Position numbers and translations under genes: made by a program
Part shown: in pieces, positions 1-64,000 of the stretch
Layout: each line of letters begins with the position of its first letter
Position numbering within the stretch: the stretch's first letter is position 1
Assembly (NCBI GenBank): GCA_914767715.1
Contig: OU612074.1
Span: forward strand, 1,565,501-1,629,500
Direction: 5' to 3'
Source of the DNA: Membranipora membranacea
Lineage: Eukaryota > Bryozoa > Gymnolaemata > Cheilostomatida > Membraniporidae
DNA length: 64,000 bases
Notes under the pieces: model-generated
Told to the model about the DNA's origin: nothing
Databases searched by the model: none
The model's input: the letters and a program-made list of their open reading frames with translations, nothing else

Positions 1-479
1 CGAATCCCACTGCAGTCTATCACCTACTGGGGTTTGGTTGGCCCCCAGGTGTGCTCCGACCTGCCTGCAAACTGAGAGCAAAACTGGCGCAGACATTGCG
101 GCCTTGCCATTAAGGCAAAATAATATTTCGCCGCCCGTGATATGACATCCGATTTTAATCATTTAATCAGTAAGACAACAACTACGCCACCACTTGCTTG
201 CGGCACCACTTACAATAGATAATTGATTTCATACCCTGATTATGATAATCAGTTTGTGCAAATTATTTGCCCATTATGTGACAATGCTGAGATTGCAGCC
301 TCGTATCATTAGTTTTGAGCTATACAGAATTCAATAAGCACACATTTGCCTGCGTGACAGCAGTGGTTTAAACAACAGACCTACCTCCCAATCCTTACAG
401 AGAAACTACATATATGTCTACTGTCTCTGGTCTCTAAATCAGATCAATATTTTCCACTGCTTATTGTAGCTATACAGAG
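1..479. other. Probable intron of the USP5/13-like gene
   Basis: No convincing exon or RNA gene was found here. The stretch precedes the first recognisable USP5/13 exon, whose upstream AG lies at 478-479, so it is most likely intron of that gene. Preceding exons, including those with the zinc-finger UBP domain and the catalytic Cys box, lie outside the window. Confidence 0.5.
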
Positions 480-3400
480 TCACCACCAAACTACATACTG
501 ACTCTGCCGGTTGTCATGGATACAGTGGAGAATGCTGCTGATGTCGCGGCGTACGAAGAGAAAGTAAAACTTCTCGAAGGAGAGGTAAAAATCGCTACCG
601 CTAAATTTGTGCTTTAATGTGATAATTATACCCTTTGACTGTGTCTCAGTTGTGAGTTGGGGCCTTTTCTTGCTGTCATTTGCTGTCTGAAGATCTCACC
701 CAGTGGTGTTTTATAGAGTGCTTCACCCCCGCAGGAGGTGACAACTATAATTTGAGACAGGTGACCAATAATGCAGGAAACCTGTGTGTTGTGAATTAAA
801 CTGGCCTTCTTGACTTAATCCTCCTGTGCAACAACATTTATTATAATGTGTAAAGTGTGTTAGACAATTAGCCTCTACAGCACAATAATCGCCACCAGTC
901 ATGATCTTAATTTCTCATACTCATGTGATGAATTTATCTAGTTTTATACACATAGATATCGTATTTAAAGGGTAAAAAGATCACTGACCCTAAAGAGATA
1001 GTACGTCCGAGAATCTCTCTGGAATCTTGTCTGCAAGCGTACACATCAGATGTTATGATCCCTGATTACTATAGCTCAGCTGTAAAGAGAAACGTCACTG
1101 TAGCCAAGTGAGTCTAACATATATGTTATTTGTCAGAATAATCAAAACATTTACGTGCTCAAGCTGTGCCGGGATATCTGGCAGTGGCTACTCCTTGCTA
1201 TCCCAGCACAGTCTGAGCGCTTAGACTAGCAATACTACTATCAGTAGTGTGTTTGGTATGATATAACTCACCTAGCATCGTGTCCCCAGTCACCCAACGG
1301 GGCTTGTTCCATCATTTAACTGACACAAAACTATACAGTGTCCACTTGCTTCTCCACCTATTGGCTAAGACTATTACCACTACCGATGGCTAAGTAGTGA
1401 GTTGTTCACTGCACTTCTAGATTAAATTCTAGTATCTGAGATTCAATAACACCCTCAGTAAGAGGATTCGCCCAACCAGCCAGTTACTTCTGTTTTTTTT
1501 TCTAAATGGTAACTCTAATTCCTGTTTTGAAGATTTCATTCATACCATAATCTGAGCACATCTTAGCCTACTTGAGAGACACAACTCATAATTTGGACTC
1601 AGTGTATCGAATCCTCAAAAAGTGTGCAGATTTCTGTGGCCAAAGACTTTTTTCTTTTTCAAGTTGAACAATTTGTGGCCTAAATTTGACCTAACTGACA
1701 TCCCCATGTCGATTTCTACATAAAGCTGTGATCTGAGGAATTTTTTATTTACAGTCACTGTCCTCTCAGTTATTCACCAGCATTACCAGATTATCTACTA
1801 TGTCCCCATGTTTTCCTTGTAGATGTAACAAATTGAAAAGCTTCCCTCCATATTTATTTCTTCACATGCAGAAATTCACCTTGTCAGAAAACTGGACACC
1901 AAAGAAATTAGGTGAGCACTTTTAGTTTGATGATGTTTTCTGTGGTTGATTGCCTAATTCCCAATTGTTTGCTATTTAATCACATCTTGCTGGGTTTGTG
2001 CAAAAAAACCTGCTTTCTTGCTGCTATTTCAGTTCACTAGTTATCACACTATGAATGGATAAACAAGATGAGCTGAAATTGGGTCATGGTGGCCATAAAA
2101 CAAATGTCTAGGATAAATGGTCTGTGTGTGTGATTGTCTGTTTGCTAATAAAAGACTCAGTATCGCTGGTTATTTTGGTGTAGTTTTTGCTCATGAAGGT
2201 CACATGAGGATTTAGTAAAGTCACGTTTTGTCGACCACGGATCAAGCTCTATTGAGCATCATAGCATTGCTCCCTGAAATTATTATCAAGTAATAGATTA
2301 AGGTCCAAAGTATGGAACTGAATTACTGAATTATCAGATATCGTTAGTAATCGACCATCCAAAATCCTTATTGTTTTTGAACTCTTTCCTTTGCAGACAT
2401 TTCATTGGATGTACCAGATGAACTTGACCTCACACAATACAGAGCCCATGGGAGACAATCTGGGGAAGAGGATTTTCCAGCCGATCAAGAGCAAGCAACT
2501 CCAGTTGTTAATATTGATGAAGCTATTGTAGCACAATTAGTCGACATGGGGTTCGCACTAGAGGGTTGTAAAAAGGTATGAAGTGTATTTTATGACTTTA
2601 TGATAAAAGTGATCTTGAAAGACAATTGTAGTCTAAAATGCTATAATGTATGTTACACATTTATACAGTATCACCTCAATTCAATCATCCTCTTCTTCTA
2701 AATAATGGCCTGACATAATTATAAACATACACTTGGCCTCATACTGTAAACTATTATATATAAATATATATATCCAGTTTATTTGCAATCACCATCATCT
2801 GCAGATGTTCTCCCTGATGTGAAAAAAAATATTCCATAACAAAAATAAAAATCAAAAAATAACTCAATCTATTAAAAACAAATGTTTTTACAATGCTAAT
2901 AGTTCATGTATTTTGATGACCCAAAGCATGATATCCCTTTATTATGGTGGCTGTTTAAATGTGAGTATGTTATATTTTAGGCATTTATATTATATGTTAT
3001 ATTTTATAATATATATTATTATTATATAATATTGTATAATTAATAACATATATTATATTTTAGGCAGTGTTTAACACACAGAACTCAGGGATAGAGCCAG
3101 CTATGAACTGGGTGATGGAGCACATGGGTGACCCCGACTTCTCCGATGCTTTTGTACCTCCAGGAGCAAAGAAGGAATCAGGTCAGTATATCCTCAACAG
3201 TTCATAAAAAGTCTGATCGCCTAAATGCTAAATGAGTATTGGATTTTTCATCAGTTCTGCTCTATGAAATATACATCATTATTTAGCTACGAGACTTTTG
3301 TCATTGTCATCTTTTTTCATTATCCAGCTTGTTGCCTTTGTATGTAAATGATCGTATCTCTCAATTCGGGTTCGTATGCTGCACTCTAGTAAACAAACAA

Positions 3401-4460
3401 GTGCTAAACAGAAGTTTCTTTTGTGCCTCTTGAGTACAGCGGCGATCTACACGCATACTCTGCCTTTGACTCAACATCATCTCACAGTCCCCAATACAAG
3501 ACACTACAGTGTAATTTGGTAGTAATTCCAGAGGAGGGCTTTCGAAATCTTTCATGTTTATCGCTCACTTTTATCAATTCTTTGGAATTATGTCATGTTT
3601 ATTGCACACCTTTATCATCATGCAGGTGGTGGTAGTTTTGTGCCTAACGAGGAGGGAGTTATGATTATAATGTCTATGGGATTTACACGAGATCAGGCTG
3701 TTAAAGCTCTCAAGTCTACAGATAATAGTATAGACAGAGCAGCTGATTGGATATTCTCACACGCTGATGAGTTAGACACGCCCATGGATACAGACCCCGC
3801 CCCCAGCTCAGAAGCTGCATGTAAAGATGGAAGTGGTAGTAAGTTTATCTGGAAGTCATTGGCTGTGATACACTCATTGCATTCGTTAGTTATATGAACC
3901 AGCTTCCTAACCACCATTTTGATCTATGACATGTGTAAAAGTGTAAACTATGATGCGTGGTGTCCTGAGTTTGAAGGCTGCTCAAAGATTGTCTTAGTTT
4001 ATTCCTGCCTGTATAATTCGATAGACTGTATAAACAATATATGTATCTGCTGCATGAGCTTGAAAACTGTAACTTGTGGTATTGACCTCCATTAGGAGAG
4101 GCCTTTTTCTGTTTTTATGTGAACATCTGATTTCAAATCCATGCCAAGGAGCTGCACAATTTGTGCTCGAAATGGAAGTGACACTCCATATGCTACCACA
4201 CGAGACTTGATTGTCCTACTCATATATTTATATTTTTTTATTTTATTTATATATTTATTTGTTTATTTATATATTATGTTTCAGAGTACCGACTGAAGGC
4301 GTTTATCTCGCACATGGGGACATCGACAGTCGTGGGACACTATGTATGCCATATATTAAGAGAAGGCCGCTGGGTTATATACAACGATGAAAAAGTAGCA
4401 GAGTCTAAAAACCCACCCAGGGATCTAGCCTATGTTTATCTGTATGAGCGAATAGACTGA
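480..4460 (+). CDS. USP5/13-like: Ubiquitin C-terminal hydrolase, USP5/USP13 family (3' part)
   Basis: This is the C-terminal part of a cysteine deubiquitinase of the USP5/USP13 (isopeptidase T) family, which disassembles free polyubiquitin chains in cytosol and nucleus. Seven exons fit with continuous phase: 480-584, 971-1107, 1823-1911, 2397-2575, 3064-3181, 3626-3835 and 4285-4460. In order they encode the family segment around LPVVMD, the stretch [11 protein letters not shown], the block [16 protein letters not shown]1 ([13 protein letters not shown] continuing to [14 protein letters not shown]), UBA2 ([16 protein letters not shown] with [11 protein letters not shown]) and the catalytic-His box ([24 protein letters not shown]). 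Order and spacing match animal USP5/13 closely. The Cys box and zinc-finger UBP domain are upstream of the window, so the entry is partial by position, not broken. The stop codon is at 4458-4460 and an AATAAA lies at 4692-4697. USP5 and USP13 cannot be separated on this part alone; a single ancestral gene is likely in an invertebrate. Confidence 0.93.
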
Positions 4461-5528
4461 TGTGATACAGCTCATAAAACCGGATGTGAAAATTTTTGAT
4501 GCAAAGTCTTTGATATTATGCTATTGTGACATCTGAGACCTGTGGTCAATTATTTACCTTACAAGCATTATATGTGTACAGTTTTATTAACTATGACATG
4601 ATGGTACTGTACTATCAGTGTGGATAGTGGGCGCAAACAACACCCCTAAGAGCACTTCACCGACCACGTTCTATCAATTTTATGCACACAAAATAAAAAC
4701 ATGAGAATCGTACCCTTTGTATTATAAAATATTAGTTCAAGCCATTGAATTGTACTTTTCCTAGAATGGTATCATCATGACATCGATACATAGATGCCTA
4801 ACCAGTATTTGTGGTTTATGTTATTACTGGTTTACCACAATCAGTGGTAGGGATAGCCTGTTATCTTGATGAATTTCAATGTCCAGAAAAAATTCCTGTT
4901 ACACCCAGATAGTGATAAGGATAGTGGGTTACTTTTTCAGTTAGTCCGTTAATTTAATTCTTGAAAGAATCCCTACCACTGATTTCTTATATACAGGCGA
5001 TTGACGAAAAGTGGGACGACTCCCAAGAGCGGTCTATGTTTCTATTGGCTCTAATTCTATGGGTATTATCAACTCACCATTCTCCAATCAAGGAGCTGTA
5101 TTTCCCGATAGACATAGATAAAATAACTCAATTGACATCAGCTCAGTCCCTAGTAGGTTTTTGGATCATGCGCAAAATTGTTTGGTGATTAAAAAACATT
5201 TTTCGGTGAGCAACAAGTTGTTTGTTAAATAATCTGTTTGTTTATTCTTGATGTGATTCTGGCAGAACAATTATTATCCATCTCTGTTGTGATTATACCA
5301 AACAGAAAAGCCACTAGAAAACGAAAGCATTATTCAATGAAAAGCTTAGAGGCTACTAGTAGTTTCAGTCTGTGGGCTGTCACGTGATCTACTAGGGACT
5401 CACAGACATAGATAACCCTATTACTCTCTCAATATCACTGAGGTCAAGAAATCAAGTGCGTTTATAAAAAATCCCCTCAACTGAGTAGAAACAGAATATA
5501 AGGCTATGAGTGAGCTGCTGTTCCTGAT
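4461..5528. other. Downstream of USP5/13-like gene; one weak exon-like ORF
   Basis: This is the 3' UTR and intergenic sequence. AATAAA at 4692-4697 is a plausible polyadenylation signal for the deubiquitinase. A reading frame at about 4995-5186 (+) follows a tacag acceptor-like site and reads as ordinary protein sequence (KELYFPIDIDKITQLT), but I recognise no family and no partner exon. I do not call it a gene. Confidence 0.35.
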
Positions 5529-5579
5529 ATGGAGTTCAATGGTTCAAGCGCACAAGCCTTGCCAGGATACCTGGTAGTA

Positions 5580-5635
5580 GCTATTATACTAGCCTGTCTT
5601 GACAAGCTTTGTTCGAACAAAGCTTGTCAAGATAA
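5580..5635. repeat. Near-perfect palindrome (foldback element remnant)
   Basis: A ~34-bp self-complementary core centred on TTCGAA (cttgacaagctttg facing caaagcttgtcaag) is flanked by weaker pairing: ggatacctggtag on the left and ctaccagctatcc-like sequence on the right, to about 5555-5672. The arm (tagcctgtcttgacaagctt) resembles the terminal repeats of the element at 37583-37970. This looks like two terminal repeats of the same MITE family joined after loss of the interior. Confidence 0.7.
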
Positions 5636-6210
5636 GCTACTATTATACCAGCTATCCCGGCACAGTTTGAACGCTATATATGGGCTAGGAGAACAACACA
5701 CTTTTATTGGTTCTTTAATTATGACTACAAGCTTTGGATTAGCTAGCTTGCATAAATTTAGACCAAAACCTACTTGGTGTCTGTTTCATCCCCACCGTAA
5801 GTCGATAACAATCGGAAATATATCTCCATAAGCCACAGGCCAGCATGTTCACAGGTGTGAACCATGATGAATTAACAAAGTTTAGTCACACTGGCATTAG
5901 GCACAACACAACATACACAACGTCATTAAACTTTCATTCTACAGATATTTCAAGAAAAGATATTTATTGAGACTAAGACATAATATGTGTAAAATCTGTC
6001 CTAAAACCTCATACTATTGTATATCATATAATCACTTTGTATCACGGTGAAATTAAATATGTGGTATACCTAATGGCACACAATTCATCATAACACAAAC
6101 CAGGTGATGACGTAATGGAAGTTCGTTATGGTTAACAATGCAAGGTCTGTATCTGTTTTACTATGACCTTTCTTATAACCTACTTGTGCTGGCCTAAGAA
6201 CCGTGGCTAC

Positions 6211-7854
6211 CTATTCATTGCTAGCATAAACACAGTAAGTATTAGTCACGTAAACAACTGGCCCCTCTTCATCTATACACATTGGTTTGTCCACAGATAC
6301 TATCATTAGTGATTCTGGCTCTGGGGATAATTCAGCAGAAACTTTCAAGCAATCAACAGAGTACTGCTGCAGTTGTATCTTTTCGAGATTTGTGGATTGT
6401 AGAAATTCTGTTTGATCTGCGTCATCTTTCCAATCAGTGTTATTTACTGAATGGTGTTCTGACATTTCGCTACACACAGCTCCAGATGTCTCTAGAGCTA
6501 TATTAGCGTATAATAGTCATCATTTATGGCGGATTCTGTAACCTATTCATCTAAAACATTATGCCAACCTCATCACTGTAACTGTAGAAGTATCCATTAT
6601 TTGGGGCACATAGGTACTAATGGTGATCTCAGTCACATTTTTGAGGTTGTTGGATTTGCCATCAAGACCCAGTCTAAATATTGGCTTGCTTTAGGTTTAT
6701 GATGCTAACCATTAGCAATCTGATACCAGCCCATCAACCGACAGATGTATGCAAAGGAATGTATAATACTTTCGCACTTTCTAACCATTGAGTTTGTTGA
6801 AACAGCTGTCTTTAACTTTATATGGAGTCACTGGGAGCTCCCTGTGTCTAGGCCCAGTTCAGTGATGACCTTTGCTCTTTTCTAGTTCTAAAATAGAACA
6901 ATACTATGTGATAGTACCGCACCCATTCTGGATTTTACCTTAGACGCTTTCCGTGCATCAGTTTTCACAGCTCTGCCTGCATTAGAGGAATATTTCTGTC
7001 TCTCCATTTGCGGATGGCCATTTGTGTATTGCTATAGAATCGTAGCTCTCACCTTTAATTGGTCTCAAAGTTCAGTAATGCTAAAAGCTAGATTCAATTA
7101 CTGACACAAACAGTTACTAAAAATTAGAACATGAAAGTAAAATGCAATTTTCTAAAAAATGATATTTAGGAGACAATTTTGATAAGCCTTGGCATAACAA
7201 TTCTTGTGTGAAGTTTGGAGTTTTGTCTTTAAATGACATCAACTATCAACTATGATAGACAAGTAACTTCAGCATCTGCTAAAACTTTGATCTAAAAAAC
7301 TGAATCACCCATAATCAAAGGCAAGTTAGGATATGTGATGCTGTAAATTGAATTTACCTGATTTCTTTTACTGTCACAATAGCTACAGCGCACATAAAAA
7401 TCCCCATAGCTAGAAGTACCAATATGGTTATCAGGATTGAATTTGAGTTGTCTTTTTTTAAAATTGTCTGGTTCGTTGGCTCCTTTGATCCAAACACTCT
7501 CTTTGAGTCCCGGTCTGCAGAGCACTTATCTACAATGTATACAGATGGTTGGGTGTAACAACACCGTGTATTTGGCATTTTTGTAAAATTGTAAAATACA
7601 TAGTTGCAAGTTGTATACAAATACTTTAACTGTGTAATAGACATAGCTTTTAGCCAAAATGGATTGTCCCAGCCTCCAGCACCCCTTTGTGTTTCTCATC
7701 CTGTTAAAATCTAGCCCTTTATTTGAATAGAGTTCGCATTCCTGGAAATACTGAATTATTGCTACTTCCCTTCTCTTGAAACTTACTCTACATTGATGCC
7801 AACAGAAGAACACAGAGCCGGCGCAATCAGAAGTAAAAGATACATCCAGTCCAT
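6211..7854 (-). CDS. Putative single-pass type I membrane protein
   Basis: A spliced gene is inferred on the minus strand. Exon 7787-7854 encodes a clean signal peptide (MDWMYLLLLIAPALCSS) and ends at a GTAAGT donor. Exon 7358-7684 continues in phase with a Cys-containing, N-glycosylatable ectodomain (CNYVFYNFT, RCCYTQPS) and one ~24-residue hydrophobic segment (SILITILVLLAMGIFMC), ending at a GTAAAT donor. A short basic exon near 6939-6985 (RAVKTDARKASK) fits just after the membrane segment. The last exon, about 6211-6494, encodes an acidic tail ending at a stop at 6211, with tyrosines in YSVDCL and VVYVTNTYCVY contexts that could be phosphorylation or adaptor sites. The junction between the last two exons is uncertain: the obvious donor and acceptor differ in phase unless GTGCGG is used as donor. 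No family is recognised. A receptor-like role is inferred from topology only. Confidence 0.5.
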
Positions 7855-8555
7855 CACTCAGCTGTTTTGGCAATCTACCCAAAGTATACCAGGTATCCCA
7901 CCAATATATTGCCTGATGTGTCGTGGCTTTACCTTTGTCACTTCACAAACTAAATTTCAACTAGTACTGCATGTTTAGGATAAAACTGATTACACATATT
8001 TGAAGCCAACAAAGAGCAGCTGCTGACTTAGCGAGGGAGAAAGAGTGACTCATTGTGTGGTTATAAAGCAGTACAACTATTTTTTTTCACATACATAATC
8101 ATGTATAATATGACTTTGTGGGTTGATAGATGGGGAGTCCTGCTTGGTTTGTGTAAAAAAGTGATATTGCGATCACTAATCAATCGATCAATTATGTGTG
8201 ACTTACTCTTTTTGCGGCGTAAAAAAAACTAAAGGTCAAGTTTCGCACAGACAATAATGTTTGGTCATGTGTAATAAAAACTACCTGCCCTCAAATGGAT
8301 GTATTGACTGTAAATATCAGATTTAGAAGGCGGATCTTCGAGGCAGTCACTTTGCTCAACATCCTTGGTCTCTTGGTTTTTTCTTATTCTTTTGGTTAAG
8401 AGAAAATGACTTGCTGAGAAGATAGATTGATATAGTTCGATAAAAAAATGAGCGTTTCGGGAATGCACTATAAGCAAGCAATGATCAATAATAGTTTTCT
8501 CTGTCTGCAATTTTTAATTGTAAGAACTTTCTGATGAACTCAATCTCATGCAAAA
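7855..8555. other. No firm gene; one exon-like minus-strand frame
   Basis: Upstream of the membrane-protein gene. A minus-strand frame at about 8287-8405 could be an exon: it follows an AAAAG acceptor-like site, carries KDVEQSDCLEDPPSKSD and IYSQYIHL, and is followed by GTAGTT. It could encode a cytoplasmic tail of a related receptor. No partner exon could be placed, so it is left uncalled. Confidence 0.3.
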
Positions 8556-8656
8556 ACAGGATTTCGAATCTGATCAATAGCAAGCAAGTCCAAGTGATAC
8601 TAAATGCTGTTGAGCACAGTAAGCGGGCATGGAATTTACACTAGAGGGCTGTAGAA
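8556..8656 (+). pseudogene. Decayed copy of the USP5/13 UBA1 exon
   Basis: About 100 bases align base by base with the UBA1-encoding exon at 2461-2575: gatcaa-agcaagcaa-tcca-t-, then catgg-tt-cactagaggg-tgtaaaaa-like sequence in the same order. Substitutions are frequent and the codon matching GAG of the live exon is TAG, so the reading frame is closed. Flanking introns do not match obviously. This is a partial duplicated exon from the neighbouring gene, not a functional one. Confidence 0.75.
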
Positions 8657-9725
8657 ATATTGCAAGTACAAAAAATGTTATTGAAACTCAATCATTTGAT
8701 ATCTAGGCTGTCTTCTTCTTACTTCTATGGTGTGTCCTGGTTCTTTGAGTGTCGCTGATATCATACTGTTTATGTCGCTGGGGTAGCATAGAGCAGAAGA
8801 GCAGATGTTCACTGGTTACAAATTGCAATTTTTTACGGGTATCTGAAAATAAAAAGGGTGAAATCAATCCCGGATATAACTAAATCAGTGAGCAATGATG
8901 ATGCAATTTGCATCAGAGGGCTTTTCTAAATAAACATAATTATGAAATAAATCAGATCATAACTTTTGCTAAAACCAGGAAGGCGATATATCAAGTTAAA
9001 GAAATATGCTGTTGAGTAATACAAGCTTTAAAACTCACCTTCACAAAGAACTTCAATTTAGCAGGTCAAGCTTTAGGTCTCCGGTCCTCGATAAATCCAA
9101 CAGAGCAACATCAAATCCATCATCTAAGGGAAGGTTAACTTTGAAAAATGGCGACTTAGCTCTCCGCTCTTCGGCTATATTATGAGAACTGGTAACCCCA
9201 ACAATAGAAGCTACAGTTAGGCACTGCTGGCTATTAGGAAAGCTCCAAGAGAGTTGATATGAATAGTTTACATGGAGAAGCTTTATATTATCCTGCATGG
9301 TATTATGCTTCAGCTTGTTTCAGCAATGAATCTATTGTTTCATCTGACCACTTGTAAAGCTTATTGCATTTGTCTAATTATGAAATCTAAGGGTAAAGTA
9401 ACTGTATTGGATGGCAAGTTTTTTAGAGGCACATTGACATCGTTTGAGATTCAAGTTTAAAGTTTTTGTAAAGTGTATGCTGTTTTGGCTTCAATAATAG
9501 TCCTTTTGAAATCATATAAAAAAAATGAAAATTAATCTTTGCAGACCGTTTATTAACCCGTCTACTAAGTGTTGTGTCTTTTTGGCTTCAGATTATGTAC
9601 CATCAGAGTTAATGTAGACACTCGCTGTTATCATATTTTAGCCCTAGACTCTATGTTGTATGATTTAGATTTTTGATAGATTATTTATAAATACTTATTT
9701 ATACGGAAGCCTCAATAAAAACGTA
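8657..9725. other. No supported gene
   Basis: AT-rich sequence. Short frames occur at 9053-9298 (-) and 9272-9460 (+), but neither has a recognisable domain. The minus frame is followed by a GTGAGT donor only after an in-frame stop, so it may be untranslated or chance. Confidence 0.3.
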
Positions 9726-9765
9726 TAACGATAACAAGGAGGCTGGCAAGGGTAAAAAGTTTCTG

Positions 9766-9838
9766 GCACCCTCGCCCCACTTTGCCCTCACAAATGCCAT
9801 CGCCCTCACCATCACCCGCACCATCACCTCGCCCTCAC
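9766..9838. repeat. Degenerate (CGCCCTCAC)n short tandem repeat
   Basis: Variants of cgccctcac and accatcacc recur at about 9-bp spacing (caccctcgcccc, tcgccctcaccatcacccgcacc). It is a short G/C-rich minisatellite in otherwise AT-rich sequence. Confidence 0.6.
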
Positions 9839-10885
9839 ATAATATCAACAGAGTTTGACACTGATTTCACTGATTATGTGCAAGGCTGCAGTAGTTGTGT
9901 TTGCTTGCTCCTTAGTTACAAAGTTTCAATGAAGTTGAGTATGCTTGATTCTTAGTTACACTGTGTCTATAGTTGGATACCATTGGAACCTGTACCTGTA
10001 TTTTATTTGATTTAACTTTTGCAATCTTATCACTTTGTACCTGTTTGCAGCAACGAAGAGGTTTCTGATTATTATGTGTTATTCATGTATACATTATAGT
10101 ACTTCTGGTTGCTCCAACAACCTGCAACCGTCTTAATTTAAATCCGCTTTTAATTACTTGAAGTCTGATCTGGACTGATCATATCTACAGACCATCACAG
10201 CATGTGTTTCTCAGCAACCTTTGGAATCGGTAGATTTCAGTCGGACTATACACATTACAATCGGTGATTTCTTTTTTTCTCACATGTTATTTATTAGATC
10301 AGCTATCCCTGGCAATAAATTAACCAAGCAGCAGATTTAAATCACATCAATAAAATAGGCTGAGGACACCACCACCCTTTACCCTCTGAACACACAGCGC
10401 ACAGTCTGACTTTTATTATGCAAAGAACTGTAAAGCGGAGTGACTTTATTTTAGCTAGTCCAAGATCTAGTGATTAAGCCAGTTTTAACATTTTGTATTG
10501 TTTTTATTTTTGCATCATTTTTAAAATCTACGAAGGGAAGATTTTTTGAATTTTTAATAATTGATATTTTATAATTTTATGATGTACTCTTTATAATTGT
10601 AAGTTTTCGGATGAAATGCTATCAATTTAACAAACAAACAAACACATATTTGACAATGCGCTGTTGACTTTGTAGATACTTACAATCTGATACCCATCTT
10701 TTACTTTCGCATAATAGAACCGTGTGAGAGCATAATACAAAGTTAGTCCAGTGCTTACAAAAATACATATCTATGATTTCGATTTTTGTGTAGAGTGTAG
10801 ACAATCGAGCCCTGAACCTGCATTATCTTATAATCAGGCCCAAACTGGCTCAAGTTGTCTTGTAACCAACTTTGTCTGCAGTAGA
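9839..10885. other. No feature seen
   Basis: AT-rich intergenic sequence with homopolymer and TTTA runs. No frame with exon-like boundaries or recognisable protein similarity was found. Confidence 0.4.
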
Positions 10886-10887
10886 GA

Positions 10888-11036
10888 CTAGTTACTCCAG
10901 CTCAATAGATCACAGACATATATTGCACATATACATTACATGTGACTACATAAACTGTTTAAGAATATTCTATAGTCACATGTAGAGTATATGTCTATGT
11001 ACATTGGATGTCTGTGATCAAATGAGCTGAAGTAAT
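10888..11036. mobile_element. Inverted-repeat MITE-like element
   Basis: Two ~60-bp arms face each other with a short A/T-rich spacer of about 20 bp. The left arm runs ttactccagctcaatagatc, acagacat, then acatgtgacta. The right arm reads tagtcacatgt, then atgtctgtgatcaaatgagc, tgaagtaa. The arms are imperfect but complementary throughout. The compact, non-coding foldback structure fits a miniature inverted-repeat transposable element. Confidence 0.75.
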
Positions 11037-12038
11037 GATCCTTGGGTAGGCAAGGCATCTGGCCACTTAATTTTAAATTTACACTATTCTCTCCTCAACA
11101 AAAGGCCTAGGCCTAATGTCTAGTCTGAGCCCCCAGACTTTTGACGCCCTCCCCGGCGAGGGAAACTAACTAATGCCCAGTGTGACTTCACTTGTTATCC
11201 CTACAAACACAATCAAGAGTTAACTCTGCTTTTTTTCAGGAATGACCCACTTTGCCAACGACTGTAATATGGCCCCTAATTAATTCAATCAAAATTGCAG
11301 CGCTGACAGTTGCAATGCTGCATATCAAGGTTGACAGTTGTATTCTTTTGGTAATCAGCTTGTGAACATTCAACTAAGACACTCCAAAACCCAGTCAGTT
11401 TAAAGGCCCTAATTTGCTCTCTAGGCTTTAGCTTAGAAAACCTCAATAAATAAATAAATTAGTGATTTTTCCCAAGTTTGCAGATTTGTTTTTTCCATTA
11501 TTTTGATACATTGAATGGTACTATTGAGTTCAGTGTTTTGATATCTTACTACATAATATTGAGGTTTTTAAGGCTATGCAGAGTCACTTTATGCTGACAC
11601 TCAATTATCCCAAACTGTATTCCTTTGATTGCATCTGTACTTGGTTGGTATACTACAGGGCTGTATTCTTCCATTTTTAACTACTCCAGCCAATTTTGGA
11701 CTGCCATCAATAGCCGGTATGCAGGCCAACGGCCCCGCCCGAGCGCGGGGAGGGTTTGGAGATTTTTTTTAAAGTTCTGATAATAAGTAAAAGCTAAGTT
11801 TAGCTTATAATGCCGCTAGAATTTGCATTACAAGTAATTATGTATTGAAATGATTTTAAATCCACTGCCATCAGTGCTTAGATGAATACAATCATGCTGC
11901 TTTCGGGGATAATCAAATGCGGTTGTTGCTATAGAAAATGTATGTGGTTTATTTTGCTCGCATCTCTTTAGTTTTGAGTAAAAGCGATGTGCTCGAAATG
12001 TTTAAGTATCACTATAGTGATAAAATATCCTGCAGTTC
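11037..12038. other. No feature seen
   Basis: Intergenic sequence. Two short G/C-rich islands (about 11148-11163 and 11731-11755) stand out from the AT-rich surroundings, but no gene or repeat could be assigned. Confidence 0.35.
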
Positions 12039-14780
12039 TTAACGAAATACTGCGATAGCTTTTGCTCTATTAGCTCGACTGCCAACAAACTGAGTTATAA
12101 TCGGCTGGATATCTAAATTATCAGTGAGAGTTTTATGAACATGACGCAGAAGAAGATGGTTCATTCTTTCTTGCCCCATGCTGTTGCGCAAAGCAGTCTT
12201 CAACCGGTTCAGAGCACTAAACGATCTCTCACTTGTTGCATTTGTGGCTGGCAAAACAAGCGCTATAACAATGAGATGATATGCCAGTGGATAAAGCACC
12301 TTATTAATCTTTAGGCTGCTCTTAAACTGGTCTATAAAATCTACAATGTTATTACACTGAAACTTCAATCCAACTAACTCTAGCTCTGCGAGCACCTTGG
12401 ATCTACCTAGGTCATATAAATCGCATATGTTGTCTACTTTTTGCCTGCTACACTGGTTTGATGTTAACATCTCCTCTGTCTCTATAGATTGATGCTCCCT
12501 TCTGATTAAAGCGTGCCTCGATACCATTAATCACATAATCTATTACTTGATAGAACACTCTCTGATTTTCTTCTACATCCGAGTGTTGACTTGTAGAATT
12601 TCTAGGGCCAGATCAGTGGGGGAATGCGAATGACCCGTTTAGATTTTGATGGATTCACTACTGGATAAATTAAAAATAGGAAAATATATTTTCCCATTTT
12701 TCTTCGCACTCCTTAGAAATTAAGAGTTTACTACAATTATTGCTGCAACATCCATACCAGAATCTTGCCACATGACCCTAGAGCTAGACTTTAATAAATG
12801 TGTTATACTATAATAATTGCGACTATACTGCTAGATTGGTTCAACCCAAAAAATGTAGACTTACCCAGGTCGATACGTTTTACTTCTACGGCCGTGCAAA
12901 AACTAGAGTATAATTCGTCAGACCTTCACCGCTTCAAAACAACGACCGTCTCATCAGCTAGAGCCTGTGCATCCACAGCTGCCAACTTTTCTGCTTGTAG
13001 AGCTGTCGAAAGTCGGTCTGAGATACTCTGAATCTTAGTTCCCAACAATAAACCTAAAAATGTTTTCAAATATTAGTTTACAGTGAGACAATAATATACT
13101 GCCACCAAAGATTAAATGTTACATTCTCTGTTGTTAAACTAGGAATGAGACCAGTAAATAGAAATGTATTCCATAATTGGCCACTAATAATTATACTTGT
13201 TGTCGTTGACTAACTATGGACTGTAGTAGCAAAACTGCAGTATGTTACGGTACCACCAATATAAGTGAGATAAATCATTTAGTTGCAAATGCAAACTGCA
13301 GATTTTTCTACCAATCATACCATTACCTACAGAACAGAAAAGAGAACTCTTTCATTTACAACTCGATGCCCACAATCTTAGCGATAGAGCTTGTATCCTT
13401 GCTTTCTTCCTTTAACAATGGCCAAAGTGTCATCAGATATGTGTAGTTGTTGAGTATCTTGGTCATCGTAGATGCTCTCACAGTCCATCTTGAAAATCAA
13501 AATTCACATTTACAAATGTTCGTAATAATTATAAGAAGTTGTATTTTAATACATCCAAAAACATGCATGCTTGTAGATAATTCTATCCCCTAAAATATAA
13601 TAAACTGATACAATTTCTTCACCCTAAATCATGATCTCCTTCTATTTCGGTGTATGTTATATATTTATAGCCAGACCCACATACCTATATTTTCTATCAT
13701 ATTAGGTTTATGACCAGACCATTTACCTTGTCGGGCAAAATGATGTGATCCTCCCAGGCACTACCAAATTCATGCATGTGCATGTGCATGACAGTGGATA
13801 TATGGAGCTTTTGGGTTCTCCTAGTAATTAATACAATCCAATGTTATAATTGAATACACATTGCATCAAGTCTCAGTCACTACCACTGGCTGAGCACTAG
13901 ATAAAATTGTGATCCACTTTGCATTTGTTGGAGTTGCCCCCATCCTGGCAACGCCAACGAAGATCTGGGTGAGTGCATTGACCACATTATTAAATGTGTA
14001 TGAATAAAATGGGTTACTCCATGGTATAAACACTGAACTGAACTTGTGGTAGAGTAGGCTTATGGTAACACCATATATTTATATGCGGGAACAACTCCCA
14101 TTATATTAACCAAAGTAGCTATTTACTTTCCTGTTCCATAAATCTAAATCATAAAGCTAATTATATTAGGTTTTGACAGTAGAGACTAGAGGATTCGGTT
14201 CTTACCCTTGAGATCGTAGCAGCTACACCAGATTTATGGCCAGACATAACACTAGCGCCATCGTAACACTGGCCACGGCAATCAGATGGGGGAGGTTAAA
14301 TCGAACCAGACAGTCTTTCAGTGTTCGAACTATAGCAGCGCTATTTGCTGCATCTAGCTCAACCATTCCTAGGAAGTCCTCGTGAGCTTCAAGATAGTCG
14401 TCCACCGTCCTTAAAGCAAAGAGTGGTACAGGTCAAAACTGGCATTCCGGTAACCAAAAATAAACTTTTAAATTTATAGAAACTTGCCGCACAGCCCTGC
14501 TGAAGTTTATAAATGCTAACTAGAAACTAACAAAATTTGCTATTATTTCTCTGAAGGGACGCGCAAACAGGGTATCTTACTTATAAATCTTACAACAGGA
14601 CCAGGGAAAAAACTTACGTTTTTTTGCTGCCATCAAACATGAATCACAAAATAGAACATCCCGGCTTTGATCATAGTGAATCCATGGGTGTGAAATGAAA
14701 AATGAGTGGCTTAATTTCTTTTTTCGCTCTATACGGGAAGTTGAAGTGAGCTGGAGGATGATGTTTCTTGTAATCAGCAT
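12039..14780 (-). pseudogene. hAT transposase, TTF-zinc-finger/ZNF862-like, decayed
   Basis: Pieces of one hAT-superfamily DNA-transposon protein lie in the right order on the minus strand. A TTF-type zinc-finger segment is at about 14615-14720 (HPWIHYDQSRDVLFCDSC). A DUF4371-like segment at 14223-14405 carries EDFLGMVELDAANSAAI and, after a one-base frameshift near 14283, CRGQCYDGASVMSGHKSG. A middle helical piece at about 12865-13035 (RLSTALQAEKLAAVDAQA) is followed by an in-frame TGA. The C-terminal hAT dimerisation domain is at 12039-12527 (NATSERSFSALNRLKTAL, RMNHLLLRHVHK). The last piece is an open 162-residue frame. The frameshift and internal stop make the copy non-functional as it stands. 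Terminal repeats were not identified. Confidence 0.8.
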
Positions 14781-14819
14781 CTGTGTGTATTAAAAATAGT
14801 CACAGCCAAAGTACCATAC

Positions 14820-14990
14820 TATATTACTAGTACTAGTAGTTGCAATACTACTACTAGTACTAATATCAGTCACCTAGTATTATTAATAACACTACTAATG
14901 GTGTTACTACAAGTAGTGGTGCTGCAGCCTACTAGTACTGTACTAGTACCGTACTAGTACCGTACTAGTACCGTACTAGTACTGTACAAA
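14820..14990. repeat. ACTAGTAC-rich palindromic simple repeat
   Basis: Tandem variants of the self-complementary unit gtactagtacc fill 14930-14990. Looser ctactagtactaa motifs lie from 14820, including facing copies around 14825-14860. It is simple-sequence expansion with strong secondary-structure potential, immediately upstream of the hAT remnant. Confidence 0.65.
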
Positions 14991-15368
14991 GTCGGCAAAG
15001 TGAAATGGTATTGTAGTTGGTTACAATTGTACTGAAAGAGTAATACAATAATAGTAGCTATAGTAAAAGGTAGTAGTCATTTAGGTGATTTTGTTTTATG
15101 CATACCGAGTATTGGTAGAGGTTGCAGCTGAGGTGGTGCCGGTGCTGTTCGTACTGGAGGAGCTACGGGTATTGGGTCGATATCAGAATATGTATTATAT
15201 GCGACTACCTCACTACTCGATTCATTCCTGCAATGAGTTGCAGAATATTATTACTAGTGGGCCAATCATCTGAAATGTCATATCCCGTTTAGCCAACATG
15301 TGTCTTCCAAAAGATTTGATATCTATATATCAGGGCTATGGATGTTGTGATGACAGTGGTGGCTAATG

Positions 15369-15483
15369 CCACGGGCACTAGGAGGTTTTGGCTCCTCGAA
15401 CTGCCAGCGACCGTGAGTCAACCGTTGGGTCACGAGTGCTGGCAGTTTGAGGACCCAAAAACTCCCAGTGCCCGTGGCTAATG
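15369..15483. repeat. Long imperfect hairpin (foldback element)
   Basis: Arms of about 42 bp pair across a ~28-bp loop: gccacgggcactaggagg and ctcctcgaactgccagc on the left, gctggcagtttgagga and actcccagtgcccgtggc on the right. The flanks repeat the word ggctaatgcc on both sides, which could be a target-site duplication. No coding content. Confidence 0.75.
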
Positions 15484-15489
15484 CCTAGG

Positions 15490-15606
15490 CCAATCTCCGG
15501 AAGCTCCATCTCCCCCATATCTCCCCACTCCCATATATATCCCTCTCTCCCCGATCTCCCTCTTCCTGCTATATCTCCCTCTCTCCGTCCCCTCTCTCTT
15601 TCTCCT
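15490..15606. repeat. Pyrimidine tract with degenerate TCTCC/ATATCTCCC repeats
   Basis: Variants of atatctccc and ctctctcc follow one another for about 115 bp. It is a simple-sequence C/T tract with no other function visible. Confidence 0.6.
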
Positions 15607-15718
15607 CAGTTTGATTGAGTTACTTGACTTCCCTGACTTTGTTATTTATTTTTATTTCAAACTATCTATTTCTAATTCTTATTCTATTTAGTTTTTTTTT
15701 TACCTGTGGCGTGAACAT

Positions 15719-16030
15719 GTGAGTGTGACTGTGAGTGTGACTCACTCACTGACTGTCACCAACCAAGCCACAAGTGACAAATGCAGAGCAGAGGATTCCC
15801 CAGCCAGAGGCTTGGATTTTGTGTTTGGGTGGGTGGTGGGGGGATTGGTGGTTGGACTCCAACCAACCCCCACCACCCACCCCAAACAGTTGGACTTGGA
15901 CCACCCAACCCCAAACCAAAACCCAACCCGACCAAAATCCCCAAAACATAAAATCCAAGTCTCTGGTAAGGCCTGTGGACAACTCACATCACAAGTGTGC
16001 CGATCTGACTCACAGTCACTGTGAGTACTG
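15719..16030. mobile_element. Non-autonomous foldback element with G/C-skewed core
   Basis: The ends are inverted copies: gtgagtgtgactgtgagtg at the left, gactcacagtcactgtgag at the right. A second nested pair is cagaggcttggattttg on the left and aaaatccaagtctctg on the right. Between them lie ~40 bp of G-rich and then ~80 bp of C/A-rich sequence (ggtgggtggtgggg facing cccccaccacccacc). Overlapping long frames in several phases reflect only the biased composition. Confidence 0.65.
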
Positions 16031-16784
16031 AGTGATGTGGTCTGCTGATAAAACTGTGCCTAAGCTGTGGTAAATAAGAATCAAAACTCACCAAGAATCT
16101 GTCTTTCTTTTTTTGTCAATTGTGAAATAAAAATCTAAATTTTTATGTTTTCCAATCATAACTACTGGCTGAGTTAGTTAGTTAAATCTTTTATTTCATG
16201 TAATATTGAACCTCAAAATTACACGAAGGAACTAAAAAAGGCCTATTTTGAAGGCAAATGTGTACATAGAATGTGATATTCAATAACAAAAAATATATAA
16301 TAAAATGTTCTTCTAGGCTATTTTGAAATATATGTGAGAATTCTAATGTGTTATTATGCTGGTGGTGTGAGATGACGAGATGATGGGTGGAGCACCTGAG
16401 GTGGTTTGTTCGATTATCTGGCAGATACGGCTCAACTGATTATATATATATGTAAATATATATACTCACAAAAACCTGATGCGGGGTATTTATGAATTCC
16501 TGCGTAGATAAGACCATTTTTATTTCGGGGTTATGGGATCCAAAATATCAAAGTGATATATTTATATATATGCCCCATTGTGTGTTGAATAAACACATAC
16601 CTTCATATATAATTATATATAATATATATATTTTTAAGTTGGGAGAAGAAAACTCCAAATATCAAAAACTGTATTCTTCAATGGTTTACAACAAGCCAAT
16701 CGGCATGATCTGTCATCGTTGAAAGCTCTGCTCTTGACAAGCTTCTGAGTGCAAACAGTGTCAGATAAATTGGGTTAAATGAGT
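16031..16784. other. Intergenic; TATA-type microsatellites
   Basis: No exon was found. Short (TA)n tracts occur at about 16442-16465 and 16600-16634. The minus-strand gene at 16916-28846 ends just to the right. Confidence 0.4.
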
Positions 16785-16790
16785 TTTATT
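16785..16790 (-). promoter_or_regulatory. Candidate polyadenylation signal AATAAA
   Basis: Minus-strand AATAAA lies about 126 bases past the stop codon of the Tudor/recombinase gene. Position and motif fit a 3'-end signal. Confidence 0.5.
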
Positions 16791-16915
16791 TAAAAGATTA
16801 ATAATTAACAGTAGTAAGAAGCAATACCTTCGCTATGAAATATAAAAAAACGAGTCTAAGTATTTGTAGTAGTTATCAAAGTGAAAACCTTTTTTTTTTA
16901 CAAAGTGTTTTCCTT

Positions 16916-17095
16916 TTTAAACGCCCTTTTTTATAAGATGTTGGGCCTTGGACCGGATTTGGACCCGGGTCCTAGTCTTTCCAAGACTGGATTTTAGGTT
17001 GTCCATTTGCTGCGCTGTTGGCAAAATCCCACTCTTAACATTCCATGTTGACGTAAGCAGCCTAATCTCCTCTCTGGTCCATAAATCCCTTTGAC
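16916..17095 (-). CDS. Last exon: basic SANT/Myb-like C-terminus
   Basis: The exon enters in phase 1 and ends at a TAA at 16916-16918. It encodes a helix-forming, basic segment beginning LWTREEIRLLTS and finishing with RTRVQIRSKAQHLIKKG. The pattern W..EE...L and a terminal R.Q.R.K helix is the C-terminal module seen in this recombinase-derived family and resembles a degenerate Myb/SANT DNA-binding fold. The SANT assignment is by pattern only. Confidence 0.65.
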
Positions 17096-20000
17096 CTGTA
17101 ACAAAGATTTATATACAGTCATGAGTTTCAATTGAGATATATGGGTTAACTAAACAAACCTGCTATGATAATGTCATCCCATCATTGCAGATATTCATCC
17201 CAACCCCAACATTCCGATGCTATTCCTTATAATTGATGAAATTGGTAGTGAGAAATAAATGATGAATTGAAAAGCAAATGATACTTCCGATTTAATGAAA
17301 TAGTGCCCCACCTGCAGTTGGCCTCGCTGCCTCACCCGGTTTCTCAATAGGAGATTCATCTACAATTGAGACAGACATGCTATCAAGTGATGTCGCAGGC
17401 TTAGCAAAATCAATAAAGAACATCAGGGGGTCGGGTGAAATATATATATACTGGTTATGTTTTGTGATCTCAAGAGTGTAGCTATCATAAATATGATGTG
17501 TTAGCATACTTTCTCTTTTTTTGAAGAATCACAGTCACACCGTCAATTAGTTCATACTACCAGCTCTTTGAACATACATGATTCACATAACAATATCCCA
17601 CTCTTTCAATGATATTCAGACATTATTACAGACAGGATATTGACAGATATTCTGCTTCATGACTAGATAGCTCATCCAACAATGAGTGCAGATAAGCCTA
17701 ACTCTGCTAACACATGCTATAGCTCTACACACAAGTTAGCCTACTAGCGACTATTGATGTAATTGGAAATTACCTGTAGCCGCATTTGCAGTCTCTGCAT
17801 GTCTGTCAACCTTCAACTCTTCTAAAATTGACAGCAGCACAATATTTACACAAACTCCTAGTTATATGACTTTTTGTTGCGCTTTCGATCCAGCTCTCAA
17901 GACATACATGTTTAACATAACATATCCAACTCCATCAATGATGTTCAGACTAATTGATTCTGCTTCATGAATAGATGTAGCTCATCCAACAAAGAGTGCA
18001 GATAAGCCTTATTATGCTAACGCATGCTATAGCTCTACACATAAGTTAGGCTACCATTACTTGTGAAGGTTGATGGAATGAGAAATTACCTTTAACTGCA
18101 TTCTCATTCTCAGCATCACTGTCAGCCTTCAACTCTTCTAGAATTAACAGCAGCACAATATTTAGTCAAACTCCTTATGTAAGGCTACTTGACAGGCTGT
18201 CGAACATGTGCAATGTTGTTTCAATGAAGCTATGAATTAATTTTATTACTGTGGAGCTCATTATTACGATTTCTTAGTTTTTACAATGATGCAGCAATAG
18301 AATGGTTGATGTGATGACGCAGGTTTTGCTCTCCTACATTTTCCCGGGCCACTGGTTTGGAGAACTAATAGTGTCATTATCAAGCAGTTATATCAGGCCA
18401 TACATTGAATTATGAGTGAGGAAACATGATGCTACAGCCATCTCTCTGGTACTATTATAACTTACTCTCATTGGCTAGCCAGGAGTTTTCGACGTTCACC
18501 TGCCCTACATATGTCTTCTCTCTTAGCCTTCTCACATGGCCATTATCCACCGCACACAACACTCTAGCAACCCTGCTCCTTTCCAGTATATTGAGGTTCA
18601 TGGAGTAATGATTCAAGTGAATATTGACATCATGCCCCATGTGATCTGAGAGCAGCCGAATATCAGAGTTATCCATATTTAGTATCTGATAAGTAGAATA
18701 GTATTATTTAAAAAACATCGCCCACTGCTGCCTGCAACTTTCAACACCATAATGGTTCAAGATTACAGATTTTGGGATGTGGACGGCTCTGTTAGATTTT
18801 CAGTGGAGGATGTATAGAATATCAGAAAGTTATTGCAATATTCAAGGCTTCAGGATCCATTCCAATCAATACCAAGTGGTATTGTTTGCAATGTATGAAA
18901 AAATAGTAAACATATTTAGTCGAATCCATGTGAGCAGAGATACCTGACAGGTAGTAGCCAGATACTTTCTGAGCTTTTGCGAGTGTATAAGTTTAGGTTT
19001 CTCTAACCCTTCACACCATTCCACCACTTCACTCAATACAGTTGTCCCTTGGTAAGGCCGAATAGACATGGGTCTGGAAATGGAAATTTTTGAAATCATA
19101 AATTGTATCAGTGCTATTTAGTAGATTTTGTGCCCTATTGGATATTTGCAGTGATTTCAAGGCAAACTTGGCCATTCCTTAGACCTGAAAAGAATTTTGA
19201 ATAATGACCATAGCTATTACATAGACGCCAAAAGACTTATGCATTTAAGAATGCACTCTCACCTGGCAAAGAGATAATCAGATGCAGGATTCTCAGGCGG
19301 CCGAGAAACCAAGAGGCGTTCTATAGCCTTTTGAATATGTGCATCCACCAGTACATAAACACCTCTGATGCCGCGTGTTGATTTTCCCTTGACCTCTAAA
19401 GCCAGCATCCTATGAAATACGTTCACATGATTCAAAGTGAAATTCAATTTCTTAGTTTACCAATAGTGTTTTGCTCGAAAAAGTTTAAAGTTAAGTTCTA
19501 TTAGTCGGCAAACTGGTAAGGAGGCCTGAGAAAAGGTAATCTGAGGTTGCCTAATTTACATGTAGTAGAGAAAAAACTGCATCATTTCACACTGTGACGA
19601 ATATATGTGATGCAGCTCATAATGCAAAGATCATACCTGTTGGCTAACACTCTTTCTTCGATAGTTAGTGAACTCATCACCTCCTCTGGACACTGTTCTT
19701 CTGATGATACAGCAAGTTGGTAGTCGGACACTTTTATATCTGCAATTTCTGCCGGACGTCTTTTGTTGTACAAAAGGAGGGATGCCAACACTAACTTAGA
19801 CAGTCGGGAGTAGCTTGATGAGTTTATCATTTCATGCTCTATCTCTTGGCGCAGGAATTCAGTGAACCTAACAATGTCAGCTGTTAGAGGTAGCTCCAAT
19901 GTTTTGTTTAACTTCTGTAGCTTTTGCATTCGGAGTGTGGAGGCCACAACTTCTTCGCTCCAGCTTCCGTTATACAGTGTGAGGAAATCCTCACCAGCTT

Positions 20001-23000
20001 TCCTCATGTCTTGGTTTCCTTGTTTTATACTTTCACCTATGTTAAGTAGGCACATCTTTTTTACCATTGTTCCTAGTTGTATTGCTAGTTGCTTATTTGA
20101 CTTTCGTATCTCAGTTACGCTTTCCACAAAGGCAGTGTAGCGTGTCGGGTTTAGAAGCTCTGAGAAGCTCTGCTTGGATTGAGTTAGCTTTTGAACCATA
20201 TGTAGTAGTCTAGCTAGAAAGCGGAGCTTTCCACGGATTTGATTCTTCTCAGCAAAGGAAAATGTGTCTCCTTTCCTCAACAGTTGGTGGTTTCCATACA
20301 GCTTGATGAGATTGTCGTTGACAATTGTATCAACAATGCCTAGAGGAATAGAGCAAGCACTATAAGATAAGATTCATCAAAGATCCTCCCATAAACGTTT
20401 GACAATGTTTTGAATCAGAGTGACGCACAATAAAAATGAAGAAATACGTAATCAAAAGGGTTGGTTTGTCATGTAATGAAATATATGAGGCTATGAATAA
20501 AAAAGTACAAATCATTTAATTCAATAACTGTTGGAAAACTTAGGCGTTCTGCATCTTGGGAAGCTACTCTTCCGCCTAGATCTTAGACATCTGGAACTCA
20601 TGTTAGGCTGCATCACATAATTTAATGGGCAAGTTGGGGTAAAGGCTATTTTCTGATAGTAGTTCAAGCAGATTACATTAAGTTGGGAGTCAATAGACAG
20701 TAGGCAGAAGTGCAGTATATTATCTTGGTAACTGTGATCACGTTTGATTATTTTGCATAATAATAAGTTTTCGACAGTTTCAGCAACTCCAAAGAGCAGC
20801 TGTACACAGAATTGGAGCTCATAGACATCACTTTTAGGCCCCTACGAAAAACAAGGTATTACCTACCAGCATGCTCTTTGGTTTCTCTCATCCCATTGAT
20901 TAAATCCTCTAGCTTGTCGTTCGGAGGGATATAAGGCTGAAGAAGAAGTAGCCCCTCAGCAAAGGAATCGTTAGGCTTTGTTCTTTTCTCAACTAGGGGG
21001 CAATGCTTTAGATGAAGGTGCATACTATCTTTGTGACAAAATTGGTAACACACGGTGCAGGGAATGTAGTGTTCTGCTCCTGTTGCGGCAGTTGGCCTTC
21101 GAGCAACGACAAGTTCTCCCTCCCCCCGTCTTATAACCTGTCAAATATGTAACAGGTGTTCTATGCTATAGTTTGTTGTCTTAGAGTTTGAGAATTAGCA
21201 AAAAGAGAGTGATGGTGCTGGAATGGATGGAATATTATGAGCCCCCATATTTTCTATCATGGACCATATACCTGGAGGCTTGAAAGTTTTAATAATTTCT
21301 AATGCCTTCATCGGGCCGGAGGGAGGGAATTGATGAAATATTATTGAGGTCATCTGCAACTGCTGGATACTGCTCTTGCTATTATATGCTTTCACCACCA
21401 AGAAGATAGTTGGGTCTGCTTAAACCACCATACACTATTTACAATATGAAACTGTGTAAAATCCTGAGTAGGCCCTAAGTGCACGATATGTAAACAAAAA
21501 TATTTACCCGTCTGAAAGTTCCTGGAGAAATATATAATTGTACAACTTTTCCAACAATGGTATTTGCAAACGCAGGAGGCTTTACCTGGACATTGTGCAT
21601 ATAGTTCCCAAGTTGCCGGATTTTGTACAGTACAGATTCACGCTGCTTCCCTGTTGATGATAAAGCTTGTTTTACCAGCTCTTTGTCAGTATGATGTCGG
21701 AGAATGTGCCTTGTCACTTTACTCTGAATTATTTTACTGCAGTAGAAACAGTGATCAGTCTTTTCGTAATTTCTTTTCCCACCTGGCTTGTTTGTATAAA
21801 CCGGAACCGTAACTAAACATAAGCAAACAGCCACAAGTCAAACAAAATGACATATAGCCATGTATTTATTTCTTCTACAACATGATCATGATTTAAAAAC
21901 TCAAGCATGCATTATCGAAATTCTACATTTAGTCATTAGAATCATCCATTGCTTGCATTGTGATATTTTCGCACTAGTAACACAGTCTGCAACACGGGTA
22001 AATTCAAAATATTTTATGAGAAAAGGCAGACCTACCTGATTTTAGTTGAGTTTTGTATGCAGAGTACAGCGCCTTGGTTTCATCTTCATCTACCAAAGCC
22101 GATAGAAATATGTCAAAACTACAGTCACCTTGAAAGACTAATGACATTGAATGGGGAAACTGTTTCAGGCCCATGAACCAATATTATAAAGCTGCTTGTA
22201 AGGCCTTAACCCATTGTTGCACATTTGCACAAAATTCTCAAATCAGAAATGAAGTACCCCCTAGCTACACAATTAAGATCAAATACAGCAATGCAGCACG
22301 CTTTAAACTCATTCTGCGACAGAAAATTGGGTTACAAATCATACCAATGTGCAATCACCGTGCCTGGCTCAAACCAATATACTCACCAACTGCATCACCA
22401 ACTGGGCTTACTGCAGCTACTCCATCTATGTGGGTATCTACCTCTCTAACACTTTTAGCATAGTCTTTGTCTGTTGAGCTATTATCTGCATTTTCGAACA
22501 AGCATCGACAGAGTAAACTTTATATCAAGGAAATAAGTCGAAAGTTTATGACCAGTGGATATTTATGAGTACTTCATCACTGCTAGCATAAACAACCATT
22601 GTATGTAAAGACCCCATAAGCAGTGTAAACCCATAAATATCTGAACCAACAAAAAATGTGGCACATATGTATGAAATAAATTGAATGCCTGGAATCATTA
22701 TTGCAAATTTGTACAAATTCCTCAAAACAGAAATCATGTGCCCCTCAGCTATACAATTAATGTAACACCCAGTGGTGCTCCTTTTAAACTCATCCTGCTA
22801 CGTAGGCTGTGGTTATAAAATCGTACCAATGTGCAATAACCGTGCCTGGCTCAAACCAATGTACTCACCAACTGCACTACCAACTCCTGGGCTTACTGCG
22901 GCTGCTCCATCTTGATTATTCTTTTTGGTATCTACCTCGTCGTCTGATGAGGAACTATCTGTACTTTCGCTACCACTAGATCGTGCTGTCCAAACATGGG

Positions 23001-26000
23001 GGCGCTGGGAGTTAGGCAACCAGAGCTGATCGATGTCAGAATCGATGTCATTCTCGTCTGTCTGTTCTTGCCAATCTTGCTCTTGTCCTCTCATATCTGC
23101 TACGATTTAACAAGACCAAACTTCTAACGATCATGGTATGCAAATTATAGAGTCCGGAAATCATGAACTTTACTCACAACTTTAAAAAACTATCGTTTTA
23201 TAGGTAGATGATAGAGGCAATATTCTGTGAAGCATGCCGCATTAACTTGTCCCACTATTTAAACTAATGCAACTTGCAGCTACAGAAACCTGTATTCATG
23301 GAATATTTGATGATTATACTACATGGTGACTCAATCAGACCTGTGATTGAAAAATTTTGAAACTGCTTGCTGGGATTCATGACAGTAATATCCTAGAGGA
23401 AATGTTAATTTATGGATCGTAAGCCGAAATTGACAGAAAAAGTACTCATACTAGCAAACCAAAATCTGCTTAAAAAACACAGATCTGCGAACAAATCACA
23501 GGCCTGATAACAATTCACTTTGGCTAACCAACCTGTGCAAAATGTCTCAATAGGAGGTAGGGCTGCCGGCTCTGAATAAAACAGACATTATCCCGAGTTA
23601 CTAAGGTATATAGTTACTGTGAATATACATTATATATGCTAAAAACCTAAAAATTTGTGAGGCGGTTTGTCACTATGTTGCAGGAAATTACACTGCTGCG
23701 AGTAATCGATCAATTAACCTTACCTTACTACATTTTAACAGGATCAGCTTAATTTGCAAACCTCAAAAGTATAAATTAATTTGCTAATAAATAGCTGTCG
23801 CACAAGGTTATCCTCTCTACCTATAACATAAGTTATAAAATGTGCTGAACAGTCAACATTATTATTCACGGTACACGTCCATTAACAACACTTGAGAAAC
23901 AAGGTTCGTATAGATTGAGCCATAAAAGCTTACTTGGCATATGACATCGTCTAAGATTAGGAGGATTTTTCGTCAGATCTGGCAAATCACTATCATCTAC
24001 CTCTCCAATTAGTGAAAGCAATGAGCCCACATCATCTTGAGAGTGATGCTGACTATATCTTGTGGCCTCTGCTTGAGCAGTCAAACTGGTTGCTATCATC
24101 AGTACATCTCTAGCAGAAATACCTTCTGGGGCCTGCCATCCGTCATCAATGTTTGGAGCATCAGCTAAGAGTAATACATTGTTTTGAGATTTTCTGGTTT
24201 ATAATTATAAATCAATTACACATTAACCAGTTGGACCAGATAAACAAATTCTGTGTGCATCATGAACCCTGATTTGCCCTCAAGATAATTCCTCAACATT
24301 GAAAACACTTGCATGCCTAAATATTATACTTGGTTCCCTACCTGCCAAGGCTACCATAAGATCATCACCAGCCATTGCTTACTGTCGTCTGAGATGAAAA
24401 TGTTCTTCTTGTGTCAGGGGCATTGCTAGATAACGAAGAAGGTGCACATTGCTCTTCCGGTAAATGAATACTTATCAAGGTTGAAGCTTGGAGGCCCTTA
24501 ACCAAGCAATAATAAGGAAGTCGCTCAAAATACTAAATTATCGGCATAATTTATAATGTAGTGATGAGCAGAACCTATGACTATGATAAACCATTGCCGG
24601 GTATCTGTGTTGCTAACGATTACAAGGAACACTCGACATAGGCATCATGGCAATATTTTGGGAAAATGGTGGGGGTGGGGAACTTCTAGAATCAGATATT
24701 ATGTACGCATGCAGTGGTGCACCTTTCAAACTGCGACATAGGCTTGGGTTACAAATCATACCAAGGTACAATAACCGAGCCTGGCTCAAACCAATCTACT
24801 CACCAACTGCATCACCAACTCCAGGGCTTACTGCAGCTGCTCCATCTATGTCATCACCAGCTCCTGGGCTTGCTGCAACTACTCCATTTATGTGAGTATC
24901 TACATCTCTCACACTTTTAGCATAGTCTTTGTCTGATGAGCTATTATCTGCATTTTCGAACAAGCATCGACAAAGTAAACTTTAATTCGAACAAGTCTAT
25001 AGTTTAAAAAGAATGGATGTTTATAAGTATATCATCATTGCCAATCTAAACAATCAATGTGTCGACCAATTAATGTATGTAAAGCCCGATAGCATTTAGA
25101 ACACAGAAACTTTTGAACAAACAAAATGAGTGGCACATGTATATGAAATATATTGAAGGCCTGGAATATTTATTGCAAATTTGTACAAATTTCTCAAAAC
25201 AGAAATCAAGGTCCCCACTGCTATGCAATTAATATTACATGCAGTGGTGCACCTTCCAAACTCAAACTGCTACATAGGCTTGCGTTACAAATCATACCAA
25301 AGTACAATAACCGTGCCTGGCTCAAACTAATCTACTCACCAACAGCATCACCAACTCCCGGGCTTACTGCAGCTGCTCCATCTATGTCATCACCAGCTCC
25401 CAGGCTTACTGCAGCTGCTCCATCTATGTCATCGCCAGCTTTAAATCGAAGAAATAAGTCTAAAGTTTAAGACGAATGGATATTTATAAGGATATCATCA
25501 TTGCTAATCTGAGCAGTCAATGGGTCGACCAATCAATGTATGTAAAGACCCCATAGCAATTTGAACACAGAAACCTTTGAACCAACAAAATGAGTGGCAC
25601 ATGTATATGAAATATATTGCAGGCCTGTAATCGTTATTGCAAATTTGTACAAATTTCTCAAAAGAGAAAACGAGGTCCCCACTGCTATGCAATTAATATT
25701 ACACGCAGTGGTGCACCTTCCAAACTCAAACCGCTACATAGGCTTTGGTTGCAAATCATACCAAAGTAAAATAACTGTGCCTGGCTCAAACCAATCTACT
25801 CACCAACTGCATCACCAACTCCCAGGTTTACTGCAGCTGCTCCATCTATGTCATCGCCAGCTTTAAATCGGAGAAATAAGTCTATAGTTTAAGAAGAATG
25901 GATGTTTATAAGTATACCATCATTGCCAATCTAAACAATCAATGAGTCGGCCGGCCGATCAATGTATCTAAAGACCTTATAGCATTTTGAACACTTTGCA

Positions 26001-28846
26001 CCAACAAAATGAGTGACACATGTACATGAAATATATTGAAGGGCTGGAATAATTATTGCAAATTTGTACAAATTTCTCATAACATAAATCAAGTACCCCT
26101 CAGCTATACAATTAATATCACACGCCGTAGTACACCCTTTAAACTCATCCTGCTACATAGGCTTGGGTTACAAATCATACCAAAGTACAATAACCTTGCC
26201 TGGCTCGAACTAATGTACTCACCAACTGCATCACCAACTCCCGGGCTTACTGCAGCTGCTCCATCTATGTCATCACCAGCTCCTGAGCTTACTGCAGCTG
26301 CTCCATCTATGTCATCACCAGCTCCCAGGTTTACTGCAGCTGCTCCATCTATGTCATCACCAGCTCTGAGGCTTACTGCAGCTGCTCCATCTATGTCATC
26401 GCCAGCTTTAAATCGAAGAAAAAAGTCTAAAGTTTAAGACGAATTGATGTTTATACGGATATCATCATTGCTAATCTGAGCAGTCAATGGGTCGACCAAT
26501 CAATGTATGTAAAGACCCCATAGCAATTTGAACACAGAAACCTTTGAACCAACAAAATGAGTGGCACATGTAAATGAAATATATCGCAGGCCTGGAATCG
26601 TTATTGCAAATTTGTACAAATTTCTCAAAATAGAAATCAAGGTCCCCACTGCTATGCAATTAATATTACATGCAGTGGTGCACCTTCCAAACTCAAACTG
26701 CTACATAGGCTTGGGTTACAAATCATACCAAAGTCCAATAACTGTGCCTGGCTCAAACCAATCTACTCACCAACTGCATCACCAACTCCCGGGTTTACTG
26801 CAGCTGCTCCATCTATGTCAGCACCAGCGCCTGGGCTTACTGCAGCTACTCCATTTATGTGAGTATCTACATCTCTCACACTTTTAGCATAGTCTTTGTC
26901 TGATGAGCTATTATCTGCATTTTTGAACAAGCATCGACAGAGTAAACTTTGAATCGAACAAATAAGTCTACAGTTTAAGAAGAATGGATGTTTATAAGTA
27001 TATCATCATTGCCAATCTAAACAATCAATGAGTCGGCCGGCCGATCAATGTATCTAAAGACCTTATAGCATTTTGAACACTTTGCACCAACAAAATGAGT
27101 GACACATGTACATGAAAGATATTGAAGGGCTGGAATAATTATTGCAAATTTGAACAAATTTCTCATAACAGAAATTAAGTACCCCTCAGCTATACAATTA
27201 ATATCACACGCCATAGTACACCTTTTAAACTCATCCTGCTACATAGGCTTGGGTTACAAATCATACCAAAGTGCAATAACCGTGCCTGGCTCAAACTTAT
27301 CTACTCACCAACTGCATCACCAACTCCCGGGCTTACTGCAGCTGCTCCATCTATGTCATCACCAGCTCCTGGGCTTACTGCAGCTGCTCCATCTATGTCA
27401 TCACCAGCTCCCAGGCTTACTGCAGCTGCTCCATCTATGTCATCACCAGCTTTAAACCGAAGAAATAAGTCTAAAGTTTAAGACTAATGGATGTTTATAA
27501 GGATATCATCATTGCTAATCTGAGCAATCAATGGGTCGACAAATCAATGTATGCAAAGACCCCATAGCATTTTGAACACAGAAGCCTTTGAACCAACAAA
27601 ATGAGTGGCACATGGATATGAATATATACTGCAGGCCTGGAATCGTTATTGCAAATTTGTACAAATTTCTCAAAACAGAAATCAAGGTCCCCACTGCTAT
27701 GCAATTAATATTACACGCAGTCACTGTGCACCTTTCAAACTCAAACTGCGCTACATAGTCTTGGGTTACAAATCATACCAAAGTACAATAACAGTGCCTG
27801 GCTCAAACCAATCTACTCACCAACTGCATCACCAACTCCCGAGTTTACCGCAGCTGCTCCATCTATGTCATCACCAGCTCCTGGGCTTAATGCAGCTACT
27901 CCATCTATGTCGGTATCTACCTCTCTTGAACTACATGTATTAGCATAGTCTTTGTCTGTTGAGCTATTATCTGAATTTTCGAACAAACAACAACAGATCG
28001 AGCTTGAAATTACACAACAGCCTGCAAAACTGCCCACAAGTGGATCTTTATGAATATCAATTAATAATACCATAATATATCAATGGATAAGCCAGTCAAT
28101 GAATGTAGAGACCCGTAGCTTGGAAAATAATGACTTGACACACTATTAAAAATACAGAATGGGGAGAGAAAGTGTAATTAATTTAACCAGTTTGACAAAA
28201 AGAGTATCCTGTCTTCAAAATAGGTGCTCCGCATATCTTCCACTCAACATGCAACCAAAGATCCAATACTACTGCCTTGACAGAACCGATCATCTTCTTT
28301 GTCCAAACTCGAGCATTTCATGGCAATAACATCAATAATCTCGAATGGCAAAATTGGATGTAGGTTTATCTACTGTTTAAGAAAATGGAACAAGTAAATG
28401 TTTGAGCGAACAAACAAAACATACCTTTGATTTGCATCTATACAAAACACATACAAGTGGATGGAGTAATACCAAATGTGTAAATAGGGTGCTGAGTACT
28501 TGATCAAATTTGATGACCAGAAACTCGAATTACAGATGGTAGGCTGCGTCTAAAGTATAATTGTTGCTATAAAACGAACAAAAAAGTTGAAAACACATGC
28601 AATATGGATACAATGATTTTAAATAGTGATGAGCAGCAGATATATTTGCTATCATACCTGTATCTGGAATGGCTTCAGGCAACGCCTATGGTTGTCTGAG
28701 GTGTACTCAACTGTAACTTTATTTATCTCCCAACTTATTACTTTTGCTGCGTACCATCTCCCATCTGGGGGATACAGGGCAGTGATGGGTGTTCCTTCTT
28801 GTATGTCTGCAAACTCATCCGAGATTTTCCTTTTCCTCCGACCCAT
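16916..28846 (-). CDS. Tudor - acidic repeats - zinc fingers - tyrosine recombinase - SANT-like
   Basis: One large minus-strand gene is inferred from about 26 exons whose phases join. They are a Tudor exon (28658-28846, start codon 28844-28846); a 13-nt microexon (28425-28437); repeat exons 27821-27970, 27309-27449, 26771-26914, 26223-26405, 25804-25860, 25340-25438 and 24804-24947; small exons 24342-24377, 24123-24164, 23934-24107 and 23533-23571; acidic exons 22869-23096 and 22387-22485; then 22036-22089; zinc-finger-like exons 21586-21812 and 20867-21137; recombinase exons 19637-20339, 19263-19409, 18944-19073 and 18466-18685; a duplicated small exon (18090-18137, 17774-17821); an exon ending at 17312; and the last exon 16916-17095. 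The phase of the junction into the exon at about 17312-17400 is unresolved. The C-terminal two thirds match a widespread invertebrate family derived from Crypton-type tyrosine recombinases, and it is probably a nuclear chromatin- or DNA-binding protein. Linking the Tudor exon rests on splice phase, not on a transcript. Confidence 0.72.
17571..18175 (-). repeat. Tandem duplication carrying a 48-nt exon twice
   Basis: Two ~310-bp units (about 17571-17870 and 17885-18175) match over most of their length, for example atgctatagctctacacac versus atgctatagctctacacat. Each contains a 48-nt phase 1-1 exon, 18090-18137 (ELKADSDAENENAVK) and 17774-17821 (ELKVDRHAETANAAT), with GTAATT donors. The duplication adds a second charged 16-residue segment to the protein without changing frame. 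Confidence 0.7.
18466..20339 (-). CDS. Tyrosine-recombinase (Crypton-like) catalytic exons
   Basis: Four exons with matching phases (19637-20339, 19263-19409, 18944-19073, 18466-18685) encode a phage-integrase-type fold. The first carries a helical core domain (SWSEEVVASTLRMQKL) and the Arg-I box LLLYNKRRPAEIADIKVSDY. The second has EVKGKSTRGIRGVYVL, corresponding to the beta-hairpin region. The third has the Arg-II box HSQKLRKYLATT, where the His expected in the HxxR motif aligns with Gln. The fourth has LSDHMGHDVNIHLNHY, holding the conserved His and the candidate nucleophilic Tyr. No transposon ends flank the region and the exons belong to a larger gene, so this looks like a captured recombinase. 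Catalysis is uncertain given the Gln. Confidence 0.8.
20867..21812 (-). CDS. Two zinc-finger-like exons preceding the recombinase
   Basis: Exon 21586-21812 encodes HCFYCSKIIQSKVTRHILRH, a C2H2-type finger, followed by a charged helix. Exon 20867-21137 encodes ELVVARRPTAATG, then a second Cys/His cluster (CTVCYQFCHKDSMHLHLKHC). Phases are 1 to 0 and 0 to 1, joining exactly to the neighbouring exons. The same two Cys/His modules precede the recombinase domain in related invertebrate proteins, so they probably supply nucleic-acid or protein binding. Confidence 0.75.
22387..27970 (-). repeat. Array of duplicated phase 1-1 acidic exons
   Basis: Nine exons of one family lie on the minus strand: 22387-22485, 22869-23096, 24804-24947, 25340-25438, 25804-25860, 26223-26405, 26771-26914, 27309-27449 and 27821-27970. 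Their lengths are 99, 228, 144, 99, 57, 183, 144, 141 and 150 nt, all divisible by three, all starting and ending in phase 1 with a GTTG|GTGAGT donor. Two types occur. One carries DNSS(T/S)DKDYAKSVREVDTH followed by the repeat. The other is made only of a 14-residue repeat, AGDDIDGAAAVSPG-like, encoded by a 42-bp minisatellite (one to four copies). Introns are duplicated too, with blocks such as attgcaaatttgtacaaatt recurring at roughly 420-550 bp from 25.1 to 27.9 kb. Plus-strand frames across the array are shadows. Confidence 0.85.
28425..28437 (-). CDS. Candidate 13-nt microexon
   Basis: On the minus strand, tttgtatag precedes atgcaaatcaaag, which is followed by gtatgtttt. Acceptor and donor are both strong. 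The exon takes phase 0 from the Tudor exon and delivers phase 1 to the repeat exons, exactly what is needed to join them. No other exon seen between 28.0 and 28.65 kb does this. Confidence 0.55.
28658..28846 (-). CDS. First coding exon: Tudor domain
   Basis: Starts MGRRKRKISDEF (a basic, nuclear-signal-like N-terminus) and continues with GRWYAAKVISWEINKVTVEY and HRRCLKPFQIQ. The strand pattern W-Y-x-A-x-V then V-x-Y is that of an SMN-type Tudor domain, which binds methylated arginine or lysine. It ends in phase 0 at a GTATGA donor. Assignment to the downstream recombinase gene depends on the microexon at 28425-28437. Otherwise it would be a separate small gene. Confidence 0.7.
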
Positions 28847-29545
28847 GTCTATTACGAACTCTTATTAGACAGGATGTGCAGTTAAATTTTTAGGCGTAGT
28901 ACATTTTGGAAAGAAGGTGATTAACAAGCATAGGATGTGTAAGTTGTCAGTAACTATGAGTACAAAATACTATTATCATCAGCCATTGTAAACAGGTTTA
29001 TCGTTAAATTATTAGGCACAATTCATTTACACAAGCAATTTTCTAAACTTGATACATCCCAAAATATGTGACTCAAATGATTTAATAGATGAGGGGTCCT
29101 GTTTTCTGTCCTGATCCTCAGATTCTTGAATGCAGAAGAATGAGGGCAGTTAGTGCACACAACTAGTGAATTTTCTCAACTAGCAGCATTGACAATTTAT
29201 CTGAGTGACACGCATCTGTGAACACAATCCATCATCTAAGTAGAGCTGCATCCAGACCCTAATACCGATCTGAACATGGGTGATAATGGGAGTGTTATGT
29301 CTCCAAAACAGTTACGTGGTCAAGCACTAACCCAGAGGCAGGCGTATATATTATGGCTATAATTCCTGAGCTGGGTGACCGCACCAGGGGCGTATATTCT
29401 AAAAAAATTCACTCACTGACTTTTTAGAGATGAGCATAATGACCGGGCGCGGCCCGATCCACACGCCGTCGGCGGGGAGGGTGTGGGTGTGTCAATACAC
29501 CGGGCTTTTGATTGGCTTGTCCAGCTCAAGGTCAAAAGTCAAACT
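28847..29545. other. Upstream of the Tudor gene; no feature seen
   Basis: Possible promoter region for the minus-strand gene. No clear TATA box or start element could be picked out. A short G/C-rich patch at about 29436-29490 contrasts with the surroundings. Confidence 0.3.
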
Positions 29546-29549
29546 CTGT

Positions 29550-29725
29550 ATGTACCGTAATTCCTCACTTATAAGACATCCCCCCTTGGGAAAAGTAAAA
29601 ATTCTCCAGTTATAAAGCACCCATTTGAAAAAAACAGCCATTGTTTGGATTTGAACCCACAACATTCCTAATAAACAGCAATTACCAGGCAGAGCTCTAC
29701 ACACTGAGCTATTCAACCTGGCTTA
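29550..29725 (-). mobile_element. tRNA-derived SINE
   Basis: Read on the minus strand, the head is tRNA-like: an A-box-like tagctcagtgtgtagagc (about 29693-29710) and a B-box-like ggttcaaatcc (about 29647-29657) at suitable spacing. The anticodon arm does not fold as a working tRNA. An A/T-rich tail follows, containing cttataagtgaggaattacg. This structure is typical of a tRNA-derived SINE. Confidence 0.65.
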
Positions 29726-29962
29726 CACAATGTAATCAAGGATTTTGATTTACGGATATCCGTGGTCCGTGATTGCTAATATACGCCACTGCTGAGCACA
29801 TTACAGCCCAGTTATGCACTTATGTTTGGGCCAAGACCAAAATGGGTTGGTGAGTTTGGGTTTACGCTTTTTGTTTTGGGTTGCGTGCTATGTCGAAGTG
29901 TTTCTGAGCCAAGGTTATTCCATCCAATGACTAAAGGCAGCATCACTAATTCCACTTGGAAA

Positions 29963-30263
29963 TCATTTTACAAACACATATGGGCATGATATTGCTTGTC
30001 CGTACTGAGTTAATAATGCCAACAACATGTTGCTATAGGCAGATTGGTTTTTGAATAATAACATTAGGTCAGCAACACTGCAAAGCGCATCTGATGATTG
30101 ATGCATTTGTGTCAAAATCGCGCAAGGAACAAAGTGATCTCTTAGATGACTGGCACACACTGTAAGCTATTTTCTCAAATACTAAAAATCTTTGCAAAGC
30201 TGATAAAGATTGCAGCAATGTTAAAATATAATCTGTTGGGTTAAACGTTAAATCTTCATCCAT
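29963..30263 (-). pseudogene. Frameshifted coding fragment of unknown family
   Basis: Two overlapping minus-strand frames each look protein-like in part. The first opens with MDEDLTFNPTDYILTLLQ and reads well to about 30145. The second continues from there with HLRDHFVPCAILTQMHQ and LLFKNQSAYSNMLLALL to about 29966. A single-base frameshift near 30150 would join them. No family is recognised. It may be a remnant of a transposon protein. Confidence 0.35.
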
Positions 30264-30668
30264 GGATACCCATTTAGTTTATAAGAGGATTTTCGTGAAC
30301 TTCCTTGGTTTATGTGACTGTGTTTACCCCACAAACCAACTATTATGGGTAATAATTATGTGCTTAATCTGGTACCTGTGGGACGAAAATCCTCTGACCC
30401 CGCAGGGTTTAAGAGAAACACATATCCAAATTGGTCGTTTTTGTGGGTTGGAGTTGTCTTCTTAAAATATAATTTTAAATTATGAAGTTATTAGACATAG
30501 GGTTAGGAGCAATCCAAGTAGGCTCTAGGGCTGCCTAAACAACTTTATAAGTGTGGGGTTTTTTTCTGCCCCCACAAAAAATTTGGTCCACTTAGTTGGG
30601 GAAATATATACCATACCGTCCAATAAAAGCGTGCTTATAAATCTATATATTTATATAATATATAACTT

Positions 30669-30690
30669 TTTTTTTTTTTTTTTTTTTTTT
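30669..30690. repeat. Poly-T tract
   Basis: An uninterrupted run of more than 20 T residues, following an A/T-rich stretch. It could be the poly-A tail of a minus-strand retrotransposed sequence, but no body was identified next to it. Confidence 0.6.
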
Positions 30691-30948
30691 GGAATGACAG
30701 GGCTATATGAAAATATGAAAAGGCTGGCTTCGTGATTTTGACAATTGAATGCCCACGTGCTTAGCCCCTCGCCATTTTAGACTAGGACATAGGGGTACCC
30801 AACCTTTTTTTGGTGGGAATAAAGCCCATAGCACCTGATGTCGTGGTCATATTTCGGCACATTTACATGCCGTATAATGAGTAGAATAGTTGAGTATTAA
30901 GAGAGTTTGGTGCATGTGAGAGTGAGATGACTACTGGCTGAGATCACT

Positions 30949-31490
30949 GTAGGTAGTACACCTGTAATTGGGTGAAGGCCATCCTCCAAAATAAAATGAT
31001 TAGTATGCTGAGGACAAATGAGGCTGTAGCCAATTCAAAAGCACTGCTATCAGTGATAATAATAATAAATAATAATAATAATAATTCTGATAAAAATAAC
31101 TTTTCATGATAGATATCATGAATAGTAAAGCCTCTATCAGTGATATTAACCCTGTTAATATTTTCAGGTGTATTTGCAATGGAAATTTATTGAATTAAAT
31201 TATGAAATTTCTTTTTGCAAAATCATTTTAGGAAGATCAATGCATACGGTTTGGCTAATGAAAATTAGACCGGAAATGTGTGATAAATGCAATGGTCTTA
31301 CATATGGGGCCACTGAAAAATTCTGACAACGAATTTTTAACCCATAGTCACCAATATGGAAAGGCAGAAGTATACCATCATTTTGAGTGGTATGGTTAAA
31401 TAATTGAAAGAACCTGAAGCAGGCCTATTGGGGTGACAAGTCAACATAGTTTGCATGTAAAGCAATGGGGAAATAAATAGAGGTGTTGGA
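30949..31490. repeat. Dispersed ~500-bp repeat, copy 1
   Basis: Begins gtaggtagtacacctgtaat and ends aatagaggtgttggacc. It matches copies at 32815-33290 and 33297-33787 over the whole length. This copy carries an extra ~90 bp with an (AAT)n tract at 31058-31085, bounded by a repeat of tatcagtgat. No coding potential. The element type is not determined. Confidence 0.8.
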
Positions 31491-31744
31491 CCTAATAGTA
31501 GCACTAGCAGACAAATTGCACAATCAGCTGATTGCAGTAAATATAGCAACTTCAAAGGAAAAAAATTATTCAGTGACCAGTGACCATTTAAAGGTTAGTG
31601 ACACTGGTGGGCACAGGTAGGGTTGGGTAGGGGGGGGGGGTGGCTGGTGGCTTGTTCTGTATGTTCTGTTAACATAATCATATTGGTGCTAAGAAGATAT
31701 GTGTTGGCAAAGAGTGCTGGGTTAGTTGAGCAACATGTCGTCGT

Positions 31745-32215
31745 GTTGAACCCCAACTGTTGACCCCTGAATCCGCTTTTGATCCCAAAAACCCAAAACT
31801 GCCAGCTGTTAACCCAAAACTTCAAGCTACAAACCCCAAAATGCGAGCTGCAAACCCCAAACTTCTTTCATGCTGCAAACCCCAAACTGTGAGCTGCAAA
31901 CCCCAAAGTGCGAATTGCAAACCCCAAATATTGACCCTCAAACCCCAAAAAATGACCCCCAAACCCCAAAAACTGACCCCCAAACCCCAAAAACTGACAT
32001 CTAAACCCCAAACCCTCGTTTATGACCCCTTAACCCCAGAAAGTAGGCCGTGGACCCCAAAGTGTAGGCTGCAAACCCCAAACTGCGAACTGCAAACCCC
32101 AAATATTGACCCCGAACCTGACCCCTAAACCCCAAAAGCTGACCCCAAAACCCCAAATTTGGCTCACATACCTCAGGCTGCCATCCCCAAACCCCAATAT
32201 TACACCCCAATCCTC
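31745..32215. repeat. CCCCAAA-rich minisatellite
   Basis: More than twenty copies of aaaccccaaa are separated by ~10-bp variable spacers (ctgacccccaaac, gagctgcaaacc), giving a period near 20 bp and a strongly strand-asymmetric C-rich top strand. A long frame on each strand crosses it, but its proline/lysine repeat is a by-product of the unit. The G-rich strand could form G-quadruplexes. Confidence 0.8.
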
Positions 32216-32814
32216 AATCAATATGACTATACTATCTCTTAACCTCATAAAACACTTCGTCTGGTGCTTACAGCGCATGAATTTGCACCTGTCGGGCAAG
32301 TCCAGACTTGTTCTCTCTTCTTCTTTATAAGACTCTAACAAGATTTAAGTGTGTTGAATTAATGAGTGTCTCCTTGAATGCATTTTTGAAGGTCAAAACC
32401 CCACCCCATAACTCAATAAACGCCGATATATTCAGTCAATCGGTCATTATATGAAGTTATCTCCCCGCTTGACAAGGAAAAGTTACTTCCAAATGACATG
32501 TATACGTCACACTTTAGCTTAACATCTCTTCTGTCTTATGTCTGTAGACAACCTGAGCCGTCGCTGCAAACTTTGCCGATGATGGTCATGAACATTGTAT
32601 ATCTGTAAGCTGCAACCTAAGCAAGATACCGTTTTAGAGGCCAATAAGGGAGCAAAGCCTGACAAGGTGAGTTTTGAGGGCAACGGTCTTATGGTCAAAT
32701 GGCCGTGGCCAGTCACACTACGGATGGATCGCCTCTGAACTTCGCGCCATGCTAGCGTACCAACAGAGGTCTTATGTGACCAACTTTGAAGACCCGTTAC
32801 CGTCAGTCCGGTCA

Positions 32815-33290
32815 CTATTAGGTAATACACCTGTAATTGGGTGAAGGTCAACTTGTTGCACCCATCCTCCAAAATAAAATGATTAGTATGCTGATGACAA
32901 ATGAGGCTGTAGCCAATTCAAAAGCACTGCTATCAGTGATATTAACCCTGTTAATATTTTCAGGTGTATTTGTAATGGAAATTTATTGAATTAAATTATG
33001 AAATTTCTTTTTGCAAAATCATTTTAGGAAGATCAATGCATACGGTTTGGCTAATGAAAACTAGACCGTAAATGTGTGATAAATGCAATGGTCTTACATA
33101 TGGGGCCACTGAAAAATTATGACAACGAATTTTCAACCCATAGTCACCAATATGGAAGAGCAGAAGTATACCATCATTTTGAGTGGTATGGCTAAAGAAT
33201 TGAAAGAACCTGAAGCAGGCCTATTGGGGTGACAAGTCAACATAGTCTGCATGTAAAGCAATGGGGAAATAAATAGAGGTGTTGGACCAG
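32815..33290. repeat. Dispersed ~500-bp repeat, copy 2
   Basis: Begins taggtaatacacctgtaat and ends gaggtgttggaccagtg. It is close to copy 1 without the (AAT)n insertion and lies directly before copy 3, so copies 2 and 3 are in tandem. Confidence 0.8.
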
Positions 33291-33296
33291 TGTGGA

Positions 33297-33787
33297 CCGT
33301 AGGTAATACACCTGTGATTGGGTGAAGGTCAACTTGTTGCACTCATCCTCCAAAATAAAATGATTAGTATGATGATGAGAAATGAGGCTGTAGCCAATTC
33401 AAAAGCACTGCTATCAGTGATATTGAACCCTGTTAATATTTTCAGGTGTATTTGCAATGGAAATCTATTGAATTAAAGTTTGAAAATCTTTTTGCAAAAT
33501 CATTTTTGAAAGATCAATGCATACGGATTGGCTAATGTAAATTAGACCAGAAATGTGTGCAAAATGCAATGGTCTTATATATGGACCACTAAAAAGTTCT
33601 GACAACCGTTTTTCAACCCATGGTCACCAATATGGAAGACCAGGACCATGGCCAAATGGCAGGAGCATACCATCATTTTGAGTGGTCTGGTTGAAGAATT
33701 GAAAGAACCTGAAGCAGGCCTATTGAGGTGACAAGTCAACATAGTTTGCATGTAAAGCAATGGGGAAATAAATAGAGGTGTTGGACT
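33297..33787. repeat. Dispersed ~500-bp repeat, copy 3
   Basis: Begins taggtaatacacctgtgatt and ends gaggtgttggactg. It is more diverged than copies 1 and 2 and has a short extra segment near 33635-33662 (caggaccatggccaaatgg). Confidence 0.8.
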
Positions 33788-35698
33788 GTAGGGTCATCTG
33801 TCATCATAGACATCATTCATTGATGTCTATTTGTCAATTGTACAGAATATTGTTAAAATTAATTTTAGCATGTCTAAATTCTCAAGTCTCCTTTTTCGCG
33901 TGACAATTCGTGAATTTCCATAGCAACATAAACAAACATGGCCGCCCAAGTAGATTTTAAGAGAAATTTTGTTTTATTTTTATTTCTTCAATAAAACAAG
34001 ATGTTGTGGACGGATTTTCGATTTTTTTCACCATTCAAAAGGGCTCCGGCCAGGCTGGTCTGGCCTTATAGCAAAATCCGGCCCTGTCCTCAGTTAGATA
34101 GTTACAGAGTACTTCTCTTTATGCGCAATGCTGTCTTAATGCTAGAATAATCTCACGTTTATAGGCAGTTAACAAACGGGGCTCGGTTGCCAGCACGAGG
34201 TCCGGAGGAGAGGTTTTGAAGAGTGTCTCTGATCTCTATATCCAGGAGTGAAGCCTGGCTTATCCAAATTTACCAGGCCCAATGTGGACTCTGTTATATG
34301 TATTTGTCCTGCGTTGTATTCGATGACCCCTCATTACTTCAAGTTTCTTCTCTTCGATTTTCCCAGATGTTTGTACTAAAGTTCTTTATGACATCATTAT
34401 TGATGGTTTAACTAACAATGTTGAGGTCAGTGGACTCCAAAATAGTACTAGTTTGTAGTCCCTACTATACTTGTTCACCATATTGTCAACCTCATCACCA
34501 AGTTACTATCTAGAGTGTAGTGAAAATACCTTGTACTTACTACTAGTAAGTTTTACAACTACAAAGGATTCACACTACACTCTAAATACAGTAACTTAGA
34601 ACGCCTACTACATTTGTATTCTTACAGTGCCAGTTGAGAAGTCACTATACATGGAGTAGAGTGGTAGTTAGAGAAGAGTCAGTTTAAAAAAGCAGACCTT
34701 AATTTGTATGCATATCTACGAGGAAATCGCTCAGCTGAGATTTACTACAGTACAATCTAGCCAACAGTACAAATCTAACCCACAGTACAAATCTAGCCCA
34801 CATTACAAATCTAACCAAGTTATGAAGGTACATACATTCATTAGTTTCTAAGAAATCAAAGGTTTGGGTTTATCCATAACAACCCAAATATCTTGTTTAT
34901 GTTATGAGTCTATGCATTAGGCCTCAAGAAAGCCCTACAAGACTGCCTCACAACGTCTTAAGGCATCCCAAGACTGCTTTGTAACACCTCAATACTGTCT
35001 TTCAATGTGCCCCGCACCCGTCGTTACATTACAGAAAAACTCTAGATCTGTATCGGCAGTACCCAGTTTTATGAAGGAATCATAGTAGTAGAGGGTTTTT
35101 TGTGCAGCCCATGTTGCGTACTAAGGCATATTTTAGGGACTGAAGACATACCCCACGCAACACCTGCTGCATGTCTTACAACACCGGCTAAGTGAGGGTT
35201 TCAAGTCCCAATAAATTTTTGTAATGTGACTGTGATCATAGGCCTACTGATTGCATCATTACAGAAACTTTCCAGTTCTATATGCGTAGTAGCCAGTTTT
35301 AAGAAAATATAATAGTTGGTTTTTTTGTTGTGAGCCCATTTCTAGTGCTAAGACATATAGTAGGTTCTTTGTCCAATCCATAACTTGGGTGTTGTGAGGC
35401 TTGTGGCAGATACTGTATGGGTATGTCGCCTTACTGTACTCATGCGTCCCCTATAGCACCAACAAAAATGCTTTATAGGCCTTCAGAGTTGTAACACATG
35501 TCCCCTGCAGTACCTATAACACCAACAGATGTTGGTGCCAATTCAGAGCAGGATAATTTTTTGTTATGTCATGTTTCAATGTCTGTCTCACCAAGGCGTC
35601 TCTAACTCCTTGGTCTCACCCAATGACTTTATTTTGGTTTCATTCCAGGATTAGCCAAAGATTTGTACATATTGTCCATTTAATACAGTAAGAAAATC
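33788..35698. other. Upstream of the Roco-caspase gene; small repeats
   Basis: No exon is supported. A hairpin is formed by aagttactatctagagtgta (about 34500-34520) and tacactctaaatacagtaac (about 34574-34594). An 18-bp tandem repeat (cagtacaaatctaaccca) fills about 34745-34815. The promoter of the plus-strand gene should lie near the right end, but no core element is obvious. Confidence 0.45.
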
Positions 35699-38600
35699 AT
35701 GTATCCAGCAAAGAGAAAAAAACTGGATGAAGGAGGAAATGATGAAGGCCAGGCTACAGATCGAATCGCTGGTGGTGAGTGGAGTAATCGGGCTTCGGGC
35801 TCAGATCGGCCTGGTGGTGGTGAGTTGTGTATTTAGGAAAATAAGGTGGCCTTGCTTGCTCTGGACACCCCTCAGGGTAATCACCCCACAGTGTTCTGGT
35901 AAATCTGCTTAATCAGAGACCTACAACAGTCCTAAATATTGCTGTCATTCAATTGAATTAATTATCATCCTCATGTCATCGTTATTGTTAGTTATTCACT
36001 ATTATTCAGTATGTATAATACAGACTGTATCTTTAGACAAATCCAGAGGCTTAATACTAGGGATGTGAAGTATGCCTTTTCATCTAACCAACAAGCGCAA
36101 GACGAAGCAGCGATTAGAATATTAGAACCCTGAAGTAAATCAAAATATGGGTGGTCTGTTCCTCCATGAGGTTGTGTCTAGTTTTGTGAAACATGAGACT
36201 TTGTCCGCCCACACAACCCACACAATACTTACTTGAAGGTACAGAGGTTCTTTAGTTTTTATATGACTATATGAACCTCTAACTAACTGTTTTAACATTC
36301 ATAGCAGAACAAAGACTTCCTCTACCTGGTTATACTCAATATGAACAAAGTCATTACCAAACAAACCAGCATCATCAGAGACAAGATCTGTATCATACAG
36401 CTACAAGTCATCAGACACTACAGGATGTACAGCAGTCCAAACCACTAGACTTATCTGTGAAGCAGTCAGCTCACACAACCACACAGACAGTGGGTGAGTT
36501 TTGTTTTGTTCAGTACATGGATATTTGCGTGCAAGAACACATGTTTTATAAAGGGGAAAAATATATATTATATATGTTTATGGACAATGATTTATTGATT
36601 GATGAGTACTTTATTATCGATCAAAATACATTTGCAACGAATGACTATGTATGTAGTGGATCTGATTTGACATAAATTGATAAAAAGACTTCAGTACGTT
36701 GGTTAGAAAAAACAATTGAAATAAAACAGGATTTGGTCACATCATCGGTTACAGAGTCTATATATAACTGCCATATTTAGTGAAAAGGCATTTAGCTGCA
36801 ATGGCAGTAGTGTGCTTTATGATTTTGGATTTATTGCTCACTAGTCTCTTAGGTCTGCAGTTCTGGTTTTCAGATCGAGTTGGCAGGATGTTGCTATGAA
36901 GCGAGGCTTTCTTCTGGCAGTATAGTATACATGTCATTTGTAGAACATCAGTAAGCATTTCAAGATTGGCTACTTGGCGGCGCTGTGTGTAACTCTCTAG
37001 TTCAGGATAGATGATTTTGAGTGCTAGCCTTTGTATACGCTCTATTTTGTCTATGCATTGCTGACTTACAAATGGAAACCATGCAGGAGCTGCATATGTT
37101 GCTACAGGTATGATATTTCCTTTGTACATATGTAAGAGACTGCTCTTGCTGACTCCATAGCGCTTAAGATTAATGAGGCCGTGGCACTTAGATCTGCATG
37201 CACTGACCATTTTTCCAACATGTGTTGAGAATGTGAGATGTGTGTCTAGTGTCACTCCAAGAAGTCTGAAGGTGGAGACATCTTCGATCGGAGAGTCCTG
37301 TATGGTTATACATGGGATGGTTGGAGGTTTCCTCAGGTTGATTATCATTGTCTTGGTTTTCTTTGTGTTCAGAGTGAGGCAGTTCTCTCGGCTCCAGCTA
37401 CTGATGTCGTCTGCAGCTGGTTGAAGGGTGGATGTTGATCTGTTGGTGATGGTGGTGTATGCTGTTGTGTCATCGGCATACTTGATGATCTTTGAAGAAG
37501 TTGACGGCATGTCATCCACAAACTAGATAGTGTTCATGATTTCTAATCGCCAGTGACAGAGAGGCAGTTAACCAGATATAGTCATGCTGTGATGTAGCCT
37601 GACAGGCTTTGTTCAGCGGGGGGGGGGGGAAACCTTGTCAACTCTTGCGAACGAGCTGTCGATAGGTTGATTCGTTCCATTTTGAAATCAGGTAGAAGAC
37701 TCCATTTACCCTGGGATAAATTGGACTCGGAAATGAGAAAACCGACATTTTAGGAATGTTTAGAAGAGTGGTCTTCTCGTAAAATTGGGGAGAAAACTCT
37801 TCTAAAATATCGGGAGTCCTATTTTTCCGATCTAATTTAAATATAGTGTTCACCCCGATTTAAACAGGGAATAACAAAGAGGGGACAACTGAACTTACCA
37901 ACAGCTCATTCGCATAGCTGACAAGTTTTGTTCCCCCCTCCTACCGAAAAAAGCTTGTCCAGACAGGCTAGCAGTGATGCTGATATCAGTAAACCATTCA
38001 ATGGTGGATACCCAGCATATGTTGTCTTCTCTTGTCTCTCTCTCTCTCTCTCTCTCTTCCCTATGTTTTCTCTCATGTCTCTATGTAGGTCATACTCCCT
38101 TATTACAAGATAACCGAGCACAGTCTGAGTCAGATACACAGAGCCAGCTGGACAATGACTTCCCTACTGTTAGTAGACACCTGGAGTCCTCATTCTATGA
38201 GAATCAAACTCTCCCACACAGAAATAAGACAGTCCTTCACTCAGGAGATAAAGGTATGTCCAGGTTTAAAGTTAGCCATACATAAAATAAGACATTCATG
38301 TTATTCGATTAGCTTATAATAACTGTGGCACAGATTGCTTTGGTATAAGTTTAGATATAGGCGATGGTGAGATGTCGCCAATGCAATCTGTTAGTGTGCT
38401 TGCCAGCTCACTGCCAGGCAAATGGTGTAGAGTGTTTGAGTCCAGCATGGTAGATTGTTTCAGTACCCAGCACCTTCGGGTGCAGCTATCACCTAGGTAC
38501 CTGAGTACATAAAAACCGTTATAAAAGGTTGTCTGTTCTATTGCTATGAGGGCATAACTCCGAATCACGTTAATATGAAAAATGATCATTGCGACAGTAT

Positions 38601-41600
38601 TATGTATCGGAATTCACGTGATTTCGCAACCTCTTAGTGGATATCATGTTAGTATTTTATGTGATGGTCATAACTTAGTATCAGTTATTATCTCACAAAC
38701 CTTGGTGCAGATCCTACATAACTTCCGCTGAGAAAATCTTCTGCATGTGGCTATGGCTGTGCAAAAAGAGTTGTCGCATCCTTCAGTATGCGTAGTCAGA
38801 AGACATGAAGTACCATTACAGGGCCGTCAAATAAATAGGAAAATACCTCAGCAGTTAAATATATGTGACATAACCTGTACCAATACCTGAATATCTAATA
38901 TAACTGACAATTGATTGAATGATTATGTCCTTAACTTTTCTGATATGTGTTGTACTAAATGTTGGAAAAAAATAATTAGGTGTTTTTCAGTCTTAGTGTA
39001 TAACTGTTCTGCAAAACTTTACGCTGAAACCGTCTTCAAGTGTGTTCCAAAACTGCCATAATAATTCTTGGTCAGTTTTTAAATTACGCAATATCACAGT
39101 ATTCTTTAGCTGAATTTTCCAAGTTTACCTCCATTAAACACAACATGACTTGTATCTACACCTATCTATATAACATGTATATAACATTTCCAGCAAATAA
39201 ACTGATGACAACTTATAGTTGCTGACTCAGTAAATACCAATAAACAACCTCTTGTGATGTTAGGACACCCATGAAGACTCAGTGTCGTCAGATTAAAACT
39301 AGACAGTTTTTAGTATTTAGGACAAAATCTAGTAATTTATTTGAGACGGAAATATAACCATCAGGACGATATCGTAAAGTATTTATACTTGCAGAGTATG
39401 AAGTCTGGTACAGAGATGATAGTCAGCCTGATATAAAAAATATATCTGACCGGCCAAACTACAGCAAACGTACTCTAGATGAGCTATTAACAGCTACAGA
39501 AGGTCACACTGTAACACATATGGCTATAAAAGGAGACATACCACCACTACAACAGATAGCACCTGATCTCAAACAGCTGGTGTTAGGAAATATTACTGAT
39601 GTAGATCAGTTAGAGATGTGAGTGGTATGATCTCTGTAAGAAATTCTGTCGTCATCATCTGAAGGCAACTCTAATATGTTGATATCAGTAATGATAGATT
39701 ATGTATGTCCTAAAGACAGCATTGCGATTCCATTTCCAACCAAAAAATTGGCAATCATCCATCAATTGATCATCGGAAATTACATTCAATTTGTAAAAAC
39801 CTAATAATAATGTTGTGCTTAGATAAAATACCATGAGACCCTCTTTGATACTTTCCTATTGATTGAAAAACGCAAAGATATGTACATGAAACGGCGCAGG
39901 TGGTAAAATACATACATATTGCAAGCAAGTCAGATATGTAAAAAGAATTACTGTAAGTAAGGATGAAATTATTGACCATTTTACCTGCGTCAAAACTAAT
40001 GTTAATATTAGCCCTGGAATTTGCAAAAACAAAGTCTTAATTGACATCTTCTATGGCAAAAAATCTCACTCCAGCTATTAGCGCCACAATTATTTAGTTC
40101 TATCAGCTTTGCTAGCATTGCCCTGAAATTGCATGTAATAGTTGTGCCGACAGATAAAGTGCAGCACAGCATGCTGATATGTTACATTGTGACGTATATC
40201 ACTGAGACCCACTTTTGTATTTTGCTTCATTATAGCATCAGACTAAACTAGAGGTTCTGAACTTAAGTATTAATGGCAGGATCAGTTCTTTACCGAACTG
40301 TATCGCTGAACTGTAATTCGTTACTGTAAGGATAAATTCATTTACCATTTAAATTGGTTGGAAAATTAATGTTCAACTTAAAAATAAAATTGTTAGCCCC
40401 GGAGTCGCATTTATCCAGTAATAAATCATAGATTCAGCAAACCCATAAAGCCTCAGGTTGTTTGCCCATAATAGGAGAGGGTAAATACTAGAAAAGCTGA
40501 TGATGCTTACTGTATAATAAAAAATAGTGATCTTTTCATGATTAGTACTTTTGATGCTTGGAAGGTTTGATATTTATATTTCCAAAGACTTGCATCAACA
40601 CAGCTCAATTTTTGGGTTGGTTACACTAATTTGTCCTGTACATCACATAAAACACATCGTGTAAATACTGAGGTGTAAATGTAAATGTGTATACTATATT
40701 CTATTTCTCATTATAGCATCACTTCACTGCCTAAACTGGAGGTGCTTGATTTGTCTCATAATTACTGACTCCGCACTTTACCCAGCAGTATCGAGGAACT
40801 GAAAAGTCTAACAAACCTTTTTCCTAAATTGTCACTGTAAAGATGAATTCACTTAACTTTCGATGAAAGAGTAATGTGAATCCTAAATAGAAAAATATTA
40901 GCCTTGGTATTGCGTATCTCCAGTAACAAACATAAACTTCATAAAACCCATAGGACCTCGGGTTGTCCACTCACTGTAAGAGAGGATAAATACTAGTGAA
41001 GCTGATGAGCTCTGCTGCCTTCACTGAATAATAATAGATAGTGAATAATTCATAACTAGTATTTTAGATGGTTCGATATTTGTATTTCCACAGGCTGCAT
41101 CCTACACAGCTCAATTTTTGCGGTTGGTTGCATTAGTTTGCCCTGTACATCACTAAGAACATGTTTTGTAAATACTAAGGAGTAAATATAAATATGTATA
41201 CTTTATTCTCTTTCTTATTATAGCATCACTTCACTGCCTAAACTAGAGGTGTTGAAGTTATCCTGTAATAGGAGACTCCGCACTTTACCCAGCAGTATCG
41301 GGGAACTGAAAAGTCTAACAAACTTAGTTATAGTTGGCTGTGATATTACTGAGATACCAGAGAGGTAAGTATAATATATATTTCAATTGCTCAGGTCATA
41401 TTGTTGGCAGGTCATATATAGATAGTGTGTTAACGGTGAGTAAATATCCACAGCTAAGATTGTTCCTTTCAATCCTAGAGATTGTCCTACTGCAAAAAAC
41501 TACCTTTGATGTGGACTAAAATTTTCAATAATATGAATATTTTGGCTTTGGGAGGCAGTCTCAGTTTCAGTATTTGGATACAAGGCAGGAATTTTCCTAA

Positions 41601-44600
41601 ATTGTCACTGTAAAGATGAATTCACTTAACTTTCGATGAAAGATTAATGTGAATCCTAAAAAGAAAAATATTAGACTTGGTATTGCGTTTCTCCAGTAAC
41701 AAACATAAACTTCATAAAACCCATAGGACCTCGGGTTGTCCACTCACTGTAAGAGAGGATAAATACTAGTGAAGCTGATGAGCTCTGCTGCCTTCACTAA
41801 ATAATAATAATAGATAGTGATTAATTCATAACCAGTATTTTAGATGGTTCGATATTTGTATTTCCACAGGCTGCATCCTACACAGCTCAATTTTTGCGGT
41901 TGGTTGCATTAGTTTGCCCTGTACATCACTTAGAACATGTTCTGTAAATACCAAGGAGTAAATATAAATATGTATACTTTATTCTCTTTCTTATTATAGC
42001 ATCACTTCACTGCCTAAACTAGAGGTGTTGAAGTTATACAATATTCACGGACTCCGCACTTTACCCAGCAGTATCGGGGAACTGAAAAGTCTAACGAACT
42101 TAGCTATAGTTGGCTGTGATATTACTGAGATACCAGAGAGGTAAGTTTAATATATATATATTTCAATTGCTCAGGTCATATTGCTGCCAGGTCATATATA
42201 GATAGTGTGTTAACGGTGAGTAGATATCCACAGCTAAGATTGTTCCTTTCAATCCTAGAGATTGTCCTACTGCAAAAAACTACCTTTGATGTGGACTAAA
42301 ATTCTCAATAATATGAATATTTTGGCTTTGGAAGGCAGTCTCAGTTTCAGTATTTGGATACAAGGCAGGAATTTTCCTAAATTGTCACTGTAAAGATGAA
42401 TTCAATTAACTTTCGATGAAAGATTAATGTGAATCCTAAAAAGAAAAATATTAGCCTTGGTATTGCGTTTCTCCAGTAACAAACATAAACTTCATAAAAC
42501 CCATAGGACCTCGGGTTGTCCACTCACTGTAAGAGAGGATAAATACTAGTGAAGCTGATGAGCTCTGCTGCCTTCACTAATAATAATAATAGATAGTGAT
42601 TATTTCATAACTAGTATTTTGGATGTTTCGATATTTGTATTTCCACAGACTGCATCCTACACAGCTCAATTTTTGCGGTTGGTTGCATTAGTTTGCCCTG
42701 TACATCACTTAGAACATGTTTTGTAAATACCAAGGGGTAAATATAAATATGTATACTTTATTCTCTTATTATAGCATCACTTCACTGCCTAAACTAGAGG
42801 TGTTGGAGTTATCCAGTAATATAGGACTCCATACTTTACCCAGCAGTATCGGGGAACTGAAAAGTCTAACAAACTTAGTTATAGATTACTGTGATATTAC
42901 TGAGATACTAGAGAGGTACGTATAATATATATATATTTCAATTCCTCAGGTCATATTGTTGGCAGGTCATATATAGATAGTGTGTTAACGGTGAGTAAAT
43001 ATCCACAGCTAAGATTGTTCCTTTCAATCCTAGAGATTGTCCTACTGCAAAAAACTACCTTTGATGTGGACTAAAATTCTCAATAATATGAATATTTTGG
43101 CTTTGGGAGGCAGTCTCAGTTTCAGTATTTGGATACAAGGCAGGAATTTTCCTAAATTGTCACTGTAAAGATGAATTCAATTAACTTTCGATGAAAGATT
43201 AATGTGAATCCTAAAAAGAAAAATATTAGCCTTGGTATTGCGTTTCTCCAGTAACAAACATAAACTTCATAAAACCCATAGGACCTCGGGTTGTCCACTC
43301 ACTGTAAGAGAGGATAAATACTAGTGAAGCTGATGAGCTCTGCTGCCTTCACTAAATAATAATAGATAGTGATTAATTCATAACTAGTATTTTAGATGGT
43401 TCGATATTTGTATTTCCACAGGCTGCATCCTACACAGCTCAATTTTTGCGGTTGGTTGCATTAGTTTGCCCTGTACATCACTAAGAACATGTTTTGTAAA
43501 TACTAAGGAGTAAATATAAATATGTATACTTTATTCTCTTTCTTATTATAGCATCACTTCACTGCCTAAACTAGAGGTGTTGGAGTTATTCTGTAATAGA
43601 GGACTCCATACTTTACTCAGCAGTATCGGGGAACTGAAAAGTCTAACAAACTTAGTTATAGATAACTGTGAAATTACTGAGATACCAGAGAGGTACGTAT
43701 AATATATATATATTTCAATTCCTCAGGTCATATTGTTGGCAGGTCATATATAGATAGTGTGTTAACGGTGAGTAAATATCCACAGCTAAGATTGTTCCTT
43801 TCAATCCTAGAGATTGTCCTACTGCAAAAAACTACCTTTGATGTGGACTAAAATTCTCAATAATATGAATATTTTGGCTTTGGGAGGCAGTCTCAGTTTC
43901 AGTATTTGGATACAAGGCAGGAATTTTCCTAAATTGTCACTGTAAAGATGAATTCAATTAACTTTCGATGAAAGATTAATGTGAATCCTAAAAAGAAAAA
44001 TATTAGCCTTGGTATTGCGTTTCTCCAGTAACAAACATAAACTTCATAAAACCCATAGGACCTCGGGTTGTCCACTCACTGTAAGAGAGGATAAATACTA
44101 GTGAAGCTGATGAGCTCTGCTGCCTTCACTAATAATAATAATAGATAGTGATTATTTCATAACTAGTATATTGGATGTTTCGATATTTGTATTTCCACAG
44201 ACTGCATCCTACACAGCTCAATTTTGCGGTTGGTTGCATTAGTTTGCCCTGTACATCACTTAGAACATGTTTTGTAAATACCAAGGAGTAAATATAAATA
44301 TGTATACTTTATTCTCTTATTATAGCATCACTTCACTGCCTAAACTAGAGGTGTTGGAGTTATCCAATAATATAGGACTCCATACTTTACCCAGCAGTAT
44401 CGGGGAACTGAAAAGTCTAACAAACTTAGTTATAAATTTCTGTGGTATTACTGAGATACCAGAGAGGTACGTATAATATATATATATTTCAATTCCTCAG
44501 GTCATATTGTTGGCAGGTCATATATAGATAGTGTGTTAACGGTGAGTAGATATCCACAGCTAAGATTGTTCCTTTCAATCCTAGAGATTGTCCTACTGCA

Positions 44601-47600
44601 AAAAACTACCTTTGATGTGGACTAAAATTCTCAATAATATGAATATTTTGGCTTTGGGAGGCAGTCTCAGTTTCAGTATTTGGATACAAGGCAGGAATTT
44701 TCCTAAATTGTCACTGTAAAGATGAATTCAATTAACTTTCGATGAAAGATTAATGTGAATCCTAAAAAGAAAAATATTAGCCTTGGTATTGCGTTTCTCC
44801 AGTAACAAACATGAACTTCATAAAACCCATAGAACCTCGGGTTGTCCACTGACTGTAAGAGAGGATATATACTAGTGAAGCTGATGAGCTTTGCTGCCTT
44901 CACTAAATAATAATAGATAGTGATTATTTCATAACTAGTATTTTGGATCGTTCGATATTTGTATTTCCACAGACTGCATCCTACACAGTTCAATTTTTGC
45001 GGTTGGTTGCATTAGTTTGCCCAGTACATCACTTAGAACATGTTTTGTAAATACCAAGGAGTAAATATAAATATGTATACTTTATTCTCTTTCTTATTAT
45101 AGCATCACTTCACTGCCTAAACTAGAGGTGCTGGAGTTATCCTGGAATACAGGACTCCATACTTTACCCAGCAGTATCGGGGAACTGAAAAGTCTAACAA
45201 ACTTAGCTATAGTTGGCTGTGATATTACTGAGATACCAGAGAGGTAAGTTTAATATATATATATTTCAATTGCTCAGGTCATATTGCTGCCAGGTCATAT
45301 ATAGATAGTGTGTTAACGGTGAGTAGATATCCACAGCTAAGATTGTTCCTTTCAATCCTAGAGATTGTCCTACTGCAAAAAACTACCTTTGATGTGGACT
45401 AAAATTCTCAATAATATGAATATTTTGGCTTTGGAAGGCAGTCTCAGTTTCAGTATTTGGATACAAGGCAGGAATTTTCCTAAATTGTCACTGTAAAGAT
45501 GAATTCAATTAACTTTCGATGAAAGATTAATGTGAATCCTAAAAAGAAAAATATTAGCCTCGGTATTGCGTTTCTCCAGTAACAAACATAAACTTCATAA
45601 AACCCATAGAACCTCGGGTTGTCCACTGACTGTAAGAGAGGATAAATACTAGTGAAGCTGATGAGCTCTGCTGCCTTCACTAAATAATAATAGATAGTGA
45701 TTATTTCATAACTAGTATTTTGGATTGTTCGATATTTGTATTTCCACAGACTGCATCCTACACAGTTCATTTTTTGCGGTTGGTTGCATTAGTTTGCCCT
45801 GTACATCACTTAGAACATGTTTTGTAAATACCAAGGAGTAAATATAAATATGTACACTTTATTCTCTTATTATAGCATCACTTCACTGCCTAAACTAGAG
45901 GTGTTGGAGTTATCCTATATAGGACTCCATACTTTACCCAGCAGTATCGGGGAACTGAAAAGTCTAACAAACTTAGTTATAGATTGCTGTGGTATAACTG
46001 AGATACCAGAGAGGTAAGTATAATATATATATTTCAATTGCTCAGGTCATATTGCTGCCAGGTCATATATAGATAGTGTGTTAACGGTGAGTAGATATCC
46101 ACAGCTAAGATTGTTCCTTTCAATCCTAGAGATTGTCCTACTGCAAAAAACTACCTTTGATGTGGACTAAAATTCTCAATAATATGATTATTTTGGCTTT
46201 GGAGGGCAGTCTCAGTTTCAGTATTTGGATACAAGGCAGGAATTTTCCTAAATTGTCACTGTAAAGATGAATTCAATTAACTTTCGATGAAAGATTAATG
46301 TGAATCCTAAAAAGAAAAATATTAGCCTTGGTATTGCGTTTCTCCAGTAACAAACATAAACTTCATAAAACCCATAGAACCTCGGGTTGTCCACTCACTG
46401 TAAGAGAGGATAAATACTAGTGAAGCTGATGAGCTCTGCTGCCTTCACTAAATAATAATAGATAGTGATTATTTCATAACTAGTATTTTGGATGTTTCGA
46501 TATTTGTATTTCCACAGGCTGCATCCTACACAGCTCAATTTTTGCGGTTGGTTGCATTAGTTTGCCCTGTACATCACTTAGAACATGTTCTGTAAATACC
46601 AAGGAGTAAATATAAATATGTATACTTTATTCTCTTTCTTATTATAGCATCACTTCACTGCCTAAACTAGAGGTGTTGAAGTTATCCAATATTCACGGAC
46701 TCCGCACTTTACCCAGCAGTATCGGGGAACTGAAAAGTCTAACAAACTTAGTTATAGTTGGCTGTGATATTACTGAGATACCAGAGAGGTAAGTTTAATA
46801 TATATATATTTCAATTGCTCAGGTCATATTGCTGCCAGGTCATATATAGATAGTGTGTTAACGGTGAGTAAATATCCACAGCTAAGATTGTTCCTTTCAA
46901 TCCTAGAGATTGTCCTACTGCAAAAAACTACCTTTGATGTGGAATAAAATTCTCAATAATATGCTCGTCTTCTCCTAGTAAATTGCTGATATAGGATGAC
47001 AGTTCGCTGTGCGCAACAGCCTTTCCACATCAGATCTGTGTCTGTTCAGCAAAAGGCCAATTGCGCCAGGTTCTTGTTCAAGATTTTACTTATTTTTTTA
47101 TTCCGAGGCGTTCTATGCCAGTCTTTTCTTTCGTTGCTGAGCATGTCCCCAGAGTTCTTAAGTGTTGCTTGGCACAGATGACAGTCCCATAAAATCCCTG
47201 GGAATTTCATTTTTTTGATTTGGTTGTTCTTTGGGCTTGTACAGTACATACACGTACCTCAGATCGGAAGGGGACAACTTCTAAAACAACACATCAATTC
47301 ATATGAATTATTCTGTGTAAAAGCATTTCATTCATAACTACCGCATAACTACCGCAGAACTAGCTACCAGACTATATAACTGATTTGGTCTTTCTTATTA
47401 TAAAAATAACCAATAATGAGGTGAAAAATACTTTATTCCCTCCAATCTGATTGTGAAAGTTTCAATTATCGAACATTACATAAATTTCATTAGTTGAATC
47501 CTGACAGTTTTTAAATTTTGGACTGCTAAGTGAGCGTATTGAAAAGTGAAAAGAACCACAGGTCAGCACAATGCAATTATAATTCAAAGTAAACGGTGAG

Positions 47601-50600
47601 TTGGCTGAATGAAAGGAGTGCTTCAATTTGATAACAAAAGAAAGATGAAAGGGACCGAGATTAGTCAAACTGATCCAAGTTGCCATCAATCAGCCAACTA
47701 ATGAAATTTATGTAATGAAGATGAGTAATTTTTTGGACCGAGGTCAGTAATAAAGGCACCAACAATCAATGAAAACGTTACTCATCATCAAGCGCCCTGT
47801 TTGCGGAGCTGCCTCAATGACTCACCCCTCACAAAAAAGAGTGAGGCAATTCAAGTACAAAAGTACAAATGCTACCCCCTGGCGTACTCTTACAAGAACT
47901 TCAATTTGAATTTGATATGACTTTTTCTGTGAGTAGCCACACACACATCACATGCACCCAAATCACATTTCTCACCCTGAGAAATACAGTAACCTCAGTA
48001 GTACTTTAGGGCGGGATTTAAATCACCGCAGTGATTATTGGCTATGTGTAATCTGAAGTAAATGCTGCATACAACAAATCACACTTGATCACGGAAAATA
48101 ATGAAAATGATGGACTTTGATTTTTCTTTTGCTAGTAGTCATTTTTGTACTGTTGCACTTTGTCTGTTTGCTGGGAGATCCTGTGTCATTTTGTAGATAA
48201 TACAACTTCTATTACAGTATCGGAGCACTCACAAACTTAGAGAAGCTTCTGTTAAGCGGAAATGGAAGCCTCAGCACCTTACCTGATGAGATTGGAGATT
48301 TGAAGAATCTTAAAAAGCTAGATCTAAGAGAGTGCAATCTAACAGGGATACCTGATAGGTAAGTAATATAATTTCATTACTCGGAAACGTAATAATCTCC
48401 CACACCACATGAAGTGGTTAGCGTTATCCTGAACTAAAAAGAAGAAATAAATGGGTATCATTATCACTTAAGTGTGTAAATATCATATTCATGAAATATA
48501 TTTGGTCTAACTTTTCAAAGCAGTGTAAACGATGTGATTTGGTCCACAACATTTTTTTCTAAGTATGTGGATATATTATTTATTGGCTCCGGAGAGGGAA
48601 CTAAATTTGATGTGACTTTTCTCTGTGAGTAGTTAGAAGGGAAAGGTAAGCTTTGAATTTTATTAGTATCATACTGAAGAAATGATAGTTTATTCTCTTA
48701 TTACAGTATTGGGTCACTAACAAACTTAGAGGAGATTGATTTATGTATGAATAAGAGCCTTCATACCTTACCCAGCAGGATAGGAGATCTGAAGAATGTT
48801 AAAAAGTTAGATCTACATCATTGTGATCTAACAGAGATACCTGAGAGGTCAGTTTAATTTGTTTAATGGGAATAAGATGGGTGACTTATGGTTCACCAGC
48901 CAAGATAGGGGGTCAGCGATCTTGGCTTTACCTTTTACCTCAAACATGTAGGTTTGGAACTTGAGAGCCCAGCGCTCAACCTGTTTTCCTCTATGCCTTA
49001 ATAGGCATACAGTTTATTTTGATGTGAATGATTTTGCCTAGTTACCAGGTCAGAAAATGAAAATCAGATATTAACACTGCGCCCACACTACCTAATCCAG
49101 TAATTCTATCCAGTCTGCAGACAGTAATCCATCTTAAGATTCGGAGTCTTTTATTGTGGGATTTATTTCACTTTCAGTTAACACAATAATGTCTGGATTT
49201 GTAAGATGAACGATGGTGATTTATGGTCATGGTTCCTTCCAGCATTATATTTTGTATTAAAGGAAAATATTGAAATGGTTTTAGATGGCCAAATCTGCAT
49301 GCGATTGTGTGATCCATACCAGGCAGCCCAGCAGCTCCCTTCACTCCCAGATCCTGCTTATTCTAGTTATGTACTGCATATCAGGGTTCTAAACAGATCA
49401 GTATCATTTCTCTGTTTATTGCGCACACATTCAACACCTCCAATCGCTACTACTTACCTCTTCAGCTGGCTATTGTAATATGATATGATGATCATAGGTT
49501 TGTTCAAGTGTCCGAGGATCCCTCTAGCTTGTACTTGTCAAGCACATAGTCTTTGACTTACGTTGTCTCATCTAGGCTCTTCACGATAGACCTGGTCCTC
49601 TATGGTGCTGCCTCTACCTGCTTGCTTGTCTTCTCCGAGTAAATTGCTGATATAGGATGACAGTTCGCTGTGCGCAACAGCCTTCCCACATCAGATCTGT
49701 GTCTGCTCAGCAAAAGGCAAATTGTGCCAGGTTCTTGTTCAAGATTTTACTGATTTTTTTAATCCGAGGGTTCTATGCCAGTCTTTTCTTTCGTTGCTGA
49801 GCATGTCCCCAGAGTTCTGAAGTGCTGCTTGGCACAGATGACAGTCCCATACAATCCCTGGCAATTTCAGATTTTGGATTTGGTAGCTCTTTGGGCTTGT
49901 ACAGTACATACACATACCTCAGATCGGAAGGGGACAATTTCTAAACTAATACATCGTTTCATATGAATTATTCTGTGTAAAAGCATTTCATTCATAACTA
50001 CCGCATAACTAGCTACCAGACTATATAACTGATTTGGTCTTTCTTATTATAAAAATAACCAATAATGAGGTGAAAAATACTTTATTCCCTCCAATCTGAT
50101 TGTGAAAGTTTCAATTATCGAACATTACATAAATTTCATTAGTTGGATCCAGACAATTTTTATTTTTGGACCGCTAAGTGAGCGTATTGAAAAGTGAATA
50201 GAACCACAGGTCAGCACAATGCAATTATAATTCAAAGTAAACAGTGAGTTGGCCGAATGAAAGGAGTGCTTCAATTTCAGAACAAAAGAAAGATGAAAGG
50301 GACCAAGATTAGTCAAACTGATCCAAGTTGCCATCAATCAGCCAACTAATGAAATTTATGTAATGAAGATGAGTAATTATTTGGACCGAGGTCAGTAATA
50401 AAGGCACCAACAATCAATGAAAACGTTACTCACCATCAAGCGCCCTGTTTGCGGAGCTGCCTCAATGACTCACCCCTCACAAGAAAGAGTGAAGCGATTC
50501 AAGTACAAAAATACAAATGCTACCCCCTGGCGTATTCTTACAAGAACTTCAATATGAATTTGATATGACTTTCTCTGTGAGTAGCCACACACACATCACA

Positions 50601-53600
50601 TGCACCCGAATCACATTTCTCACCCTGAGAAATACAGTAACCTCAGTAGTACTTTAGGGCGGGATTTAAATCACAGCAGTGATTATTGGCTATGTGTAAT
50701 CTGAAGTAAACGCTGCATACAACAAATCACATGTGATCCCGGAAAATAATGAAAATGATGGACTTTGATTTTTCTTTTGCTAGTAGTCATTTTTGTACTG
50801 CTGCACTTTGTCTGTTTGCTGGGAAATCCTGTGTCATTTTGTAAATAATACAACTTCTATTACAGTATTGGAGCACTCACAAACTTAGAGGAGCTTCTGT
50901 TAAATGAAAATAGAAGCCTCAGCACCTTACCTGATGAGATTGGAGATTTGAAGAATCTTAAAAAGCTAGATCTAAGAGAGTGCAATCTTACAGGGATACC
51001 TGATAGGTAAGTAATATAATTTCATTACTCGGAAACGTAATAATCTCCCACATCACATGAAGTGGTTAGCGTTATCCTGAACTAAAAAGAATAAATAACT
51101 GGGTATCATTATCACTTAAGGGTGTAAATATGATATTCATGAAATATGTTGGTCTAACTTTTCAAAGCAGTGTAAACGATGTGATTTGGTCCACAACATT
51201 TTTTTTAAGTATGTGGATATATTATCTATTGGCTCCGGAGAGGGAACTAAATTTGATGTGACTTTTCTCTGTGAGTAGTTAGAAGGGAAAGGTTAGCTTT
51301 GAATTTTTTTAGTATTATACTGAAGAAATGATAGTTTATTCTCTTATTACAGTATTGGGTCACTAACAAACTTAGAGGAGATTGATTTATGTATGAATAA
51401 GAGCCTTCATACCTTACCCAGCAGGATAGGAGATCTGAAGAATGTTAAAAAGTTAGATCTACATCATTGTGATCTAACAGAGATACCTGAGAGGTCAGTT
51501 TAATTTGTTTAATGGGAATAAGATGGGTGACTTATGGTTCACCAGCCAAGATAGGGGGTCAGCGATCTTGGCTTTACCTTTTACCTCAAACATGTAGGTT
51601 TGGAACTTGAGAGCCCAGCGCTCAACCTGTTTTCCTCTATGCCTTAATAGGCATACAGTTTATTTTGATGTGAATGATTTTGCCTAGTTACCAGGTCAGA
51701 AAATGAAAATCAGATATTAACACTGCGCCCACACTACCTAATCCAGTAATTCTATCCAGTCTGCAGACAGTAATCCATCTTAAGATTCGGAGTCTTTTAT
51801 TGTGGGATTTATTTCACTTTCAGTTAACACAATAATGTCTAGATTTGTAAGATGAACGATGGTGATTTATGGTCATGGTTCCTTCCAGCATTATATTTTG
51901 TATTAAAGGAAAATATTGAAATGGTTTTAGATGCAGTAATTATGCCTCGGTCTGCGGTATGTTACTGTTCATTGATCATGGGGTATTATCTGTTTAATGA
52001 CTCTGTCGCACCATGGCTGACCATTGGCAAGTCAACAAGTCTGATGGCTTTTTGGGCAGCAGAGTGCATCAGATACCCACTCTGTGGCCAAATCTGCATG
52101 CGATTGTGTGATCCATACCAGGCAGCCCAGCAGCTCCCTTCACTCCCAGATCCTGCTTATTCTAGTTATGTACTGCATATCAGGGTTCTGAACAGATCAG
52201 TATCATTTCTCTGTTTATTGCGCACACATTCAACACCTCCAATCGCTACTACTTACCTCTTCAGCTGGCTATTGTAATATGATATGATGATCATAGGTTT
52301 GTTCAAGTGTCCGAGGATCCCTCTAGCTTGTACTTGTCAAGCACATAGTCTTTGACTTACGTTGTCTCATCTAGGCTCTTCACGATAGACCTGGTCCTCT
52401 ATGGTGCTGCCTCTACCTGCTTGCTTGTCTTCTCCGAGTAAATTGCTGATATAGGATGACAGTTCGCTGTGCGCAACAGCCTTCCCACATCAGATCTGTG
52501 TCTGCTCAGCAAAAGGCAAATTGTGCCAGGTTCTTGTTCAAGATTTTACTGATTTTTTTAATCCGAGGGTTCTATGCCAGTCTTTTTTTTCGTTGCTGAG
52601 CATGTCCCCAGAGTTCTGAAGTGCTGCTTGGCACAGATGACAGTCCCATACAATCCCTGGCAATTTCAGATTTTGGATTTGGTAGCTCTTTGGGCTTGTA
52701 CAGTACATACACATACCTCAGATCGGAAGGGGACAATTTCTAAACTAATACATCGTTTCATATGAATTATTCTGTGTAAAAGCGTTTCATTCATAACTAC
52801 CGCATAACTAGCTACCAGACTATATAACTGATTTGGTCTTTCTTATTATAAAAATAACCAATAATGAGGTGAAAAATACTTTATTCCCTCCAATCTGATT
52901 GTGAAAGTTTCAATTATCGAACATTACATAAATTTCATTAGTTGGATCCTGACAGTTTTTAAATTTTGGACTGCTAAGTGAGCGTATTGAAAAGTGAAAA
53001 GAACCACAGGTCAGCACAATGCAATTATAATTCAAAGTAAACGGTGAGTTGGCTGAATGAAAGGAGTGCCCTTTTCAATTTCATAACAAAAGAAACTGAT
53101 CCAAGTTGCCATCAATCAGCCAACTTACGAAATTTATGCAATGAAGATGAGTAATTATTTGGACCGAGGTCAGTAATAAAGGCACCAACAATCAATGAAA
53201 ACGTTACTCACCATCAAGCGCCCTGTTTGCGGAGCTGCCTCAATGACTCACCCCTCACAAGAAAGAGTGAAGCGATTCAAGTACAAAAATACAAATGCTA
53301 CCCCCTGGCGTATTCTTACAAGAACTTCAATATGAATTTGATATGACTTTCTCTGTGAGTAGCCACACACACATCACATGCACCCGAATCACATTTCTCA
53401 CCCTGAGAAATACAGTAACCTCAGTAGTACTTTAGGGCGGGATTTAAATCACAGCAGTGATTATTGGCTATGTGTAATCTGAAGTAAACGCTGCATACAA
53501 CAAATCACATGTGATCCCGGAAAATAATGAAAATGATGGACTTTGATTTTTCTTTTGCTAGTAGTCATTTTTGTACTGCTGCACTTTGTCTGTTTGCTGG

Positions 53601-56600
53601 GAAATCCTGTGTCATTTTGTAAATAATACAACTTCTATTACAGTATTGGAGCACTCACAAACTTAGAGGAGCTTCTGTTAAATGAAAATAGAAGCCTCAG
53701 CACCTTACCTGATGAGATTGGAGATTTGAAGAATCTTAAAAAGCTAGATCTAAGAGAGTGCAATCTTACAGGGATACCTGATAGGTAAGTAATATAATTT
53801 CATTACTCGGAAACGTAATAATCTCCCACATCACATGAAGTGGTTAGCGTTATCCTGAACTAAAAAGAATAAATAACTGGGTATCATTATCACTTAAGGG
53901 TGTAAATATGATATTCATGAAATATGTTGGTCTAACTTTTCAAAGCAGTGTAAACGATGTGATTTGGTCCACAACATTTTTTTTAAGTATGTGGATATAT
54001 TATCTATTGGCTCCGGAGAGGGAACTAAATTTGATGTGAATTTTCTCTGTGAGTAGTTAGAAGGGAAAGGTTAGCTTTGAATTTTTTTAGTATTATACTG
54101 AAGAAATGATAGTTTATTCTCTTATTACAGTATTGGGTCACTAACAAACTTAGAGGAGATTGATTTATGTATGAATAAGAGCCTTCATACCTTACCCAGC
54201 AGGATAGGAGATCTGAAGAATGTTAAAAAGTTAGATCTACATCATTGTGATCTAACAGAGATACCTGAGAGGTCAGTTTAATTTGTTTAATGGGAATAAG
54301 ATGGGTGACTTATGGTTCACCAGCCAAGATAGGGGGTCAGCGATCTTGGCTTTACCTTTTACCTCAAACATGTAGGTTTGGAACTTGAGAGCCCAGCGCT
54401 CAACCTGCTTTCCTCTATGCCTTAATAGGCATACAGTTTATTTTGATGTGAATGATTTTGCCTAGTTACCAGGTCAGAAAATGAAAATCAGATATTAACA
54501 CTGCGCCCACACTACCTAATCCAGTAATTCTATCCAGTCTGCAGACAGTAATCCATCTTAAGATTCGGAGTCTTTTATTGTGGGATTTATTTCACTTTCA
54601 GTTAACACAATAATGTCTAGATTTGTAAGATGAACGATGGTGATTTACGGTCATGGTTCCTTCCAGCATTATATTTTGTATTAAAGGAAAATATTGAAAT
54701 GGTTTTAGATGCAGTAATTATGCCTCGGTCTGCGGTATGTTACTGTTCATTGATCATGGGGCATTATCTGTTTAATGACTCTGTCGCACCATGGCTGACC
54801 ATTGGCAAGTCAACAAGTCTGATGGCTTTTTGGGCAGCAGAGTGCATCAGATACCCACTCTGTGGCCAAATCTGCATGCGATTGTGTGATCCATACCAGG
54901 CAGCCCAGCAGCTCCCTTCACTCCCAGATCCTGCTTATTCTAGTTATGTACTGCATATCAGGGTTCTGAACAGATCAGTATCATTTCTCTGTTTATTGCG
55001 CACACATTCAACACCTCCAATCGCTACTACTTACCTCTTCAGCTGGCTATTGTAATATGATATGATGATCATAGGTTTGTTCAAGTGTCCGAGGATCCCT
55101 CTAGCTTGTACTTGTCAAGCACATAGTCTTTGACTTACGTTGTCTCATCTAGGCTCTTCACGATAGACCTGGTCCTCTATGGTGCTGCCTCTACCTGCTT
55201 GCTTGTCTTCTCCGAGTAAATTGCTGATATAGGATGACAGTTCGCTGTGTGCAACAGCCTTCCCACATCATATCTGTGTCTGCTCAGCAAAAGGCAAATT
55301 GTGCCAGGTTCTTGTTCAAGATTTTACTGATTTTTTTAATCCGAGGGTTCTATGCCAGTCTTTTCTTTCGTTGCTGAGCATGTCCCCAGAGTTCTGAAGT
55401 GCTGCTTGGCACAGATGACAGTCCCATACAATCCCTGGCAATTTCAGATTTTGGATTTGGTAGCTCTTTGGGCTTGTACAGTACATACACATACCTCAGA
55501 TCGGAAGGGGACAATTTCTAAACTAGTACATCGTTTCATATGAATTATTCTGTGTAAAAGCATTTCATTCATAACTACCGCATAACTAGCTACCAGACTA
55601 TATAACTGATTTGGTCTTTCTTATTATAAAAATAACCAATAATGAGGTGAAAAATACTTTATTCCCTCCAATCTGATTGTGAAAGTTTCAATTATCGAAC
55701 ATTACATAAATTTCATTAGTTGGATCCTGACAGTTTTTAAATTTTGGACTGCTAAGTGAGCGTATTGAAAAGTGAAAAGAACCACAGGCAAGCACAATGC
55801 AATTATAATTCAAAGTAAACGGTGAGTTGGCTGAATGAAAGGAGTGCCCTTTTCAATTTCATAACAAAAGAAACTGATCCAAGTTGCCATCAATCAGCCA
55901 ACTTACGAAATTTATGCAATGAAGATGAGTAATTATTTGGACCGAGGTCAGTAATAAACGCACCAACAATCAATGAGCACCCAGAAAGGGTCTCCAAAAC
56001 TGCAGTGAAGTCCCCGGAAAACGCTGGCTACTCACTCGAGGGAAAACGTTACTCCCCATCAAGCGCCCTGTTTGCGGAGCTGCCTCAATGACTCACCCCT
56101 CACAAGAAAGAGTGAAGTGATTCAAGTACAGAAATACAAATGCTACCCCCTGGCGTATTCTTACAAGAACGTCAATATAAATTAAATCCAGAAAGTGAAT
56201 ATTGGTCTTTCAAAAATCAGACTAATTGAAATCTTTACACTTAATTCGTCGGAAGAAATGGATCATGACACTTCTAAGTGTCCTATTCCTTATTTGGTTT
56301 GTGGGATAGTTTCTGCTACCAGGTTGTGGTTCAGACCCAAGCCTGTTATTTTCCGGAGCTCTTGTCTTGCCTTGTGTGGGGGGGGGGGGGAGGGTGGTGG
56401 TACGAGACCGTACACTCCAGAGAACAGGTGATTGACACCCATAGTGCTCAAAGACCCCCGGGACAATTGTGATTATCACTGATAGAACACATCCTTGATG
56501 TTAGAAGGATGAGTAGTTCCATCGGTTGGTTTTGTGATTACAAGAGTTGTCTGAGTCTGAGAAGTGTGTGATATGTAAGCGTTTTGAGTTGAAGTAAGAT

Positions 56601-59600
56601 TTGAGTTTTGTGGTTTGTGGGTAAGGAGAAGCCAGGGTGAATCCCTCGAGACGAGAGCCGGAATCGAACCTGGGACCTCTCACTTGATAGAAAAGGATGT
56701 GATCATTTCGCTATCAAAGCTTCCAGAGCTCACTCTTTTGGAATTTTTCCAAGTAAAAAAGCCATGATATGTCCATGTGCGATTCAACATGTTTGCAATG
56801 CCTTGCATGTTAGAAACGCTCCCACTGTTATTCATTAACGACTACATTAACGACAAATTATATGTATTATCCAGACAGCTCTGCAGTGAGTGTTTTTTTC
56901 ACCTCGCTTCAACAAATCCAGCTGGTAATTGGCAAGCTATACCATCTACCCAAGCTCTACACAGGCAGCTTTGCGACTTGCTCTTGCTCTACCACCTGAG
57001 CTTTGTCTTTATTGTTCATTGTTGGTAAAATCTGTATTTTTGCAACCCGGATCCAATTCACACTGCCTTGTGAACTTTGTACAACTATCAATACACAACA
57101 ATTGGGCGGAGAAGTCGGTACAAATGCATTAGGGAGTTCCTTAGTTATTATGAAATGTGAAAACATGCATAACTATCTGGTTGATTCTGACTAGGTTATT
57201 TATTTCGTATTTATTGAATGAAGCGGAGTTGTCTTGTTGAATGCCAAAATTCATGCCAGGTGTCTAGACTAGTAATGTTAGCTTTGAGATCCGATCAATG
57301 CTCAGAGTGCTATGTATCAGTGAACCACAAGGATGTGTGACACTGTGACTTTTAGTGTCTTGGTTATTGCACATTTCCAGAGGGAGAGAACTATTTCTAG
57401 TAGTGATTTATGACACTCTTGTCATTTCCTTGGCTCACCTGTATATCAGGTTAATGTTATAATGTTTATAAACCCGAACAACATTTCAGATTTTAGGAGT
57501 GATGTTTGACAGTTCTCTTTCTTTCTCTTAGTATTTCAGAGTTATCAGGTTTGCGAGCGCTAGACGTCAGTGAAAATAAATCTCTGAAAAGACTCCCAGC
57601 AAGCATCGGTAAGCTCTGCAAGCTCCAAAGCCTTAGCACTACGTCATGCATTTCAATGACTTTCCCTCCGTCGGCTGTCCGTAAACAAGGATTGAAAGCT
57701 GTTCTCAAGTACTTGGATGATAATGACAAGTGCGGTCACAGAAGCTTTCAATTCATTCCAGTAACTGTCATCGGTGAAAGTATGGCTGGGAAGACAAGTC
57801 TTGTAAAGACTATGCAGGGTGATAAGAGATCGCTTACAAAACGTTCAGGTGTCAACAAGTTAGATGAGGCTACCAAAGTGTTTAAAGTGAGCGAGGCAAA
57901 AACTAATGAGAACTCAACTCTAGTGTTTCATGACTTTGGTGGTCAGGTGATATATCACTTCACCTACCCACTCTCCTCTAGATATCAGTTTGTACCAATG
58001 CTAGTCATCAACATAGCCGAGTTTGACAGTCTTGTAAATATGAACGGTGTAGAGGCTGCTTGTGAGAAGCTTTGTTTCGATTGGCTCAGTCATCTTTATA
58101 TCTCCTGTCCCCAAGCTGGCCCTCCTCTTCTAGTGCTTACACATCGTGACATGATGAAAAGTGCCAAAGTGTTTAGAGAGAGGAAAAGACAACTGATTGA
58201 GGCGACCGAGACTCTGCGTCTGAGAATAATAAGGGAGGAAAAAACTATGGCACCCGAATCCAGTTCATTCTTCTCGATGACAAGTTTCTGTGATACAGCA
58301 AAGCCTCTCCTCACAGTTCACAAGCCCATGGTTGTTTATAAAGGATCTGGAAAGAGTGCAGTTGCCAATCTCAAATCTGCACTGCACATGATTGGGTTAT
58401 CAATCCTCACAGAGCTTCCAGAAAACTGGTACATCTTTATGAATCTGTGTGCAGGGAAGACAGATAAGCCCTATCTGACACTCGTTGAGCTAGAGCTGTG
58501 GTTCCCAGAAGACAAAGATCACATCGTTCTCCAGTATCTTCATGAGATTGGCAAGGTTATGTGGTACAAAGAGAGGGACAAACTAGCTAACATTGTATTC
58601 CATCGCATTGACCTGCTCACAAAGTTGGTTGAGTTGCTCTTTGATCATTCCAGCCAGGAGGCCTGGGATCAGCGTTTGAAGAATTTTATACAATACAAAC
58701 ATGATGGTCAGGGAATCGGCAAACGAAAGTATGAGAATATGGTTGACAAGTTTCAGACCACTGGAGTAATGAACTCGATACTCCTGTCTAACCTGATCGA
58801 CAGTGAGTCCGTGTTAGATCCTGAGGTCGCGACAGAAGTGCTGAAAGTCTTCCATCTGATATGTGGTCCGATATCAGAAGGAAGTGAAACCCACTATATC
58901 ATCCCCTACTTCAGTAAGAAAGTAATATCTGTCCTAGAAATAGAAGGATACATTCCAATGAAAGTTGAAATTTGCTTCGATGGCCTGCCACTACCGACCT
59001 ACGTGTACCACCTGCTGACTGCAATATTCGTAGATCTCAACATCACACCTCTAAATCACATAGAAGTGGGTATGAATGGCGCGTGTATCATGGAGAATGA
59101 TGGAACAGTGAAATACCTATTTCACAGTCACTCTGAGAGAAATGTGACCATCCTGACATTGACCAATTCGAAGGACATTGCCAACTCCTGGACTAGTCAG
59201 TTGTCTAATTTGAGGCATCTTACAGAGAAACTGAAAGCTGTGTGGAAGGGAGCACATTTTGAGACAGTATTTTACTGCTCACACTGTCTGCTCACCAAGC
59301 AACTCCATCCTACCATAGAGGTAGATCCAGATTGGGATGACATACTCAAGAAACCTTACACAGGCGCTGAACTATGTAAATGTACAAAGGATATAGCAAA
59401 CAAAGGACTTTCCATACCGTTTCCTCTTCTCAACCCTTGTGAGTGGATTTTTACTTTTGACCATCTATCAAATTCCCATAGTGCACATGCCAATGTCTAA
59501 ACCTGTCCTGTCTAAGTTTCAAACAATTTTTTAGGGAGAAGCATACCATCCTCGTTTGATCCCGTCAAATTTACACTACAAATAATGTCAGCCATATTTG

Positions 59601-62600
59601 AGCTTGTTCATATTCTTTCTTCTTGTAAAAAAAAGCCTCAAGTGATTAGTCAGCATTCACTATTCTTTTACTTGGAAGGTGGTAGCATAATAAAGAGTGG
59701 AATCCAGACTTTGGACAGGAGCTTACTGGAATATCAGCGTAGTCAGCAATCTCTAAGTTTGTTTTAATTTGCTTCACGAAAATTAACTCTTAAGCAGAAA
59801 GTGCATTTGCTGTTAATAATGATTGCAAATTCTCTGCCATTCCTTCTAAGTCAATTTAGTCGGCTTCAGTGCTACATAGGAGTAACTTTAATTTGTAAAT
59901 GCTTTAATTTTAATATACAATGTCAGTCCCTATTACAAGAAACATTTGTCATCAGTAGGGAAATCAATTGCACATACAACAAGTCACTGCCTCATGCCTT
60001 GTTTATATAGTGGTCTTTTATATCTTCTAGCTTGCTCATCATCTCTTCCTGGAGCTGCTGTACCACCAGCTGAGCTAGAAGAGATAATGGCCATCATCAA
60101 CTCAGATACAGCACTGATTAATCTAGAGCCAGTTACAGTTGATGGAGCTGCACCTACCTCAACCAAGAAGGTATGAGATGTTTTGAGTAGCGATCACAGT
60201 TTTCTCCGTGATTCACTCATTCTGAACAGTTACGTTACCAATTGGAAAAGGAACTTGATAGAGATAATGAAAACTTGTCGTAAAGCGGGAGCAAAAACAT
60301 TAGCTTAGTTATTGACGACAGATGAGCTGACCAGATTTACAGTCCATAAGATTTGTTATGTACTGTACTATACAAACTGTGCTGCTCTTGAATGTAGAGG
60401 AATTCTTGATACAACTGTTTCTTGATTGTGTATTTATAGGGAGTAAATCCGATGTCTGAAACACGAGGAAGAGCTCTTATTATCTCTAACTCATACAACA
60501 ATACAAGACAAGGCTCAGAACATGATTATGCTAATATGAAGCGGATGTTGGAGAAGCTCGGATATATCACTGTAGGAGGTCACAGAAGTTATCAGGCACA
60601 TGTAAGCATCATTCCAATTGGACCCAAACCAGCCTTCTCTATGACCTTAAGCGCTACCCATACAAAGCTCCTGATTATCCAGTTCAGTCTTGTTATATTG
60701 CTTCTGCCTCATTTTTTACAGGAGGTGATCACAGAGATACATAAGGAGACACAGCTAGTCGACGATCAGACAAGAGAATATGTACACAGACATCTCAGAT
60801 CGTTTATATTAGTTATCACAAGTCATGGTGATCAAGGAGTAGTAGGCGGATCAGACGGGAAACAGATAGAGATCACAGAAATTATGGACCTGCTCTCTCC
60901 TAAGAATTTCCCTGCTATGGAGAAGAAGCCAAAGATCGTTATAATACAGGCCTGTGCAGGCAGTAAGTAAAGTAACACTGGCACACCATTAATCTTGGCT
61001 AGGTCCTCGAGCGGTAGTCTATATGTTTGCATAGCTATCATGCCCCTCTACTCCATTGATAGTAGGGCGAGAGTATACTAAATGGAGGAGTAGTACCTCA
61101 CATCAAAACATAGTCTTGCCTTTCTCTTCTCCTCTTCAGTGATCTGTAATACTCCCTGTTTTATTTCTTATTTTTCCAGGTAAGAGAGAAATGCTGCGCA
61201 CAGATTGGCATGCTCAGGCTGCAGCCAATCAGAATCAGCCTGGAGGTGACCAGCGTGTACCTGATGATTATACAACAGACAGCACTGCTCATGATATATC
61301 TACCTCTGATTTCATCATCATGCAGTCAAGCTTTGACTGTAAGTTGCATATCATCATATTTCAGCTTTTTCAAAAAGCTATTTATTTGAGCATTTTATGC
61401 TTACATCTGTAAGCACTTCGAACAAGCTTCACAAGAAACATTCAATAAGCTATATCGCATTGCACGTGTGTGATAGAAATATTTTGTTGACACACAAAAT
61501 ATAAGCTTGTAACTAGTCTGAATGCCGCAAATCATTCACATCAGCATAGCATTTTCTCTACTCAGTCACATTCCAGAAGTAAGCTAGTAAGCTACTTAAC
61601 TAGCTAGCATATCGATCTGAACTGATAGTTAAAACTTTTTGGATGATTTTATTATTGCGATTTGACTACTCTTTTTACAGCGTTTGTCTCACCAAGAAGT
61701 CCTGTCGTAGGCTCACCATATATCAGAGCACTTGTGGCTGTATTCTACAAGTATGCTCATAGACTTCATGTAGAGGAACTAGCAGATATTGTAAGTTTAG
61801 AGGTTTTTCAACTACTGAGTATGAGTGTGGAACTTATTGAGCGGCTTCATCGGCTTCGGCGGTTTTATCAATTCATTTGACTTACTGATTCGTTGGTTGA
61901 CTGATAACAGATTTTATAAGCTCAAGAAGTGTGAAACAAGGTACTAAATTCTCACATATTTGCCCTTCATCTATAGATCAGATTGATTGTGGCAAAAATC
62001 GGAGTACAAAACACAGAATACCTGTTGGGAACCAGAAGATACCGTGGGAACCCTCAGGAGGCTCATGTTGCCTCAATGCCTCAGACTAGATGCACATTTC
62101 TAGGGTACAAGTTCTATCTCAGGCCTTTGAGGATAGACAACCATCCAAATAGACTCAGAAATCCAGTGTTACCAAATCCTACAACAACCAGGATTGAACA
62201 ACAACCTGGTAAGTGTTACATATGAGTTTACTTCTTCTCACATTATGCTTGTTCTCCTCCTTATATAGTTGAGTCATGCATTGGTTCTGTTAGTGATTTA
62301 AGTTTCGTTCTCACATGCCTTACTTTACCATAACATATGAGATTATGATGAACCTGCGTCTTACCTCGGCCAAAACCAATCATGATTAATCGGCCTCATC
62401 TGACCTCTCCTTCATTCTAATCGAGTTTTTTTCCCGTAAGACTTGGACTAAGGCTCAACCCCCAGTCCTGTAGCTCAAGTTAGATACGATATCAATGCAT
62501 TGTACGGATCACAAATATGAAGAAAAAAACTTGGCAACAGCGTGACACCAACATAGTATTTAGGCAGGGTCAAACATTATTTCAGAAATTCTATTTTTCC

Positions 62601-62698
62601 TTTGCGCAGATCACGAACAGAGTACAAGGGACAGTAATGGACTAGCCGTAGGATTACCAAAGATATTCTATAAGTGGTTAGTGAGGAGAAATGTGTGA
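35699..62698 (+). CDS. LRR - Roc-COR - caspase protein (Roco-caspase)
   Basis: One plus-strand gene is inferred. Exons are 35699-35774, 36305-36493, 38089-38253, 39395-39617; fourteen LRR exons (41224-41364, 42000-42140, 42775-42915, 43552-43692, 44326-44466, 45103-45243, 45876-46013, 46648-46788, 48218-48358, 48707-48847, 50866-51006, 51353-51493, 53644-53784, 54131-54271); 57532-59438 (last LRR, Roc, COR); 60031-60170; and 60440-60601, 60722-60962, 61180-61338, 61681-61790, 61977-62208, 62610-62698 (caspase). All junctions agree in phase; the sum is 5664 nt, 1887 residues plus stop. The N-terminus ([13 protein letters not shown]) is basic, then Gln/His/Ser-rich, with KPLDLSVK. Roco proteins are GTP-regulated scaffolds of the LRRK and death-associated type, and caspases are cysteine proteases of cell death and immunity. 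The inferred role is a GTPase-gated death or immune receptor. The start codon is the first ATG of an exon without upstream support. Transcript evidence would settle the exon chain. Confidence 0.85.
36758..37530 (-). mobile_element. 5'-truncated non-LTR retrotransposon (LINE) in intron 2
   Basis: An open minus-strand frame of ~255 residues begins inside a reverse-transcriptase domain: [20 protein letters not shown] carries the catalytic (F/Y)ADD motif. Then come [30 protein letters not shown] and the thumb-like region [15 protein letters not shown], ending at a stop at 36758. The order is that of jockey/CR1-like LINE polymerases. The N-terminal half, including any endonuclease, is missing, as expected of a 5'-truncated insertion. 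It lies antisense in the intron between 36493 and 38089. Confidence 0.85.
37583..37970. mobile_element. MITE-like element with ~65-bp terminal inverted repeats
   Basis: The left end (tagcctgacaggctttgttc, G-run, ccttgtcaactcttgcgaac, gagctgt) is the inverse of the right end (acagctcattcgcatagctg, acaagttttgttccccc, aagcttgtccagacaggcta). The interior of ~260 bp has no transposase. The flanks tgtgatg and agtgatg are similar and could be a target duplication. The terminal sequence recurs in the palindrome at 5580-5635. Confidence 0.7.
38035..38056. repeat. (TC)n microsatellite at a 3' splice site
   Basis: A pure ctctctct run sits about 35-50 bases before the AG at 38087-38088 and may serve as the polypyrimidine tract of exon 38089-38253. 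Length changes could affect splicing. Confidence 0.5.
38254..40238 (+). other. Introns around exon 4 of the Roco-caspase gene
   Basis: Apart from exon 39395-39617 ([13 protein letters not shown], then [20 protein letters not shown], probably an LRR cap) this stretch is intron. No transposon or RNA gene was recognised. Confidence 0.5.
40239..40320 (+). pseudogene. Degenerate LRR pseudo-exon
   Basis: Preceded by the same cattatag acceptor as the working LRR exons, but the opening has lost bases (catcagactaaactagagg against catcacttcactgcctaaac), shifting into a TAG. The remainder follows the LRR consensus loosely and ends early at gctgaactgtaattc. It is a dead first copy of the ~775-bp LRR unit. 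Confidence 0.7.
40717..40816 (+). pseudogene. LRR pseudo-exon with nonsense codon and lost donor
   Basis: Opens with the full repeat consensus (c atc act tca ctg cct aaa) but has TGA at the position matching the variable LRR residue. It is fused directly to downstream intron sequence (tttttcctaaattgtcactg), deleting the end of the exon and its splice donor. It cannot be used in the mRNA, and the phase chain works when it is skipped. Confidence 0.75.
41040..46965 (+). repeat. Eight tandem ~775-bp units, one LRR exon each
   Basis: Exon starts at 41224, 42000, 42775, 43552, 44326, 45103, 45876 and 46648 are 772-777 bp apart. Exons are 141 nt (one is 138), phase 2-2, encoding two leucine-rich repeats each: [10 protein letters not shown] with variable residues, then [17 protein letters not shown] and ITEIPER. 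Introns are nearly identical between units, including cagctaagattgttcctttc and actgtaagagaggataaata. Differences concentrate in the codons after LE(V)L(K/E)L and before ITEIPE, the variable positions of an LRR surface. Long minus-strand frames at 44703-44993 and 45480-45770 are shadows in duplicated intron. Confidence 0.92.
48848..48990 (-). mobile_element. Ty3/Gypsy RNase H-like fragment (unit 1)
   Basis: On the minus strand a short frame reads [20 protein letters not shown] followed by [10 protein letters not shown] and a stop. This matches the end of the RNase H domain of Ty3/Gypsy retrotransposons, where the pattern is RWxLxLQxYxF.V...G..N.ADxLSR. No other part of the element could be placed with confidence, so this is a relic fossilised inside the 2.8-kb duplication unit. 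Confidence 0.6.
51494..51636 (-). mobile_element. Ty3/Gypsy RNase H-like fragment (unit 2)
   Basis: Near-identical copy of the fragment at 48848-48990, carried by the second 2.8-kb unit in the same relative place, directly after LRR exon type B. It was duplicated with the unit, not inserted independently. Confidence 0.6.
54272..54414 (-). mobile_element. Ty3/Gypsy RNase H-like fragment (unit 3)
   Basis: Third copy in the third 2.8-kb unit, differing by only isolated bases from unit 2. The adjacent open plus-strand frame of 141 codons at 54630-55055 (and its copies at 51852 and 49206) has no recognisable domain and lies in intron. Confidence 0.6.
56385..56396. repeat. Poly-G run
   Basis: An unbroken G run followed by agggtggtgg in the intron before the Roc-COR exon. 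It is a possible G-quadruplex former and a likely sequencing-error site. Confidence 0.5.
56650..56727 (-). mobile_element. tRNA-like sequence (SINE head or tRNA pseudogene)
   Basis: Minus-strand sequence contains a canonical B box ggttcgattcc (about 56660-56670) and a weak A-box-like tgatagcgaaatgatca about 40 bases upstream. The arms do not pair as a functional cloverleaf: the T-stem and acceptor are mismatched. It is best read as a tRNA-derived SINE head or decayed tRNA inside the intron. Confidence 0.5.
57532..59438 (+). CDS. Roc-COR GTPase exon
   Basis: A single 1907-nt exon of the Roco-caspase gene, entered in phase 2. It starts with a final LRR ([31 protein letters not shown]). It then holds the Roc (Ras-of-complex) domain: P-loop [10 protein letters not shown] at about 57773-57802, switch-II DFGGQ at about 57932-57946, and the base-recognition motif LTHRD (THxD in place of NKxD, usual for Roco proteins) near 58134-58148. 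The COR domain follows, with [11 protein letters not shown], the winged-helix-like [13 protein letters not shown], and a C-terminal half. The open frame continues to a stop at 59500, but a GTGAGT donor at 59439 joins in phase to 60031. COR normally provides dimerisation. Confidence 0.9.
60440..62698 (+). CDS. Caspase (C14) domain exons
   Basis: Six exons encode a whole caspase-type peptidase. 60440-60601 gives the p20 start ([20 protein letters not shown], then [14 protein letters not shown]). 60722-60962 gives [10 protein letters not shown] with the catalytic His (about 60824) and IIQACAG with the catalytic Cys (about 60952). 61180-61338 is a polar linker ending [11 protein letters not shown]. 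61681-61790 and 61977-62208 give the p10-like part [20 protein letters not shown] and LIVAKIG. 62610-62698 ends the protein. The active-site pentapeptide is QACAG instead of QACRG/QACxG with Arg, and the p10 motif has Pro where caspases have Trp/Tyr (S-W-R). Both dyad residues are present, so activity is likely, with unusual substrate choice. Mono-domain alternatives such as paracaspase or metacaspase fit less well. Confidence 0.88.
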
Positions 62699-63360
62699 TT
62701 GATTATGTGTAGCCAGTCTGTCACCATCGGTTACAGAAATCACTACGATAGATAATATAACAGTTATAACTACTAAATGATGACGATGATCTTGGTCGAA
62801 TATGCAAGCTCAGAAACGACATAATCATTAACCTCATCTATACATCATTTTTACATATTTTCATGATGAGATAGTACATGCACATCACATTTCGAGTACT
62901 TGTATCCACTAGACCTCTATAGAAACCACGATATCAATGAACGATTTCAACCTTTAGAATTATGTTATCAATGAGACTGCCTCTGTGTCATCAAATTCGT
63001 TCATGTTCCTGTAAGAAGGATGTAGTTTTCAAGGTTTATTTGTATATGGTAAAGTAGTAAGTTTTTTTGACTAGCAAGTTGATTGCTTGAGTTATTGGCT
63101 GTAACAGTCATCAATTTTGTATGTGAATAATCATGCTATTGGACATTCCACTCATCGGCCACCTTTTCTCGCAATCAGGCAACCTGGCTGGGTGCAATTA
63201 TCGTATTATGGAAAATCAAATATTATTATCATGGTCTAGTTATAGAATATCGCTCAAATTTATCAGATATTGGAATTATTTTTGCAACTAGCTCCGGCTG
63301 GAGTTTACTATCGTCATGTACATATCCTGCTGATTATCAATAAACTCAATAAACTCGATA
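62699..63360 (+). other. 3' untranslated region of the Roco-caspase gene
   Basis: There is no further open frame. Two AATAAA signals at 63339-63344 and 63348-63353 are good candidates for the polyadenylation site, giving a 3' UTR of about 650 nt. Confidence 0.6.
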
Positions 63361-63800
63361 AATTAATTTTATTTATTTGTTAACTTTTTGTACCTATTAC
63401 CTCCCTCTGTTACTTTCCCACTGCCGGTAATAATGGCTGCTGAGTGGATGAATCCTACTTGGATACCTATATAGTAATTAATACAGCAATTAAACTTTTA
63501 AAGTCAAGGATGATTTCTAATCTAGAAACAAAGTTGTCTTCACAGTTGACAATGCAAAATAACTCCCCACCTTCATAGGGCGGATCTCTTTAACAAATAA
63601 AATTTTGCTTTAAGAGGAGGATAATGTGACGTTCTCATTAGATATATCATATAAGTTTAACAGAGGCTAAGAGACTAGTGTGTCTCCCAGAAGTGCTATA
63701 AGGCAATCAATGACACATATTTGATTATTAATGCCGTCACAAGGAAAAGTTATCTTCTATCTAACCGGGAGAACACAACTCCTCATGAACCTGTTTTATT
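63361..63800. other. Intergenic; no feature seen
   Basis: AT-rich sequence between the gene end and the tandem repeat at the window edge. No exon or repeat was recognised. Confidence 0.4.
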
Positions 63801-63804
63801 CAAA

Positions 63805-64000
63805 AAAGTGACATCTGTCACCGTAACACCTCATTTGACCAAAATCTGATGACCCAGTAGTGACACCTGCCATCCTGGCTCCTCAATGGTCCAAAATCTG
63901 AAGTCGAAAAATTGACACCTGCCATCCTGGCTTCTAATTGGTCGAAAATCTGAAGTAAAAAAGTGACACCTGCCATCCTGGCTCTTCATTGGTCAAAAAA
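63805..64000. repeat. ~57-bp tandem repeat, 3.5 copies, running off the window
   Basis: Units read aagtgacacctgccatcctg, gctcctcattggtcaaaatc, tgaagt with scattered substitutions, at about 63805, 63870, 63912 and 63960. The first is the most diverged. The array continues past the right edge. Confidence 0.8.

Follow-up and report, generated by a model that had tools for sequence, protein, structure and literature searches.

Putative LRR-Roc-COR-caspase receptor genes form a large paralogous family in the bryozoan Membranipora membranacea

Introduction

Can a single animal gene hold together a sensor, a GTPase switch and a caspase? Animal caspases normally reach their sensors via adaptor domains, and a covalent sensor-switch-caspase, if true, would remove the adaptor step altogether. 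The question is raised by a window of 64,000 nucleotides from Membranipora membranacea (the whole stretch that was analysed, on contig OU612074.1; all coordinates below count from its first letter), for which a preliminary description had proposed the order LRR - Roc - COR - caspase within one gene. We consider it quite probable that the locus is a single gene and belongs to a large family of paralogues, each coding for an intracellular receptor-protease built as LRR - Roc - COR - linker - caspase, which would act by the mechanism outlined below. Sequence establishes the chain of exons, the domains and the intactness of the catalytic residues, along with the genome-wide recurrence and the excess variability of the predicted LRR ligand face; a 'one-protein inflammasome' mode of action is what we infer for it.

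Results

Twenty-six exons can be joined between 35699 and 62698 into a coding sequence of 5709 nt (1902 aa) with zero internal stops, AG/GT at every intron and a single terminal stop at 62698; the exon phases run 0,1,1,1,(2 x14),2,1,0,0,1,1,0,1. The proposed order of domains is confirmed in sequence, in that the exons join and the domains and fold find matches. The unbroken phase chain also held, and the earlier length of 5664 nt (1887 aa) gives way to the one stated here. The 45-nt gap between the two lengths would lie in the exon boundaries. The features are:

35699..35819, +, exon 1 with putative start ATG; N-terminus free of Pfam domains; phase 0 to 1, GT donor
36305..36493, +, exon 2, Gln/His-rich; AG/GT, phase 1-1
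38089..38253, +, exon 3; AG/GT, phase 1-1
39395..39617, +, exon 4, LRR region begins; AG/GT, phase 1-2; LRR_4 weak, E 0.0098, under cut-off
40717..40860 (end approximate), +, degenerate copy of an LRR exon, interrupted by an in-frame stop, outside the model
41224..41364, +, LRR exon type 1 copy 1, 141 nt, phase 2-2
42000..42140, +, LRR exon type 1 copy 2
42775..42915, +, LRR exon type 1 copy 3
43552..43692, +, LRR exon type 1 copy 4
44326..44466, +, LRR exon type 1 copy 5
45103..45243, +, LRR exon type 1 copy 6
45876..46013, +, LRR exon type 1 copy 7, 138 nt
46648..46788, +, LRR exon type 1 copy 8
48218..48358, +, LRR exon type 2a copy 1
48707..48847, +, LRR exon type 2b copy 1
50866..51006, +, LRR exon type 2a copy 2
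51353..51493, +, LRR exon type 2b copy 2
53644..53784, +, LRR exon type 2a copy 3
54131..54271, +, LRR exon type 2b copy 3
57532..59438, +, last LRRs, Roc GTPase and COR; Pfam Roc; AF2 model; PDB 6hlu, 8e05, 7lhw
59439..60030, +, post-COR intron, donor CCTT^GTGAGT; in-frame stop 59498-59500; one AATAAA at 59689
60031..60170, +, linker exon A, COR to caspase; recurs in close paralogues with phase-1 acceptor
60440..60601, +, caspase exon B, large subunit, R179-like Arg
60722..60962, +, caspase exon C, SHGD and QACAG
61180..61338, +, caspase exon D, inter-subunit linker
61681..61790, +, caspase exon E, small subunit, R341-like Arg
61977..62208, +, caspase exon F, small subunit end
62610..62698, +, last exon with stop codon; AATAAA at 63339 and 63348 downstream

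The switch region lies in the exon 57532-59438, which contains the P-loop (AGKTS), DFGGQ and THRD motifs, as had been noticed before; the K, D and D of these motifs are kept in 10/10 aligned loci. Pfam Roc scores 29 bits on the reading frame 57503-59500 against a cut-off of 27, and COR-A stays under its cut-off (E 0.0067; 16.8 vs 35.3 bits). The AF2 model of the exon (pLDDT 80.7) nevertheless matches the fold of Chlorobium tepidum Roco and LRRK1/2 (PDB 6hlu, 8e05, 7lhw), and this predicted fold supports the COR region that had been proposed. A COR directly after Roc is supported, its identity resting on the fold match, Pfam being weak. Roc G domain motifs followed by COR would place the protein among the Roco proteins.

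Peptidase_C14 is found on the reading frame 60440-60970 (71.2 bits) and on the full spliced protein (110.7 bits, 1.1e-31), in agreement with the earlier call of a caspase domain carrying SHGD and QACAG. The domain search that the preliminary description had suggested for the spliced translation succeeded for the caspase and left Roc marginal (26.7 vs 27 bits). The best PDB match of the caspase is caspase-1, of which the aligned residues R179, H237, C285 and R341 are all kept. Across the loci in which each position is aligned, R179 is retained in 26/26, the His in 34/34, the Cys in 31/33 and R341 in 28/29, in a tally where L025 and L028 duplicate genes of L014 and L015 and where some few entries belong to caspases further removed. 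The His-Cys dyad and the P1-Asp pocket Arg would place the domain among the caspases (Peptidase C14A). Searches of the 1902-aa protein with Pfam at E<=0.1 returned no CARD or DED and no NACHT or NB-ARC. An NSD motif was considered as a conserved autocleavage Asp in the linker, and was dropped, being absent from some of the loci compared.

How firmly is the caspase joined to COR? The COR-end donor is kept in 10/10 loci with the end and in 22/26 other loci, the end sequence differing in 4/26 distant paralogues. From the set that gave 10/10, 12 loci had been excluded beforehand (duplicates, other caspases or the window's own place), and loci without an exon-B match were also skipped. Among 18 relatives from other sources, read by eye, 15 extend to the donor; 13 of them show C-E or C-K, as expected for T^GTGAG or T^GTAAG, one ends after C and one shows C-M. 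The sequence past the donor has diverged among loci. This conservation, with divergence immediately beyond it, speaks against two adjacent, co-duplicated genes, an LRR-Roc-COR gene ending at the 59500 stop and a caspase gene whose start codon would be a Met of exon A or B, a reading suggested by the in-frame stop at 59498-59500 and the AATAAA at 59689 (the window mean being 0.79 AATAAA/ATTAAA per 600 nt), by some caspase copies lacking a detected Roc-COR, and by the Met present in exon A of 12/19 and exon B of 15/21 matched sequences. Yet the Met of exon A is V in 7/19 motif-bearing sequences, six of which have no upstream in-frame Met, and the recurring linker exon stays in frame even in loci without a Met at or before that position. 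Together with the pairing in a single orientation at all loci scored (below), these observations make two genes very improbable, and the fusion is the reading favoured by the conserved donor, the bridging exon and the pairing. The two-gene reading is disfavoured on sequence evidence, most of the paralogues examined having kept the splice donor and the linker exon.

A shorter, caspase-only transcript is conceivable because of the same Mets. One gene might then yield two products, the fusion alongside Roc-COR-only and caspase-only forms that arise through polyadenylation within the intron or from an internal promoter, whose balance would regulate activity. The intronic stop, the AATAAA, the internal Mets and the free-standing caspase copies would all fit such an arrangement, which we regard as rather unlikely, the internal Mets being missing from some of the sequences examined. 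An intron-free fusion frame was sought in the three very long-frame paralogues L048-L050: these join LRR and Roc-COR, run out at that donor or no more than about 20 residues from it, and none of the three has a single uninterrupted frame through the caspase.

The fused arrangement recurs throughout the genome. Of 340 loose candidates, 70 Roc-COR exons were scored (all 70 rows used, window copy included), and every one is followed on its own strand by a caspase, 0.5-3.3 kb downstream, where about 0.05 such pairings would be expected by chance were the 145 caspase matches randomly placed. Forty-four pairings come from match lists and 26/26 from fetched sequence; in the 26 fetched loci the His is present in 26/26 and the Cys in the 25/25 covered. 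The caspase list used for pairing has 97 rows, 96 covering exon C and one from the 145-match list, and omits matches to other caspase exons as well as the rest of that list; among the rows compared, caspases within 8 kb of Roc-COR but upstream or on the opposite strand numbered 0 and 0. Identity to the window copy is correlated between Roc and caspase (rho 0.71, p 1.4e-7) over 42 of 44 pairs, the omitted two being the window's own pair and C11:3048931, for which an exon-C identity is lacking. Five caspase copies with the linker exon, in three places, have no Roc-COR detected within 10.5, 4.8 and 4.9 kb upstream, and the caspase module can therefore exist apart; one further copy has a Roc-COR fragment only. 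Judging from sequence, these genes, dozens of them built alike, look like a large family of intracellular alarm receptors, each in one piece, that changes fast. Relatives in viral contigs were confirmed in 0 of 35 pattern matches. Among relatives from other sources, two Roc-COR/caspase pairs, P0008/P0041 (5626, ena) and P0018/P0035 (4757, lgn), match in source and in the length of their longest contig, which is no more than suggestive of linkage in other species.

What might the receptor recognise? In seven of the eight type-1 LRR exons (the eighth, with a different downstream flank, being excluded), 22/138 exon sites are variable vs 36/588 in the flanking introns (p 3.8e-4), with 17/90 at codon positions 1+2 (p 1.7e-4) and 6/45 at position 3 (p 0.11). 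Similar hypervariable columns recur in three distant paralogues, compared over 39, 32 and 24 repeats, and copies 2 and 3 of the type 2 block are 99.5% identical over 2546 nt. The tandem LRR exons change faster than their own introns, mostly at presumed ligand-face positions. Family size, tandem amplification and this amino-acid excess are typical of recognition genes and weigh against an otherwise real fusion whose protease serves outside cell death and immunity, in self-cleavage or on a developmental substrate. That caspases also have non-apoptotic roles speaks for that reading, to which we assign a low probability.

Discussion

How might such a receptor-protease work? We envision a scenario whereby the LRRs bind a fast-evolving ligand, microbial or self/non-self, and whereby the Roc-COR core, once the bound ligand has released the LRR from it, shifts in nucleotide and dimer state. 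A COR-mediated rearrangement would then pair two C-terminal caspase domains, which would activate by proximity, as initiator caspases do; cell death or inflammatory cleavage would follow, and no CARD/DED/Pyrin adaptor would be involved. Of the GTP-switchable dimerising core joined to a protease that had been proposed, the architecture is strongly supported; the sign of its GTP dependence cannot be assumed, because C. tepidum Roco dimerises in the absence of nucleotide and turns monomeric with GTP (PMC11052575), a GTP-driven monomerisation that runs counter to the simplest proximity model. The chances are about even, in our estimate, that an animal lineage has as a main intracellular recognition repertoire a family of one-polypeptide inflammasomes (Roc-COR-caspase loci number at least 70, loose candidates 340), in which exon-cassette LRRs, under diversifying selection and amplified in tandem, connect through a Roc-COR G-protein switch directly to a caspase. 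Such a family may serve in anti-microbial or allorecognition death, and may diversify through duplication or alternative splicing of LRR exons. Its size and LRR variability would give animal innate immunity a further receptor repertoire, one not of the NLR kind; a parallel repertoire has been proposed for brown algae, and bacterial conflict systems are a second parallel. The gene would also offer a compact system for studying Roc-COR control of a C-terminal effector, a question that equally stands for LRRK2.

The caspase resembles caspase-1 and CED-3, inflammatory and initiator caspases, in sequence and in its catalytic and P1-pocket residues, but LRR-Roc-COR occupies the prodomain position where Pfam (E<=0.1) finds no CARD or DED. 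Nor does the protein count as an NLR inflammasome receptor: Pfam (E<=0.1) finds no NACHT/NB-ARC STAND ATPase, and its switch is identified by Pfam and by the fold match as a Roc GTPase. It may nonetheless work like an NLR.

The order had been thought undescribed in animals, and we recognised no animal LRR-Roc-COR-caspase in what searches of the open PMC library returned; it is not new overall, having been described in bacteria (PMC8195603). Bacterial LRR-AP-GTPase(Roc)-COR proteins carry caspase among at least 24 C-terminal domains, with several paralogues in one bacterium. The order seen here, LRR-Roc-COR plus a C-terminal effector, is that of these systems, which however are prokaryotic and differ in effector between paralogues, whereas a caspase follows in each of the 70 scored here and the gene is spliced and eukaryotic. 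Sea anemones have a described LRR-Roc-COR-TIR (PMC5094078): actiniarian NG1 is LRR-Roc/Ras-TIR with a low-threshold COR, and NG3 is also noted there. These likewise link an animal Roc-COR to an immune signalling domain, with TIR or kinase-death-TIR in place of the caspase. The placozoan Trichoplax has several ROCO genes, with CARD, TIR and LRR among the domains in a figure legend, but at most a caspase-recruitment domain; 'caspase' appears once in the text, within that legend (PMC4104024). Human LRRK1/2, DAPK1 and MASL1 share the Roc-COR core, and most of them the LRR, but have kinase or death-domain partners or none (PMC6320773, PMC6337361), and the main text of these two Roco reviews has 0 occurrences of 'caspase'. 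In brown algae, LRR-ROC-COR genes have tandem one-phase LRR exons under positive selection on the concave face (PMC11378527); they comprise LRR-ROC-COR only, with one LRR per 72-nt exon, whereas here each 141-nt exon encodes two LRRs and a caspase is added.

Gene structure

The window was placed at G000:C10:1565501-1629500 in a genome searched over 18 contigs (339,339,785 bases). The LRR-Roc-COR-caspase gene (35699-62698, plus strand) is modelled with four N-terminal exons, then 14 that encode LRRs, a single large exon for LRR-Roc-COR, and a further seven on the caspase side. The unbroken 26-exon chain of the preliminary description stands, with AG/GT at all introns and no internal stop, but its totals (5664 nt, 1887 aa) give way to 5709 nt and 1902 aa, a difference of 45 nt. 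All 14 LRR exons are of phase 2-2 and 138-141 nt long, so that skipping or duplicating any number of them would preserve the frame. An extra LRR copy at 40717 carries a stop and was excluded. The gene would appear to be animal-type, judging from its caspase, in which the two arginines of the P1 pocket are present and whose top solved-structure match is caspase-1. Exon 2 (36305-36493) encodes KPLDLSVKQ, which resembles the PxDLS CtBP-binding motif.

Recurrence of the Roc-COR/caspase pair

From 340 first-look candidates in the same genome, 70 Roc-COR exons were scored, and the caspase query gave 133 matches. By coordinate comparison, a same-strand caspase is listed 1.07-3.31 kb downstream of 44 of the 70, the window's own included. 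Within 8 kb of a Roc-COR exon, no row of the 97 in the caspase comparison is upstream or on the opposite strand. Retrieval of the DNA downstream of the remaining 26 exons revealed a caspase in every case (catalytic His in 26/26, Cys in all 25 covered). For the 70 exons together, about 0.05 such pairings would be expected by chance. The 26 more distant loci look like a second subfamily, since in those read by eye the short linker exon ahead of the caspase is a different one. Roc and caspase identities to the window copy correlate across 42 pairs (rho 0.71; related copies are not independent), consistent with duplication of the two parts as a unit. Roc-COR and caspase frames from sources outside this genome, P0008/P0041 and P0018/P0035, match within each pair in source and in size of longest contig, a hint that other species may share this linkage.

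The converse pairing fails: not every caspase with the linker exon has Roc-COR upstream. Roc-COR was not detected in the 10.5 kb upstream of the first of three tandem copies with this exon at C11:2.80 Mb (L029, L032 and L033, spaced 3.1-3.2 kb), nor in 4.8 kb and 4.9 kb upstream of single copies at C1:33.24 Mb and C1:31.996 Mb, respectively; the caspase at C10:23.81 Mb has a Roc-COR fragment only. Both copies on C1 are possibly broken, because in the sequence examined L030 had no match to exon B (60440-60601) and L031 none to the small subunit. The caspases that lack a detected Roc-COR may have arisen by partial duplication, or may have other 5' exons. Although 53 of the 97 caspase rows are unpaired with the 70 Roc-COR rows, this figure says little, because most of the 340 candidates are unscored. 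At two more distant caspase-domain loci, L001 and L002, Ser aligns at the catalytic Cys position; these could be inactive caspases or misalignments.

One gene or two

The frame continuing past COR meets a stop at 59500, and the alternative raised in the preliminary description, a Roc-COR gene followed by a separate caspase gene, therefore needed testing. Eighteen relatives from other sources, each a single reading frame, were compared. The conserved COR end ('..PLLYP'-like) is present in 15, not being visible in P0006, P0007 and P0011, and C-E or C-K comes next in 13 of the 15 (in P0016 assigned by eye as P-C-E, the script having flagged a later PC); P0005 has C alone and P0018 C-M. Unrelated sequence lies beyond these residues. 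C-E and C-K, as read in the translated frames, are what read-through of a donor T^GTGAG or T^GTAAG would give (TGT-GAG or TGT-AAG). Within the genome, CCNT^GTGAG stands at the COR end in all 10 loci whose end was covered, and CCNT^GTRAG in 22 of 26 more distant loci, the remaining four having ATGTAT^GTAAAA (Roc-COR paralogues L068, L070, L071 and L072).

The linker exon between COR and caspase, exon A (60031-60170), is found again in close paralogues with a phase-1 acceptor and an AQIDDI(M/V)SIVNSD-like motif, matched in 19 of the 27 sequences scanned (window among them). Its candidate start Met is M in 12 of the 19 and V in seven, six of which have no in-frame Met before that position. By eye, with L016 and L036 left out, V or I was read in L009, L012, L013, L017, L018 and L020 among the eight unmatched sequences. 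For exon B, 21 sequences matched, of which 15 carry Met and six I or V, the other six of the 27 being unmatched. An obligatory independent caspase start is therefore unlikely as judged from these paralogues; an optional one is possible.

Variability of the LRR region

In the seven type-1 LRR exons of the tandem array whose flanks can be aligned, 22/138 exon sites are variable against 36/588 intron sites (p 3.8e-4); codon positions 1+2 carry the excess (17/90, p 1.7e-4), which is not significant at position 3 (6/45, p 0.11), and these p-values are indicative because tandem copies are not independent. Twelve codons have an amino acid change and three are silent only. Over all eight type-1 copies, mean dN is 0.089 and dS 0.053, with flank divergence of 0.031 upstream and 0.078 downstream, the latter raised by the unrelated flank of the eighth copy. 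The changed residues fall mainly in LxLxxN segments, which line the concave side of LRR proteins of known structure. In the 23-residue repeats of three distant paralogues (n=39, 32 and 24), variability is highest at columns 18, 20, 21 and 22, with further variable columns 1 (L048), 12 and 16 (L049), and 4 and 15 (L050). Site counts and mean dN and dS values suggest a fast-changing LRR sensor; brown-algal LRRs offer a parallel for concave-face change (PMC11378527).

A second set of LRR exons forms a tandem block:
48000-56200, type-2 LRR block, three copies of a 2.6-2.8 kb unit with two LRR exons

Copies 2 and 3 are 99.5% identical over 2546 nt, possibly through recent duplication or assembly duplication.

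Relation to known proteins and possible mechanism

Within the open PMC literature (subscription papers, most preprints and supplements lie outside this scope), we recognised no description of an animal LRR-Roc-COR-caspase protein. Bacterial LRR-AP-GTPase-COR proteins are reported to include caspase among their C-terminal domains (PMC8195603), sea anemones have LRR-Roc-TIR with low-threshold COR (PMC5094078), and CARD and TIR are among the domains of Trichoplax ROCO genes (PMC4104024). The sponge Dysidea avara may have a related protein: CASc and COR are among the domains in an NLR figure legend, the text seen there making no mention of a fusion (PMC12909245). Caspase was not seen among the three Roco groups in the portions consulted of two reviews (PMC6337361, PMC6320773).

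How might such a protein work? As the best-supported proposal, we envision that the LRR would sense, that Roc-COR would then switch, and that the caspase would be activated by proximity. The GTP-switchable dimerising core of the preliminary description is right in kind, but in C. tepidum Roco the dimer is reported to be the nucleotide-free form, which GTP opens and converts into monomers (PMC11052575). In the present protein the active state could conceivably be a dimer that has formed again, an oligomer of higher order, or a monomer whose opening releases the caspase.

Other elements in the window

36758-37522, minus strand, reverse transcriptase fragment in intron 2 (RVT_1, E 4.2e-6, 27.0 bits against a cut-off of 29.6)
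12039-12530, minus strand, hAT transposase dimerisation region (Dimer_Tnp_hAT, E 8.1e-8)
3526-3897, UBA-domain reading frame (UBA_7, 1.4e-13), possibly from a USP5/13-type gene
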